NCBI GenBank assembly: GCA_963920765.1
Contig: OY987248.1
Location: 21,486,539-21,550,538 of the forward strand
Source: Ulota crispa
Lineage: Eukaryota; Streptophyta; Bryopsida; Orthotrichales; Orthotrichaceae
DNA length: 64,000 bases
Reading direction: 5' to 3'
The notes beneath the pieces are model-generated. The model was not told the origin of the DNA, searched no databases, and worked only from the letters and a program-made list of their open reading frames with translations. This document shows positions 1-64,000 of the stretch, one piece after another. The translations under genes and the position numbers were made by a program. Position 1 is the stretch's first letter, and every line of letters starts with the position of its first letter.

Positions 1-767
1 CCCTAGGCAATTTGGGCATCTTTGGAGAATTTTATGCTAAAACTCTCATCAATTTCTGAAACTTGGCATGTATGTAACTAGTAAAACATCATATACAATT
101 GTCAAAAAATAACATAAAATAGAGCCTACAAATCACAATCTAAGAAGAGTCAAATTTTGGTAACTATTTCAAGTGGTTTCAAGAAAAAATGGTTTCTTCT
201 AACTTCAAGCCCTATTATTTTACATTCCATACATTCAAGTTCTTGAAACTTTCTTTTCCATATTCCAAATGTTTGCCTCTAAATTTCACCATTCGAATTT
301 CAAACTAAAAAACTTCTTCATTGCACAAGAAATCATGAAAAAATGACTAGTGTATTGCCAATTCACTGAACCTCCTTGCATTGCAAGGTGATTTAGAGTA
401 AATTAAATTCTATATTTACTTTTGAAAATTTTCATGAGTGAACCTAACATCATAAACTTGTGAATGGTCAAAAATCTTGTTTTTGTGTAGAGCAAAAAAT
501 TTACTTTGGGAGGACTTAGAAGTATGCTAACCTTGTTTTGCAAGAATGAAAAAATGTTATTTTTCTCAATTCAAATGTTATAATCTTACAATCCACAAGG
601 TCAATTGGGTGAAATTTTCTAGCACACATTGCCTTACTTGTATAATACACTTTTGTACGGTTGAAACTCAAAAAACGATTTTTATTTTGAACGTTAAATA
701 AATCATGAAAAAATGGCAGTTTTGGTCTTGTTTTTCTCTGCAACTCACTTCGGGCTTTAGGGGTTAA
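1..767 (-). mobile_element. piggyBac-like MITE, subfamily S6 (cut by window edge)
   Basis: The right end reads GGCTTTAGGGGTTAA, with TTAA at 764-767. The body matches, in reverse complement, the complete copy at 25363-26342, including the stretches around 300-480 and the TTTGGAGAATTTTATGC region near position 25. The left end lies outside the window. The 92-aa open frame inside is not conserved as protein between the copies and is not a gene. Confidence 0.8.
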
Positions 768-1643
768 CAAATTGCCTTCATCATTCTCAAGCATGCATCG
801 GCCTTCTATAATGCAAACTACACATTTTGTGTTCTACAATTTATGCTATATATACTTGTGATTTAAATTACAAGTTATACTTTTGCGGCTTGGGACACAT
901 CGGCTACACGCCTATTTGTATTCTAGAATGTACGCCATAGGATGAGGGGTTTGAGATTTGGATGGTAATGTAGACTATAGGTATGTTTAGCCTGCAGACA
1001 ACTGAAACTACACGGGAAATCAGATCAGGTCCCCAGCTGCCATTTCAGAGAATCAAAGTCCTGTTTGTTCAGGATGTGATTGATTTCTTCAATCCAACCT
1101 GCAGATTCCCTTCACAAATCTGCAGTGCAAAATCATCAATGCAGGCCTTAACTTTGACCTTCTTCAAATTAAAATACACATATAAAGAACACAATATTCA
1201 ACATGGGATATGCTTTGGGCATTATTTGCAGTACTTGTGTTTAACGTTCAATTTAACATAGGGGTGTAAAGGTTGAGAATTTGGGTAAGGGCCGTGTATC
1301 ACAACTTGTCATGTAGAAATTGTCTAAACAAAGGTGTGTATCATATGACAAACCTTGAGGATATAAAAGAGTTGTGCAACTGTAGGGTGCCATTATATAA
1401 AAGGTTGAGCATACTACATATGCACAAAATAAAGAAATAATTTTGACCCTTACGTACAGGATCTACTCACGAGTAAAAAAATTGGGGCAACCACACATAT
1501 CCTAAACCATTGTTTTAAATTAGGATATGAGGTTAATTTGGAGGCTAAGAAGATTGCAATCTTTGTTTCTTATTGATTTGGTTTTTGAAATCAACCTCAA
1601 ACCTTTTTTTAAGAAGTCAAGGCCAAAATTTTAGAAATTCTTT
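768..1643. other. AT-rich intergenic stretch, nothing recognised
   Basis: No coding frame, tRNA or clear inverted repeat is visible. A 92-codon open frame at 983-1261 has no recognisable domain and is within chance for this length. Confidence 0.5.
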
Positions 1644-3547
1644 TTAACCCCTAAAGGCGCAAGCCATTAAAAACACTAAAAACTGCCATTTGTCCTAAGA
1701 ACAATATTTTCGTTAACTTTACGAATCTAACCACATGATTTTGCATTAGACACATACAAGAAGCCATAGTGAAATTTTCATGAAGTTTGGTCCTACGGAT
1801 TGAGAGATATGATCATTTGAAGTTAGTACAAAAAAAATAGACCTCCATCCCAAATTTTCAAGTCCCTTTTACTACATATTGTGAATAATTTCTTCCCTAT
1901 AGATGCTGGAGATATTTGTCTAGGGTAGTTGCAAGAAACACTTCACAGTTTTGTCTCAAACATCCTTAAAACTGGTAGTACTAGGTAGTAACTATGAGAT
2001 TTCAAAGTAATATTTTTTTAAATAAAATAAAATAAAATATGGACAATTTGTAAAGCACTTAAAATAGCATACTTGTGAAAATTCAAACCTAGAAAAAATT
2101 TATTCTAAAAGTTATGCACAAAAATAGAGGGATAGAAATTACCAACAAAAAGACAATTTCCTTTTTTATTTTTAGAAAATAATAAAAAATTCAAAAAATA
2201 AAAATAAAAAATGGCCATTTTTTATTTCCCTCATTAGCTTGAACTCGTGTAGGTACTTTTTGGAAGAAGGTTTTTGTCTTTTACCAATGGAGGGAGAAAG
2301 GATGCCCACTTTGAGACAATGTGCAAGGCAAAGATTTTTGAGTTCTGTAAAACAAGTCTACAAGTCTGTGTAATGATGCTTCCTTAACCACTACCCTGAT
2401 TTGCGGTAGCAAATTTGCTTTTTCGGACCCAATGTAGTACTGAAAACCCCCAAAACCATGAAGGTAGACATGCAATGTGGGGCCCCCCTTATAAATAGAA
2501 AAATAAATTTAAAAAACACCAAAAATTTACTAAAGGTCAATAACTTTGATGCTCACCTTACTCTGAAATTTTAGGTCAAAAGAATTTGTTATGCAAAAAA
2601 TACGAGTCTATTACCTCCTGCCTAGGGGAGAGGGCACAAAATGTAGTACAAGTGTTTCTTGCAATCACCCTCCAACATGCTCTAAATCATATTAGGCATA
2701 TTTTCACAAGTTTTCATGGCCAACAAAGACTTCAAACACTCCATGAGCTTGCATTGCAAAACATGTGCTTGAAAATCTCACTACACTAAGGTTTTTGGCA
2801 AACAAAATTTCCAATGGTGATTTTTGAAAATTAAAAATCTCAATAGTAGATTGGAGGTTTTTAACTTTATTGACAACCACAAAAAATTTGAAAAAAATCA
2901 AATCTCTAATAGCTATTGCAGTTCAAAAGTTAGTGTATTTTTCAAATATAGAAATAAATTGATCTAGTACTGTAGGTTGAGAGCAAATTTGGCAAGTCAC
3001 TTCCAAATTGATTAGTTTTTGTGAAAAAATCAATTGGGCATTAGGTTTCATAACTAGTTAAAGATTAGGCATTTTCAAAAAAAGCTGTTAAATTTTAGCA
3101 TTCAACCAAACAAATTAATAGAATCAAGCCTATTTTGAGCATCTTGTAGTTTTTTGTTTTGTTTGACATTGGGCATTTTTGGAGAATAATTTATGAAATA
3201 ATTAGACAAAATTTTAGGAAATTATTTTATGCCAAATCTACTTCCAACCTACAGTACACTATTTCTTCTGGCATATTCTAGTAAAGAGTCATGCCTTTAT
3301 TAGTGGCCCTTGAGAGAAGCCAACAATATTTGACATGCCTTGGTTGCCCCTTGAACAAAAAAGTACATAAAACACCAATAACTTTTGAATTATGAATGTG
3401 ATTTCAAAAAACTGTACTCCCACATAGCCCTTGCAAAACCTTTGTTTCAAAAATAAACTTCATATAAATTAATCAAAATCCTAATAGAATAAGCTTGCCA
3501 AAAACCCATTTTGTCCCCCATAAGGACAATGGGCTTTTAGGTGTTAA
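1644..3547. mobile_element. piggyBac-like compound element, single-copy type
   Basis: The left end is TTAACCCCTAAAGGCGC (TTAA 1644-1647). The right end is GGGCTTTTAGGTGTTAA (TTAA 3544-3547), one base off the usual terminus. The inner left part matches no other copy in the window. A second element (about 1922-2670) sits inside it, which explains the 1.9-kb length against the usual 0.9 kb. Pairing these two ends as one element is an inference. Confidence 0.6.
1922..2670. mobile_element. Nested inverted-repeat element X, copy 1
   Basis: The left end has TTGCAAGAAACACTT and the right end AAGTGTTTCTTGCAA, a 15-bp inverted match. The interior, from TCTCAAAC through the AAAATAAAATAAAATATGG stretch, reappears at 37850-38546. 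The superfamily is unknown and no target duplication is clear. Confidence 0.55.
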
Positions 3548-3598
3548 TGATACTTGCACAGTTAGTTATGAATTTTGACATGGAATTGATAGTTGCTT

Positions 3599-4867
3599 TT
3601 AACTCTAAAGCCTTGGGGCCTTTATTTTGTCAAAAGACACTCAAAATTGCCACTTTTATTGCAAAGAGCAAAAAAGTTTGAAAATTGGTCGTTTTTCATA
3701 TTGAGCCGTAGGATCTTGTACTAGACTAGTATAAAAATGTGGGAAAACACATTCCAAAACTTTGACTGCACAAATTGCAAGATATTTGTGTTTAAAGTGT
3801 AGAAAATAGACTTTTTTGCACCTTGCATGACTAAATTTATGATTTTGAACGTTTTTTACTTAAAATTGCACCACAAAGTTTTGAGATTTATTTCTTTATG
3901 TTGGAAAATTGATTTGAGAATCTTTGGAAAAAAATTCAAACAAAAAATACTTAATTTTCATTCTTAACCCTTTAAGGACGGATGGATCACTGTGGCTTGC
4001 CTTGCCTGTAGCATTCTACAGTGTTTTGCACATGGGCACCAGTAGTATTGCTTCAAAAAGTTGGAAAAGTCAACAATGCATGGTGCCCTCATGAAAATTG
4101 CAAGAAGGGCAACTTGGGAGCTAAAACCATGTTTCTAAATCTTATCATAATTTGGGTTACATAAAAAAAATGAATGCATCTCAAGAGGTAATTTTTTGTT
4201 TTCCATGATGGACCATGTGTTTATGGTCACTTTTGAAAAAAAATCAGATGATAAACAACTTTTTTCCAAATCACAAAATCTTTTTTCAAAGCCAAAGGAA
4301 TTTTTCTTCCTCCTTGATGTTTAGGGGTTAACATTAGGTAGAAGAAGGTATGAGATTGAACAAGAACTTACATTGTTAATAACCCTGCAATGGAATTGAA
4401 ACGCAATAATCCCAATGGTGAGATTGTTCTAGAAAACAAACTTCACCCTCTCAAACAATGTTTTTGAAAAAAAGTTAAACTTGCATTCAAAAATGAAGTT
4501 TATAAGATATTTTTTCAAGAAGATGCTTGAATTGCCCAAAAAACAAGATTATCCATAACTTCCTCATAACTAGTCCAAATGGAATGAATCAAAGCTTTAG
4601 ATGTAGACAAAACTATAAGGCTATGAGAAAAAGAAAAAGAAAAGTTTTTGCAAAAAAAATTCTGCCCAATCTTCATAAATTTATCCTTATATGAGCATAA
4701 CTTTTGCTTTTGGGCATAGATTGGAATAAATAAAAAATTCCCCAAAAGCTAGCTTGTTTTTCTATCTTCAAAAACAGTTTCAAAAATGAGTACAAAAGTC
4801 CAGGCCGTAGGTACCTATCCAAAATCCCAATTGTTCCCAAAGGGTACAACAGGGCTATAGGGGTTAA
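3599..4867 (+). mobile_element. piggyBac-like MITE, subfamily S2, interrupted
   Basis: The start is a degenerate TTAACTCTAAAGCC (3599) and the end is GGGCTATAGGGGTTAA (TTAA 4864-4867). The body matches the uninterrupted copy at 55135-56064, with the shared phrase TTTATTTTGTCAAAAGACAC. The match breaks at 3964 and resumes at 4331, exactly where a smaller TTAA element is inserted. Confidence 0.8.
3964..4331. mobile_element. Small nested piggyBac-like MITE (368 bp)
   Basis: It is bounded by TTAA at 3964-3967 and 4328-4331, with ends AACCCTTTAAGGAC and GTTTAGGGGTTAA. It splits the S2 copy between TTTTCATTC and CATTAGGTAGAAG; at 55498-55520 these two phrases lie about 10 bases apart. No coding content. 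Confidence 0.8.
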
Positions 4868-6648
4868 GCATTAATCCACTTTGAAATGAGCCATTCCACT
4901 TGATTAGGAAGCCACTAATAGTGACATTGAATTACTATTTTTTTTGTCAATAAGTGTAAATACCCATAATTGTCATAATTTATTGTAATCAAGCAAAAAA
5001 CCACTAAGTATTTGGAAGAAAAATTATTGTTTAGTTTTTTGTGAATGAAGAAAAAAATTAGGCGACCAGCGTTTTGTAAAAAAATAGGCGGCAGCTGTTA
5101 CTTCTGTTCTGTGTGAAAGTAAATTTTTTGGTTTTTTACATCCATTTTTTGTTCTAAAAAAATAAACATTTCTCAAGATTCTTAAATTGGCGTCTCAAAC
5201 CTCTTGTCCTAGAATGGTGAAGAGGTTATCTTTAATAAAACATTAAATGAAACCTTGGAAAAGTGATTATCTCTTAGTTTTTCTAAAATACAAGTTACTT
5301 CTTCATCCATTTCAAATAGGTTGTTTTGGCTTAAGCGGCCTCAGCATCAATCCTCGGCATCAATCCAACTAAGGGGTGGTTTGTATTATGTCCCACGTCC
5401 CATGTCCCACTGAAATTTGATCATTTAATTAGTGTAAAGCCAAAAGTTATGATTTGACATTTCATAGTGAGTCCCAGTTCATTACATTTTACTTATGTGG
5501 GAGTACTTTTTGAAAGTTCTGGTGCCAAGAAGGTGAGACTTCACACACAATCTGAGTTTACCTTTTTGTTAAACCCAACTTTCAACCCAAGTACCACCAT
5601 TATTTTTGCAGAAGTATTCTTGGCTTTTATTTAATACTCATTTTTACTTTTAATAACACAACAAAGTTGGGATCTCATGTTGAGACGGAACTTGCAAAGA
5701 TGGGATGTGGAACTTAGTGTGAACTCTCCTTAAATAATGGCCCATTGTCATACATTAATCCTAATTGATCCTCGCGCCAACTTGAGGTAGTCCAAATGTT
5801 CAACAATGTAAGGATGTATTTGACAATGAACCCTAACCCAAGGGCAGAGTAGACATAAAATAGTTTTAAAAACGGATGCTGAAACCTGTGAAAATTTTGA
5901 ATTTTCAGATGTATTGTTTGGTGTAAAAAGGGGTCTTTGAGAATGTACCAAATATTTGTAATATATTCTACCTGTCAAAACTCTTTCTTGAAGAAGATTG
6001 ATTTTTGGCAAGGAAGATGATCTTCAAATAAAGTAATTTAAAAATGTGATTTAGTAGTGACTTTCAAGCACATCATGCAATTTAGCACAAAGGTTTTTGA
6101 AATTATGCCACCAACGCAAAACAGGTTTGTTTACATTGTTTAAGATAGGGGTTTGTTTTATATTTATGTTGGTATGTGGTGAAGCCTCAAATCTTGACAA
6201 CCGGTCAACGTGATTCCTTTGCTTTGTTGGAAAGGTCTTAGAGAGAGGGAGGTACAAAGGAGATAATAGGTTGTTCTTACTTGTAGTGTAGAAGATAATT
6301 ATGGAATCCTAAATAGTCTTGCCACCTAATATAAATTACAAATATAATAAATTACAAATTTTAGTATTTTTTAAATTTATCTTGGTAGAGAGCTTATAAT
6401 CTAATTTTGATAACCGGACTCGTTGTTGTTTAACATGGAAAGAGCAAGATAGGAAAAGGTTACATCATAAACTTTTCAATTCTATCCCAATCAAACTTTC
6501 ATAGTAGGGTTTGAAAAGAATTTGGTAATAACATTTACAAAGGTGTTTACACATTTATTGGCACCTTTTAGGCCACTACAGTCATACACAAACATGACAT
6601 TGCATTCTTTTGGTCATTTGCATTTATGATCCTTGATTTTTGAAAGTT
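4868..6648. other. AT-rich stretch without recognised genes
   Basis: The phrase GTCCCACGTCCCATGTCCCA at 5392-5411 and GGGATCTCATG/GATGGGATGTGG at 5670-5710 hint at a decayed inverted-repeat element, but the match is too weak to call. The open frames at 5748-6257 have no recognisable domain. Confidence 0.4.
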
Positions 6649-7580
6649 TTAACCCTAAAGGTTCATTGTCCCTTCAAAGGACATGCTGGACTTCAGGGGA
6701 CAGGTTGGACTTTGGGCATGTACCTATGATTAAACTACTTTGTGTGATATTCTGAAACTTTTATTGAAGGTGGGGAATTCCAAGATCTGTGTGGGTATCT
6801 CATTTTTTCTTCATTCCAACATTTGATGAAGAAGTTATGCATGAATTTATGAAAATTTGGGGATGATTGCCCATTCGGGCAGTCCATAAACTTCTTCAAA
6901 ATTCACATCTTTTAAAAATAAAAATCTGAAATTGGTTCTTTAGATTTTTTATACATGGGAAGCTTTGAATCATTCAATTTCAATCAATGACATGAAAGTT
7001 ATGAGGAGTTTTTGTTTGCAGGCAATTATGAATTCTCTACTCTAAAATAAACTTTGAAGTCCTTTATTTTACTCAATTTTCATTATTTTGGAAAAGAAGT
7101 TAAACCAAAGGAAGTACATTGTTTATCACAACATTCTAAATGTTGGGATTTTCTTAACAATTTAGTGTTTTGACTCATTCTCTATTTATTTATAGTGACT
7201 ATTTTTTTCCCATGTGTTGTGTAGTTCCAATTGATTTGAAAATTCTCCCACACATACCTAACTTGATCTTCTACATGAAAAAAGGATAGAGCATTTTTTT
7301 TGTTATAAGAGTGGTTAAAGGCTTTTGGAATTTTTGGGCAGCATGGAAAAAAATTGTTTTTTTCACTTTAGATGTAAGTATCTCATTCCTCCATTTGGAA
7401 TGAGTTGACTTTTTTCTTACAAGCACCTCTTCTAGTATAGGGCAAGAGTGCCAAACCCTACGATTGGATTTCCAAAAACGAAACATAAAATCCATTTTTA
7501 CCAAACCTCCTAGAAGTAGCAGTTTTTAGTAATTTTCACAGGAAAAATGGGCTTGATCCTTTACGGGTTCAGTAGGTTAA
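6649..7580 (-). mobile_element. piggyBac-like MITE, subfamily S1b
   Basis: The left TTAA (6649-6652) is followed by CCCTAAAGGTTCATTGTCCC, the end type that carries the GTCCC/GGGAC hairpin. The right end is degenerate (CCTTTACGGGTTCAGTAGGTTAA). The interior carries the S1b hallmark around 7100-7230, reading towards CCCATGTGTTGTGTAGTTCC. Orientation is reversed relative to 13929-14866. Confidence 0.8.
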
Positions 7581-8087
7581 GTTTTATGTATCATTGAATG
7601 TGAAGTTGACCCCTAGAAAAGAGGGCTATCACTTCTTCTTCTTAGTGTTCTAAGGAACTATTTTTGGGTCACGTGCAAAACCTTTACTTTTGCATGTGAC
7701 ATTGTATATATACAGATATTTTACAAACAATCTTTATGACTTTTTTATAAATTTATTTTCTAAATCAAAGAAAATGAAATCAATATGTCTAGAGATATTG
7801 CTAAATTAGCAAAGTCCACTTCTGATACTAATAATATTGTTGCTACATACTTTTCATGTCAATCCAACAACACCATGGTATAATGTATTTTTATATTCTT
7901 GTACTGGGTGTTTCAATAATTTTCATTACTAGTCCATTGTTAGATTATATATTTGGAATTTTTGTCAGTATTGTCATTTTTGTGCAATAAAGTACATTTA
8001 ATATCATAACCGCAAAATAAAGACCAAAATGAAGCACTGCTTTTTATGCAAAATTACAACATATAGTTCATATTTCTTTAACTCCTA
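7581..8087. other. AT-rich stretch, nothing recognised
   Basis: About 500 bp between two piggyBac-like copies. No coding frame or repeat was recognised. Confidence 0.5.
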
Positions 8088-9013
8088 AAGGACAAACTGT
8101 CCCCTCGGAGGACAAATGGTCCTTGGGCATGTACCTATGACTAAATCAATTTTCATAAATTTTTGAAACTTTTGCGGTTGGTGGGGATTTCAAAGATGTA
8201 TATGTACATCTAAAATTTTCTCCATTCCAACATTTACTGAAGAAGTTATGCATGAATTTCTGAAAAACAGGGAAAGGCAAGAAATCTGGGCAGCCCAAAA
8301 TACTTATTTAAAAACTGAATTTTTTTTAAAATAAAAATCTGAAATTGATTCTTTAGATTTTTATTTATGTGAAAAGCTTTGAATCATTCAATTTTGATTG
8401 ATGAGAGAAGTTTTAGTTTGCCAGTAGGTATGGGACTCCCAAACCTCCATTCTTTTTGCCCCTTGTAAAATTTGGTGATAAAATTTAATTTTTAATTTTT
8501 TTCCCATGTTTTAGTAGACTATGATTCCTTGGTTTTCACCATTTGAATCAAAGTTGTTCATATTTCTCAATTTTACATAAATCCTCCAATCTTGTCTAGT
8601 GTATATGCAAACTTCATTGCCTAATGGCATTGCAAGATATTACAAAGTATGATTCACACCTCCAATTCATTTGAAAATTCTCCCACATTTACCTAACTTG
8701 GTCTTCTACATGGAAAATTAAATCTCAACTTTGCATTGAGCATTTTTTTTGATATTGGAGTGATCAAAGGCTTCTGAAATTTTTGGGCAGCACGGAAAAA
8801 AACTTTTTTTTGCACTTCAGATATCAATATCTCACTCCTCTACATCTAGAATGAGCTAGGTTTTTTTCCACAAGTACCTCCCATAGTCTAGGGCAAGATT
8901 CTATGGTTGGATTTTCAAAAAAATTGTTTTTCCTACCTTTGTACTCATTCCCCAAAAAGTGGCAGTTTTAGTGATTTATACAGAAAAAATGGGCTCAGTC
9001 CTTAAGGGGTTCA
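8088..9013 (-). mobile_element. piggyBac-like MITE, subfamily S1a
   Basis: The left end is TTAACTCCTAAAGGAC with the adjoining GTCCCCTCGGAGGAC hairpin. The right end is GGCTCAGTCCTTAAGGGGTTCA, whose last TTAA has decayed to TTCA. The interior matches 46503-47441 and 62034-62988 (reversed), including TTGCCCCTTGTAAAATTTGG near 8456. Confidence 0.85.
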
Positions 9014-9862
9014 AAGGATTTATGTAAAATTTTGTAATTACACTAAGAGTTTTTTTTAGGCGATAAAAAGCCAGTTGACAATAAAACTAACATGTCTCAC
9101 CGTTTCCCTCCGTTTATTGACCACTGGGAGAAGCCCGTTCCTAATCTGGCGACACTGGAGGAATCCAAAAAAAATTCACTGGTTACACTATAAAAGGATG
9201 AATTTTGCAAGATAGGATCTCACGTTTATCAAGCTCACAAAGCGGCCAATACGAAATTTGAAAACATTCTCGTCAATCTTATTAACCAAAACCAAATTTA
9301 AAATACTAAAATTTGAGGGTTGCCTCTACACTTTTCAATTAAATTTTGATCCGAGAACTCAGTGTCTAACTTGATAATAGGGATGGTTGTGTAATATACG
9401 AAAAAATTATGAAAATAAAAATCATTTCAAAAACTTTTGAATCCTCGTGAAGCTTAAATTATGTATCTCAAAGGCAAGGTCAACACTTCCTTCAAGTCTT
9501 TTTTCTTTATTTTCCTTCTTAAAAAAAAGATTTGGCACTCACAATGTTCCTCATTTGATTTTGAACCTTTTTCAATATCCGGTTCCACCATACTAAACAA
9601 AATTTGAATAAAAAACCCTTGAATTTTTTGCATCAATTCTTTGAATAACTTTTATTAACCCTACCCTTGAAATGCACTAGTAGGTAACATGGGTTGAACA
9701 TAGGGTGTATTGAGCAAGGATGTGTGCACGGAGTGTTCTTGTGTTTGATTACACATTTTTTACAAACATAATCTCGACAGCAATAAAATCAAGCACCTTT
9801 TTTTCATTTTTCATTTTTCATTTTATATTCCTTGTTTTTTCAACACTTCGTGAAAATTGTTC
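9014..9862. other. AT-rich stretch, nothing recognised
   Basis: A slightly GC-richer patch at 9100-9160 has no coding frame of note. A 60-codon frame at 9454-9636 has no domain. Confidence 0.4.
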
Positions 9863-10095
9863 TTAACCCCTAAACGTCAGGGGGCATAGTAGATATGTTG
9901 TCGTATATCTGACATTTGCTGCCAACAAGAAATTTTACCATGAGATTTCAAATAGCTCACTAGAATCACGTATATCCATATTTCAATTTTTTTGTTGATC
10001 TCAAATGTAGTAGAGGTGTGGATCCATTTCAAATACAAGAAAAATACCCCATATTGTACTGGTCGCAAAGGGCCTTTCTGATGTTTAAGGGTTAA
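9863..10095. mobile_element. Small piggyBac-like MITE (233 bp)
   Basis: TTAA flanks lie at 9863-9866 and 10092-10095. The inverted ends are CCCCTAAACGTCAGG and CTGATGTTTAAGGG, a close match over about 14 bp. The interior matches no other copy here. Confidence 0.75.
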
Positions 10096-10134
10096 TACAA
10101 CCATGGCAACAAAGGGTATGCAAGTTCAATACAG

Positions 10135-10752
10135 GTAGTTTACCCTATTATCATTGGGCCTTAGACAAAAGAATCATTAAAAATAGTTATAATATATCAA
10201 ATGACATGGTTATGATCTCATTTGAAAGATAATTAAGTCAAGGTTTTGTATCAAGTTTCAAATTCCTAAATAAGTGAAGTATGAGTTGGTTATCAAGGTT
10301 TCAATGAGGTAAGGTCAAGGTTCAGCTCAAGTTTGAAACTGCCCTATTATCATTTTCTTATCATTTCTTTAGAGGTTTTCATTATCATACATGATAATAT
10401 CTTGTCATTTTCATTTTTGAATTTCTTCTTCCTTTCCTTGACCTCTGTGGTCATCCATAAGTGCTAACTTAGTTGACAATTTTCATTTATTTTTGGTATT
10501 TTGCAATTGACATTGCTATAGCTAAGGCGTTGGGGCAATAAATTGTATATCTAACTAAGATCTTCATAGCTAATACGCTATATCTTTTGCAAATTTTGGT
10601 CAAATGGAACAAAAATTGTACTGCCACCAAAGGGCTCTAAAGCGCTTCTTGCAATACTTGTAAACTTGAATTTGAAACTAAATCCTAAAAGATATGAATT
10701 TTTGAAAATAAAAAAGTGATAATAGGAACTGAGTGATTATAGGGTAAACTAC
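10135..10752. mobile_element. Inverted-repeat MITE with GTAGTTTACCCTAT ends
   Basis: The left end GTAGTTTACCCTATTATCA (10135) is matched at the right end by TGATTATAGGGTAAACTAC (10734-10752), an inverted match with one difference over 19 bp. A partial copy of the subterminal CCCTATTATCATT is repeated at 10343. No coding content and no clear target duplication, so the superfamily is open. Confidence 0.6.
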
Positions 10753-12036
10753 GTGTACATGTATTGTATGAACTTTACAATAGTCCAGATTGTGTTACTC
10801 ACATCAAATGCCAAAAGTTGAAAAGAATCATAAGTATGCACTTTTTTTAGAAGGACATTCGATTAGAGAAGATACCTAATGAAACATGTATTAAATTGCC
10901 AGTAACTTTTCCATGGAATTAAGGAAACTAAATACAATGATAAAAACCATGTATCAAACCTTCCTAATTGCTAAAAAAATTTGAACATTGAAAAATGACC
11001 AAAATTGGAGGTAGAAGCAAACCTTAGCTCTTATTTATGACTTGCAATATCTAGATCCTTACAAATCATTATCTTTCTTCCCAGCCCCAAGAGTAAATGC
11101 TAGGACAATGTAGAGCTAATAGAAATAAATAAATTGGATTGTATAAGTGGAGTTCACAAACAGCCCACCAAGCTCTTTACCTCTCTTTTTTCAAAAAGTA
11201 CTATAGTAGTGCCTCTTTAAGATGAACCTTTATAAGAAAAAAAAAATGCTTAGCTAAGATGAAGGAGATGATTGTCCCTGGTTGTTGAAGAGCTACAAAA
11301 GATGTTTTTGGTTACAATGAATGCTTTCCTTACACAAAATGAATATTCTGTTTGGATACCTTCATCTTATCGAGGCACCACTGTACAATGGCAACAACAG
11401 ATATAAAGGCAAAATCACTTATTTGCATTCAAGTATCTTTTGGATAAACACAATGCAGTCATATAAATGTTCATTACTTTTGTCTAAATACCAATAATTT
11501 CATCCAATATTTTATCAAATATGGAAGTCTTTTTGACAATATGATTTTAGGTTTTAATTAATTCATCCAAATCATACATAACCTATGCAATTTGGCATAT
11601 TATACTATAATTTTCTTGAAAATTCAAACTTTGTTTGGCACCAGCTCTCATCTTTTACTTTTCTTGAAATAACTAAAATTAAGTGTAGAAAATAGGCATG
11701 GTGAAAAGGGTGTTATGGCTATGTCTCCCCTCCTAAGAGGATGCCAGCCCACTAAATTTGACCCTTGCAAATTCAAGACCAAACTCAATGAATCATCTCT
11801 TTTGGTTGGTGTTAATTTAAAATTAGTCTTGGATTTAAATGTAAATTGAAAAATAAATAAACAAATAAACAAACATTTGAAAAAACATCTTCTCTTTTTG
11901 AGAAATGGAGGTTACAAACCTTGGATTATGAAAACTCCTAGGATAACTATTTTGCCCTCAAATGAAGGCTTAAGTGCATCTCCACCCACATGGGAAAACA
12001 ATGGGCTGGGAAAACTTTTGGATGAAAAAAGATCAA
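10753..12036. other. AT-rich stretch, nothing recognised
   Basis: About 1.3 kb without a gene or clear repeat. AGTGCATCTCCACCCACATG at 11973 resembles the start of the GAGCATCTCC elements, but no matching right end was found. Confidence 0.45.
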
Positions 12037-13277
12037 TTAACCCCTAAAGGACCAAGCCCATTTTTTTTGTAAAAATCACTGAAAATTGTTGTTTTTGGGG
12101 GAATAAGTGGGAAGGTAGGAAAAAAGTTTTTGCAGGAAATCCATTCATAAGATCTTGCCCTAGGCTATGGGAGGTACTTGTGGGAAAAGAATCAGCTCAT
12201 TCTAGGTGTAGAGGAGTGAGATACATTTGAAGTGAAAAAACAAGTTTTTTTCCTTGCTACCCAAAAATTTAAGAAGCCTTTGATCACTCCTATATCAAAA
12301 AAATTGCTTTAGACAAAATTGAGGTTTATTTTTCCATGTAGAAGACCAAGTTAGGTAAGTGTGGAAGAATTTTCAAATGAATTGGAGATGTGAAACAGAC
12401 TTTGTAAAATCTTGCACTGCAATAAGGTCATGAAATTTGAATATACACTAGGCAAAATTGGAGAATTTATGAAAAATTCAAAAATTCTTATTTTACAAAT
12501 TGAAGCGGTGAACAACTAGAATTCTTAATTCTCTACAACTTCAATAAAAAACAGAAATAAAAAGTGATTCAAATATGGCTCTAAAAATTAGAATATACAA
12601 TTTGGGTAAGGGGCAGATGAAATTGGGGTTTCAGGCCCCCAACACGGGTCCCCTCCACCCCCTTCCATCTAGCCCCTGCCCAGGGGGGTTGCTAGGAAAT
12701 ATCTGGGTCCAGAAGCTCTTACATGCTCATGCGCTCCCCTCTTACTGCACTGGTGTTCTCACGCGTTCTAGTGTTGCTCCCTTCATGCTCCCACATGCTC
12801 CCAAGTCGCTCCCAATTTGCTCCCCTACTGCTCCCTTTCTACTCCCGCGGTGCTTCTGTGCTCCCATTGGCCAGTGGCCAATTGTTTTAAAAACCGCCAC
12901 GTGCAGGTGCTAAAGAACTAAACCCTCCCCCCACCGGCTGTCAGGCCGTGTCAGGCAAGGGTCTGACACACTACCCCTCAAAATGCTGCCCAACATACTT
13001 TTTGTTGGTGCCCTTAATGGCTGCCCCTTCTGCTAGTCAATGATCCCATACAAAGGAGAGCTCCTGCCCCTGCTGTCCCATCTCCACCTTTTTTCAAAAA
13101 TAGTTGCATAACTTCTTCGTTGAATGTTGGAATGAAGAATTTTTTTGATGTTCACGTAGGTCTCTCAATTCCCCACTTTCATTAAAAGTTTCAAAAATAT
13201 CCTAAACTAGAAAATCTAAAAATACATGCCCAAAGTACCACTTGTCCCTCAAGGGGACAGTTGGTCCTTTAGGGGTT
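12037..13277 (+). mobile_element. piggyBac-like MITE, S1a, with a GC-rich internal segment
   Basis: The start is TTAACCCCTAAAGGACCAAG (12037). The end is GGTCCTTTAGGGGTTAC, whose TTAA has decayed to TTAC (13274-13277). The outer parts match 45487-46439. About 12600-13080 is foreign to the family: GC-rich, with a repeated TGCTCCC motif at about 12775-12865. The 112-codon open frame there (12575-12913) is rich in P, L and S and looks like a by-product of that base composition, not a gene. Confidence 0.8.
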
Positions 13278-13776
13278 ACATACATGGACCTGCCAAAATA
13301 TTTTCCTTGGCACCGCAAAAATTGCAATTTTTTCATGCACAATAAATTTTTCAAATAGTACCTTGTTTTGGTGAGAATCTATTTACTTATGCAAACAAGT
13401 AGGTTTGTTATTAGTTGAACACATTATGTTACCTAATTGGATGGTGGGGAAAGCAAGTGGTCAACACTGAAAACAAGAAACACTATGTTTTCCAATGATG
13501 AAGTCTTGAAGTTGGTTGGGGATGGGCAGCCACCCTCTAAATCCACCACCAAATTCAGGTGTTTGAGATGAAATTTTTGTGCGAGGGCGCTGGGAATTGC
13601 GATGCTCTCAAAAGTGCAGGTATGCGTCATACAATATGTTGTGGGGACTGAGGAACACGCTCATAGCAGGTGGAGAACAACTACCATGAAGAACCAAAGG
13701 CACCATGCCAAGCCAAGCCAATGGGAAGGTCGGGTGCGTGGGGCTGGGGACTAGCCCAAGAGTGGAAATGTGGAAT
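13278..13776. other. Intergenic stretch of mixed composition
   Basis: Two short minus-strand open frames (13433-13630, 13608-13799) have no recognisable domain. Nothing else seen. Confidence 0.4.
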
Positions 13777-13842
13777 AAGGTAGGTATACTCATTCCCAAC
13801 CATTGAACCTATTGTCGCTCAAATGTGCACATAGCATACACT

Positions 13843-13932
13843 TTAATTCTTAAATTTAGGCACGTCATAGATGTCTAATTTTCTGTGCACAGAAAACTAG
13901 ACATCTATGACGTGCCTAGATTTGAGAATTAA
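13843..13932. mobile_element. Tiny TTAA-flanked palindrome (90 bp)
   Basis: TTAA lies at 13843-13846 and 13929-13932. Between them is one hairpin with arms through TAGGCACGTCATAGATGTCTA and its inverse, closing on CTGTGCACAG. It lacks the CCCCTAAAGG terminus, so its relation to the larger TTAA elements is uncertain. Confidence 0.65.
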
Positions 13933-14866
13933 CCCCTAAAGGACTGAGCCATGTTTTTAGTGAAAATCACTCAAAATTATCATTTTTGGGGGTTAGTAAG
14001 AAGGTGATTTTTTTTGAAAATTTGGGGAATCCAACCGTAGGATCTTGCCCTATGCTGGATTAGGTACTTGCGGAAAAAAAATAAAGTCATTCCAGATGGA
14101 CATGAGTGAGATATTTACATTTAAAGTGAAAAGAAAAGTTTTTTTTCATGCTGCCGCAAAATTTTAGAAGCCTTTGACCATTCTTACATGAAAATAATTG
14201 CTCTATGCAACTTTGTGCTTTATTTTTCCCATGTAGGAGATCAAGTTATATGTGGGAGAATTTTCAAATCAATTGGAACTACACAACACATAGGAAAAAT
14301 CAGTAAGTAAAAAGAAGTAGAGAATGAGTCAAATCATTAAATTGTTAAGAATTTAATTATTAAAATGAAAAATGCAAATCCCAACAGTCATAATGTTGTG
14401 ATAAACAATGTACTTTCTATGGTTTTGTTTTTTTTTTTCCAAAATAATGAAAATTGAGTGAAATAAAGGACTTCAAAGTTTATTTTAGAGAAGAGAATCC
14501 ATAACTGCCCGCAAACAAAAACTCCTCATAACTTCCATCTCATTGATTGAAATTGAATGATTCAAAGCTTCTCACCTATAAAAAAAAATCTAAAGAACCA
14601 ATTTCAAATTTTAATAAATAAAAAATAAAAAATTTAAAGAAGTTTTTGAGCTGCCCGAGCGGGCAGTCCTCCCTTGCTTTTTAGATTTTCATGCATAACT
14701 TCTTCAATAATTGTCGGAATGAGGAAAAATTTAGATGCCCGCATAGATCTTGAAATTCCCCACCTTCAGTAAAAGTTTCAGAAAGTCACACAAAGTAGCG
14801 TATCCAAAGGTACATGCCCAAACTCCCACCTGTCCCCCGAAGGGACAACAGTCCTTTAGGGGTTAA
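13929..14866 (+). mobile_element. piggyBac-like MITE, subfamily S1b
   Basis: The left end is TTAACCCCTAAAGGACTGAG. The right end is GTCCTTTAGGGGTTAA (TTAA 14863-14866), with the CCCGAAGGGAC hairpin just inside. The S1b interior includes AACTACACAACACATAGG and TGCAAATCCCAACAG. It shares its left TTAA with the small palindrome before it. Confidence 0.9.
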
Positions 14867-14945
14867 AGTGTACGCTATGTGCATATTTGAGCGGCAATAG
14901 GTTCAATGGTCGGGAATGGGTATACCTACCTTGGGAGCACGTAGC

Positions 14946-15314
14946 CTAGGGTGAACTAACCCCTCATTGCCCCCTGTCTGGATGAATAGAAAAATGGATT
15001 ATGTCTACCGTGTGTCCATGTTTTTTGGCCAGGATGAAAAAACTCTATAATTGTGAGGCAAAAGTACATGTAATAATTTGTCCCCTATTTTTATAGTGTT
15101 CATTCATATATTTCCTCTAGATAAAATACCAAAGTAGGGCCTCTGGAATTTTTCAAATTCAATCTCCCGATGATAAAGTTTCAAACTCTCATAAATTTGA
15201 AAAGTGAAAAAATGGAGCTTTTTCACTCTGCCCCACAACCTCCCAAACTACTTGACTGAGCTCCCAGCCCCATTTATCTAGAATAAGGGAATTGAGGGGG
15301 TTAGTTTACCCTAG
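14946..15314. mobile_element. Inverted-repeat MITE with CTAGGGT ends
   Basis: The left end CTAGGGTGAACTAACCCCTC (14946) is matched inverted by GAGGGGGTTAGTTTACCCTAG ending at 15314, about 20 bp with two differences. Length is 369 bp and it is non-coding. No clear target duplication. Confidence 0.6.
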
Positions 15315-15382
15315 CCAGAGCATACTTTGCAACAAGAGATTTTTCCTTTTGTTCACCAGAAAAAAAGGAAAGTCTTTTGAGT

Positions 15383-16276
15383 TTAACCCAAACCACACAC
15401 ATTTTCCCAAAATCCACTAGAAATTAGGGTAATAAAATTAGATGTGCATTTGAATCAAATATGGACCTAATTTGAATAATCCAATTGTACAAATGTGAAG
15501 AACACCTTGTTTGTTGTAATGTGTCAAAATTTTAGCTAGATTTGCCATTGCAGATGAAATATTAGAATGATTAAGTGAGTTGTATATGGAAAATCTTTAG
15601 TTTTTCATGCTTGTGTGGTTTTGAATGTTAATGTTTCATACAAGTTTTGGTTGAGAAGAGCCTTGCATTTCTAGAAAGCATAATTTCCCACCTTTCCAAC
15701 AAGACTAGTTTCACACAAAATAGACAAAAATAGCAATCACAAGGTGTAGCTAAGTGGACAAAAAGGGTCAAAAATCTCATTTTCTTTACTACTCTAAAAT
15801 GATTCTACAAGAAATTTGATAATTGTTATGAAAATCTGATTGGTGGAAGCAATCAAGAATTGGCCTTAAATGTAGGATGATTTTTTTTAAAATAAAATGA
15901 TAGTATCATTTCAATGGATTCTCAAATACTACCATATAGAGAAACAATACCAATGTATTCCTTAAGCAATTTGAAATTTTTCAAGATTGCACTATTGAAA
16001 TGTGGCATTCTTCTTGGATGTTTGATGTATTGTGTTGTTGCTTTGATCCATCTTTGACCAAATATGGATACGTACTTTGAGGCCATGATGTATAAACACC
16101 GTTATTTATCAACTCACATATCTCATTCCATTATCATTTTTTGGGTTGGATGCAAAATTCTTGTGATCACAAGCGTTCTTCAAGATCATTTTCCAAATTA
16201 TTGAGCAATTTTATTGTATAGACCAAAAACTACTCTCCTGAACCAAAATATGATTTGGTGGTCTCTAAAGGGTTAA
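15383..16276. mobile_element. piggyBac-like MITE, subfamily S4
   Basis: The start is TTAACCCAAACCACACACA and the end is GGTGGTCTCTAAAGGGTTAA (TTAA 16273-16276). The body closely matches 57493-58409 in the same orientation and 44013-44927 in reverse. S4 ends use AAAGGGTTAA rather than TAGGGGTTAA, a diverged branch of the superfamily. Confidence 0.85.
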
Positions 16277-16459
16277 GTCTCAACTCCTATGAATTAACCA
16301 TGGTCTTGGAAAAACCAGTGGCTAGTTCAAAGCTAGTCGGTTGAACTCAGAAAAATTGTTTGCAATACGTAAACATCAGTTTAAAAACTTGTTAATTTTT
16401 TTATTTATAGTATAAAATAACCGAAATAGTTTCCTTGATAAAGGGGTTCTATACGGGAA

Positions 16460-16559
16460 TTGAATTTGAAGGAAATCAACCGTATTGAATTTGAAGGAAA
16501 TCAACCGTATTGAATTTGAAGGAAATCAACCGTATTGAATTTGAAGGAAATCAACCAGT
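16460..16559. repeat. 25-bp tandem repeat, four copies
   Basis: The unit TTGAATTTGAAGGAAATCAA plus CCGTA starts at 16460, 16485, 16510 and 16535, with the last copy changed at its end (CCAGTTGG). The unit is not a multiple of three, so it is not a protein repeat. Confidence 0.9.
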
Positions 16560-16579
16560 TGGAGTTGAACTGAAATATT

Positions 16580-16787
16580 TCCCGGACAGTGGAACTGACC
16601 CAGAGTGTGATGATGCGTTGACGATGGTCCATTATTGTGTCTGATGGGAGTGTGATTGCCCTTGACCGTGTCTTTCGCAGCCAGACTCTGCTCGGCACTG
16701 GGGCCACCCTGCCCCCGGAATCAGATCGCCAGATGATCCTTTCAGCACTTTTGGACCCCACCCCACCCCCGTTGGAAGCAAATTAAC
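16580..16787 (+). pseudogene. Possible protein-coding fragment, unrecognised
   Basis: A GC-richer patch reads on the plus strand as an open frame of about 50 codons ending in TAA at 16785-16787. It includes SDGSVIALDRVF and SQTLLGTGATLPPE; the same frame continues upstream through one stop (VELTQSVMMR). The residue mix looks like real protein, unlike the AT-driven frames elsewhere. I do not recognise the family. It could be the 3' end of a broken host gene or of a retroelement frame. A minus-strand frame over the same bases runs into the tandem repeat and is less convincing. Confidence 0.35.
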
Positions 16788-17365
16788 GCTGAAGTTGTAA
16801 AGTGTCCATCCATCCAACCCTAAAATGCAAAATATTTTCCTCTCTTATAAGGTAGAGCCGCCCATATCCGATCATTTCAGTTCCTACATGACAGCATATT
16901 AGAGCAACAGTGTGGCGCAAATTTTTTTTGGTGGTTTCTCATAAAATATTGTGACATAATTTTTTTCAAAATTTTTCATGTAAAATTGAGTTCTATACAA
17001 AATTTGAAATGCATAAAGTGTTAGGAACCCATACCCAATCACTAGACTCTCTTGATCCCAATCATAGCCAAAAAGCTTCTCGCTCACTACTTCCTACCTT
17101 CTTTTGAGACACATGTCATGACTTCATTCATCTTAATCTTAAAAAGGGGAAAAAATTGCATTCCAAGGCTTAGAAATAGGTTGGTTGGACCCAAAACACC
17201 ATAATGGTTGGGAACATAACCTTGGTTGGGAATGGGAGTCTCTACCTTAGTCAGGGTAGTCTTTGCATTGCATTAATATGCCCCCTCTCCCCCCACTTTA
17301 CCCTACAGTCAGGTCGGTGTCACCTCCTGTCTTGCCATTGCCATTGCTCTTCCATGGGCCATTTA

Positions 17366-17521
17366 GGCATCCTTCCATGCAAAGGGGTTTTTGGTGAAGG
17401 TCAAAATAGCCAACCAATAATTGGTTGGATTGAGTTCCAAAAAAATTAGAACTTGATTTGATTGATTATTGGTGGGCTATTTTTGCCTTTTGTAGGCACC
17501 CCCTTGCATGGAGGGATGCCC
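17366..17521. repeat. Foldback with GGCATCCTTCCATGCAA arms
   Basis: GGCATCCTTCCATGCAAAGG at 17366 is matched inverted by CCCCTTGCATGGAGGGATGCC ending at 17521. Inner arms (AATAGCCAACCAATAAT and ATTATTGGTGGGCTATT) also pair. It is probably a small MITE. Confidence 0.6.
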
Positions 17522-18485
17522 TTACCACTAATTGTCCATGCTATTTGGGAGCCCAAGAAGGTTCTAATCCTTGTCTCTAAATTAGATAGTGCGTTTACAT
17601 TGTCTTCACAATTAGATTTAGAGTTTTTTTTTCTAGTAATTTTTGCCCAAATCTGACCTCAAATTGTCTTTGGCTACCATTATACAACAAAATTTTGGTG
17701 AAAAAGTGGATGAAATCACTAGCTCACTCCTTGAGCAAATACCCAATTTGCTAGATTTTGGATTAAAGTAGCTTATATATTAGTAAATTTTTGGATGAAC
17801 TTGTATGCATCGTTCATTCTTTCCAATTTTAGCCAATTTTTCCTCACTTAAGTGTGGATTGCTCTACCCTAATCAAAACAAAACAAAACTTTGAGATTAG
17901 GGTTGTCCTACCTCAAAAAGTTATCTCATGATTCATTGCTTGACCACTTGGGGGCACATGTGATTTTCTAAATATTAAGATTTTACATGGTTTACGGCCT
18001 ATATGTTGGTGGTTTATTTTTTTGTAACATTGTTGTAGTTGCTAGGCCCTTTAAAAATGATTCATTGCAATAACTATTGATGAACGTTATTGTAATATAA
18101 GTAAGTATTCATATAGTGCAAAATGTCAAGAAACTAATGGAGGTAACCTAAATGCAATATTTAGTGTAGTTTCTCAAGTTTTTAGAAAACTGGTTTTAAT
18201 GCATTCACACTAAGAGTCTAGGCTGGAGAACATAATCTCGATTTAATGTCCAAAAGCAGAAGATCTTATATAGGCTCAACTCAAACAGTTGAGTTCATTG
18301 GGAATTGAAATCCAATTTATGCCCTTAGAGTGTTGTTGAATTTCATTAATACGTAATTATTTTTATTTAGGAAAATATCAGCTTTGGTTTGGTTCACCCT
18401 TAGAAGACCTAAGTTAGAACCACCCATTCCCAACTAGGGATCCAAACCCAATTAGTCTAGGGTGTGTTATTTCCAACTTATTGGT

Positions 18486-18800
18486 ATTAGGAAAAATATG
18501 GGACCCCAATAAGGCCTTGAGTTTGGGGGGTCCATAGTCATGGGAACCCAGTTCCTAATAAAATCATGCGCAAGTTGACGTGGCACTATTGATGCAAAGT
18601 CAACTTTTTTGATTTTTTTAATTTAAAAATATATTAAAAAAATTTCTTATTTTTTTCTAAGACCTTATTTTTTTTTCAAATTTTTTTAATTAACTTTTTT
18701 TGGCCATAAGCAGGGGCTAATTCCCCACATTGGGAACCAAAAAAACGGAGGGTTGAATTCGCTTATAAAGGCCTTATTGACGCCCCATATTATTCCTAAT
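18486..18800. mobile_element. MITE with ATTAGGAA ends, copy 1
   Basis: The left end ATTAGGAAAAATATGGG (about 18486) and ACCCCAATAAGGCCTT are matched inverted by AAGGCCTTATTGACGCC and CCATATTATTCCTAAT (18800). The T-rich centre with TTTTTTTCTAAGACCTTATT matches the element at about 40809-41119. Exact ends are uncertain. Confidence 0.55.
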
Positions 18801-19112
18801 GAATGCGTGCTTTTTCCCTTTTCAAGATTAAGATAAATGAGTTCATGACATGTGTCCCAAAAGAAAGTAGGAAGTAATGAGCAAGAATAGTTTTGGCTAT
18901 GATTGGGATTAGGAGAGTCTAGTGATTGTGTATGGGTTCAGAACACTTTATGCACTTCAAAATTTGTATATAATTCAATTTTGCGTGAAAAATTACAAAA
19001 AAATTTGTTGCAATATTTTGTATGAAGCCACCAATGAAAATTTTGTGCCGCATTGTTGCTCTAATGTGCTGTCTTGCAAGAGCTTAAATGATCAAAAATG
19101 GGTGGTTCTACC

Positions 19113-20153
19113 TCAACCCTATTCTTTATAAAAGTTACTGAAAGTTGCCACTTTTGGGGGAATGAGTAGGATGGTAGGAAAAAAAAGTTCTTTTTAATGA
19201 ATCCAATTGTAAGATCTTGCCCTAGATTAAGGGAGGCACTTGTGGGATAAAATGAGCTCATTTTAGATGGAGAGGAGTGAGATATTGACATCTAAAGTGA
19301 AGAGATTTTTTTTCCCTTCTTGCCCAATAATTCTAAAGCCTTTGACCACTCTCTTAAAGCAAAAATATTTCTTTACACAAAGTTGAGGTTCACTCCATGT
19401 AGAAAACCAAGATAGGTATATGTGGGAGAATTTTCAAATCAATTGGGGGTATACAACATACTTCAAAAAATCAATGAATGCAAAAAGGTCAATTTTTTTT
19501 GCAAATACACTAGGCAAAATTGGAGGATATACATAAAATTCAAATTCTATATTACTTTGATCAAAATGCTAAAATCCAAGGATTTAGTGTATTATAACTT
19601 GGGAAAATTTTATCAAAAAAATAGATATACAAACTGCTCAAAAAATTAAAGTACTAAATTTTACAAGGGGCAAAAGGAATGGAGAGTTGGGAGTCTTCCA
19701 AGACAAGCGCCTTCCACTCCACCCCCCCTTGTCTAAATATACACATTTGTGCTTGTAAGGCCTAACCCTCTTTGGGGTCAACACCCACTTACAAAGAAGA
19801 GGCCTTGTTCAAACTATCCTTTCTCCCCTAGTTTTGACAAACTCATGCATAATTTCTTTGTCAGATGTTAGAATGAAGAAAAAATCATATGTCCATGTAT
19901 TTTTTTGAATTCCCCACCTTCAATAAAAGTTTCAAAAAATCACACAAATTAGAATGGTTGTATGTACATGCCCAAAATCCATTTTTTCCCTAAGAGGACA
20001 CTACAAGAAAACCATGGTCAAATCTACAAAAAGTTGACAAAAAATGTGACCTAATCTATAGTATATTGTAGATTAGGTCACAATCTTTGTCAACTTTTTG
20101 AAGATTTGATCATGGTTTTCTTGTAGTGGGACAATTGGGCCTTTACGGGTTAA
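19113..20153 (+). mobile_element. piggyBac-like MITE, S1a, with decayed left end and CACTA insertion
   Basis: The interior from GTTACTGAAAGTTGCCAC (19132) follows the S1 pattern. The end is GGCCTTTACGGGTTAA (TTAA 20150-20153). At the left end only a remnant (CAACCCTATTC) remains where the long-TIR element abuts. The right-end hairpin TTCCCTAAGAGGACAATTGG is split by the CACTA MITE. Confidence 0.8.
19999..20128. mobile_element. CACTA-type MITE (130 bp)
   Basis: It starts CACTACAAGAAAACCATGG and ends CCATGGTTTTCTTGTAGTG, forming one long hairpin. GGA is duplicated on both sides (19996-19998, 20129-20131), the 3-bp duplication typical of CACTA (En/Spm) elements. Removing it restores the expected S1 terminus. 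A diverged relative lies at 51123-51254. Confidence 0.9.
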
Positions 20154-21805
20154 TTAACATGGTAGAATTGTAACTATAGTATTTATGGAACTTCCCTTTT
20201 TTTATCTCTAGGGGAATGTTCACACTTGGTGTTAAGAGTGATAGTAGCAAAGGAAAATCAGATGCATTTGAACACGTCTTTAGATTACATCAATATTGCT
20301 ACCCCTCTTGACACAAAGTGTGAACATGCCCTAAGGTTGGAAGTTGCGGCCTCAATGAACATGAGATTATGGAATTGAATTTGGGTGGAAATGTGTCCTA
20401 AAGACTTCACATCATATGAGCCTTTCAAAGCCAAAGCATGTCAAAGGTGAATAACTTAAAATTCACAAAAAATGAAAAATAAATAAATCATAACTATTGA
20501 AAACAAAAAAGTATGAGCGTGTAGTTTGCCACCCAACCATAAAAGTGAGATATTGAGTACTTCAAGTATTTACACTTCACCCATCAAGCTAAGTCATATA
20601 ATGTTTAAATGTTATTCTACATACTAGAATAAGTAAAAATCATTAGGAATAATGTGCACTAACTAATGAAGTAGCTTTTTTGTCATTTAGCTATCATGCT
20701 CTATGACTTATGGGCCACTTAAGTAAGTAGAATTTAGACTAATGAAACAAACAAGAAGTAACTTAATTCTAACAAAAGAATGATGCTAAAGTTTGGATTG
20801 CCCCATTGAAGTCATAGCAAAAACAAGATCAATATAAGTCACTTCTCTATAAACAACCCTTTCAACAACTTATATTGACTACAAAACTTGGACCCACTTA
20901 ACTTGTATTTATCTATAAAATCAAATCCATGATTCATGTAACTATATAAAAGGTTTATCATCAAACTTACTCTATGCCAACACTATCAGTGCCCATATAC
21001 AAATTTTTAAGGTACTTCATGAGATTGGTAGTACACAAATCTTATACGAATGACTAAGCTACTTATTCTATTTAGTGTATAAACTATGACACACAATTTT
21101 TTAGGCTTGGATACACTATGAACATCACAAATTAATGCACAATATTTAATTAAGTTTGGATGTGTCAAAATACTGAGGGCAGTGTAGCTAATAGCATTGA
21201 CAAATTGTCAAGACCTAGAGTTAATAAAGTGCGTTTTGCTAATGGCAAATGAAAATTTGCCAATCACTTCCATACGAGTAAGAGGAAACTAGGGAAATCA
21301 TAGGATTGCCTTGCTATTCAAGAAATTTAAAATGTGCCCATATTGGGAATGCTGCCATTGATTATTTAACAAATCCCACAGAATGCATAATATATGATAC
21401 GAAAACTCTCAAATGAGAGCTTAATATTACCAGCCAAATTCGAAACTAAATTACAAATTTTAGCTGTTACGCACTAGCAAGTCATTTAGCAACAATGAAG
21501 TTCTACAATTGGTCAATTTCTATTGCTAGATTTGACCAAGTTATCAAATTGAACAAACTCCTCAGAACCCAAGTTTTGTTCTTGGATGATGTCAAATGAA
21601 TTTGTCAGTAATTCCTTTTCCAATTAGTCACACTTCCATGAAGAGAAATTTATTTACTATTTTTTCTTTCACAGTTTTTCTTTTACGCTAATTGCCAAAA
21701 TCAACTACACATAGGAATGTGCCCTAGAATTCAACCCAAGGATGATATTTCTAACACACACATGTATACCAGGCTAATTTTGTCTTGTGAACCTCTCTTC
21801 AACTA
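20154..21805. other. AT-rich stretch of 1.65 kb, nothing recognised
   Basis: No frame above 60 codons, and no TTAA terminus, inverted repeat or tandem repeat was recognised. It is the longest stretch in the window that I cannot assign to a repeat. Confidence 0.5.
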
Positions 21806-23257
21806 TTAACCCCTAAAGAACCAACTGTCCCCTCAGGGATAAATGGACCTCGGGCATGTACCTATGACTAAACCAATTTTTGTAATTTTTTGAAACTTTT
21901 GTGGTTGGTGGGGAATTCAAACATGTACGTGCACACCTAATTTTTTCTTCAATCTGAAATTTATTAATGAAGTTATGCATGATTTTCTAAAAAATGGGGG
22001 AGGGCAGGCAATTTGGGCAGCCCAAAAAAATTCTTTAAAAATTGCATTTAAAAAAAGTAAAAGCCTGAAATTGATTCTTTAAGTTCTTACATATGTGGAA
22101 AACTTTGAATCATTCAATTTTGATTGATGAGTGAGAAGTTTCAATTTGCAGATAGGTATGGAACTCCCAAACCTCCACTCCTTTTGCCCCTTGTTAAGTT
22201 TGGTGAAGCACCCAATCAACCATTTTTTGGTCGCTGCCCATTTTTTTCAAGCTGCCCGAAACCAAAAAATACTTTTTTTTTCTGTAATAGAAAATCAATT
22301 CTACTTTCCAACTTAACTTGAATCATGTCAATCGAAGTTAAACTCCTCCAAGGAGAATTTTTCAAAGACAAACACTTCAATATTTGCTAATGTTGTAAAA
22401 TTTATTATTGCAGGAAACTAATGATGTTCCCTCCTTTCAAAAGATAGCATTTTTGAAGTTTAGGATAGAATGTCTATTTTAAACCAATCATACCAAATTT
22501 TGAAATCTATGAGTAAAATTTGTAATTTTGGTGAATATTAAATGGTAAATGCTTCTAAATTCATTAAATAAGAGTACAAAACTTTTTTTGAATATTTAAC
22601 CGTATAGATAATTGCTAAACATCATGATTCTTGTTTTCTCTTTTGAAACAAACTTCATTGAAGTTACAAGAGTATTTTTTTTGAATGCATTTATGTTTTG
22701 CCCTTACCCCCTTGGACATTTAGGGGTTAATTTGTTTTTTGACTTTTTTTTCCAAGTTGTAGTAGACTATGATTCCTTGGTTTTCACCATTTGGATCAAA
22801 GTAACTCATATTTCTCAATTTTACATAAATCCTCCAATCTTGCCGAGTGTATATACAAATTTCACGGCCTTACAAAATTGCAAGATTTTACAAAGTATGA
22901 TCCACACCTCCAATTCATTTGAAAATTCTCCCACACATACCTAACTTGGTCTTCAACATGGGAAAAATAAACCTCAACTTTGCGTAGAGCAACTTTTTTG
23001 ATATTGGAGCGATCAAAGGCTTTTGAAATTTTTGGGTTGTAGGGATTTTTCTTTGTGCACTTTGGATGTCAACATCTCACTCCTCTCCCTTTAGAATGAG
23101 CTAATTTTTTTTCCACAAGTACCTCCCATAGTTTACAACAAGATCCTACGGATGAATTTTCAAAAAAACTTTTTTTCCTACCTTTGTACTCATTCTCCCA
23201 AAAGTGGCAGTTTAAGTGATTTTCACAGAAAAATGGGCTCGATCCTTTAGGGGTTAA
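21806..23257 (-). mobile_element. piggyBac-like MITE, S1a, carrying a nested copy
   Basis: The left end is TTAACCCCTAAAGAACC with the GTCCCCTCAGGGAT hairpin. The right end is GATCCTTTAGGGGTTAA (TTAA 23254-23257). The 1452-bp length equals a normal S1 copy plus the 537-bp S3 element at 22194-22730; S1 sequence resumes at 22731 with TTTGACTTTTTTTTCCAAGT. Confidence 0.85.
22194..22730. mobile_element. Nested piggyBac-like MITE, subfamily S3, copy 1
   Basis: It is bounded by TTAA at 22194-22197 and 22727-22730; the left terminus is badly decayed (TTAAGTTTGGTGAAGCACCC). The body matches the complete S3 copy at 51256-51777 (CCATTTTTTGGTCGCTGCCC, GAATATTAAATGGTAAATGC) down to CTTACCCCCTTGGACATTTAG. 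Confidence 0.85.
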
Positions 23258-23329
23258 AAGATCCCTGAAATTTAAAATATAAACCAAAATTAAGAATTTT
23301 CGAATCTAGTCTTGTAGGTTTAGACCATC

Positions 23330-23518
23330 CATTATTCCTGGCGTTGTCCCCCAAAGTGAAAATTTGGAGCTGCACACCAGGAGGCTCAATTCCCTGTGTG
23401 ATCGATAACCTCATCCACTGAGGTCACAAGGGCGAGGCAGCACTGTGGCTTTCCCAGAGCTCGAGAGCAGATTCAGCAGAAGTCCTGAGTGTACTCAGAA
23501 AGGTACTCTTGGCATATA
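23330..23518 (+). pseudogene. Left part of an open frame split by the Tc1-like element
   Basis: This GC-richer patch reads in one frame through GVVPQSENLELHTRR and, after one stop, FPELESRFSRSPECTQKGTL up to the insertion point. Together with 25068-25325 it would form a frame of about 120 codons beyond that single stop if the element and one TA copy were absent. The family is not recognised. It may be a broken host gene or exon; chance is not excluded. Confidence 0.3.
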
Positions 23519-25067
23519 CAGTGACTCTCAAAACCGAGTCAGTGTTTGGATATTTTTCATTAAATAAGTAATATTATCACATGGAATGAACTAAAAATAT
23601 GTTTCAAAAAGTAAAAGCTTTATTGATTATTTACATGGAAATTAAAAACAAAATACACATAGTATATGGAAGCATTAAATCCTGAAATCAAACCCCTCAC
23701 TGACTCAGTTTTGGACTTGTGTGTCTATACACACTCAAAAATCAATTTACTTGCCCTATGCATAACCAATTGCTTGCACTTTCTGTGGCATGCTCTCATA
23801 AAGGTTCTCACACTCAATGGAAGTGATAGAGTGGAAAATCTTAAACCCTCACTCTCACAATTCTAAAAGATCCTTTGGACGTGTTGATTAACAATTGAGC
23901 TTCCATTTTAGTGTTGCCCATAGGTGTTTTATAGGGTTTAGGTTGGGTGATTGAGTATGTCACTTTAAAACATTGAAAAGTTGTTTATGTTTTGGACTAT
24001 TGTCATGTTGAAAAACGATTCTAGATGCATCTATGCCATATTTTGAAAAAACATCATCAAGAGATTAGTCTCTAATACCTCACAACAAACATATTGATTT
24101 ATTGTACCATCTATCTTGCAAATCAAACCAAGTCTAATTGCACTTATGCAATCCCAAACTGTTGTAAAACCTTTTCCATGTTTCACACTTTTCTTCATTG
24201 TTCAATCTACAAGACCCTCTTTGTCTCAATCCCAACATTAGTAACAACCATTTAAGCAGAAATGATTGATTAGAGTCTCATCTCAAAAAATCACTTGCTT
24301 CCAATTTGCAATAGTCTAATTTTCAAGAGATTTGGCAAAATTTAAACAAACTTAAATATATATTTTTCAAAAAATGGATTTTTCTTCTTCACATAAAGCC
24401 TTTAAACTTGCAAATTCAATGCATATTGCATTGTCTGGACACTCATTTCATTGTTATATTGTTGCCTAACTAATTTGAATGGTTTTGGAGCAATAACAAA
24501 TCTTCTACGTGTTATTACTCTCACACATACCCTCCCGAAGTGGTTTAAAATTTTAGTCGATTATCCTTCTATAAACAATTTAGGATAAAATAGATGTTTC
24601 TTTTGGATTCTTTCAATATAAGATTGACTAACAACAACTATTTTGTTACATTTTTGTGATTTTCCCGTTTTGTAGCAATGATATTACACTATTTTTATTT
24701 ATTTTAAATGATCACCTTATCATGTTATGGAATAATTAAAAGTGCAATATACTATTAGGGAAGGAGTAGAAACACTCTTTGTTACTTATAACACTCACAA
24801 CTAAATTTAAGTTCTATGATATATTGTCAATATAAGGAGGAGATGGAGATATAGACATGCAAGACCAAAAGTGAGTTAGTGAGTGACTCTCTTTTGAAAT
24901 GAAATATCTCAATTACCCTTGCAATTTTTTTATTGAGATTTCCTTGCATTAGTAGGTACTTGGATAGCTTTAATCTACTCTTTATGACACTTAAAACTAT
25001 TTATTAATGCACTCGATATGACAAATTATATTAACAGTAAATACTGACTCAGTTTTGTGAGTCACTG
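23519..25067 (-). mobile_element. Decayed full-length Tc1/mariner element
   Basis: The ends are CAGTGACTCTCAAAACCGAG (23519) and, inverted, CTCAGTTTTGTGAGTCACTG (ending 25067). Each is flanked by the TA target duplication (23517-23518, 25068-25069). The CAGT start, TA site and 1.55-kb length fit a complete Tc1-type element, and the minus strand carries a transposase relic. It is the only element in the window that retains all parts of a transposase. Confidence 0.9.
23745..24700 (-). pseudogene. Tc1-like transposase relic
   Basis: Minus-strand reading, N to C. A helix-turn-helix-like stretch (RRRFVIAPKPFKLVRQ, then VQTMQYALNL) lies near 24400-24560. WKQVIF-stop-DET (24270-24305) holds the first catalytic Asp. 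FQHDNSPKH (about 23990-24015) holds the second Asp. SPNLNPIKHLWATLKWKL (about 23895-23950) is the region of the third acidic residue. ESMPQKVQAI (about 23768-23800) is near the C-terminus. In the family the third site is Glu or Asp; here it is Lys (NPIK). The spacing from the second Asp is about 25 residues instead of about 34, so a block is deleted. There are several stops. The enzyme cannot be functional. Confidence 0.85.
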
Positions 25068-25325
25068 TAGATTGGCCACCACCCAACTATCAGCCGACGT
25101 GGACTAACGATTCTGCTAGAGCAAGCTGGGTAGCAAGTGGGACAGAGCATGGATTGGAAACTAGTCTGGAAGAAGTGCCTAGAATGAAGTGCCTTGAACA
25201 TGCAGGGTGGGGGAGACGAAGTGAGAATCCAGCACCCATGGTAAGTGTAGAAATCCAGAGGTGTATGAAGGAGAACATTCACGCTGGACTTAACGACTCT
25301 GACCCCTTGTTTGAGGGGCCAAGGT
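25068..25325 (+). pseudogene. Right part of the open frame split by the Tc1-like element
   Basis: From the right TA copy the plus strand is open for about 84 codons (DWPPPNYQPTWTND onwards) to TGA at about 25323-25325. The frame continues that of 23330-23518 if the transposon is removed. Composition (W, P, E and charged residues) is protein-like and GC is higher than the surroundings. The family is unknown. The last ATG-like or exon start cannot be placed. Confidence 0.3.
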
Positions 25326-25362
25326 GAAAAAGCTCCATTCTTTCAGATGCCTAGAGAGTTCG

Positions 25363-26342
25363 TTAACCCCTAAAGGACCAAGGGTGTTTTTTGAGAAAAA
25401 TCTCAGAAACTGCCAATTTTTTGTGCATTGCACAAAATTGAAAATAAAAACATTCTTTCTCAATTTCAACTGTACAAAAGTGTGCCAAATAGATAAGTTA
25501 ACATGTGCAAAAAAATTCAGTTCAATTGACCGCGTGGATTGTAAGATTTATAACGTTTGAAGTGAGAAAAATAGCTTTTTTTCATTCTTGCAAAACAAGA
25601 TCAGCAAACTTTGAGCCTTCCTTGAGTAAAATATTTGCTCTACACAAATTTGAGCTTTTTGACCATTCACAAGTATATGATGTTAGGTTCACTCATGAAA
25701 AATTTTAGATGCAAAGATAGAATATAGCTTATTCTAAATCACCTTGCAATACAAGAAGGTTTAGTGAATTGGCAATACACTAGTCATTCTTTCATGATTT
25801 CTTGTGCAATGAGGAAGTATTTTATTTGAAATCTGCATGGTGAAAAGTTAGAGACAATCATTTGAAATATGTGAAAAAAAGTTTCAAGATTTTTGGATTT
25901 ATAGATTGAAAGATAATAGGGCTTGAAGTTAGAGGATTTTTTTTTCTTGAAATTGCCTGAATATAGTTAACAAAATTTGACTCCCATCTAAATGTGATGT
26001 GAGAGTTTTATTATTATTATTTTTTGAAAATTGTACATTATGTTTTTTTAGTTACATACTTGCCAAATTTCAAAAATTAATGAGAGTTTTAGCATAAGAT
26101 TCTCCAAAGATGCCCAAGCTGCCCGAGTTGCCTAAGCTGCCCGAGCTGCCCAAATTCTTTTGGGTAGCATAACTTTTGAACCGGGCATCCGATTGGAGAA
26201 AAAAATTACATCTCCACTTACGGGATACATATTTGCATCTTGTGTAACAATTTTGAAAACATTCAATAAAAATTAACTTCATATGACCCTACCAGAGTTC
26301 TCAAGTGGCTGTTGAATAGCCACTTGGTCCTTTAGGGGTTAA
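25363..26342 (+). mobile_element. piggyBac-like MITE, subfamily S6, complete copy
   Basis: The ends are TTAACCCCTAAAGGACCAAG (25363) and GGTCCTTTAGGGGTTAA (TTAA 26339-26342). Length is 980 bp. It is the partner of the truncated copy at 1-767. A microrepeat GCTGCCCGAGTTGCC/GCTGCCCGAGCTGCCC lies at 26120-26150. The open frames inside are not gene-like. Confidence 0.9.
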
Positions 26343-26378
26343 GCCCTCCATAGATTTTTGCCATAGAAAATAACGCAT

Positions 26379-27353
26379 TTAACCCCTAAAGGCCCATGTA
26401 ATTTTCTCTAGTGAAAGTCTCTATTAACTGCCACTTTAGGGGGAATGAGTAGAAAAGTAGGAAATAAAGTTTGTCTTGCAAATCCAACCATAGGATATTG
26501 TCTTAAACTAGAAGAGGTACTTGTGGGAAAGAATCAAGTCCTTCTAGATGGAGAGGAGGGAGATATTTACATCTCAAGTGAAAAAAAAGGTTTCTTTTTG
26601 TGCTGCCCAAAAAAATTTAGAAGCCTTTGTCCACACTTACATAAAAAAAATTACTCTACACAAAGTTCAGGTTTTTTTTTCCATTTAGCAGACCAAGTTA
26701 GGTATGTGTGGGAGAATTTTCAAATCAATTGGAACTATACAACACATGGGGGAAAATAGTAAGTAAAAAGAAGTAGAGAATGAGTCAAATCACTAAATTG
26801 TTAAGAATTCAATTATTAAAATGAAAAAGTGAAAATCCGAACGGTTATAATGTAGTGATAAACAATCTACTTCCTTAGGTTTAATTTTATTTCCAAAATA
26901 TTAAAAATTGTGGAAAGTAAAGGACTTCAAAGTTTATTTTAGAGTAGAGAATCCATAACTGCCCACAAACTAAAACATCTCATAACCAAAACATCTCATA
27001 ACTAAAACACCTCATAACTTTCATCTCATTGATTGAAATTGAATAATTCAAAGCTTCCCACATATTAAAAAAATCTAAAGAACCAATTCTAGAATTTTAT
27101 TTTGAAGAAATAAAAAATGTAAAGAAGTTTTTGGGTTGCCTAGATTGCCCTCCCTCCCCCATGTTGCAATAATTCTTGCATAACTTCTCCGTCAAATGTA
27201 AGAATGACAAAAAAAATTAGATTCCTGGGTAGGTCTTGGAATTCCTCACCTTCATTAAAAGTTTAAAAAAATTGCAAAAACTAGATTAGCTATAGGTACA
27301 TGCCCAAAATCTCAATTGTCCCCCAAGGGGACTGTTGGGCCTTTAGGGGTTAA
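26379..27353 (+). mobile_element. piggyBac-like MITE, subfamily S1b
   Basis: TTAACCCCTAAAGGCCCATG (26379) to GGCCTTTAGGGGTTAA (TTAA 27350-27353). The interior has the S1b hallmark AACTATACAACACATGGG and the right-end hairpin GTCCCCCAAGGGGAC. A local triplication of AAACATCTCATAAC lies at 26970-27020. Confidence 0.9.
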
Positions 27354-27419
27354 ATGGTCCCACATGATGTTTTCCATTTTTTGAGGTAGTTGTGTGGACC
27401 TTCTCAATAGTTAATTGAA

Positions 27420-28203
27420 TTGGGAGATTTTTTGAAAAAAGGGGAGGTTGGGCAGCTCCCAAAAAAAATCAAGCTTGCATTTTATGAAAATAAAATTTTG
27501 AAATTGATTCTTTGGATTTTCATATATGTGGGAAGCTTTGAATAATTCAATTTTGATTGATGAGATGAAAGTTATGAGAAGTTTTGGTTTGTGGGTAGGT
27601 ATGGAGTCTCCCAACCTCCATTCCTTTTGCCTCTAGTAAAATCTGGTGCTTTACTTTTTTGTGCTCTTTGTGTTTTTTTATTTGACTTTTTTTTTCCAAG
27701 TTTTAGTAGACTAAGATTCCTTGGTTTTCACCATTTGGATCACAATAATTCAAATGTCTGAATTTTACATAAATCCTCCAATTTTGCCTAGTGTATATGC
27801 AAATTTCATGGCCTTATGGCATTGCAAAATTTTACAAAGTATGGTTCACACCTCCAATTCATTTGAATATTCTCCCACACTTACCTAACTTGGTCTTCTA
27901 CGTGGAAAAAATAAACCTCAGCTTTGCATAGAGCATTTTTTTTGATATAGGAGAGGTCAAAGGCTTCTAAACATTTTGGGCAGCATGAATTTTTTTTTCA
28001 CTTTAGATGGTCAAGATCTCACTCCTCTACCTCTAGAATGAGTTGTTTTTTTTTCCCACATGTACCTCCCATAAACCAGGGCAGGATCCTACGGTTGGAT
28101 TTCCAAAAAAAAACATTCTTGTCTACCTTTCTGGTCATTCTCCCAAAAGTGACAGTTTTCAGTGACTTTCACAAAAAAAAGGGCTTGGGCTTTTACGGGT
28201 TAA
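27420..28203 (-). mobile_element. piggyBac-like MITE, S1a, 5'-truncated
   Basis: The S1a interior is recognisable from about 27420, but the hairpin end and its TTAA are missing on the left. The right end is GGGCTTTTACGGGTTAA (TTAA 28200-28203), shared with the next element. Confidence 0.75.
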
Positions 28204-28856
28204 CCCCTCAAGGCCCAAGGGGACCAAAACTGTCCTTCTTTGTTTGTAATTTGGGATGCCTAAATTTTCTTCATGATTAATTACAATGATCGTTATTTTT
28301 TAAAAGTTCTTGTTGAAGTCTTGTTTTAGTATCAAAAGTTTGATTTTGAAGACGACTAATTATGATTTTTCTATATAAGATTTTGTGCAAGGGTGTCTAT
28401 TGCAAATTCTTCACTTTCTAGGGTTGAGAGCTCTTGGAAATGAGCCTAAAGTAAACTAGAACTTGGAGAATTAATCACTTTAGAAACTTAATTAAAAAGT
28501 TGTAAAGTAGATTTTAAGAAGCCGTAAATTGATTAGGGTTACACATGTTGTACTCTATATACTCATATTCTTTTGGTGTCCTCAATTTTGAATTTGAGAT
28601 GTGAAAAGAGGATTGATAGACTTCAAATCACTTTCACAATTTTAACACCCTCTTGATCAAAAGTTATAATCTTTCAATTAATAAGAGATATTGCTGTGTT
28701 TTCTTTTGCTATGTGATCTCTAACATATCTAGTTTGTGAATTTATATAGTTACAATTTTTTTAAATTTGATGCAAATTATCAAAATGTTGACATTTTGTT
28801 CATCCAAAAACAAATTCTGAGATACTCGGGAAAGAGCATGGGCCTTGAGGGGTTAA
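28200..28856. mobile_element. piggyBac-like MITE with CCCCTCAAGG ends (657 bp)
   Basis: TTAACCCCTCAAGGCCCA (28200) is matched perfectly inverted by TGGGCCTTGAGGGGTTAA (28839-28856), an 18-bp terminal repeat including the TTAA. The interior matches no other copy in the window. The same CTCAAGG variant occurs at one end of 46503-47441. Confidence 0.85.
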
Positions 28857-29432
28857 GACCAGCGTGGGTTATAGTGTTGTCCGAGATTTAGTATACTCTG
28901 GATTCCTTCGTGTGCTTGCATTGTGTGCAGTTGTGGCTGTTGGGTAGGGTCCTACGGGGGGTCCTATACTGGTATGGGTTTTGGGGCCTTGGAGGCAGGC
29001 ATGTTGGCCTTATCATGACCTACTCAAGTGCGTCGAGGGAGCAGCGACCCCGAGGCCGGGTCAAATCGCACCGGCCTAGACTAGCCAGGGGTTTTTTTTT
29101 TATTTGTCGAGGTAGACCGACCCGCACCCCAAACTGCATGCACGTAAGGAAATATGAGCTAATATTGGATAGAATGAACAATGTGTGCACGTTCATCCGA
29201 TTATTTTACCAATATAAGTTGTTTTCGTTCAAAATCTAGCAAATTGTGTGTTTGTTCAAGGAGACATCTGGCAATTTCATCCACTATTTTAGCCAAAAAA
29301 ATTATTGTAGTGGTAGCTAGAGGCATTTTGAGGTAAGATTTAGGCAAAAGTTTGTCAAAAAAAAAAACCTTAGCTTAAACATGGTGGATTTGTTGTGGGG
29401 CACAACATGACGCATAAAGGCACCCAAACTAA
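28857..29432. other. GC-richer stretch, no assigned gene
   Basis: 28857-29110 is GC-rich with a 109-codon plus frame (28910-29239) that has no domain I recognise and contains a T-run. It may be a decayed retroelement or gene remnant. Nothing firm. Confidence 0.35.
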
Positions 29433-29819
29433 GAGCATACCCTCTGGGGGCTTCCCTATCCCTATTCCCATTTGGATGAAGTGGGAGCAAAGATGGGAAT
29501 AGGGAAGGCAAGCACCACTAGTTCTTTGCCATAAGGGAGCTTTTTCTTCCATAGTTACCATAATGGGTTGGGAGAGGTGGGCCAAGAGAGGAATTAGGAG
29601 TGAAAGAGGGTGAAAATTTGCACTTTTTTAGGAAAAGGGAGGATATAGTTTAATATAATTGAGTTCCCTATATGACCTCTTGTATAGGAATTGGAGCTCC
29701 CTCTCGTTTGGATTCTCTAAATATTTGAGGATTAGAGGCTTTTGATGGAGGAGGGTTCTTCCCTATCTGAATGAATTACATATGGATATAGATGGGAAAG
29801 CCCCATGGTAGAAATGCTC
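29433..29819. mobile_element. PIF/Harbinger-like MITE (387 bp)
   Basis: GAGCATACCCTCTGGGGGCTT at the left and AAGCCCCATGGTAGAAATGCTC at the right form an imperfect inverted repeat. TAA is duplicated on both sides (29430-29432, 29820-29822). A 3-bp TTA/TAA duplication with GAGCAT ends fits PIF/Harbinger-type MITEs of plants. The 71-codon frame inside is incidental. Confidence 0.75.
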
Positions 29820-29906
29820 TAAGGTCCTCTGCCTGAAGCCCCACCCTAGTCCTCGCCCCCACTTGAGCTCTCCCACGGGCCCTCCCTCCCTTGCAATAAC
29901 TTAACT

Positions 29907-30296
29907 AAGGTATGTATACCCATACCTAAGCGTTTAAGGGTTTAGGGTGCCAAAAGGTCTAAAAAATTTCAAGAATTTTGTTTGCAAGGTTAGCCTTTCA
30001 ATCAGCTATGATGGAAGGTCATTTTTGTGGAAAAATATATTATAGAATATTTTATATCAAAGGATAAAATTATAGCTCATAGGACCCTAAAAGCAACTGT
30101 AGACTAATCTTGAAATTGCTTGGATGTGTTCTTGTAACAGTACGTGATGATTCTAATCCTAGCCCTCCCAAACTAGCTTAGCAATTGATATGTGATAAGA
30201 CTCGCTTGTGCAAGTAGTTTTCACAACTCCACTTTGGGTTCAATCAAATGTAGAGTGCGGCATTAGGGAGGGCTTGGCTTTGGGTGTACATACCTT
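29907..30296. mobile_element. MITE of the AAGGTATGTATAC family, uninterrupted copy
   Basis: The left end is AAGGTATGTATACCCA and the right end TGGGTGTACATACCTT. The body (GGTTAGCCTTTCAATCAGC, GCTTGGATGTG, GCTTGTGCAAGT) matches a second copy at 34311-37161 that is split by TTAA elements. This copy shows the state without insertion. Confidence 0.8.
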
Positions 30297-30645
30297 GATC
30301 ATTTTGTTTGGTTCTTGTGCTGATTCCGCAACCAATGTATAGTGGCCTACAAACTAGTTTTGTTCACTTTGTTTTACATTTCAATTACCTTGGTATATTA
30401 GAATAAAATTCTCATTTTTAGAAGCTTGTATCACTAGCCTTCAACTCTTACTCAATCTCAATCAAGCATACCAAATTTTGAGTTTCAAAAAACCAAATCC
30501 CTATTTTTGGTGAATTATTTTACATAATATTCATGATTTTACATGATAAATGATTAAAAAAATTGGTGATGGACTTTTGAAATTTGATTGCATGGATATG
30601 TAGGAAACATCCATACACACATCTTTCCTTCTAACAAGCATCCCT

Positions 30646-31302
30646 ACTTTGTATGATTTTTTGAAATTTTTATGGAAGATGGGGAATTCAAAGATCTATG
30701 TAGGCATCTAATTTTTTCTTCATTTTGGCATTTATTGAAGAAGCTAAAAATGAGTTTTTGGAAAAAGGTCCACATCGGACAGCTCAAAAAAATCTTAAAA
30801 ATTGCATTAAGAATAAAATAAAATATGAAATAGGTTCTTTAGACTAATACATAGGTAGGGAGCTTTGAAATCTTCAATTTTGATTGATGAGATGAAAGTT
30901 ATGTGAAGTTTTTGTTTGCGGGTAGCTGTGATTTTGAGAGAATCCATACCTACCTACAAACAAAAACTTCTCATAGTTTTCATCTCATCACTAAAAAGTG
31001 AATGTTTCAAAGCTCCCCACCTATATATAAGTCTAAAGAAACCTATTTCATTTTTATTTTTATTTTTAATGCAATTTTTAAGAATTTTTTGGGTTGCCCA
31101 AACTTGACCTTTTTCTAGAAATACATTTTTAACTTCTTCAATAAATGCCAGAATGAAGAAAAAATTAGATGCTCACGTAGACCTTTGAATTCCTCATCTT
31201 CCATAAAAGTTTCAAAAAACCATGCAAAGTAGTTTAGCCATAGGTACATGCCCAAAATCCCATTTGTCCCCAAAAAGAGGGCTTGGTTCTTTAGGGGTTT
31301 AA
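30646..31302. mobile_element. piggyBac-like foldback made of two S1 hairpin-side halves
   Basis: The right end is TTCTTTAGGGGTTTAA (TTAA 31299-31302). Both halves, meeting near 30945, match the hairpin side of S1 (GATGGGGAATTCAAAG and its inverse CTTTGAATTCCTCATC). The outer left terminus of about 60 bp is missing. A complete example of this type is 48398-48821. Confidence 0.65.
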
Positions 31303-31541
31303 AATTTCTTCTATGTAGATTTTAATGTTGAGGTGATTACAACCAAATCTTGTAAATTAGATATTTCTTTACAATAATCAGATTTTTCTATTTGACTTGT
31401 ACAATATGATTAGACTTGAATCTTTGAGCATAATGATATGGTTGTTTTGCCAAAATATAGTTAAAAATACATGAATATCAAATTTACAAGATTTGATCAT
31501 GATCACTCCAACATTAAAATCTAAATAAAAGAAATTTTAAG
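31303..31541. repeat. Imperfect palindrome, about 240 bp
   Basis: AAATTTCTTCTATGTAGATT and AATGTTGAGGTGATTACAAC at the left pair with GATCACTCCAACATT and AATCTAAATAAAAGAAATTT at the right. Non-coding. Confidence 0.6.
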
Positions 31542-32209
31542 TTTTTTTGAGATGCTTGTTAGAAGGAAGTATGTGTGTATAGATGTTTCCTACATATCCA
31601 TGCAATCAAATTTAAAAAATTCATCACCAAATTTTTAAAATAATTTATCATGTAAAATCATGAATATTATGTAAAATAATTGACCAAAAATAGGGTTTTG
31701 GTTTTTTGAAACCCAAAATTTGGTGTGCTTGATTGGTGTTGAGTAAGAGTCAAAGGCTAGTGATACAAGATTCTAAAACAACTGTTTTATTCTAAATGCC
31801 AAGATTTTTGAAATGTAAAACATGGTGAATGAAACTAGTTTGTAAGCCACTAGGGGGTGTCAAACCTTTGATTTTGGGATAACTTTATCTTGAAATTAAC
31901 TCAAATGTATGTATGGTTGTTCACAAGGCAACCCTAGAAGTTATCACCCTTACAAAGCTTCACAAACCACTTGATAACTATGGTTGCTTTCCCCACATAA
32001 CTCCTTTCCCTTTTCACCAGATGCCCAATGGAGTGAATTGTTAAGGAAAACTTCAAAAAAGATTCATTAAAACTAGCGGTTAGCACTAGCTACTTTGCAC
32101 ATTCACCATTAGCATTTTATTCAAATTTTCATATGTTAAGTCAAATGCAAACTAAAAATTTCAATAAGTTTTCAAATTGTATCTATGTGATAATATCACA
32201 AAGGGTGGA

Positions 32210-32548
32210 TATATGATATTATAGAGGTGCGGATGTGATATTATAGAGGTGAGGATATGATATTATGGAGGTGAGGATGTGATATTATAGAGGTGAGGAT
32301 GTGATATTAAAGAGGTCAGCATGTGATATTAAAGAGGTCAGCATGTGATATTAAGGAGGTCAGAATGTGATATTAAAGAGGTGAAAATGATATTAAAGAG
32401 GGAGAATGTGATATTAAAGAGGTGAGGATGTGATATTATAGAGGTGAGGATGTGATATTGTAGAGGTGAGGATGCAATGCGATATTATAGAGGTCGCTAT
32501 GATTGTATCCATATTATCACACAGAGTGGATATGTGATATTATAGAGG
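32210..32548. repeat. Minisatellite, unit about 21 bp
   Basis: Around fourteen variable copies of TGTGATATTATAGAGGTGAGGA, several shortened or changed to TTAAAGAGGTCAGCA. The inverted unit (CCTCTTCAATATCACA, 33049-33064) occurs in the opposite arm, so the unit derives from the element's own subterminal sequence. Confidence 0.85.
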
Positions 32549-33119
32549 TAATTGTGATTGGGGATTGATATGCATACCACACCTTCTCAACCATCCCACC
32601 ACACCCTAGGGTAAATTTTAGATTTCTACCATCAAAAACTTGAATTTGAGAATTTGGAGTTCAGATTTGGACTTAGAGACCTGGATTTTGTCTTGAACCA
32701 TAAAAAAATGTTGTATTTGAACAACACCTAATGAAAAAGCTTAGCTTGAGGGAAAGGTATTACTTTTGATTTTGTTTATAAAAAAGATAAGCTTTTTCAT
32801 GCGGTGTTGTTCAATTAGAACTTTTTTTGTGATTCTAAATATGATCATGGTCTCTGAGTCCAAATCTGAATTCCAAATTCTCAAAATTCAGGTTCTTGAT
32901 GGTACAAATTTAAAATTTACCTTGGAGTGTGGTGGGATAGTCAAGAAGGTGTGGTACGCATATCAATTCCCATTGTGATTTTAGTAGTATGATATTGCTA
33001 CTAATCATACCACTAAAAGCACAATTACCTATTTAATATTACATTCTCCCTCTTCAATATCACATAACCATTGGCTAGCTTGCTAGAAGAGAGTTACAAG
33101 ATCACTTGATAACTTTTGT

Positions 33120-33215
33120 AAAAATGGGCCATAACTTTATAACTCTATCATCCACCTCCAAAGGTGGGTGATAGAGTTATCACACATGATAACTACAAAA
33201 GGTGATAAAGTTATG
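33120..33215. repeat. Short hairpin GATAGAGTTATC region
   Basis: CATAACTTTATAACTCTATCATCCACC pairs with GGTGGGTGATAGAGTTATCA around 33165. It is part of the right arm of the surrounding foldback element. Confidence 0.5.
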
Positions 33216-33268
33216 GGCAAAGTCACCAAAAATTATCACATGAAAAACATGGGGTTTGACACAAAAGA

Positions 33269-34310
33269 CAATAAACCCACCATGTGAGTGCCATTTGCCT
33301 TCTTTTGCGGTGTGGGGCCAAGGTGAATTTTCACATTTCAATCATTCTTAGATTTCAAAATTTTACCATCTAGAGGTTGAATTTGGGAATTTTGAATTTA
33401 GATTTGGAATTAGAAAACATGTTTTAGCCCAGGAACCCTACATTAGATTATGATTGACCAGCACAAAAATATGGGGCAAATTATTACTATTACCCTGCTA
33501 GGGAATTAATCTGCCTTGAAAAATCTGGCGCATGGCACTTGCAGGGTGGGTATATTGTGTTTCGTTTGACACCCCCTATTGTACGCGCCCTCGAATGCAT
33601 GACATGATGACATTGCCATTGCCATTGCCTTGCCAGCAAGAAGACTCTGGATAAGCTTAGAGCTTCTCTAGCCCTGCCCCCTACGCAGTGCACGCCAAAC
33701 AAGGTTTAGAGAGTGCTTTTTTGATTACCGGGTGTGGCTTTGGGCAAGTGAGCCAACCTCCTTCCTCAGAATCACACGTCAATTGCTAAGGTGGGGCCAA
33801 ATGTGTGAAGCATGGCCTCTCGCCATGATTCTTTGTTTTGATGACGTCTTCTACTCTTCCAAACAGACGACCTCGGTCTGCAAAACATGTACAAGAGAAC
33901 CTAGCGGCAAAAGGAGCTCTTGGATTTTTCTGTTCTTTAGGAGGTACAAGATCAACTTTCCCTACTTTCAAGCGCATTGAAATTTGGTGAGTGCGTTGGA
34001 ACATGCAGTGTTTGAGCCAAAGTTTTGCAAGCCTAGGAGGGATTTCCAGTGTGGCGAGCTAGTGCTGGACCGAGATTCCGCATCCTTGCATGCCCGAGCA
34101 CGGTGTTTGGCTGTTTGGTGAGCAAGGATGGAGGTGCTCTTAGACTCATGAATTCACAATCTTCTGTGCGCGCCCACCCATAAACGCCGCTTACTATTCT
34201 TAGTAACCTCCGTCCCCATGGCCTTATCCCCATGTTGGCACTTAGCACTTGGCAATATCGTACGCTCATCCTATTACTCTGAGGGGGAGGGAGTTGGGGA
34301 GTTCCATATA
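33269..34310. other. GC-richer stretch with dispersed-repeat fragments
   Basis: 33340-33500 shares phrases (GAATTTGGGAATTTTGAATTTAG, ATTATTACTATTACCC) with 41225-41390 and 32630-32700, so it is a dispersed repeat. 33500-34310 has higher GC and overlapping open frames of 70-95 codons on both strands with no recognised domain. A gene remnant is possible but not shown. Confidence 0.35.
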
Positions 34311-35154
34311 AAGTAGACATACCTGTTCCCGAGCATTTAAGTGTTTAGGATGCCACAAGGTTTGGAAAAATTCAGAACAAACATCTGTAAGGTTAGTCTT
34401 TCAACAAGCTATCATGAAAAGTTGTTTTTATGGAAAAAAGTATTGTAGAATGCTTTATATTAACCCTTAAAAACCCATTGTCCTTCTGGGGAACAAATTG
34501 GAATTTGGGTAGCTCACTACAAATGAAGTTTTTTTTTTTTTTTTTTTGAAAATTTTGTACAACATGTGCAAGGAATAGCTTAATCCCCTAAAGGCCCAAA
34601 CAATGTTTTGTGGCAACATAACAATTTTGGGCAGCTCATTGCAAGTGGATTTTTTACTTTTTTCCTTTGAAAATTTCACACATGATTTTCCCAAGGAGTA
34701 GCTTTAAGGTCCAACAATTTTAATAATGTTTGAATGTATGGTTAAAAGTTTATTGCATGATATGTTGATTTCTTTGTTAAGGGGGCCGGCTCAAGCAGCT
34801 CAACAAACTTTTTCAAAACTTCCATTTTTTTTTCAAATTGATTCTTTACATTTATATGTACTTGGGAAGCTTTGAATCAATCATTTTTTATTAATGAGAT
34901 GAAAGTTATGAGGAGATTCTATTTGCAAGTAGCTATGAGTTCCTTACTCTTAAAAGAAGCTTTCAAGTCCTACGATTTACTCAATTTTTAATATTTTGGA
35001 ACAAAATAAAAGCCAAAAGATGTAGATTGTTAATTGCAATATTATAACCATTAGGATTGGCATTTCAAATTTTCAAAATTAAATTCTTAACAACTTATTG
35101 TTTTGAATCATTCTCTACTTCTTTTTACTTACTATATTTTTTGTATGTGTTGTA

Positions 35155-35780
35155 CACTCGGGTATAGTAATCTTACAAAAAAAATTTGCAGTGAAACTTC
35201 AGCCAATTTTAGGAACTTCTGGAGGCCAATACTTCCTCAAAAATTGTCCGTTTTTAAAACTAGAAATTGTGTTGGAATACTACTAATGGGTACTACATGA
35301 TTTGATAAAAAAAATCTGAAATTTTATAAATGATAAAAAAATTGGGCGACTTCCTACATAGTGTATTTCCACTTCTTGCCAAAATCATTGCTCAAATTTG
35401 ATTGGGCTACGCTTCCACCAACGGCCAAAGAACAAGCAAGACATGATACAAATCATTCAAAGAGTGTAGGATGAGTTATCCATAGAGAAATTACAAACTC
35501 TTATTGCAAGTATGCCCAATCATTCAAGTGGTGATTTTAGCAAGAGGAGGAAGTACTAGATGGTAGACACTATATAGGAAGTAGCCAAAAAAAATTATTG
35601 TTTGCAAAATTTCAGATTTTTTTTATTATCAAATCATGTAGTACCATGCAGTGGGATTCCAATGCAAATTTTGGTTTCAAAAACGGACAATTTTTGAAGA
35701 AGTTATGGCTTCTTAAAGTTGCTGAACTATTGGTTGAAGTTTCACTGCAAAATTTTTTGTAAGATTACTGTACCCGATTG
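35155..35780 (+). mobile_element. Tc1/mariner deletion derivative, copy 1 (626 bp)
   Basis: The ends are CACTCGGGTATAGTAATC and, inverted, GATTACTGTACCCGATTG. TA lies on both sides (35153-35154, 35781-35782), and the flanks join to give the normal S7/S1b phrase GTGTTGTACAGTTCC. The arms extend inward as inverted repeats of roughly 180 bp each, to about 35335 and from about 35590. The about 250-bp middle keeps the end of a transposase frame. Confidence 0.85.
35400..35566 (+). pseudogene. Tc1-like transposase C-terminal remnant, copy 1
   Basis: Plus strand: IIQRV-stop-DELSIEKLQTLIASMPN (35452-35520), then, after a one-base frame slip, LARGGSTRW and a stop at 35564-35566. Tc1-type transposases end in just this way (IQ.VWDE...SMP...V..A.GG.T.W/Y). 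Upstream sequence with the DDE core is largely deleted; a SPxLNPIEH-like trace lies at about 35390-35420. A stop and a frameshift make it non-functional. Confidence 0.8.
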
Positions 35781-36247
35781 TACAGTTCCAAATGATTTGA
35801 AAATACTCAAGTGTGTACTTAACTTGCCTTGAAGATTGAATCCAAAAAATTACAACCTCTTTGAAATTATTTTCATACAAATATGACCTTGTGAAGTGCA
35901 GGTGCCTAGATTTTTGCAGGGACAAAAAATGGCTTTATGTCACTTCAAACTTCAAACTTAATTATCTAACCTACATGGCAAAAAATATTGAATGTTTTTC
36001 CACATCTGATACTAGTGTATTACAAGATCTTATGGTTAAATGTGTCCAAAAATGGTTTTTATCTAAAACTTAGTACTTGTACTAGAGATGGTGGTTTGGA
36101 GCAATACTGGTGAAAACCTAGTCAAAAGCCTTTAGGGGTTAATTCCAACAAATTTTATGACTTCTTACTACATGGTTCAAAAGTTGTTGCAATAATATGT
36201 AGTTTTTTGGACTCTAGGCACATCAAAAAAAATCTTTAAAAACTATG

Positions 36248-36249
<2 letters not shown>

Positions 36250-36295
<46 letters not shown>

Positions 36296-36660
36296 AAATG
36301 CTAAAGCCACACCCAAAATTGCTAACGCCACACCCCAAGGTGTGCTTTGAGCACAAAATGTGAGAACTTAATGCAGATTTTTTTGATTTGGATCAAAGGA
36401 TTTGTTTCACCTTTGTCATTCTAAGATTGCATTAAAACAAATTGGAGGCGCTTGAATTCAATACTAAAATTATAGGACTTTGAATTACTTAAAGCAAAAA
36501 TACACAAAAGAAATAGCAATGGTGCAATAAAAGTTTGACAAAATATAATAATTTGTTCTTCTTTCTTTCAAGGAGGTGGTAATGCCATGATTGAGTGAAG
36601 GATGGATCACTAGAAGAAAAAAAAACTAACATTATATATATATATATATATATATATATA
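36250..36660. mobile_element. Insert between two TA microsatellites
   Basis: A TA run (about 36247-36291) precedes TAGGGAAATGCTAAAGCCAC, and a second TA run (about 36634-36660) follows CTAGAAGAAAAAAAAACTAAC. The surrounding foldback arm pairs across the insert (AACTATGTTA with TAACATAATT), so everything between is extra. The layout resembles elements that target TA repeats, such as rice Micron; that comparison is an inference. Confidence 0.6.
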
Positions 36661-37742
36661 ACATAATTTTTAAAGAATTATTTTGAGGTGCCTGGAGTTC
36701 TAGAAAACTACATGTCATGCAACAACTTTTGAACCATGTAGTAAGAACTTATATAATTTGCTAGACCTTAAAGCTGCTCCTTGGGCACTTGTTGTGTAAA
36801 ATTTTAAAAGAAAAAAAAAAAAAAAACTCTCCATTTGTAGTGAGCTGTCTAAAATCACTATGTTGCTAAAAATGCTACTTGGGCCTTTAGGGGTTAAAGG
36901 GCAAAGTTACTGCTCACATGATCCCTAATAGCAGCTCTAGACTAACCTTGAAGTTGCTTGGATGTGCTCCTATAATAGCACTTGATGTTCCCAATCCCAA
37001 CCCTTCCAACCCTTTTAATGCAGCTTAGCAACTGATATGTGGCAGGATTTGCTTGTGCAAGTGACATTCAGTGCTCCACATTGGGTTTAAGAGTATATGG
37101 TAAAACCCTCAAAAAATAGGGTGTGGATTTAGAACCCGCTTAGATTGGGTATGTCTACCTTAACCTTGAAAGCCCTCGGACCTTTATTTTGTCAAAAGAC
37201 ACTCAAAACTACCAGTTCTATTGCAAAGAGTAAAAAAATTTGAAACTTGGTCTTTTGCATATCTAACCATAGGATCTTGTACTAAACTAGTATAAGAATG
37301 TGCAAAAAAAAATTAAAAACTTTGACTGCACAGATTGTAAGATACTTGTGTTTAAACTTTAAAATGTAAAAACAAACTTTATTGCACCTTGCATGACTAG
37401 ATTATTTGATTTTGAACTTTTTTCACTTAAAATTTTTGCACCACGCAATTTTGAGGTTTATATTTTATGGTAGAAGATTGTGTTTAGAATTTTTAGAAAA
37501 AAATCAAAACAAAAAATACTATATTTTCATACTCTAAAAAAACATTATGTAGAAGAAGGTATGAGATTGAACAAGATCTAAAATTGTTGTTAACCTTGCA
37601 ATGGAATTGAAATGCAATAATTCCAATGGTGAGATTGTTTTAGAAAGCAAACTTCACCGTCCCCAACAATTTTTTTTGAAAAAATGTTAAACTTGCATTC
37701 AAAAATGAAGTTTGTAAGTTGTTTTTTCAAGAAGATAACCCC

Positions 37743-37849
37743 ATATTCGATCAATATGGAGTTGTCAGTTATATATGGAGTGCATCTAGACTTTGGGTTG
37801 GTCTAGATACACTCCATATATAGTTGACAACTCCATATTGATCAAATAT
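37743..37849. mobile_element. Perfect-looking hairpin MITE (107 bp)
   Basis: ATATTCGATCAATATGGAGT runs to TGCATCTAGAC, then TTTGGGTTG, then GTCTAGATACACTCCATATA to TTGATCAAATAT. The two arms of nearly 50 bp pair with few differences. It sits at the left edge of element X copy 2, replacing its terminus. Confidence 0.75.
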
Positions 37850-38546
37850 GTCTCAAACACCCTTAAAACTGGTAGTATTATGTATTACTATGAGCTTTTG
37901 AATGTTTTTTTAAAATAAAATAAAATATGGACAATTTGTAAAGCACTTAAAATAGCATACTCATGAAAATTCAGACCTAGAAATTTTTTATTTTAAAAGT
38001 TATGCACAAAACAAAATCACCAACAAAAAGCCAATTTCTTTCTTGCTTTTTAGAAAATAGTAAAATAATTCAAAAAATCAAAAATAAAATTGGCCATTTG
38101 AGAATCCATTAAACACATTCACACAATACAATTGCTTTGCTAAGGAATTTCTTTGTATTTTGCCAATGAAGGGAGATAGGATGCCCACTTTGAGACAATG
38201 TAGATGCCATGGAATTTATAGTTTTGCAAAACCCTTATATAAATGCATGTAAGCATGCTCCATAAACAACATCTCGGATTTATAACCCTAGAAAAGCTTT
38301 TTTGGACCCAAACTAGTACTAAAACCCCCAAAATGGCCAAGGTAGACACCTATTTGGGGCTATTCAAAAATAGTAAAATAATTTTTAAAAAATCGCAAAA
38401 ATTATAGAAGGCTCGTATCTATGACATGTACCTTCTTTTGAAATTTCAGCTCAAAAGAACTTGCTAAGCAAAACTTACAAGCCAAAAAGCACCGACAGGA
38501 GGTGAAGGGGACAAAAAATAGTACAAGAGTTTCTTGCAATCACCCA
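37850..38546. mobile_element. Element X, copy 2
   Basis: It matches 1950-2670 from TCTCAAACACCCTTAAAACTGG to AGTTTCTTGCAATCACCC. The left terminus with GCAAGAAACACTT is absent. It is inserted within the S2 copy: the flanking phrase ATAACTAGTCCAAATGGAAT is continuous in 55740-55770. Confidence 0.6.
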
Positions 38547-38915
38547 TAACTAGTCCAAATGGAATGAATAAGAGCTTCAGATGTAGAAAAATCTATGACC
38601 TATGAGAAAAACAAAAAAAAACTTATATATTTTTTTTAAACAAATTTTTTGCCCAATCTCCGTAATATATGGCTTATATGGGCATAACTTTTGCTCATGG
38701 GCATAGATTGGAATAAAATTTACATTCACCAAAAGCTAACGTGTTTTTCTATCTTCAAGAAAATTTTCAAAAAATCAAGACAAAAATTGAGGCTGTAGAT
38801 ACTTGCCTAAAATCTCAATTGTCCCTTGAGGGGACAATAGGGCTTTAGGGGTTAATTCATCCATCCAAAGTATCACCTCCCTCACTCCCCTATTCTAGTG
38901 TGATGATGGTGCTTA

Positions 38916-39572
38916 GAGCATCTCCACCAATCTTGGCTCTTTCAAAGTTTTCCATTTGTTTTGGCCAACCCTCAAGCCCCTTGATCTCCACCCGTGCTCT
39001 TCAGAAAGGTGGTCTTGCAACATGCCCCATAAACAATCAATTAACCACTTATCAAGGAAAGTAGAGGATAAGACTCACTAAACTTAGGATGAATAGTATT
39101 TTGAAAAGGGCTTGGTAGACACGGTAAGAACATTACCATCGAAACCAACAAATTCAAACTCGCAAGAACAAGTTGCTAGGGCTTGGGGAGGCGAATGTGG
39201 TCAGGCTTATGTCCCAATCTTTATCAGTGCCACACAGGGTTTGCAATTTCAATTAGCCAATTTTGTGGCCCTATTTTTTGGAAAAACATTGTTTTAATGC
39301 CGATGACCAAGAGCAGCCTAGTCAAATTAGGGTTGTGGGGCCCAAGACATGTATCAGAGATATGGAAATAGACTACACCTTGCTAGATGGATGAAGATTT
39401 CAGTTTGCTAGAAAAATTAACAAGCCCAAGAGCTTCTCCATCACTAGACCCTTACTTGGCAAGGCCGGTGAAGCAACTCATATGGACAAGGCACTAGTGG
39501 AGATCTGATATTGTAAAAGTTCCTTAAGGCCTTGCTACCCCCACCAACTGGAGTCAATCAATAAAAATGCTC
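38916..39572. mobile_element. Possible Harbinger-like element, GAGCAT ends
   Basis: GAGCATCTCCACCAATC after TTA at the left, and ATGCTC before TAA at the right. Only about 7 terminal bases pair and the 3-bp flanks differ, so these may be ends of two different elements. The left 200 bp resembles 60080-60290 (TCTTTCAAAGTTTTC, ATCAAGGAAAGTAGAGGATA). Confidence 0.4.
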
Positions 39573-40015
39573 TAAGGTTGGCGCACCCATCCCCGTCATG
39601 TCTCCATTGGCGTTATTTGACATTGTGAGGGACTAACATTTATAAGTCAAATGGTTATGGATAATTAAATGATAGTTATGGGTAACACAATGATGGTTGT
39701 GGGTGATTGGCATGACGGTTTTGAGTACCCATCTGACTATCTAAGAACCAAGAAGCCTTGTTTTTATCATCTCTTACACATGGTTCCTATAATTTTAGTG
39801 ATTATTTGGACTTTGAAAAATCTTTGTAAACAAATACTTGCAGTTGAAAACTTGAAATTGATACCAATATTTTTGGTTTCCACTTCCTAACTTAGAGTAT
39901 TTTTTTCAAAGTTAGTCAATTGTTTTACCTACTCCAAAACCCTTAAATTTGCGCTTATGGGTGCGCTTACCTTAAGACAAAGTGTCTTGAGAGGGTTTTG
40001 AGAGGAGTCTCAACA
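39573..40015. other. Intergenic stretch up to a MITE remnant
   Basis: 39669-39890 is an open frame without a recognisable domain. From 39972 (AAGACAAAGTGTCTTGAGAG) the sequence resembles 60748-60790 and is the left part of a GAGCAT-type MITE remnant continued at 40600-40621 (ending AAGATGCCC before TTA), into which the LINE inserted. Confidence 0.45.
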
Positions 40016-40032
40016 CTTTTCATCCACTTTGA

Positions 40033-40583
40033 AAAAGCCCCCTTGGGGGGAAAAATCAGGATCATCCTGAGACGTCGGTCATCATATAATCAAATGATTA
40101 CATAACACATGAAATGAAAAAACCCCAGTAGGGGAAAAATCTAGAAACTCAATGGAGGAAGAAAACTAGATGACTCAACTAGAGCTCATGTGCAATCCTA
40201 AGGAGGTGCAAAGTGGCTCAGTGGCACATAACGCTAGCTAATGGTGCTGCCGTCTTTGGTGCAGAAGAGTGGTGGGGTTGTGAGCCAGTGGCTCAAGAAT
40301 GAAGACTCGAGGGCTATGCACATGTCGTCCTCTCTAGCAAATTGGTGTATGGCCCGCCAGGTAGCCAGTCTCATGTGTATGGTGCTCAGCCAGGCACGCA
40401 TCATAACTCGATCAAGTGCTGCTGGTTCGGCTCTGAAGCGTAGGCAGCAGCGTTTGATCCAAAGGAACCAAATCAAGTAACCTCGTAGTATGTCCCATGG
40501 GTGGTAGCGGTAGGAGAACTGTAGCTCCTTGGTTCTGGTAAAGGAAATCCTAAATCGCAAAATTGTCCCAGGAGTGTTTTCTC
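40033..40583 (-). mobile_element. 5'-truncated LINE-type retroposon insertion
   Basis: The 17-bp direct repeat CTTTTCATCCACTTTGA is perfect at 40016-40032 and 40584-40600, a target-site duplication of LINE length. Between them, the minus strand carries the end of a long frame (40234-40560) followed by about 200 bp of 3' region that ends in CCCCCCAAGGGGGCTTTTT. Length is 551 bp, as expected for 5' truncation. Confidence 0.8.
40234..40583 (-). pseudogene. C-terminal fragment of LINE ORF2
   Basis: The minus-strand frame is open from the 5' truncation point to a stop at 40234. It includes HPWDILRGYLIWFLWIKRC, then AWLSTIHMRLATWRAIHQF. The pattern RG..LW..W..RC/N with a hydrophobic spacer is common in the tail of plant LINE reverse transcriptases, after the polymerase and near the zinc-binding region. 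The polymerase core itself is absent. The family assignment comes from this pattern plus the flanking duplication; a search could change it. Confidence 0.6.
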
Positions 40584-40808
40584 CTTTTCATCCACTTTGA
40601 GCGTGTTTGAGCCACCAGTGAAGATGCCCTTAGTACCAAAATGAGGTATGATTCTAGCAAAATTTGCTCCCCAAAAACAATCCCTACAGTACTACAGGAC
40701 TACTTTACACTAGTACTCTATACTACATTAGCTGGTTCTCCAATTCTCCCAAATTGTTGTGCCATCCTCCTGCAATTGCATTCTCGTCTCTGCCTTTGCA
40801 AATCTTCC

Positions 40809-41119
40809 ATTACAAGGGATTTAGACCCAAAAAGGGGGCCTTTCCCCAAAAACCATGGGAATTTTGGGAACACCTTCCACATGGTCAGTTTGCAATAGTT
40901 TGACATGGCATTGAGGTGACCACGTCAGATAGTATTATTTTATTGAATTTTTTTATACAAAAGTTTTAAAAAAAATCTTATTTTTTCTAAGACTTTTTAT
41001 TTTTGTTAATTTTTATTTTTTAATTTTAAAATTTTTTCTGACGACCAATAGTGGCTGGTTTCCATCATTGGAAACAGCCAAAATCACAGCCCCTTCTTGG
41101 GTCCAAATTTCTTCTAATG
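40809..41119. mobile_element. MITE with ATTA-type ends, copy 2
   Basis: ATTTAGACCCAAAAAGGGG near the left is matched inverted by CCCCTTCTTGGGTCCAAAT near the right. CCATGGGAATTTTGG also has a partner in CCATCATTGGAAACAGCC. The T-rich middle with TTTTTTCTAAGAC matches 18486-18800. Exact termini are uncertain. Confidence 0.5.
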
Positions 41120-41562
41120 ATACCCTGATTCCTTGCTCCTTTTAGTTGGCTGACTTTACATAAGTTACGTTGACATGGGGCTAGGGTGGAAAAGCCCTGC
41201 TTTTCACTTGCCAGAAAATGTGACAATTTAGATATTTATCATTGGAGATTGAATTTGAAAATTTAGAATTTACATTTGGATTTAGAGACCCTACTTTAGT
41301 CTAGGATTTCCAAGGAGGATACCCTAGAGGAGGACATAATTGAATAAGAAAAAATAGGAGACAAATCATTATTATTACCCTTGTTTGAAAAAAATCTTGT
41401 ATTTTTCCACCCTTGCCCCCACATTGACGTATGTGCAATAAATTTTGATTAGTTAATATTGCATGCCATGATCAGTCAAGTTGAGGACTCCTAGTGTTTT
41501 TGCCCTCTTTGGGGGGCTCTTCATGAGTGCATCTGAGCATTCCTAAGAGGCTCCATGGTAAT
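41120..41562. other. Intergenic stretch with a dispersed-repeat fragment
   Basis: 41225-41390 resembles 33340-33500. No gene seen. Confidence 0.45.
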
Positions 41563-41694
41563 AAGGTAGGTATACGGTCCCATTCCCAACCATCTATCCA
41601 ATGTTGTCATTATGTAACGAGGGTGGTCAAATGACCATCTTAGTTACATAATGATAGCATTGAGTAGATGGTATGGAATGGGTATACTTATCTT
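41563..41694. mobile_element. Palindromic MITE with AAGGTAGGTATAC ends (132 bp)
   Basis: AAGGTAGGTATACGG and CCCATTCCCAACCATCTA pair with TAGATGGTATGGAATGGG and TATACTTATCTT. The whole unit folds into one hairpin. It has the same terminal type as 13777-14932 and directly abuts the Harbinger-like MITE at 41696. Confidence 0.8.
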
Positions 41695-41695
41695 A

Positions 41696-42020
41696 GAGCA
41701 TCTCCATCGATGGCTCTGGTTCGCTCAAAGTGAATGAAAAGTAGCCAAGACCCTCTCAAATCCCTCTCAAATCCCTCTCAAACTCTCTTATTTGGCTAGT
41801 CTAGCAAGCCACTCTCCAAGCCACTATTCATGCACTATTCACCTTAAGTTTAGTGAGCTTTATTCTCTACTTCCCTAAATAAGTGATCAACTGCTTATTT
41901 ATGGGGTGTGTTGGAGTGTAAGGCCACCTTTTCAAAGAGCATGGGTGGAGATTGAGAGCCTTTAGGCCTCGCCATACCAAATGGAAAACTTTGAGCGAGT
42001 CTCGACTGGTGGAAATGCTC
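41696..42020. mobile_element. PIF/Harbinger-like MITE (325 bp)
   Basis: GAGCATCTCCATCGATGG at the left and CTGGTGGAAATGCTC at the right, with TTA duplicated on both sides (41693-41695, 42021-42023). Inner inverted matches include TCGCTCAAAGT/ACTTTGAGCGA. CAAATCCCTCT is locally repeated at 41757-41780. Non-coding. Confidence 0.8.
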
Positions 42021-43102
42021 TTATACAAAGGAGTTGGCACAATGCACCTTGCAAAAATCCAAGGTTATGTCCTTTTCATGTTCCTACTTCCTACTCTTCA
42101 ACTTGGCTTTCCATTAGAAGGAAAAATATATTAATTACTTGATAACTCCTCAATGACAAGCTTGTTGTTGCGTATAGATTTTGTGGTTTTTTCGAGGGTT
42201 TTTTCATTTACAACATGGTTTAAGCCCAACCAATTGATGTATGATTTCAAACGTATTGTTTTGATGGATGGTCGAAAGCATTTTCCAAAGCAATTGTTAC
42301 TTTTGGAAGTAGGTCGGTGATGTGATTGTACTGTGTAGTAGCTAGATCTAGCATTGCTAGAATGTGTATTTTAGCAAAAACATAGGAAGATTTAACAATA
42401 CTCACTTTTAGTTCGTAAAGGCCCTTGCAAAAAATGAGTTTGTAGATAGTGAAATCATCACTTTTCAAAATCCACTTTAACTCCTAAATGTCCACTGTGC
42501 CAGATTTCAGTGTTAGAAACACCACATTCTGATGTCGTGAGCATTTAGGGATTAAAATGATTCACTCCAAGATTATCAACTTTATGTTTGTAATCAAGTT
42601 CAAGGAATTTACTTAATTATTTTAGAAATTTGCTTTTATACGAGTATTCTAGTGATGTTGTTGGTGGATAGAAGTCTATGAGTATAATGTAAACTTCAAA
42701 ATCTACAAATATTATATGCACATCAACTCCCAATTATCGCTTTGTATTACTTTTTACAATGAAGCTTTCTATGGCTTCAAAATGAAGAGGCTTTGTGACC
42801 TTCAAGGTGTTAATGATGTAAAAAAGGTTTATAAAACTAGGATTGAAATTATACTTGCCATTTAAGAGCTGTCGAGGAACCCTCTTTTTTCCAGCCGAAA
42901 ACCAAGTGGACTCTTTTGAAGGAGTTGAAAAGTGGATTTGACAAAAGGACAAACAATTATTTTACAAATGGAAATATACATAAAAACACCTATACTTGTT
43001 AAGTTATTATGTAAAAGGGAGTTGCTTTACACTTCTAAAATGGCAAGTATTATTTGAGTTATGCTATGCCATATTGCCATCTAAGCTATTTTGGATTAAA
43101 TA
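42021..43102. other. AT-rich stretch holding one tiny TTAA element
   Basis: Short open frames (42247-42468, 42734-42952) have no recognised domain. Apart from the element at 42477-42555 nothing is assigned. Confidence 0.45.
42477..42555. mobile_element. Very short piggyBac-like MITE (79 bp)
   Basis: TTAACTCCTAAATGTCCAC (42477) and GTGAGCATTTAGGGATTAA (42555) are near-perfect inverted ends with TTAA flanks. Almost nothing lies between the ends apart from TTTCAGTGTTAGAAACACC. Confidence 0.65.
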
Positions 43103-44016
43103 TTAAACCCCTAACTGTTTTTCACTCCAAAATTGTCATTTCTAATACAAGTACCACATTTTAGAAAATAAAATCTTTTGGACACATGTAATTGTAAGAT
43201 CTTGTAACACACTAGTTTCAAAAGACGTGGAAAAAAATTCAATTGCTCTGATTGTGTAGATTGTAAGATATTTGAGTTTGAATTGATTAAAATTTATTTT
43301 TTGTCCTTGCAAAGATCCAAGCTGTTGCACTTCACAAGGTCATATTTGTATCCCAAAATGGTTGCAACTCTTTGGAATCATGCTTCAAGGCAAGTTGGGT
43401 ACATGCTTGAATGCTTTCAAATCATTTTGACATGTACAACTCATGGGAAAAAAAAAGTAGGTAAAATGAAGTAGATAATGATTCAAAACACAATATTGTT
43501 GAGAATTTAATTATGAAAATGAAAAATGCCATTTCCAAAGGTCAAAATGCTACAATAAAAAATTTGCATCTTGAAGTTTTAGGTTTTTCCAAAATATGAA
43601 TAATTGAGTAATATAATGGACTTCAAAGTTTATTTTAGAGTAAAAAATCCATAATTGCTTGCAAACAAGAACTCCTCATAACTTTCATCTCATTGATAAA
43701 TTTAAAATGATTCAAAGCTTTCCACATTTATGAAAATTTCCTAAACCAATTTCTGATTTTTGTTTCTTAAAAAAGTGATTTTTTGTTAACTGCCTAGAAG
43801 GCTAGAATGCCCACCAATTGAAAAACAACATACAAGGCCATAAATTTTTACTCATAATTCCAAATGTCATGAAATTTAGTGCATATGAAATATACCCCTT
43901 ATCTCCACTTTCCATTAAAATTTCAGCCCAAAATATAGAAAAACCCAATCACAAGTACTTGCCCAAGATTGCTATGTTGCCCAAAAAAAAACTCATCATG
44001 GTCCTTTAGGGGTTAA
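43103..44016. mobile_element. piggyBac-like MITE, subfamily S7
   Basis: TTAAACCCCTAACTG (43103) to TGGTCCTTTAGGGGTTAA (TTAA 44013-44016). It is the complete partner, in reverse, of the nested copy at 34580-36142, without the Tc1-like insert. It shares its right TTAA with the next element. Confidence 0.85.
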
Positions 44017-44927
44017 CCCTTTAAGGACCACGCAACCATATTTTGGTCGCTGGAAATGGTTTTTGGCTTGTAGTTTGAAATTGCTCAATAATTTGGAATT
44101 TGGTCTTGAAGTACACATGTGATCACAAGAATTTTGCATCCATCTAAAAAAATAACAATGCAATTGGGTATGTGAGATGATAAATAATGGTGCTTATACG
44201 GCATGGCTTCAAAATACATATCCATTTTTTTGTCAAAGATGGATCAAAGCAACAATACAATACATCAAGTATGCAAGAATAATGTCAAATTTCAATTGCA
44301 CAATTCTAAAAATTTCAAATTGCTTAAGAAATATGCTTGTATAGTTTTCATATATAGTAGTAGTATAATTGTAGTATTTGAAGATCTATTGAAATGTTGT
44401 TGTCATTTTGGCTTTAAAATTTGTCATCTTACATTTAAGGCCAATTCTTGATTGTTTTCATCAATTGGATTTTCCATAACAATTATCAAATTTCTTGTAG
44501 AACCGTTTTAAGGTAGCAAAGAAAATGAGATTTTTGACCCTTTTTGTCCACTTAGCTACACCTTGTGATTGCTATTTTTGTCTATTTTGTGTGAAACTAG
44601 TCTTGTTGGAAAGGTGGGAAACCTTGCTTTCTAGAAATGTAAGGCTCTTCTTAATCAAAACTTGCATGAAAGGTTAACATTCAAAACTAAACAAGAATGA
44701 AACACAAGAGATTTTCCGCATACGGCTCACTCAATCATTATAATACTTAACCTCCAACGGTAAATCTAGCTGAAACTTTGGTGCTTTACAATAAACAAGG
44801 TGTACTTCCCATTTGTATGGTTGAAGTATTGAAAATGGGTCCATATTTGAGTCAATTCCAAATCTAAGCTTACAGCCCCTGTTTTGAGTGAATTCTATGA
44901 AAATGGGTGTGGTCATGAAAGGGTTAA
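44013..44927. mobile_element. piggyBac-like MITE, subfamily S4, reversed
   Basis: TTAACCCTTTAAGGACCACG (44013) to GTGTGGTCATGAAAGGGTTAA (TTAA 44924-44927). It is the reverse complement match of 15383-16276 and 57493-58409 (ACACCTTGTGATTGC, TGCATGAAAGGTTAACATTC). Confidence 0.85.
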
Positions 44928-45204
44928 AGAAAGGATCAGTTGCATGATTCCACAAATGCTTTTTGTTTTAGGCCTATTGGCAAATATTCATGTTCCTTAC
45001 ATCTTACATTGCAAAGATGAGGTGGTTCCTTTCAAGGCTAGTGCTTTTAGGGTAGCCAACTATGATTACCTTAGTAGCTCGGGATTCAAGAAAGTTATGC
45101 ATGGGATGCTTGGACTTGGAATTCTTGATTATTCCAACTTATTATGCCTAAAAACAAACATATCAATTTTTTTCCTTCAACATCCTAATAAGATGTATCA
45201 TTAA
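44928..45204 (+). pseudogene. Open frame of unknown nature after an S4 element
   Basis: The plus frame starting in the S4 end (ATG at 44884) stays open to TAA at 45204, 106 codons. The part outside the element, about 92 codons, reads with mixed residues (FVLGLLANIHVPYILHCKDE, ANYDYLSSSGFKKVMHGML). GC is slightly higher than the flanks. The family is not recognised. It may be an exon fragment of a host gene; chance is possible. Confidence 0.3.
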
Positions 45205-45486
45205 TTTACAAAAAATATTATATTTCTTATTTCTAAGTTTCTTTAATAATCAAGGGTGAAAGTTGTTTCGTTTATTAATTCCGTGAAAAAAACAATAACC
45301 TCTAATTAACAAGAAATAAAAGAATTGATGGATTTTACTATAGGAAATATTGATGATTTATCCAAATTTGCTTTCTTAAAAGGGTAAAAATCGTCACTAA
45401 TTGTTCAGTGGCCATGGCCAAATTTTAAGTACCCATTTGTTTTTTCCCTTTCCAATAGGAGTTTTTATTTTTTTCTAAATTTTTAA
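45205..45486. other. AT-rich spacer, nothing recognised
   Basis: No frame or repeat of note. Confidence 0.5.
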
Positions 45487-46439
45487 TTAACCCCTAAAGG
45501 ACCAAGCCCTTTTTTCTTTGAAAATCACTGAAAATTGTCATTTTTGGGGGAATGAGTAGAAAGGTAGGAAAAAAAGCTTTTTTGAAAATTCAACCATAAG
45601 ATCTTGCCCAAGACAATGGGAGGTACTTGTGGGAAAAATTTCAACTCATTCTAGAAGCATAGGAGTGAGATAATGACATCTGAAGTGAAAAAAAAAGTTT
45701 TTCCGTGCTGCCCAAAAATTTTAGAAGCCTTTGACGGCTCCTACATCAAAAAAATTGCTCTACTCATAGTTGAGGTTTATTTTTCCCATGTAGTAGACCA
45801 AGTTAGGTAAATGTTGGACAATTTTCAAATGAATTGGAGGTGTGGATCATACTTTGTAAAATCCTACAATGTCATAAGGCCATGAAATTTGCATATACAC
45901 TAGGAAAAATTGTAGAATTTATGTAAAATTCAAAAATATGAATTACTCTGATCCAAATGGTAAAACCAAGGAATCTTAAACTACTACAACTTGGAAAAAA
46001 ACAGTAAAAAAATAAATACACAAAGAGCTCAAAGAAAGAAAGCAACAAATTTTACAAGGGGGAAAAAGAATGGAGGTTTGGGTGTCCCATACTTACCTGC
46101 AAACTAAAACTTCTCATAACTTTCATCTCATCAATTGGAATTGAATGATTCAAAGATTTCCACATTTGTATAAATCTAAAGAACCAATTTCAGATTTTAT
46201 GTTAAAAAAATGCAAGTTTGATTTTTTTTTGGGTTGCCCGCTCTCCCCCTTTTTCAGATATTCATACATAACTTCTTCCATAAGTGTTGGAATAAAGAAA
46301 AAGTTAGATGCCCACGTAGATATTTGAATTTCCCACCTTCCATAAAAGATTCAAAAAATCACAAAAAGTAGATTAGCTATAGGTACTTGCCCGAAATCCA
46401 TTTGTCCTCCAAGGGGACAGTTGGTCCTTTAGGGGTTAA
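45487..46439 (+). mobile_element. piggyBac-like MITE, subfamily S1a
   Basis: TTAACCCCTAAAGGACCAAG to TTGGTCCTTTAGGGGTTAA (TTAA 46436-46439), with the CTCCAAGGGGACAG hairpin inside the right end. It is a well-preserved reference copy for S1a, 953 bp. Confidence 0.9.
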
Positions 46440-46502
46440 AAACATATGCGTTCTTAAAATTGTACTACTTGAAAGCTCATCATTGAAGGAAACTAAATAT
46501 AT

Positions 46503-47441
46503 TTAACCTCTAAAGGCCCATTGTCCCCTCAAGGGACAAATGGGATTTTGGGCAAGTACCTATGGCTAAACTACTTTGCGTGATTTTCTGAAACTTTTAT
46601 TCAAGGTGGGGAATGTGAAGACCTATGTGGGGGTATAATTTTTTCTCCATTCTGAAAATTATTGAAGAAGTTATGCATGAATAACTGGAAAATAGGGGAG
46701 AACTAGACAAAAAATAAATAAATAAATAAAATTTTGAAATTGGTTCTTTATATTTTATGTATTTGGGAAGCTTTGAATCATTCAATTTTGATCGATGAGA
46801 TGAAAGTTATGAGAAATTTTAGTTTGCGGGTAGGTATGGGACTCCCAAACCTCCATTCTTTCCCCCCCTTGTAAAACTTTTTGCTTTACTTTTTTGAGCT
46901 CTTTGTGTTTTTTTTTTTTTTTGACTTTTTTTTTGCAAGTTGTAATAGACTAAGATTCCTTGGTTTTCACCATTTGGATCAAAGTAATTTAGGTTTTTGA
47001 ATTTTACATAAATCCTCCAATTTTGCCTAGTGTATATGCAAATTTCATGACCTTATGACATTGCAGGATTTTACAAAGTATGATCCACACCTCTGTTTAA
47101 TTTGAAAATTCTCCCACATTTACCTAACTTGGTCTTCTACATGGGAAAAATAAACCTCAACTTTGCGTAGAGCAATTTTTTTGATATAGGAGCCGTCAAA
47201 GGCTTCTAAAATTTTTGGGCAGCACGGAAAAACTTTTTTTTTCTCTTCTTATAGGAATATCTCACTCCTCACCTTCTAGAATGAGCTAGTTTTTTTGCAT
47301 AAGTACCTCCCATTGTCTAGGGGAAGATCTTACAGTTGGATTTCCAAAAAACAAACAAAAATTACATTTCTCCTCACTCCCCCAAAAGTCACAGTTTTGA
47401 GTGATTTTCACAAAAAATGGGCTTGGGCCTTGAGGGGTTAA
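46503..47441 (-). mobile_element. piggyBac-like MITE, subfamily S1a
   Basis: TTAACCTCTAAAGGCCCATT with GTCCCCTCAAGGGAC on the left; GGGCCTTGAGGGGTTAA (TTAA 47438-47441) on the right. Reverse orientation of 45487-46439. The right terminus has the CTCAAGG variant seen at 28200-28856. Confidence 0.9.
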
Positions 47442-48397
47442 GAAGAACTAAAAATGTTTTTTGTTTTGCTTATGAAACTTATGAAATGGGAGGTACATTC
47501 TTTATTTTTGTAAGAAAAGTGTTCCATTTCTTCCAAAACAAAATAGAATTTCTGACTTTTGAATTTGTTCATCAAATCTTCATATAGTGAGTTAGTCACT
47601 AACAATACAAAGGTGAAAATTTAGTTGTAAGAAAGTTTAATAACACCATAACTTTTGCATTTTGTCTACGTCTTCCAAACTAGTTTTAATTTGTATAGAT
47701 AGATAAAGAAGACTTGTTCTAAAAATTTGTGAAAACTTTCCTCGAATCATGGTTATTGGAGTTTGTTCAAAATCATCAATAGTAAAAAAGAAAATGAAAA
47801 TGTGGATATCTTGAATTGATACTGTGTTTATTTCACTAATAATTATGTGAATTTGTAGCTATGACCTTCTACACTACTACTATAGAGGTACGCGCTTTGC
47901 GCAAATGCAATCTTATTTCCAATTCCACATCCAAAGCATACAAGGGAGCCAAAATACATTTGCTACTTCATCAACTACAATCTAACATTAACGCAATGTA
48001 CCTACAAAAAAACAATAGCTTCAACAATACAGTTAACTTGTCTGTATAGAGTCTCAATTAAAACTAACATAAACTATCCTACTTCTTGAGCCAATCCTCA
48101 AACTAAAAATTCAACTCCTTGCTGTGATTGCCTGGTATTAAAAAAAAAAGAATATCATCATTATAGCAACCGGATTGTAAGAGCTAGGCTACAATCTTGA
48201 GGTGATTTTTTTAAATCTTTACTTTTATCAGTGTTTTTTTTCTTGATGCTGGAAACAAATTCTTTTAGATGGCCTAACTACACAACAACGTAGGCAGGTG
48301 ATACCAATTTTGTGAGGCCAATCCACATGACATGCAAAATACATAGAGTGTCTTTTTTTTCTTGGTTTATGAAATTTGAATTTCTTGACAATAGTGA
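47442..48397. other. AT-rich stretch, nothing recognised
   Basis: About 950 bp. A 62-codon frame at 47861-48049 has no domain. No repeat recognised. Confidence 0.5.
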
Positions 48398-48821
48398 TTA
48401 ACCCCTAAATCCCTGAGTGTCCCCTCGGGGACAAATGAGATTTCGGGCATGTACCTATGACTAAACTACTTTGTGTGATTTTTTGAAACTCTTATGGAAG
48501 ATGAGGAATTCAAAGATCCGTGTGCACATCTAATTTTTTTTTCATTCTGACATTTTTTGAAGAAGTGTAAAATGAATTTCTGAATTTTTTTTGGAGATGG
48601 GGCTACCCAGACTGCCCCATCTCCAAAAAAAATTCAGAAATTCATTTTACACTTCTTCAAAAAATGTCAGAATGAAAAAAAAAATTAGATGTGCACACGG
48701 ATCTTCGAATTCCCCATCTTCCATGAGAGTTTCAAAAAATCACAAAATGTAGTTTAGTCATAGGTACATGCCCGAAATCTCATTTGTCCCCCTAAGGGAC
48801 ACTCAAGAATTTAGGGGTTAA
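48398..48821. mobile_element. piggyBac-like foldback (424 bp), nearly perfect hairpin
   Basis: TTAACCCCTAAATCCCTGAG (48398) to AAGAATTTAGGGGTTAA (48821). Both arms are the hairpin side of S1 and pair over about 200 bp with few differences, closing at TGGGGCTACCCAGACTGCCCC near 48605. It shares its right TTAA with the next copy. Confidence 0.9.
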
Positions 48822-49726
48822 CCCCTAAAGGATCAAGCTCCTTTTTCTAACAACATAGCAATTTTGGGTAAGTACATGTGATTGGAGATTTTCATGTTTT
48901 AGGCTAAAATTCTAATAGAATCTGGGAACAAGGTTTATCTTTCATGTGCACTAAATTTCATGACATTTGGAATTATGAATAAGATAATATGACCTAATAT
49001 GTTGTTTTTTCACTTGGAGGGCAGCTTGGGTAGATTTTTAAAAAGTACTTTTTTTAGAAACAAAATTTCAAAGTTGCTTTAGGAGATTTATGTGAACATG
49101 GAAAGCATTGAATCATTCTGTTTTGATCCATGAGATGAGAGTTATGAGGAGTTTTTGTTTGTGGGCAATTATGGATTTTCTACTTTAAAATAAACTTTGG
49201 AGTCCTTTATTTTACCCAATTTTCAATATTTTTGAAAAAAAAACTAAACCCAAGGATGTACATTGTTTATTACAACATTAATTACAACCATTGGGATTGG
49301 CATTTTTTTCCATAATTAAATTCTTAACAATTTTGTGTTTTGAATCATTCTCTACCTTTTTTTACTTCCTATTTTTTTTCCCATGTGTTGTGTAGTTGCA
49401 AATGATTTGAAACTTTATTGATATGTACCCTACTTAGGTGGAATAAGGATTCTAGGGAAGAACCACCCACATGGCCTTTTTTCCTTAGGAATTTCACCTT
49501 CTAAAGAGTAGTTGCCCAATTTTTCACAAGATATTTCTAAATATTCAAACCAATCCAGGGGGAAGACTCTGAAATTTTTTCCACGCCTTTTAAAACTATT
49601 CTACTACAAGATTCTATGGTTAGATTTGCATAAAAATGTTTTTATTTTCAAATTTGATTGATGCTCTAAAAATGGCAGTTTTGAAGAGTTTTTGGTGAAA
49701 TAGTTGCTTGGTCCTTTAGGGGTTAA
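48818..49726. mobile_element. piggyBac-like MITE, subfamily S5
   Basis: TTAACCCCTAAAGGATCAAG (48818) to TTGGTCCTTTAGGGGTTAA (TTAA 49723-49726). The body matches 56424-57496 (TTTTGGGTAAGTAC, CACTAAATTTCATGA, ACCACCCACATGGCC). Confidence 0.9.
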
Positions 49727-50312
49727 AGAAGAGTACTTGCTTTGTTGTTGCCGTGTTATCTTTCATGTGCAAATTGGTTTACCTAAAGCATGCCTAAATG
49801 AAGAAAAATGAACTCCTCAATTGTTATTTCTCAACTCTAATAGCCACTTTCTCAAATTAGCAAATGACATACGCTCACTTTTTATTTTCTTTTGTTGGAG
49901 TAAATTATCCTAAGGTTGCTCCTTTCCCAAACTTTGTTGATGCCGTTATCCACAACCTAAAGTCATTGTTTCCGTCATGTTAGAATTGTAATCTAATAAT
50001 CACAAAATAAACAACTAAACTTTATACACTCCCCTCCTGCTTAGAATCCGATATGTTTTGCAGTCGCAGTTCAAGCTTACGGTCTATCACGACATGGATT
50101 ACACTCTCATTCAACACAATGTCCATAAATTTTCTTGTCTCAAAAGCGTTCTTCCACTGTAAGTCACTGCAAAACGTTTGGTACATTGAAAGCAGTATAT
50201 GTGGTATCAAGCTGTGGTGCTTTTATGGTTGAGGTGGATTTTCTTAGTTTTGATGCGTTTGGTGTTTCTTCTTATGCTCATGATAAGACCACTTGAGAAA
50301 AAGATCAATCAA

Positions 50313-50402
50313 TTTGTATGAAGGAAGCTCAAAGATTTGTATGAAGGAAGCTCAAGGATTTGTATGAAGGAAGCTCAAAGATTTGTATAAAGGAAGCTCA
50401 AC
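50313..50402. repeat. 23-bp tandem repeat, four copies
   Basis: The unit TTTGTATGAAGGAAGCTCAA plus AGA starts at 50313, 50336, 50359 and 50382, with one or two changes among copies. Confidence 0.9.
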
Positions 50403-50549
50403 AACCTCAATACTAGGTTTTCTAGGGATTATTGACCTTCCATAGTTCAATTTTTTTAAAAGATTCTAGAAAAGGACATGGAGTGAGTGCCTCCCGCTTA
50501 GTAGTATAGATGAGATGGTACTCATAATCATTTACATAGAAAATATAGT

Positions 50550-50625
50550 ATACATATATATATATATACATATATATACATACATACATATAGACATATA
50601 CATATATACATATATACATATGAAT
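50550..50625. repeat. TA/CATA microsatellite
   Basis: Alternating ATATAC, ATACAT and TATATA units. Confidence 0.9.
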
Positions 50626-51122
50626 GTTTGAAACATAGATTTTGAATAATTATGATCTTTTCACAAATCACCTCAAAAAACATTTTAAATCAAGATGTAC
50701 TAAAACAATTTTTTTTGTTGAATGGTTCATATATTAATAGTGAATTCCAACATTGAAAAATGGCCTTATTCATGCATGTTATATGGAAGGGTTGCCATTT
50801 GACTTGGTGTTGAATGATTTGTAACCCACATGATGGTTTAACATGGCTTAGAGTAGTTTTGTAGAATATGATGTCTTCAAAAAACTTTGGATGAATCGAC
50901 CTTGACAGTAAAGCAACCTGTGGCTCCAAATTATAGGTGAATAAACTATCTTGGCTTGACATTCTTATCAACTTAATAATACAGCACCTTCACTGCTATT
51001 CAAACTATATATCATTATACAAAAGAAGGATCCAAGAATGCAAGCCCATAAAAAAATCTCAAAGCTTGACCAAATGGTTGTGTGACCATACGTCCGTATC
51101 CAAGCAAAAGCATAACACAAAG

Positions 51123-51254
51123 CACTACAAGGCAACCATGGTCAAATCTACAGAAAAGTTGGCAAAGATTATGACCTAATTTATAGTATACAGTAGATTA
51201 AGTCATAATTTTTGTCAAATTTTTGGTAGATTCGACCATGGTTTCTTTGAGTTG
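51123..51254. mobile_element. CACTA-type MITE, diverged copy
   Basis: It starts CACTACAAGGCAACCATGG and ends CCATGGTTTCTTTGAGTTG. The interior hairpin (GACCTAATTTATAGTATAC...GATTAAGTCATAA) matches 19999-20128. The right terminus has lost GTAGTG, so it is an old copy. No duplication visible. Confidence 0.75.
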
Positions 51255-51255
51255 C

Positions 51256-51777
51256 TTAACCCCTAAGCGCACAATCAATCATTTTTTGGTTGCTACCCAA
51301 GACAAAAAATATTTTTTTTCAAATTTTTTTTGTAATAGAAAATCAAGTCTACTCTCCAACTTAATTTGAATCGTGTCAATCCAAGTCAAACTCTACCAAG
51401 GAGAATTTTTCAAAGACAAACATTTCAATATTTGCTAGTGTTGTAAAATTTACTATGTCAAGAAACTAATGTTGTTCTCTCCTTTCAAAAGATTTCATTT
51501 TTGAAGTTTAGGATAAAATGTCTATTTTTAACCAATCATACCAATTTTTAAAATCTATGAGTAAAATTTGTGATTTTGGTGAATATTAAATGGTAAATGC
51601 TTCCATATTCATTACATAAAAATTCAAAGCTTTTCTTGAGTGTTTGACCTTATGGACAATTACTAAACATTATGATTCTTATTTCTCTTTTGAAGCAAAC
51701 TTCATCAAAGTTACAAAAGTACCATTTTATAACACATCTACATTTTGCCCTTACCCCCTTGGGCCTTTAGGGGTTAA
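51256..51777. mobile_element. piggyBac-like MITE, subfamily S3, complete copy
   Basis: TTAACCCCTAAGCGCACAATC (51256) to CCCTTGGGCCTTTAGGGGTTAA (TTAA 51774-51777), 522 bp. Its partner is nested at 22194-22730. Confidence 0.9.
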
Positions 51778-51881
51778 GCATATCAATCACAAGACTTGAC
51801 TTGGTGAAAATGCAATACCAAAAAATTCTCCACACTTAAAACTCTAAGCAACAAATTGCCTTCTTACCAAAGTCAATTCAC

Positions 51882-52807
51882 TTAACTCCTAAAGGACCAA
51901 TTGTCCCCTCCGAGGGCAAATGGATTTTGGGCATGTATCTACAGCTAAACTTGTTTTTGTTATTTTTTGAAACTTTTATTGAAGATGGGGAGTTCAAAGA
52001 CCTACGCAGTCATCTAATTTTCTCTTCATTTTGACATTCAACAAAGAAGTTATGCAAGAATTTATCAAAACCAGGGGATAAGGGGCAGTTTGGGCAGGGC
52101 CACTCCTTTGTAAGTGGATGTTGACTCCAAAGAGGGTCAACCATTACACGCACAAGGTGTGGACACTTGGGCAAAGGGGAGTGGAGTGGAAGGGGCCCTC
52201 CTTGGGAAACTCCCAATACTCCATTCATTTTGCCCCTTGTAAAATTTGGTACACTAATTTCTTGAGCGACTTGTGTTTTTTATTTTTACTTATTTTTTCC
52301 AAGTTGTAGTAGACTAAGATTCTGTGGTTTTTTGCCATCTAGATTAAAGTAATTCAGGTTTCTAAGTTTTACATATATCCTCCAATTTTGTTTAGTATAT
52401 TTGTAAATTTCATGACCTTCCGGCATTCAAAGATTTTTTGAAGCATGTTACACACCTCCAATTCATTAAAAAATTCTCCCACACACACTTAACTTGGTCT
52501 TCTACATGGAGCAATTGAACCTCAATTTTGTGTAGAGCAATTTTTTTGCTATAAGAGTGATCAAAAGCTTTTGAATTTTTGAACAAAGGAAGTTTTTTTC
52601 TTCTTCACTTCAAATATCAATATCTTACTCATTTTTAATTTAAAATGAGCTATTTTTTTCCACGAGTACCTCCCATAGTCTGGGAAAAGACCCTTCGGTT
52701 GGATTTCTAAAAGAAACTAATTGAACCTATCTTTCTACTTTGTCCCACAAAAGTAGCAGTTTTGAATGACTTTCATAGATCAAAGGGCTTGGTCCTTTAG
52801 GTGTTAA
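51882..52807 (-). mobile_element. piggyBac-like MITE, subfamily S1a
   Basis: TTAACTCCTAAAGGACCAATT with GTCCCCTCCGAGGGC, to GGTCCTTTAGGTGTTAA (TTAA 52804-52807). A GC-richer insert-like patch at 52080-52215 carries a 72-codon frame that lies in both element and patch and is not gene-like. Confidence 0.85.
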
Positions 52808-53022
52808 AGTTCTAGAATGAATTAAAAACTAAGAAATGCCAAGTAAAAACCACATGAGCTAGAAACATTTATTCAAGAGATAATTGGTGGATGATTTCAT
52901 CCATTTTTCCACATGTTCCCTTTTGAGTAAAAGTGAGAAAGAGCCTAGGTGGGTGGCAGGCCAAGCGAAGAAGCTTACAAGAGAGAAGAGAAGTAGAGCA
53001 AAGGAGGACAAAGGAAAATGAA

Positions 53023-53650
53023 CAGTCGGATACAATAAACTTACAAATTTTTTTGCAGTAAAACTTCAGCCAACTTCAGGAATTTTTGAAGGCTATAACT
53101 TCTTCAAATTTGTCTGTTTTTGAAACCAAATATTGTGTTGGAACATTGCTGAAAGGTACTACTTGATTTGATATTAAAAAAATCTTAAAAGTTATAAATG
53201 ATGAAAAAATTGGGCTGCTTCCTATGTAGTGTACTTCCACCTCTTGCCAAAATCACTGCTTGAATTTGATTGAGCTATGCCACCACTAACGGCCAAAGAA
53301 CAAGCAAGAAATGATACACATCATTCAAAGAGTATGGGATGAGGTATCCATGGAGCAACTAAAAACTCTTATTGCAAGTATGCCCAATCAATTCAAGCGG
53401 TGATTTCTGCAAGAGGAGGAAGTACTAGATGGTAGACACTATATAGGAAGTAGCCAAACTTTTTTTATTGTTTGTAAAATTTCAGATTTTTTTATTATCA
53501 AATCATGTAGTTACCATGCAATGGGATTCCAACGCAATTTATGGTTTCAAAAACGGACAATTTTTGAGGAAGTTACGGCCTCCAGATGTTCCTGAATTTT
53601 TTGTTGCAATTCTCTTGCAAAAAAATTTGTATGATTACTATACCTGACTG
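53023..53650 (+). mobile_element. Tc1/mariner deletion derivative, copy 2 (628 bp)
   Basis: It starts CAGTCGGATACAATAAAC and ends GATTACTATACCTGACTG, followed by TA (53651-53652); the left TA has decayed to AA. It matches 35155-35780 along its whole length, including the long inverted arms (ACTTCAGCCAA; GAAACGGACAATTT-type blocks). Confidence 0.85.
53250..53436 (+). pseudogene. Tc1-like transposase C-terminal remnant, copy 2
   Basis: Plus strand: IIQRVWDEVSMEQLKTLIAS and MPNQ (53321-53391), then, after a one-base slip, VISARGGSTRW with a stop at 53434-53436. Here the Trp of VWDE is intact; in copy 1 it is a stop. A broken SxxxNxIEH-like trace lies upstream (about 53250-53280). The catalytic core is otherwise gone. 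Confidence 0.8.
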
Positions 53651-53652
53651 TA

Positions 53653-53946
53653 CAAGGCAGGGGAGCAACAGCTTTGCACCTTCAGCTCGTAAATGCCAAG
53701 GCGGGTAATTCATCTAGTTCTAGGGGTTCCGTAGCTCCAGTCCAAAAAAAATAGGGGGTTCATATATCCCAAAAAAATGATGAACAAATGGTTGTGAATT
53801 AGTTTTTGAGGTGAATACGCTACGACGACCTTTAGGAGGTTGCCATGGTTTGTTCATGGAGTGACTTGCACATGTTTTTCACAAATCTTATTCACGTGAA
53901 GGATTTTGGTGCTGAACGGCATATTTGAAACCCCCTAATATTGACA
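53653..53946. other. Short mixed-composition spacer
   Basis: No gene or clear repeat. Confidence 0.45.
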
Positions 53947-54775
53947 TTACCCCTAAAGGCCCAAGCCCTTTATTTTGTGAAAGTCACTCAAGAACTGCCA
54001 CTTTTGGGGGAATGAATAGAAAGGTAGGAATTTTCTTATTTTTTGGAAATCCAACTGTAGGATCTTGCCTTGGACTATGGAAGATACTTGTGTGGAAAAA
54101 ATTAGCTCATTCTAGATGTAGAGGAGTGAGATATTGACATCTAAGGTGAAAAAAAAGTTTTTTTCCGTGCTGCCCAAAAAATTTAGATGCCTTTGATGGC
54201 TCTTATGTCAAAAAATTGCTCTACGCAAAGTTGAGGTTTTTTTTCCCATGTAGAAGACCAAGTTAGGTAAGTGTGGGAGAATTTCAAATGAAGTGGAGGT
54301 GTGGACCACACTTTGTAAAATCTTGCAATGTCATAAGGTCATGATATTTGCATATACACTAGGCAAAATTAGAGGACATATGTAAAATCTAGAAATTTAA
54401 ATTATTGTGATCCAAATGGGTGAAAACCAAGGAATCTTAATCTACTACAACTTGGAAAAAAAAGGAAGTCAAAATACAAATACACAAAGAGAACAAAAAA
54501 GTAAAGCACCAAATTTTACAAGGGGAAAAAGGAGTGGAGGTTTGGGAGTCCCATACCTACTTGCAAATTAAAACTTCTCATAACTTTCACCTCATCAATC
54601 AAAATTGAATAATTCAAAGCTTCCCACATATGTAAAAATCAAAAGAACCAATTTCAGGTTTTTATTTTTAAAAAATGTAATTTTTGTTTTGTTTTTAATT
54701 GTTCAATTCTCCCTTTTTTTTAAAGTTATTCATGCATAAACTCTTCAATAAATGTCAGAATGAAAAACAAACAAA

Positions 54776-54811
<36 letters not shown>

Positions 54812-54937
54812 ATGCATATCCTTGAATTGCCCACCTTCCATAAAAGTTTCAAAAAATCACACAAAGTGGTTTAGCTATAAGTACATGCCCAAACCCTACT
54901 TGACCCCCAAAGGACCACTTGGGTTTTTAGGGGTTAA
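53947..54937 (+). mobile_element. piggyBac-like MITE, subfamily S1a
   Basis: It starts TTACCCCTAAAGGCCCAAG, where TTAA has lost one A, and ends TTTTTAGGGGTTAA (TTAA 54934-54937). A run of about 33 A at about 54777-54809 inflates the length. Confidence 0.85.
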
Positions 54938-55134
54938 CAATACTGATAATAAAGTAGGGGGCAATCAATGAAATCTTGAACAACTTTTTGTAGCGTTTAA
55001 AAAGTTAACAAATTTTTGCCAAAACCTTAACTGGAATTGGGACTAGCTACCGTAACACTAAATAAAATGAGTAGAAAAATGGATAAAATCACCAAACCAC
55101 CCCAAACCTATCACCAGTTTTACCAAAATTTGGA

Positions 55135-56064
55135 TTAACCCCTAAAGGACCATGGCCTTTATTTTGTCAAAAGACACTCAAAATTGCCACGTCTATGGCA
55201 AAGAGTAAAAAAGTTTGAAAATCAAGCATTTTGCATATCTGACCGTAGGATCTTGTACTAGACTACTATAAGAATGTGTCATACAAAACTCAAGAACTCT
55301 GACTGCACAGATTGGAAGATATTTGCATTTAAAAAGTAAAAAACAACTTTTTTTGCACCTTGCTTGACTAGAGTTTTTAACTTTGAACATTTTTAACTTA
55401 AAAGTTTTGCACCATAGAGTTTGGAATTCTATTTTTGCATGGTGGGAAATTGAGTTGGGAATCTTGGGAAAAAATTTCAAAAAAGAATACTTAATTTTCA
55501 TTCTTTGAAAAAACATTAGGTAGAAGAAGGTATGAGATTGAACAAAAACTTAAATTGCTAATAACCCTGCAATGGAATTGAAACGCAATAATCCCAATGG
55601 TGAGATTGTTCTAGAAAGCAAACTTCACCCTCTCCAACAATTTTTTTGAAAAAATGTTAAATTTGCATTCAAAAATGAAGTTTATAAGTTATTTTTTCAA
55701 GAAGATGCTTGAGTTGCCCAAAAAACAAGATTGTCCATAACTTTCTCATAACTAGTCCAAATGGAATGAATCAAAGCTTCAGAAGTAGATAAAGATATAA
55801 TGTATGAGAAAAAGAAATTAATTTTTTTTTTTCAAGTTTTTATAAGAATTTTTTTTGCTGCCCCTAGTCCCCAATTTTGTGCTTATTTGGGCATAACTTT
55901 TGCTCCCTAGCATCAATTGGAATAAAAATTAGATTCCCCAAAAGCTAATGTGTTTTTCTATCTTCAAAAAGAGTTTCAAAAAATTAGGACAAAAATTGAG
56001 GCCATAGGTACCTGCCCAAAATCTCATTTGTCCCTTGAAGGGACAATAGTCCTTTAGGGGTTAA
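55135..56064 (+). mobile_element. piggyBac-like MITE, subfamily S2, uninterrupted reference copy
   Basis: TTAACCCCTAAAGGACCATGG (55135) to GTCCTTTAGGGGTTAA (TTAA 56061-56064), with TCCCTTGAAGGGACA inside the right end. It shows the state before insertion for 3599-4867 and 37160-38855. Confidence 0.9.
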
Positions 56065-56423
56065 TAGTACTAATATTAATATATTTTATGGATGAACATA
56101 CACACTTCATTGACCCTATCCATTTCTATCTAGAACTTCCTTACTTGCTTTGCATTGATGGGTGCCTGTTGCGCGACTAAAGAAAAAACTAATTTTAAAC
56201 GCTGGCTTTCTGGCCCCCAATCTTTCCTCCGAGGCTTCCCTTGCAGACGCCATTATGAGGAGAAGCATCTTACACCATGCGCCCGTCTGCAGACTCTGCA
56301 CCCCCTAGCAGCCTAGCTGGCTAGCTTCCTTTCCATGACTAGGCTCGGTATAGCAAAACCTTGAGGGCATCCCAATGCAGCAGTAACATAGGCAGGCAAA
56401 AGCTTGTACAGGACTTTAACCTT
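56065..56423. other. GC-richer spacer
   Basis: 56150-56340 is GC-richer, with a 61-codon minus frame (56116-56301) without a recognised domain. Possible remnant, nothing firm. Confidence 0.35.
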
Positions 56424-57496
56424 TTAATCTTTAAAGGATCAGATTTTTTTTTAGAAATATAGTAATTTTGGGTAGGTACCTGTGATTGGAGTTCTTCATA
56501 TTTTAGGCTAAAATTTTAATAGAATGTGGGGACAAGGTTTATCTTTCATATGCACTAAATTTCATGATATTTGGAATTATGAGTAAAAAGTTATGGCCTA
56601 ATATGTTGCTTTTTATGTTCAAGGGGCAGCCTAGGCCACAGGTAAAAAAACGGGTCCACAATGATTAAGTGACAATGACTGCAATGACTAAACAACGACT
56701 ACAAAATGACGGTAAAATGATTGTACAGTCATGGTTTAGTCATTGTCACTTAGTCATTGTCACTTAGTCATTGTGGACTGTTTTTTTACCTGTCCGGCAG
56801 ATTTTTAAAAATTGATTTTTCAAAAAGAAAATATTTAAATTGGTTTAGGAGATTTATGTGAATGTAGGAAGCTTTGAATCATTCTGTGTAGACCAATGAG
56901 ATGAAAGTTATGAGGATTTTTTGTTTGCGGGCATATTCTCTACTCCAAAAAACTTTGAAATCTTTTATTTTACTCAATTTTCAACATTTTGGAAAAAAAA
57001 CAAAACGTAAGGATGAATATTGTTTATGACAACATTATGACCATTGGGATTGCCATTTTTCATTTCCATAAATAAATTCTTAACAATTTTGTGTTTTGAA
57101 TCATTCTCTACTTCTTTATACTTACTAATTTTTTTCCATATGTTATACAACTCCAAATGGTTTGAAACTTTTTTGACATGTACTTTACTTAGGTGGGATA
57201 AAGAATTTACAGAAGCACCACCCACATGGCCTTTTTTTCCTTAGGAATTTCACCTTTTGAAGGGTAGCTGCCTAGTTTTTCACAAGATGTTTTTGAATAT
57301 TCAAACCATTCTAACTTCCAATCCACATGGTGGAAAACTTTGAATTTTTTCCACATCTTCTAAAAACATTCTTCTACAAGATCATACGGTCACATATGCA
57401 TAAAAATGTTTTTGTTTTCAATTTTGGTTGATTTTCTAAAAATGGCAATTTTGAAGAGTTTTTGGTGAAAACTTTGCTTGATCCTTTAGGGGTTAA
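56424..57496. mobile_element. piggyBac-like MITE, subfamily S5, with nested hairpin
   Basis: It starts with a degenerate TTAATCTTTAAAGGATC (56424) and ends GATCCTTTAGGGGTTAA (TTAA 57493-57496). It matches 48818-49726 except for the 156-bp insert at 56638-56793. Confidence 0.8.
56638..56793. mobile_element. Nested hairpin MITE with ACAGGTAAAAAAAC ends (156 bp)
   Basis: ACAGGTAAAAAAACGGGTCC and GTCCACAATGA pair with TCATTGTGGAC and GTTTTTTTACCTGT. The interior is built of repeated CATTGTCACTTAGT units. At 49015-49035 the S5 sequence runs without it (GGGCAGCTTGGGTAGATTTT). No clear target duplication. Confidence 0.75.
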
Positions 57497-58409
57497 AGAC
57501 CACACACATTTTCCCAAAATCCACTAGAAACAAGGGCAATAAAACTAGATGTGCATTTGAAACAATTATGGACCCAATTTGGATAATCCAACCGTACAAA
57601 TGTGGAGGACATCTTGTTTGTTGTAATGTTAGCTAGATCTACTCTTGGAAGTGAAATATTGTAATGATTGAGTGAGCCGTATATGGGAAATCTCTAGTTT
57701 TTCATGCTTGTGTGGTTTTGAATGTTAATGCTTCATGCAAGTTTTGAATGTTAATGCTTCATGCAAGTTTTGAATGAGAAGAGCCTTACATTTTTAGAAA
57801 GCACGATTTTCCACCTTTCCAATAAGTTTCACACAAAATAGACAAAAATAGCAATCACAAGGTGTAGCTAAGTGGACAAAAAGGGTCAAAAATCTCACTT
57901 TCTTTGCTACCCTAAAACAGTTCTACAAGAAATTTGATAATTGTTATGGAAAATCTGATCGGTGGAAGCAATCAAGAATTGGCCTTAAATGTAGGATGAT
58001 TTTTTTTAAAATAAAATGATAGCATCATTTCAATGGATTCTCAAATACTACAATTGTCCTACTACTGTATAGAGAAACAATACAAGCGTATTCCTTAAGC
58101 AATTTGAATTTTTTTAAGATTGCACAATTGAAATGTGGCATTCTTCTTGGATGTTTGATGTATTGGGTTGTTGCTTTGGTCCATCTTTGACCAAATATGG
58201 ATACGTATTTTGAGGCCATGATGTATAAACACCATTATTTATCAACTCCCATATTGGATTCCATTGTCGTGTTTTGGATTGGATGCAAAATTCTTGTGAT
58301 CACAAGCGTTCTTCAAGATCATTTTCCAAATTGTTGAGCAATTTTATTGTATAGACCAAAAACTACTCTCTTGAACCAAAATATGGTTTGGTGGTCTCTA
58401 AAGGGTTAA
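57493..58409. mobile_element. piggyBac-like MITE, subfamily S4
   Basis: It starts TTAAAGACCACACACATTTTC (57493, sharing TTAA with the previous copy) and ends GGTCTCTAAAGGGTTAA (58406-58409). It is nearly the same as 15383-16276. A short duplication of GAATGTTAATGCTTCATGCA lies at 57720-57765. Confidence 0.9.
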
Positions 58410-58775
58410 ACTAGACTTGAGCAAAAACATGGGCTCCAATGTAACAGGTAAACTATACTGCATTTTTTAGGGCTCCCCACATAAGAGCCCCTCCCCTGCA
58501 AATTTTCACTATTTGGAGAGTCCTGCATATCGCTCCAACTCTGACATTGATGCAATTTCAAATCATTTCATATACTTCTAACATGAATAAGCCACACATA
58601 AGCACTTAAGAAAGACATAGACTAATAAAAAATTGTGGTTAGTGAGTGTCATAAGGTATGTGCATTGAGAGGTGGTGGATTGGAAAAAGGCCCTGCTCTG
58701 TAAGAGGGCCGCAGTCAAACCCTGTCTGATACAATTGGTGGGGCTAATATGCCTGTTGGATTGGGGATGTCCTTA
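58410..58775. other. Spacer, nothing recognised
   Basis: Slightly GC-richer near 58680-58775; no frame or repeat of note. Confidence 0.45.
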
Positions 58776-59300
58776 GGGCATTTGCAATGCACCCCGGGAA
58801 AACTCCCGGCAAGGATTCTGGTACTTTAGTCTGGTTTTTTAATAAACAAAGAATTTGACCATAAATTTTAATGATTTGAAGGGAATTAAAAATATTATTG
58901 TGAAAACGTAATAGTATTTGGGTTTGGACGTTGCATGATTTAGATATATCCCATCAAATGTTAGTTACCTTTCAAAAAACTTAGAGGCTCCTCCAAATCA
59001 AGCCTAAATAAGGAGATTTTAGTAAAGGGTTGGTACATTTGCCAACCCCTTTACTAAAATCTCCTTATTTAGGCTTGATTTGGAGGAGCCTCTAAGTTTT
59101 TTGAAAGGTAACTAACATTTGATGGGATATATCTAAATCATGCAACGTCCAAACCCAAATACTATTACGTTTTCACAATAATATTTTTAATTCCCTTCAA
59201 ATCGTTAAAATTTATGGTCAAATTCTTTGTTTATTAAAAGACTAAACTAAAGTACCGAGACTCTTATTGGGAGTTTTCTTGAGGTGCATTGCAAATGCCT
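58776..59300. mobile_element. Near-perfect 525-bp palindromic MITE, PIF/Harbinger-like
   Basis: GGGCATTTGCAATGCACC (58776) pairs with GGTGCATTGCAAATGCC near 59300, and TTA lies on both sides (58773-58775, 59301-59303). The arms run to a centre at about 59040 (GGTACATTTGCC). From about 58841 inward I count one substitution and one single-base gap over about 190 bp. TTA duplication and terminal type suggest PIF/Harbinger. No coding content. Confidence 0.85.
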
Positions 59301-59540
59301 TTAAAGCATCACCACTGCACACGCAACAACAAATGCAAACACAACAACAAACGCAAACGCAGCTATTTTGGAAAGGGAGAATTTCTTGAGCTCCACCACA
59401 TTCATGCCAAAGCCTTTCTCCAGTTCTTGGGCAACGCTACAAGTTCCCGTCCACGCCACTTTCAAGCTCGTTTCTATCTCATGCAAGAGCTTCCGCAACA
59501 ACTCTATCCTTTGATAATGGAGCTTGTATTCTCCTTCATG
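59301..59540 (-). pseudogene. Possible 3' exon or gene fragment with hydrophobic C-terminus
   Basis: The minus strand is open for about 79 codons and ends TAA at 59301-59303, exactly at the MITE boundary. It reads LLHEIETSLKVAWTG, ELEKGFGMNVVELKKFSL, then a hydrophobic tail (IAAFAFVVVFAFVVACAVV) that could be a membrane segment. GC and residue mix are gene-like. No ATG starts the frame; an in-frame TGA lies just upstream, so it would have to be an exon or a fragment. The stop codon overlaps the 3-bp target duplication. Family unknown. Confidence 0.35.
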
Positions 59541-60079
59541 ACGTCATTGATGATGTAAAAATAATCGGATGAGGCTTGACAGAGGAATATCGCGCGGATT
59601 GGAGTAGGGTATTTCTTGAAGAAGGGGAGACGAAAAAACAACGTTCTTGCGACTACACTTTGCAAAACCCTTTTCTGTTCCAGGTCACGTTGGCGCGGTG
59701 GCGACACTCTTACCCTACAAATACTTGTCTCTACCAATAATAATATGACTACCTCAGTAATAAGTGATTTTTTTGCTCATTTTGGCAGTGTTGCGAGCTA
59801 ATGAAGAAAATGGCTTTTGGGACTGACCAACAAATACTGAGGTTCCGTGTATTCGCATGGCTCATTCCGTACCCAACTTTTACTTTGCACTGCCCGGAAG
59901 CTGCCCCTGCCCTGCCTGTGCCAGTCAATAGTCAGCAACCGGTTTTTTTTCCTTGCGAATGAGTGCTTCGCTGTCCCCTCCCCATTGGTGAATATCTGGA
60001 GGGACTAAAAGATATTGGCAGAAATTTGTTGCAACTAGCAAAGAAAAAAACTTTTAATTGGTGCCCTTCCAAGGTCTAA
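59541..60079. other. GC-richer stretch upstream of the possible exon
   Basis: It holds a 77-codon minus frame (59504-59737) and a 61-codon plus frame (59616-59801) without recognised domains. It could be the 5' part of the same broken gene, but no motif supports this. Confidence 0.3.
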
Positions 60080-60304
60080 GAGCATCTGTATTGGCCTAGG
60101 CTCTTTCAAAGTTTTCTATCTGTTTTAGCCGGCCCTCAAGTTCCTTGATTTTCACTCATGCTCTCTAAAAAGGTGGCTTTACACTCCAACACTCCCCATA
60201 AATAAGTAATTGATCACTTATCAATGAAAGTAGAGGATAAAACTCACTAAACTTAAAGTGAATAGTGAATGAATAGTGGTATGAAGGGATCTTGTTAGAA
60301 ACTG
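60080..60304. mobile_element. GAGCATC-type MITE, 3'-truncated
   Basis: GAGCATCTGTATTGGCC after TAA (60077-60079). The body matches 38916-39110 (TCTTTCAAAGTTTTCTATC, AAAGTAGAGGATAAAACTC) and 41830-41900 in reverse. It lacks a matching right end before the next MITE begins. Confidence 0.6.
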
Positions 60305-60307
60305 TAA

Positions 60308-60746
60308 GAGCATCTCCACTGGTGAGCGTGGAAACATACTCGTTATACCTATTTGAGAGGGCTCTTTGCAATGGAAAGGGCACGGCAGGCCTTGGGAGGT
60401 CCACCCATTCCTGTGAGCCAACACGCTAAGGAAAGTTTCAACATTGATTTTAGGATGTGTTGTCCCTAGTCTGGCTCCTAGCTTGCAACGTGTTCTTGTG
60501 TGGGGCATCCCAACACCCTTGCTGAAGCTCCAGGCTCCCCTATTTAATGCTGACATTACTTCTAAGATCGCAAAACAAGCACGCTAAATGAACTTGAAAC
60601 CCCGGCAGTTGAGAGGCCGTGGAGGACTCTTTGGCGCATCTACTCAAGGAATAAGCTTCCGTGCGTTGCCAAAAGAACCCTCCAAAATAGTACAATGACC
60701 TCCAGCCACGCTATTTCCTAGTGTTGGAGCACCGGTGGAGATGCTC
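60308..60746. mobile_element. PIF/Harbinger-like MITE (439 bp)
   Basis: GAGCATCTCCACTGGTG (60308) is matched inverted by CACCGGTGGAGATGCTC (60746), 17 bp with one difference. TAA is duplicated on both sides (60305-60307, 60747-60749). The long minus frame (60221-60556) spans element and flank and is not gene-like. Confidence 0.85.
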
Positions 60747-60749
60747 TAA

Positions 60750-60818
60750 GACAAAGTGTCTTGGTTTTGAGCTGGGCCTGAATTTGTTTCATTCACTTTG
60801 ACCGGAGCAGATGCTTTT
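60750..60818. mobile_element. GAGCATC-type MITE remnant
   Basis: GACAAAGTGTCTTGGTTTTGAG to CATTCACTTTGACCGGAGCA and GATGCTTTTA. It resembles the pieces on both sides of the LINE (39972-40032 and 40600-40624). Confidence 0.5.
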
Positions 60819-61312
60819 AGTATCCAGTTCCAGTCCTGAGGAACGGTGAATCTGGTGGCGAGCGCCGGTGCTGCCCGGAACTGATCGGACCTGACCTGAT
60901 CACCTGACCAGGCCAGGCATTTGACTTTCCAAGTTCGGATCACTCGCAATCTGCTCTGCCATGCTTGTAGATCGTTGAACTAAGCTCACCTCTCTGCCCC
61001 AGCAGCACTGATTCACCCCCCAGTCCCCCACCCATGACCCAACGCCCTTCGGGTAGCCATACCCATAAGCGTGAAATTAAGGCTTTGGAGTAGAAAAATC
61101 ATTTGATGACTTTTGAAATTTTATTTAGTAAACAAGAAGAAAATATAAAATATTGATATTAATTTGAAAGTTTCAATTGCAAGCATTTGGTCATAAAGAT
61201 TTTTTTTAGTTCAAAATTATTGAAAATGTATAGTTGCATGGAAGAGAATGATGCTAAAAAGGACAATGATTGAAGTCTTCATCATGCTCACATGCTTGGA
61301 AAACTAGCTTGA
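60819..61312. other. GC-rich then AT-rich spacer
   Basis: 60819-61075 is GC-rich with no recognised frame. The rest is AT-rich. Nothing assigned. Confidence 0.4.
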
Positions 61313-61320
61313 ATAGTTAC

Positions 61321-61897
61321 CTCGGGGGGTCACTTAGTGTATCTATAGTACACCACCTGCGATCAAGTGATCTTTTCACCCCTATTTACTTTTAAATAAA
61401 ATGTAATTTCAACTTATGATTTTGAGCATTGTTAATCAAGACTATAGGATTCTATTGTCAAAATCTTCAATCCAAAAAATACATTAAATGATTTCTAGAG
61501 AAGGTTGAAAAATGAACTAAAATGGCATGTTTTTCAACTCAAATATTTGTAGAGAACACATTTAGATGACCATTGCATCAATATTCAAGAAATATAAACT
61601 TGCAATAGAGCCTCATTTTTGAGAATTTTTGTGCATTTTATAAACAACTTTTTCTTATACAAGACGAGGGTGTGAAAGTTGTTTTCAGATTTGGAGTGTA
61701 TCATTTTATTTCAAAATTTGTAACTAATACAATTAACAAATAAAATTATCAATGATTCAAAACATAAACTTTCAAAGTAGGGAAATCTACTCATATTTTT
61801 TTCATTTCCTTTTATTTAGGTTTTAGAACATAAAATATGGGGATCAAAATTTGATTGCACATGGTTTGTATGAATACACTAAGTGACCTACCCCAAG
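61321..61897. mobile_element. hAT-like non-autonomous element (577 bp)
   Basis: It starts CTCGGGGGGTCACTTAGTGT and ends ACACTAAGTGACCTACCCCAAG, an imperfect inverted repeat. ATAGTTAC is perfectly duplicated on both sides (61313-61320, 61898-61905). An 8-bp duplication fits the hAT superfamily. The interior has no transposase frame. Confidence 0.85.
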
Positions 61898-62033
61898 ATA
61901 GTTACTTAAATAGTAAGATGGAGCACGTACAACCATCATGAAAGATGATGGAATACCATGCTTAGGGTATGTAAAAGGTATCTTCAACTCCTTTGTTTAT
62001 TTACTCAGGATATTGCAAAACTAATTAACGTCA

Positions 62034-62988
62034 TTAACCCTAAAGGCCCAAGCTTTTTTTTGTATGAAAGTCATTGAAACTGCCACTTTAGGGGAATGAG
62101 TAGAAAAGTAGGAATAAAGTTTTTTTGGGAAATCCAATTGAAGGATCTTGCCCTAGACTATGGAAGGTACACGTGGGAAAAAAATCAGCTCATTCCAGAT
62201 GGAGAGGAGTGAGATATTGACATCTAAAGTGAAAAAATAGTTTTTTCCAAGCTGCCCAAAAATTTCATAAGCCTTTGACCGCTCCTATAAAAAGAATGCT
62301 CTACGCAAAGTTGAAGTTTCTTTTTTCCATGTAGAAGATCAAGTTAGATATGTGTGAGAGAATTTTAAAATGAATTGGAGGTGTAAAACATACTTTGTAA
62401 AATCTTGCAATGCCGAGAGGTCATGAAATTTGCATATACACTAGGCAAAATTGAAGGATTTATGTAAAACTCAAAAGTTTAGATCACATTGATCCAAATG
62501 GTGAAAACAAAAGGTTTTTAGCTTGCTACAACTTGGGAAAAAAACTAATTAAAAAACAAATACAAAAAGAGCCCCAAAAAGTAAAGCACCAAATTTTACA
62601 AGGTGTAAAAGGAGTGGAGGTTTGGGAGACTCCATACCTACCCGCAAACTAGCACTTCTCACTCATCAATCAAAATTGAATGATTTGAAGCTTCCTACAT
62701 ATATGTAAATCCAAAGAACCAATTTCAAATTTTCATTTTAGTAAAATGCAAATTTTAAAAAAGTTTTTTGGGTTGCTTGGATTGCTAGCTCTCCCCTAAT
62801 CTTCAAATATTTGTGCATAACTTCTTCAATAAATATTGGAACAAAGAAAAAATTAGATGCCTGCATAGTTTTTGGAATTCCCTACCGTCAACATAAGTTT
62901 CAGAAAATCACGCAAACTAGTTTAGCTATAGGTACATGCCCAAAATCCATTTGTCCCCCAAGGGAACAGTTGGGACTTTAGGGGTTAA
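62034..62988 (+). mobile_element. piggyBac-like MITE, subfamily S1a
   Basis: It starts TTAACCCTAAAGGCCCAAG (62034) and ends GGGACTTTAGGGGTTAA (TTAA 62985-62988), with GTCCCCCAAGGGAAC inside the right end. Confidence 0.9.
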
Positions 62989-63404
62989 TTGAACTTATTT
63001 CCAAACCCATTGGCACTCAAATGGGATGCACTTGTTACGCAAAACCATTATTTTGTCACTCATAACCAATTTTTTTTGTATTCGTTAGTCATGAGATCAA
63101 AATATACAAATGTGGGTGCAAATGTAGATTAAGCCCATGGAGACCTCACATTCATGGGTGCTGTTACCTTAACCCCTAAAGAATGTCTTTGTATTGTATA
63201 CGCTCTTTTGTGTTGTATACAAATTGGGTATTTGGGTAGCACATGAATTACATTGATGCTTTGAATTTTATGCCAAGTCATGGACACACTCCTGATCAAC
63301 TAGAATTTTTGGGGGAGTTTTTGGCATTTGTCATGAAGCCATTTCTTCAAGTACTAGATGGTCCTTGTATGAATATAGCCAACACTTTTGGTAGGCAAAA
63401 TCCT
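62989..63404. other. Spacer with a lone piggyBac-like left end and a short open frame
   Basis: TTAACCCCTAAAGAATGTC at 63169 is a good left terminus whose right partner is not in the window. It may enclose the next copy and end beyond 64000. The plus frame from 63243 (MNYIDALNFMPSHGHTPDQL) is 62 codons and runs into the S1 copy; its family is not recognised. Confidence 0.45.
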
Positions 63405-64000
63405 TTAACCCCTAAAGGATCAAGTCTTTAAGTGCCACTTCTAGGAGGTTTAGCAAAAAGGATCTTATGTTTTCATTTTGGGAAATCCAACTATAGGATC
63501 TTGCCCTAGACTAGAAGAGGTACTTGTGGGAAAAAATCAGCTCATTCCAGATAGAGAGGAGTGAGATATTTACTTCTAAAATGAAATATTTTTTTTTTCC
63601 ATGTTGCCCAAAAATTTCAAAAGCCTTTGACCAGTCTTACATGAATTTTTTTGCTCTACCCAAAGTTGCACTTTATTTTTTCCATGTAGGAGGTCAAGTT
63701 AGGTATGTATGGCAGAATCTTTGAATCAATTGGAACTATACAACACATGGGAAAATATAGTAAGCAAAAAGAAGTAGAGAATGAGTTAAAACACTGAATT
63801 GTTAAGAATTTAATTATTGAAATCAAAAATGCAAATCCCAATAGTTATAATGTTGTGATAAATAATATATTTCCTTTTGTGATAAATAATCTATTTCCTT
63901 TGGTATATATATTTTTCCAAAATTTTAGAAAATTGAGTAAAATATAGGACTTTAAAGTTTATTTTAGAGTAGAGAATCCACAACTACCCGCAGACAAAAA
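63405..64000 (+). mobile_element. piggyBac-like MITE, subfamily S1b (cut by window edge)
   Basis: TTAACCCCTAAAGGATCAAG (63405). The body follows 13929-14866 and 26379-27353 (AACTATACAACACATGGG, AAGAAGTAGAGAATGAGT) to the window end. TTGTGATAAATAATATATTTCC is duplicated locally at 63855-63900. Confidence 0.85.

Follow-up and report, generated by a model that had tools for sequence, protein, structure and literature searches.

piggyBac is a cut-and-paste transposable element known mainly from animals. The MITEs derived from it in animal genomes are deleted derivatives that keep both ends and the TTAA and are mobilised in trans. Plant Stowaway (Tc1/mariner) and Tourist (PIF/Harbinger) MITEs target TA and a 3-base site, respectively. 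As described in PMC10140906, T. ni piggyBac measures 2,472 bp and has 14-bp ends, and 600 bp is the usual limit quoted for MITEs in PMC6913007.

Here, we analysed a 64,000-base stretch of moss DNA (the window). We conclude, with a probability of roughly 95%, that its repeats belong, as non-autonomous members, to a transposon family of the piggyBac superfamily. As in T. ni piggyBac and piggyBat, the family is linked to a PF13843 transposase with a DDD triad and a cysteine-rich tail, targets TTAA, and has ends that start with CCC. Unlike T. ni piggyBac, its transposase-bearing copies span 8.0–8.8 kb, hold repeats in their middle and a second conserved stretch upstream, and reside in a moss; they are longer than the piggyBac elements described in the literature we searched. 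The short elements retain both ends and the TTAA, as animal piggyBac-derived MITEs do, and would likewise have been mobilised in trans, but they are about 0.93 kb long and contribute ends by the tens of thousands to a plant genome of 275 Mb. With Stowaway and Tourist they share high copy number, non-coding bodies, terminal inverted repeats and a plant host, whereas their 4-base TTAA target and linked piggyBac transposase set them apart.

Repeat family in the window

The delimited elements and junctions are given below; where no sign stands, no strand was assigned, percentages are alignment identities, and L numbers are our locus handles.

3964..4331: element of 368 bp that sits inside another family member and differs from it in its body; three spanning alignments, in which the empty copies have about six extra A-rich bases, not a clean duplication
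6648..7571 (+): non-autonomous piggyBac element of the ~0.93-kb type; paired ends, 924 bp, 4 end mismatches; 3' part aligns with the 3' end of transposase-bearing loci
8078..9013 (+): non-autonomous piggyBac element of the ~0.93-kb type; paired ends, 936 bp; 76% to the L034 3' end over ~480 bp
12037..13279 (-): family member with a longer middle; 1243 bp, paired ends, 1 mismatch; first 529 bp 74% to the L034 3' end
13929..14866 (-): non-autonomous element inside one palindrome arm; exact ends, 938 bp; the other arm (13777-13932, 93% over 156 bp) is an empty site with a single TTAA
21806..23257 (+): family element of 1452 bp, split by a ~0.52-kb insert at about 22207-22730 whose left end is eroded; the flanks (left 400 bp, 83%; right ~527 bp, 85%) align to 8078-9013 and also to others, and the insert to 51280-51777 (85%)
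25363..26342: diverged subfamily with the same ends; exact ends, 980 bp; 76% to a copy in L042 over ~760 bp
26379..27353 (-): non-autonomous element; exact ends, 975 bp; 75% to the L034 3' end over ~355 bp
28190..28213: back-to-back ends with one common TTAA (28200-28203), junction GGGTTAACCCC
28200..28856: short element with CCCCTCAAGG ends; paired ends, 657 bp
34581..36142: 1.56-kb element; empty counterpart within 36647-36846 (84% spanning alignment, single TTAA)
44003..44026: junction of two ends with one common TTAA (44013-44016)
45487..46439 (-): well-preserved non-autonomous element; exact ends, 953 bp; 76% to the L034 and 78% to the L039 3' end (510-530 bp), 75-84% to four 5' ends
46503..47441 (+): well-preserved non-autonomous element; 939 bp; 78% to the L034 3' end (~540 bp), 85% to the D 5' end (198 bp)
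48808..48831: junction of two ends with one common TTAA (48818-48821)
48818..49726: subfamily element; exact ends, 909 bp; 81% to a copy in L043
51256..51777: element of 522 bp whose paired ends are related; kin of the insert in 21806-23257
51882..52807 (+): non-autonomous element; 926 bp; 73% to the L034 3' end over ~447 bp
53946..54937 (-): non-autonomous element; 992 bp; 78% to the L034 3' end over ~515 bp
55135..56064: subfamily element; exact ends, 930 bp; TGAA at the empty site in two spanning alignments (68-70%) to L046
62033..62988 (-): non-autonomous element; 956 bp; 78% to the L034 3' end over ~474 bp

Allowing one mismatch, CCCCTAAAGG matched the window 51 times, against 3.7 expected and with none of 100 shuffles reaching 51; TTAACCCCTAAAGG at up to three mismatches matched 65 times against 9.9 expected. 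Among the 24 exact CCCCTAAAGG ends, 21 adjoin TTAA, and TAAT, ATTA and GTAA precede one each. The consensus of 48 window ends is CCCCTAAAGG(A/C)CCAAG (about 16 bp, in inverted orientation), in which bases 1-10 are part of the search pattern and bases 11-16 are independent of it. These terminal inverted repeats begin with CCC/GGG, as in the piggyBac superfamily.

Family-like sequence covers 25,217 of the 64,000 bases when the full library is used (14 window copies, seven from chromosome C1 and four elements of 8 kb). The figure falls to 22,772 bases when the window copies are left out, and to 23,220 bases in 31 blocks when the 8-kb elements are left out; within-window repeats of any kind amount to 33,867 bases. 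The original prediction had described about 35 TTAA-flanked MITEs filling half of the window, always with TTAA at the edge. The abundance and the dominance of repeats stand, but 35 is a little high for the family alone, its share is 39% (25.2 kb), and "always" is slightly too strong for 21 of 24 ends.

Nor are the bodies as unrelated as they had appeared. The well-bounded copies belong mostly to one ~0.93-kb family with related subfamilies: 14 paired copies make 91 pairs, of which 75 have sequence in common at E<=1e-5; the alignment takes in half or more of one copy in 45 pairs (71–83% identity) and two thirds or more in 37. The subfamilies 25363-26342 and 55135-56064 have little in common with the other 13 copies beyond their outer ~50–150 bp, and the body of 3964-4331 is without a match in the family library. 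Thirteen of the 14 paired copies measure 909–992 bp, counting 21806-22730, itself part of the interrupted 1452-bp element; seven of eight chromosome C1 copies measure 900–958 bp, and one is without a visible second end. The label MITE fits these elements in that they are high-copy and non-coding and have inverted ends in common with a transposase-bearing relative, but at ~0.93 kb they are longer than most MITEs, which are usually under 600 bp.

As predicted, the window holds no detectable transposase: tblastn with 24 transposase translations returned nothing in it at E<0.01, and a scan of its open reading frames found none of at least 150 aa starting from ATG, GTG or TTG. Rfam gave 0 matches on the window.

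Copy number and target site across the genome

Across 274.8 Mb, we counted 40,957 TTAACCCCTAAAGG ends (up to one mismatch), against 133 for the reversed control. By arithmetic, the window, with 37 ends (up to one mismatch) in 64 kb, has 3.9 times the genome average. End counts this far above expectation, in the window and in the genome, rule out a chance motif. By extrapolation, the family makes up about 7–10% of this moss genome, the lower share being 20,479 pairs of 0.93 kb (19 Mb, 7%), whereas the upper applies the window's 681 bp per end to all 40,957 ends (28 Mb, 10%).

TTAA precedes 7,555 of the 8,876 exact 14-base ends. With the other bases kept, the outer T alone is changed at 305 ends and the inner A alone at 257; since outer and inner bases decay equally, the target is four bases and not TA. 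These genome-wide counts argue against the 2-base TA duplication of Tc1/mariner and Stowaway elements, which the original prediction had named as grounds for abandoning the piggyBac assignment. The 3-base direct duplication of PIF/Harbinger and Tourist is also disfavoured, because TTAA stands mirror-oriented outside mirror-symmetric ends, an arrangement that, by reasoning, is not expected from it. Junctions of two ends with one common TTAA number 767 genome-wide and 0 in the control.

Empty sites agree in part. Spanning alignments were recovered for five of the 25 elements tested, eight alignments in all: TTAA stands clean and single in two, is accompanied by extra bases in one and gives way to other letters in five; the cleanest has one TTAA against two in the occupied copy.

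Transposase genes and long elements

The genome contains at least 120 PF13843 matches (116 of 528 candidates scored), whole-genome family matches being lower bounds; the control of 0 in 14 genomes says little, because the named control genomes are prokaryotic. The transposase matches Pfam PF13843 (DDE_Tnp_1_7) at E 2.4e-64, and its only solved-structure matches are piggyBat 9c0f and transposase chain 6x67 (E 3e-20). Of 24 read-through rows, 21, 17 and 21 have aspartate at the respective catalytic positions of the triad, and N takes its place in 12 of the 13 exceptions.

In a tree of 24 transposases, seven rows are set apart from the rest by a branch supported at 100/99. Within this clade, the third catalytic D is missing in L041 and the first in L043, and the cysteine-rich C-terminal tail (CVVC...CPSCGNKFMC...GCF..H) is, by eye, most complete in L035 and eroded in the other six. 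With long flanks, six of the seven clade loci carry the same 3' end (0–1 mismatch) 1.3–1.6 kb past the transposase match; in L043, its own 3' end was not found within the stretch fetched. All four loci read further upstream have both ends around the transposase, 8.0–8.8 kb apart (up to two mismatches per end); they lie on four chromosomes, and the gene starts 5.3–6.0 kb into the element. For the other 17 transposases, whose surroundings were covered for 1.5 kb on each side, both ends of their families were not found within that distance.

The outer ~200 and ~500 bp of the long elements are 68–85% identical to the window elements, and a mid-part of ~200 bp in the short elements has no match in the long ones. 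Other repeats add to the length of the long elements, whose middle (about 2–5 kb) shares little beyond palindromic units. The upstream conserved stretch lies at ~1.2–2.0 kb of the element; taken from one long element, it matched 0 families in Pfam.

A piggyBac-type transposase thus lies between the same ends, with DDD mostly kept and a Cys-rich tail, and together with the TTAA target and CCC-start ends it bears out the superfamily originally proposed. Of the two outcomes named beforehand as refuting, neither a different duplication nor a transposase of another superfamily between these ends was encountered in the genome-wide base counts and the PF13843 loci covered here. As to the suggestion that an autonomous partner must lie elsewhere or be lost, the PF13843 matches and the transposase between the same ends rule out loss from the genome, but all seven clade genes contain stops, including the full-length matches listed, and none of the matches listed is an intact transposase of the clade. 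Kimura distances to the column majority are 0.09–0.22 across 14 non-autonomous 3' halves, the closest pair differing by 0.144, and this small sample holds no young copy. Given the age of the copies sampled and the stops in every clade transposase read, the family has probably fallen dormant or died out.

Host of the assembly

The order of the plastid genes and the presence of rpoA on a chromosome indicate that the host is a moss. An origin of chromosomes and plastome from different organisms was ruled out by a plastid insert in chromosome C2 (L038), whose two main pieces are 95.8 and 99.1% identical to C157. In contig C97, foreign sequence runs into plastid rbcL.

Discussion

Kolobok and Sola3 also have TTAA targets, and one of these superfamilies might have mobilised the short elements; Sola1 is, moreover, entered for a moss in PMC9033089. 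Yet in four loci a piggyBac transposase is flanked by these very ends together with ~700 bp of matching subterminal sequence, and we consider such a source very improbable. Still harder to credit are Tc1/mariner (Stowaway-like) elements with a TA duplication, ends that begin ACCCC and a mere preference for TTAA. Joined flanks would read TTAA under both models, so that empty sites alone leave the two level; however, loss of the outer T (305 ends) is as rare as loss of the inner A (257), whereas a mere flank preference should make the outer base far more variable, and the linked transposase is PF13843.

It is also conceivable, though improbable, that a piggyBac gene became nested in large copies, the true partner being another, unseen element. 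The long elements do hold other repeats, and their middle is little shared. Against this, the gene is similarly placed in four loci on four chromosomes, with the 3' end 1.3–1.6 kb after it, and, among the loci read, end type follows transposase clade.

Under the piggyBac reading that we favour, the short elements look like internally deleted derivatives, because they match the long elements along the outer ~200 and ~500 bp. Judging from these alignments, they would have arisen from long elements through internal deletion; the transposase would have bound the common ends, excised the elements and pasted them into TTAA, duplicating it. One ~0.93-kb deletion form and its subfamilies may have been amplified to tens of thousands of ends, with new copies often entering the TTAA beside an older copy and leaving back-to-back pairs with one TTAA.

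A 2022 review of land-plant transposable elements has six TIR superfamilies, with piggyBac absent from its main text (PMC9033089). A survey of MITEs published in 2025 covers 207 plant genomes, including four from bryophytes, and works with five superfamilies and Micron under rules from EDTA's TIR-Learner; its main text names neither piggyBac nor TTAA, and its group averages are 0.7–2.2% of the genome and 156–251 bp in length (PMC12550479). As reported in two moss papers (PMC11704416, PMC9946827), "CACTA" or "unclassified" is the largest repeat class, which makes misfiled piggyBac a testable possibility; piggyBac may sit under either name in other mosses.

The superfamily itself is not new; the literature searched did not show it dominating a land plant, and our results indicate that piggyBac amplified natively in a land plant. 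More tentatively, and as a possibility that we rate below even odds, mosses may harbour an old, diverse native piggyBac lineage, with many divergent transposase families as in this genome, large elements bearing a putative second conserved gene, and derivatives that account for several to ten percent of the genome in mosses. Such derivatives would be entered as CACTA or unclassified, since current plant pipelines assign TIR elements to other superfamilies. If so, land plants would gain a further TIR superfamily, an unseen shaper of a major lineage.

Terminal inverted ends and copies in the window

Motif counts in the window revealed TTAACCCCTAAAGG-type ends far in excess of chance. TTAA precedes 21 of the 24 exact copies of CCCCTAAAGG, and the 48 ends that carry TTAA and at most two mismatches yield the consensus CCCCTAAAGG(A/C)CCAAG. 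Fourteen copies could be paired end to end, spanning 909-992 bp except for one of 1,243 bp, and one of the fourteen proved longer:

21806-23257: interrupted family element of 1,452 bp, split by a ~0.52-kb relative of 51256-51777

These two ~0.52-kb elements (22207-22730, nested in the 0.93-kb family member, and 51256-51777) represent a further subfamily. Among the 91 possible pairs of the fourteen copies, 75 have sequence in common; the alignment covers at least half of one copy in 45 pairs, at 71-83% identity, and at least two thirds in 37. The likeness of 25363-26342 and 55135-56064 to the other 13 copies is confined to the outer ~50-150 bp, and that of 48818-49726 to its ends and a middle stretch. 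Overall, family-like sequence occupies 25,217 of the 64,000 bases.

Distances to the column majority were 0.09-0.22 for 14 non-autonomous 3' halves (mean pairwise distance 0.26, closest pair 0.144); no young copy was seen in this small set, drawn almost wholly from the window. Five halves from long elements lay at 0.17-0.32.

Abundance in the genome

A scan of the whole assembly (274.8 Mb in 157 contigs) counted 20,459 forward and 20,498 reverse occurrences of TTAACCCCTAAAGG, allowing one mismatch, compared with 76 and 57 for the reversed pattern, used as a control. The window contains 37 such ends, 3.9 times the mean genome density. By arithmetic, the family accounts for about 7-10% of the genome.

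Back-to-back ends with one TTAA between them occur at three places in the window; genome-wide, outward-facing end pairs with one common TTAA number 767 (at most two mismatches; control, 0). Insertion into the TTAA of a resident element would yield such pairs. Our own rough estimate of the random expectation is ~250, and the apparent surplus hints at preferred insertion beside older copies.

Long elements carrying a piggyBac transposase gene

At least 120 matches to PF13843 (DDE_Tnp_1_7, the piggyBac transposase domain) occur in the genome, a count for which 116 of 528 candidates had been scored. None of 14 control genomes matched, a comparison of little weight since the named controls are prokaryotes. 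In an initial set of 20 loci, two (L025 and L026) strongly match half of a window element. The L026 transposase, used as a query, hit 96 further places. Identity was 45-65% at 47, where many hits are pieces of a single copy, and 29-43% at the remaining 49; there was no stop-free full-length transposase among the matches listed.

A branch supported at 100/99 separates seven loci, all drawn from the closer 45-65% group, from the others in a tree of 24 transposases. A family end (0-1 mismatch) lies 1.3-1.6 kb past the transposase match in six of these seven, all with long flanks; at the seventh, L043, its own end was not found in the fetched stretch, where a separate short element lies. The opposite end (0-2 mismatches) is present at all four loci extended 6 kb upstream, so that the piggyBac transposase between family ends, which the original prediction placed elsewhere in the genome if not lost, does exist in the assembly. 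The four long elements measure 8,255, 8,023, 8,530, and 8,829 bp; over the first ~200 bp and the last ~500 bp they share 68-85% identity with window elements.

The read-through of one clade locus, L035, matched PF13843 with an E-value of 2.4e-64 and no second Pfam family at E<=0.1. Among solved structures (E<=1), it matched only piggyBat (9c0f) and the transposase chain 6x67, both at E 3e-20; the latter we take to be T. ni piggyBac. The three catalytic positions hold aspartate in 21, 17, and 21 of 24 rows, and 12 of the 13 exceptions are asparagine. The cysteine-rich tail is fullest in L035. The original observation proved sound, and its guess at the superfamily, made only from the ends, was right.

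Beyond the transposase, all four long elements share a conserved stretch at ~1.2-2.0 kb, for which the one copy searched gave no Pfam match. Its best-scoring frames run in the direction of the transposase, with antisense frames nearly as high (108 and 94 bits for A against B), and coding is therefore not proven. Candidate identities are an upstream exon and a second gene, though it may be neither. A palindromic repeat also found in the window lies between this stretch and the transposase, once or twice in each of elements A, B, and D:

32557-32972: palindromic ~400-bp repeat

The fourth long element has another window repeat in this position. Given these window repeats, part of the 8-kb length is probably nested material.

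Target site

Mirror-symmetric TTAA flanks would arise from a TTAA duplication and equally from a TA duplication combined with a flank preference, and once joined the flanks look alike under both. Genome-wide, 7,555 of 8,876 exact CCCCTAAAGGACCA ends are preceded by TTAA; the outer T alone is altered at 305 and the inner A alone at 257. This similar decay of outer and inner positions fits all four bases being fixed at insertion and counters the TA duplication.

We further compared the joined flanks of 25 elements (18 from the window, seven from L001-L008) with the fetched sequence and the window, obtaining eight junction-spanning alignments from five elements. The cleanest empty site is that of 13929-14866, an element lodged within a palindrome: the arm it occupies has two TTAA, whereas the other, empty arm reads AAGAATTAAAGTG and has one. 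A single TTAA also stands at the empty counterpart of 34581-36142. Only these two sites have a clean single TTAA; the remaining ones have other letters or extra bases. CCAA stands at the site where L002 aligns with L007, and TGAA in both alignments of 55135-56064 (68-70% identity); both fit a mutated four-base site without proving it. The nested element 3964-4331 (368 bp) is no clean case, with about six extra A-rich bases in three empty copies and TTAA in one (L008).

Other piggyBac lineages

Besides this family, contigs C1-C11 carry many divergent piggyBac transposase families (among loci L009-L028, L049, L050), 29-43% identical to that of L026; the resident piggyBac population is diverse and probably old. 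The following features belong to other families:

L009:3989-4002 and L018:3988-4001: 3' end of a second family, AATGAAGGG-TTAA; likeness stops one base beyond TTAA
L050:1487-2869: stop-free 460-aa ORF, PF13843 E 2.2e-47, three aspartate motifs by eye
L049:1540-3141: piggyBac gene in two open stretches ~290 bp apart

As the second family (L009 and L018, 90% identical) also ends at TTAA, several piggyBac lineages of this genome, at least two, seem to share this target. The L050 ORF is possibly a younger or domesticated gene, and the L049 gene looks as if split by an intron.

Host assignment

Telomere repeats mark the start of C2 (CCCTAAA) and the end of C10 (TTTAGGG). Contig C157 (112.5 kb; genes named by eye, except rbcL) contains rbcL and accD, and in 13.4 kb of it petD is followed after ~180 bp by rps11, with no rpoA between. 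The best match of rbcL among solved structures is 9chz. The only match in the assembly to the rpoA C-terminal domain lies on chromosome C2 (26544671-26544853), where a frame of 360 aa is open. Mosses characteristically lack rpoA in the plastid and carry it in the nucleus, and this is a moss-type transfer. The two main pieces of a plastid insert in C2 are 95.8 and 99.1% identical to C157, indicating that chromosomes and plastome belong together. On C97 (116673-120440, L037), foreign, bacterial-looking coding sequence runs straight into plastid rbcL; this contig is chimeric or a contaminant.

Relation to known plant transposons

Among the titles and abstract openings listed from the open-licence literature, none reports native piggyBac in a bryophyte. 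In the portions available, one text assigns six TIR superfamilies to land plants with piggyBac absent (PMC9033089), another describes five in plants as of 2008 (PMC2528002), and a survey of 207 plant genomes gives five plus Micron (PMC12550479). Excerpts on mosses name CACTA or unclassified elements as the largest class (PMC11704416, PMC9946827), and the piggyBac tool was described in part of a 2017 text as still untested in Physcomitrella (PMC5505980). Against a claim of first sighting count, again from excerpts, a general statement that piggyBac has been identified in plants (PMC10140906), its inclusion among plant superfamilies citing Wicker 2007 (PMC10794571), and a fern with 1,230 PiggyBac pieces (122 kb, 0.00%; PMC6890710). 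The superfamily itself is already known; the present family is worth reporting for its host lineage, its scale, and its long transposase-bearing elements.
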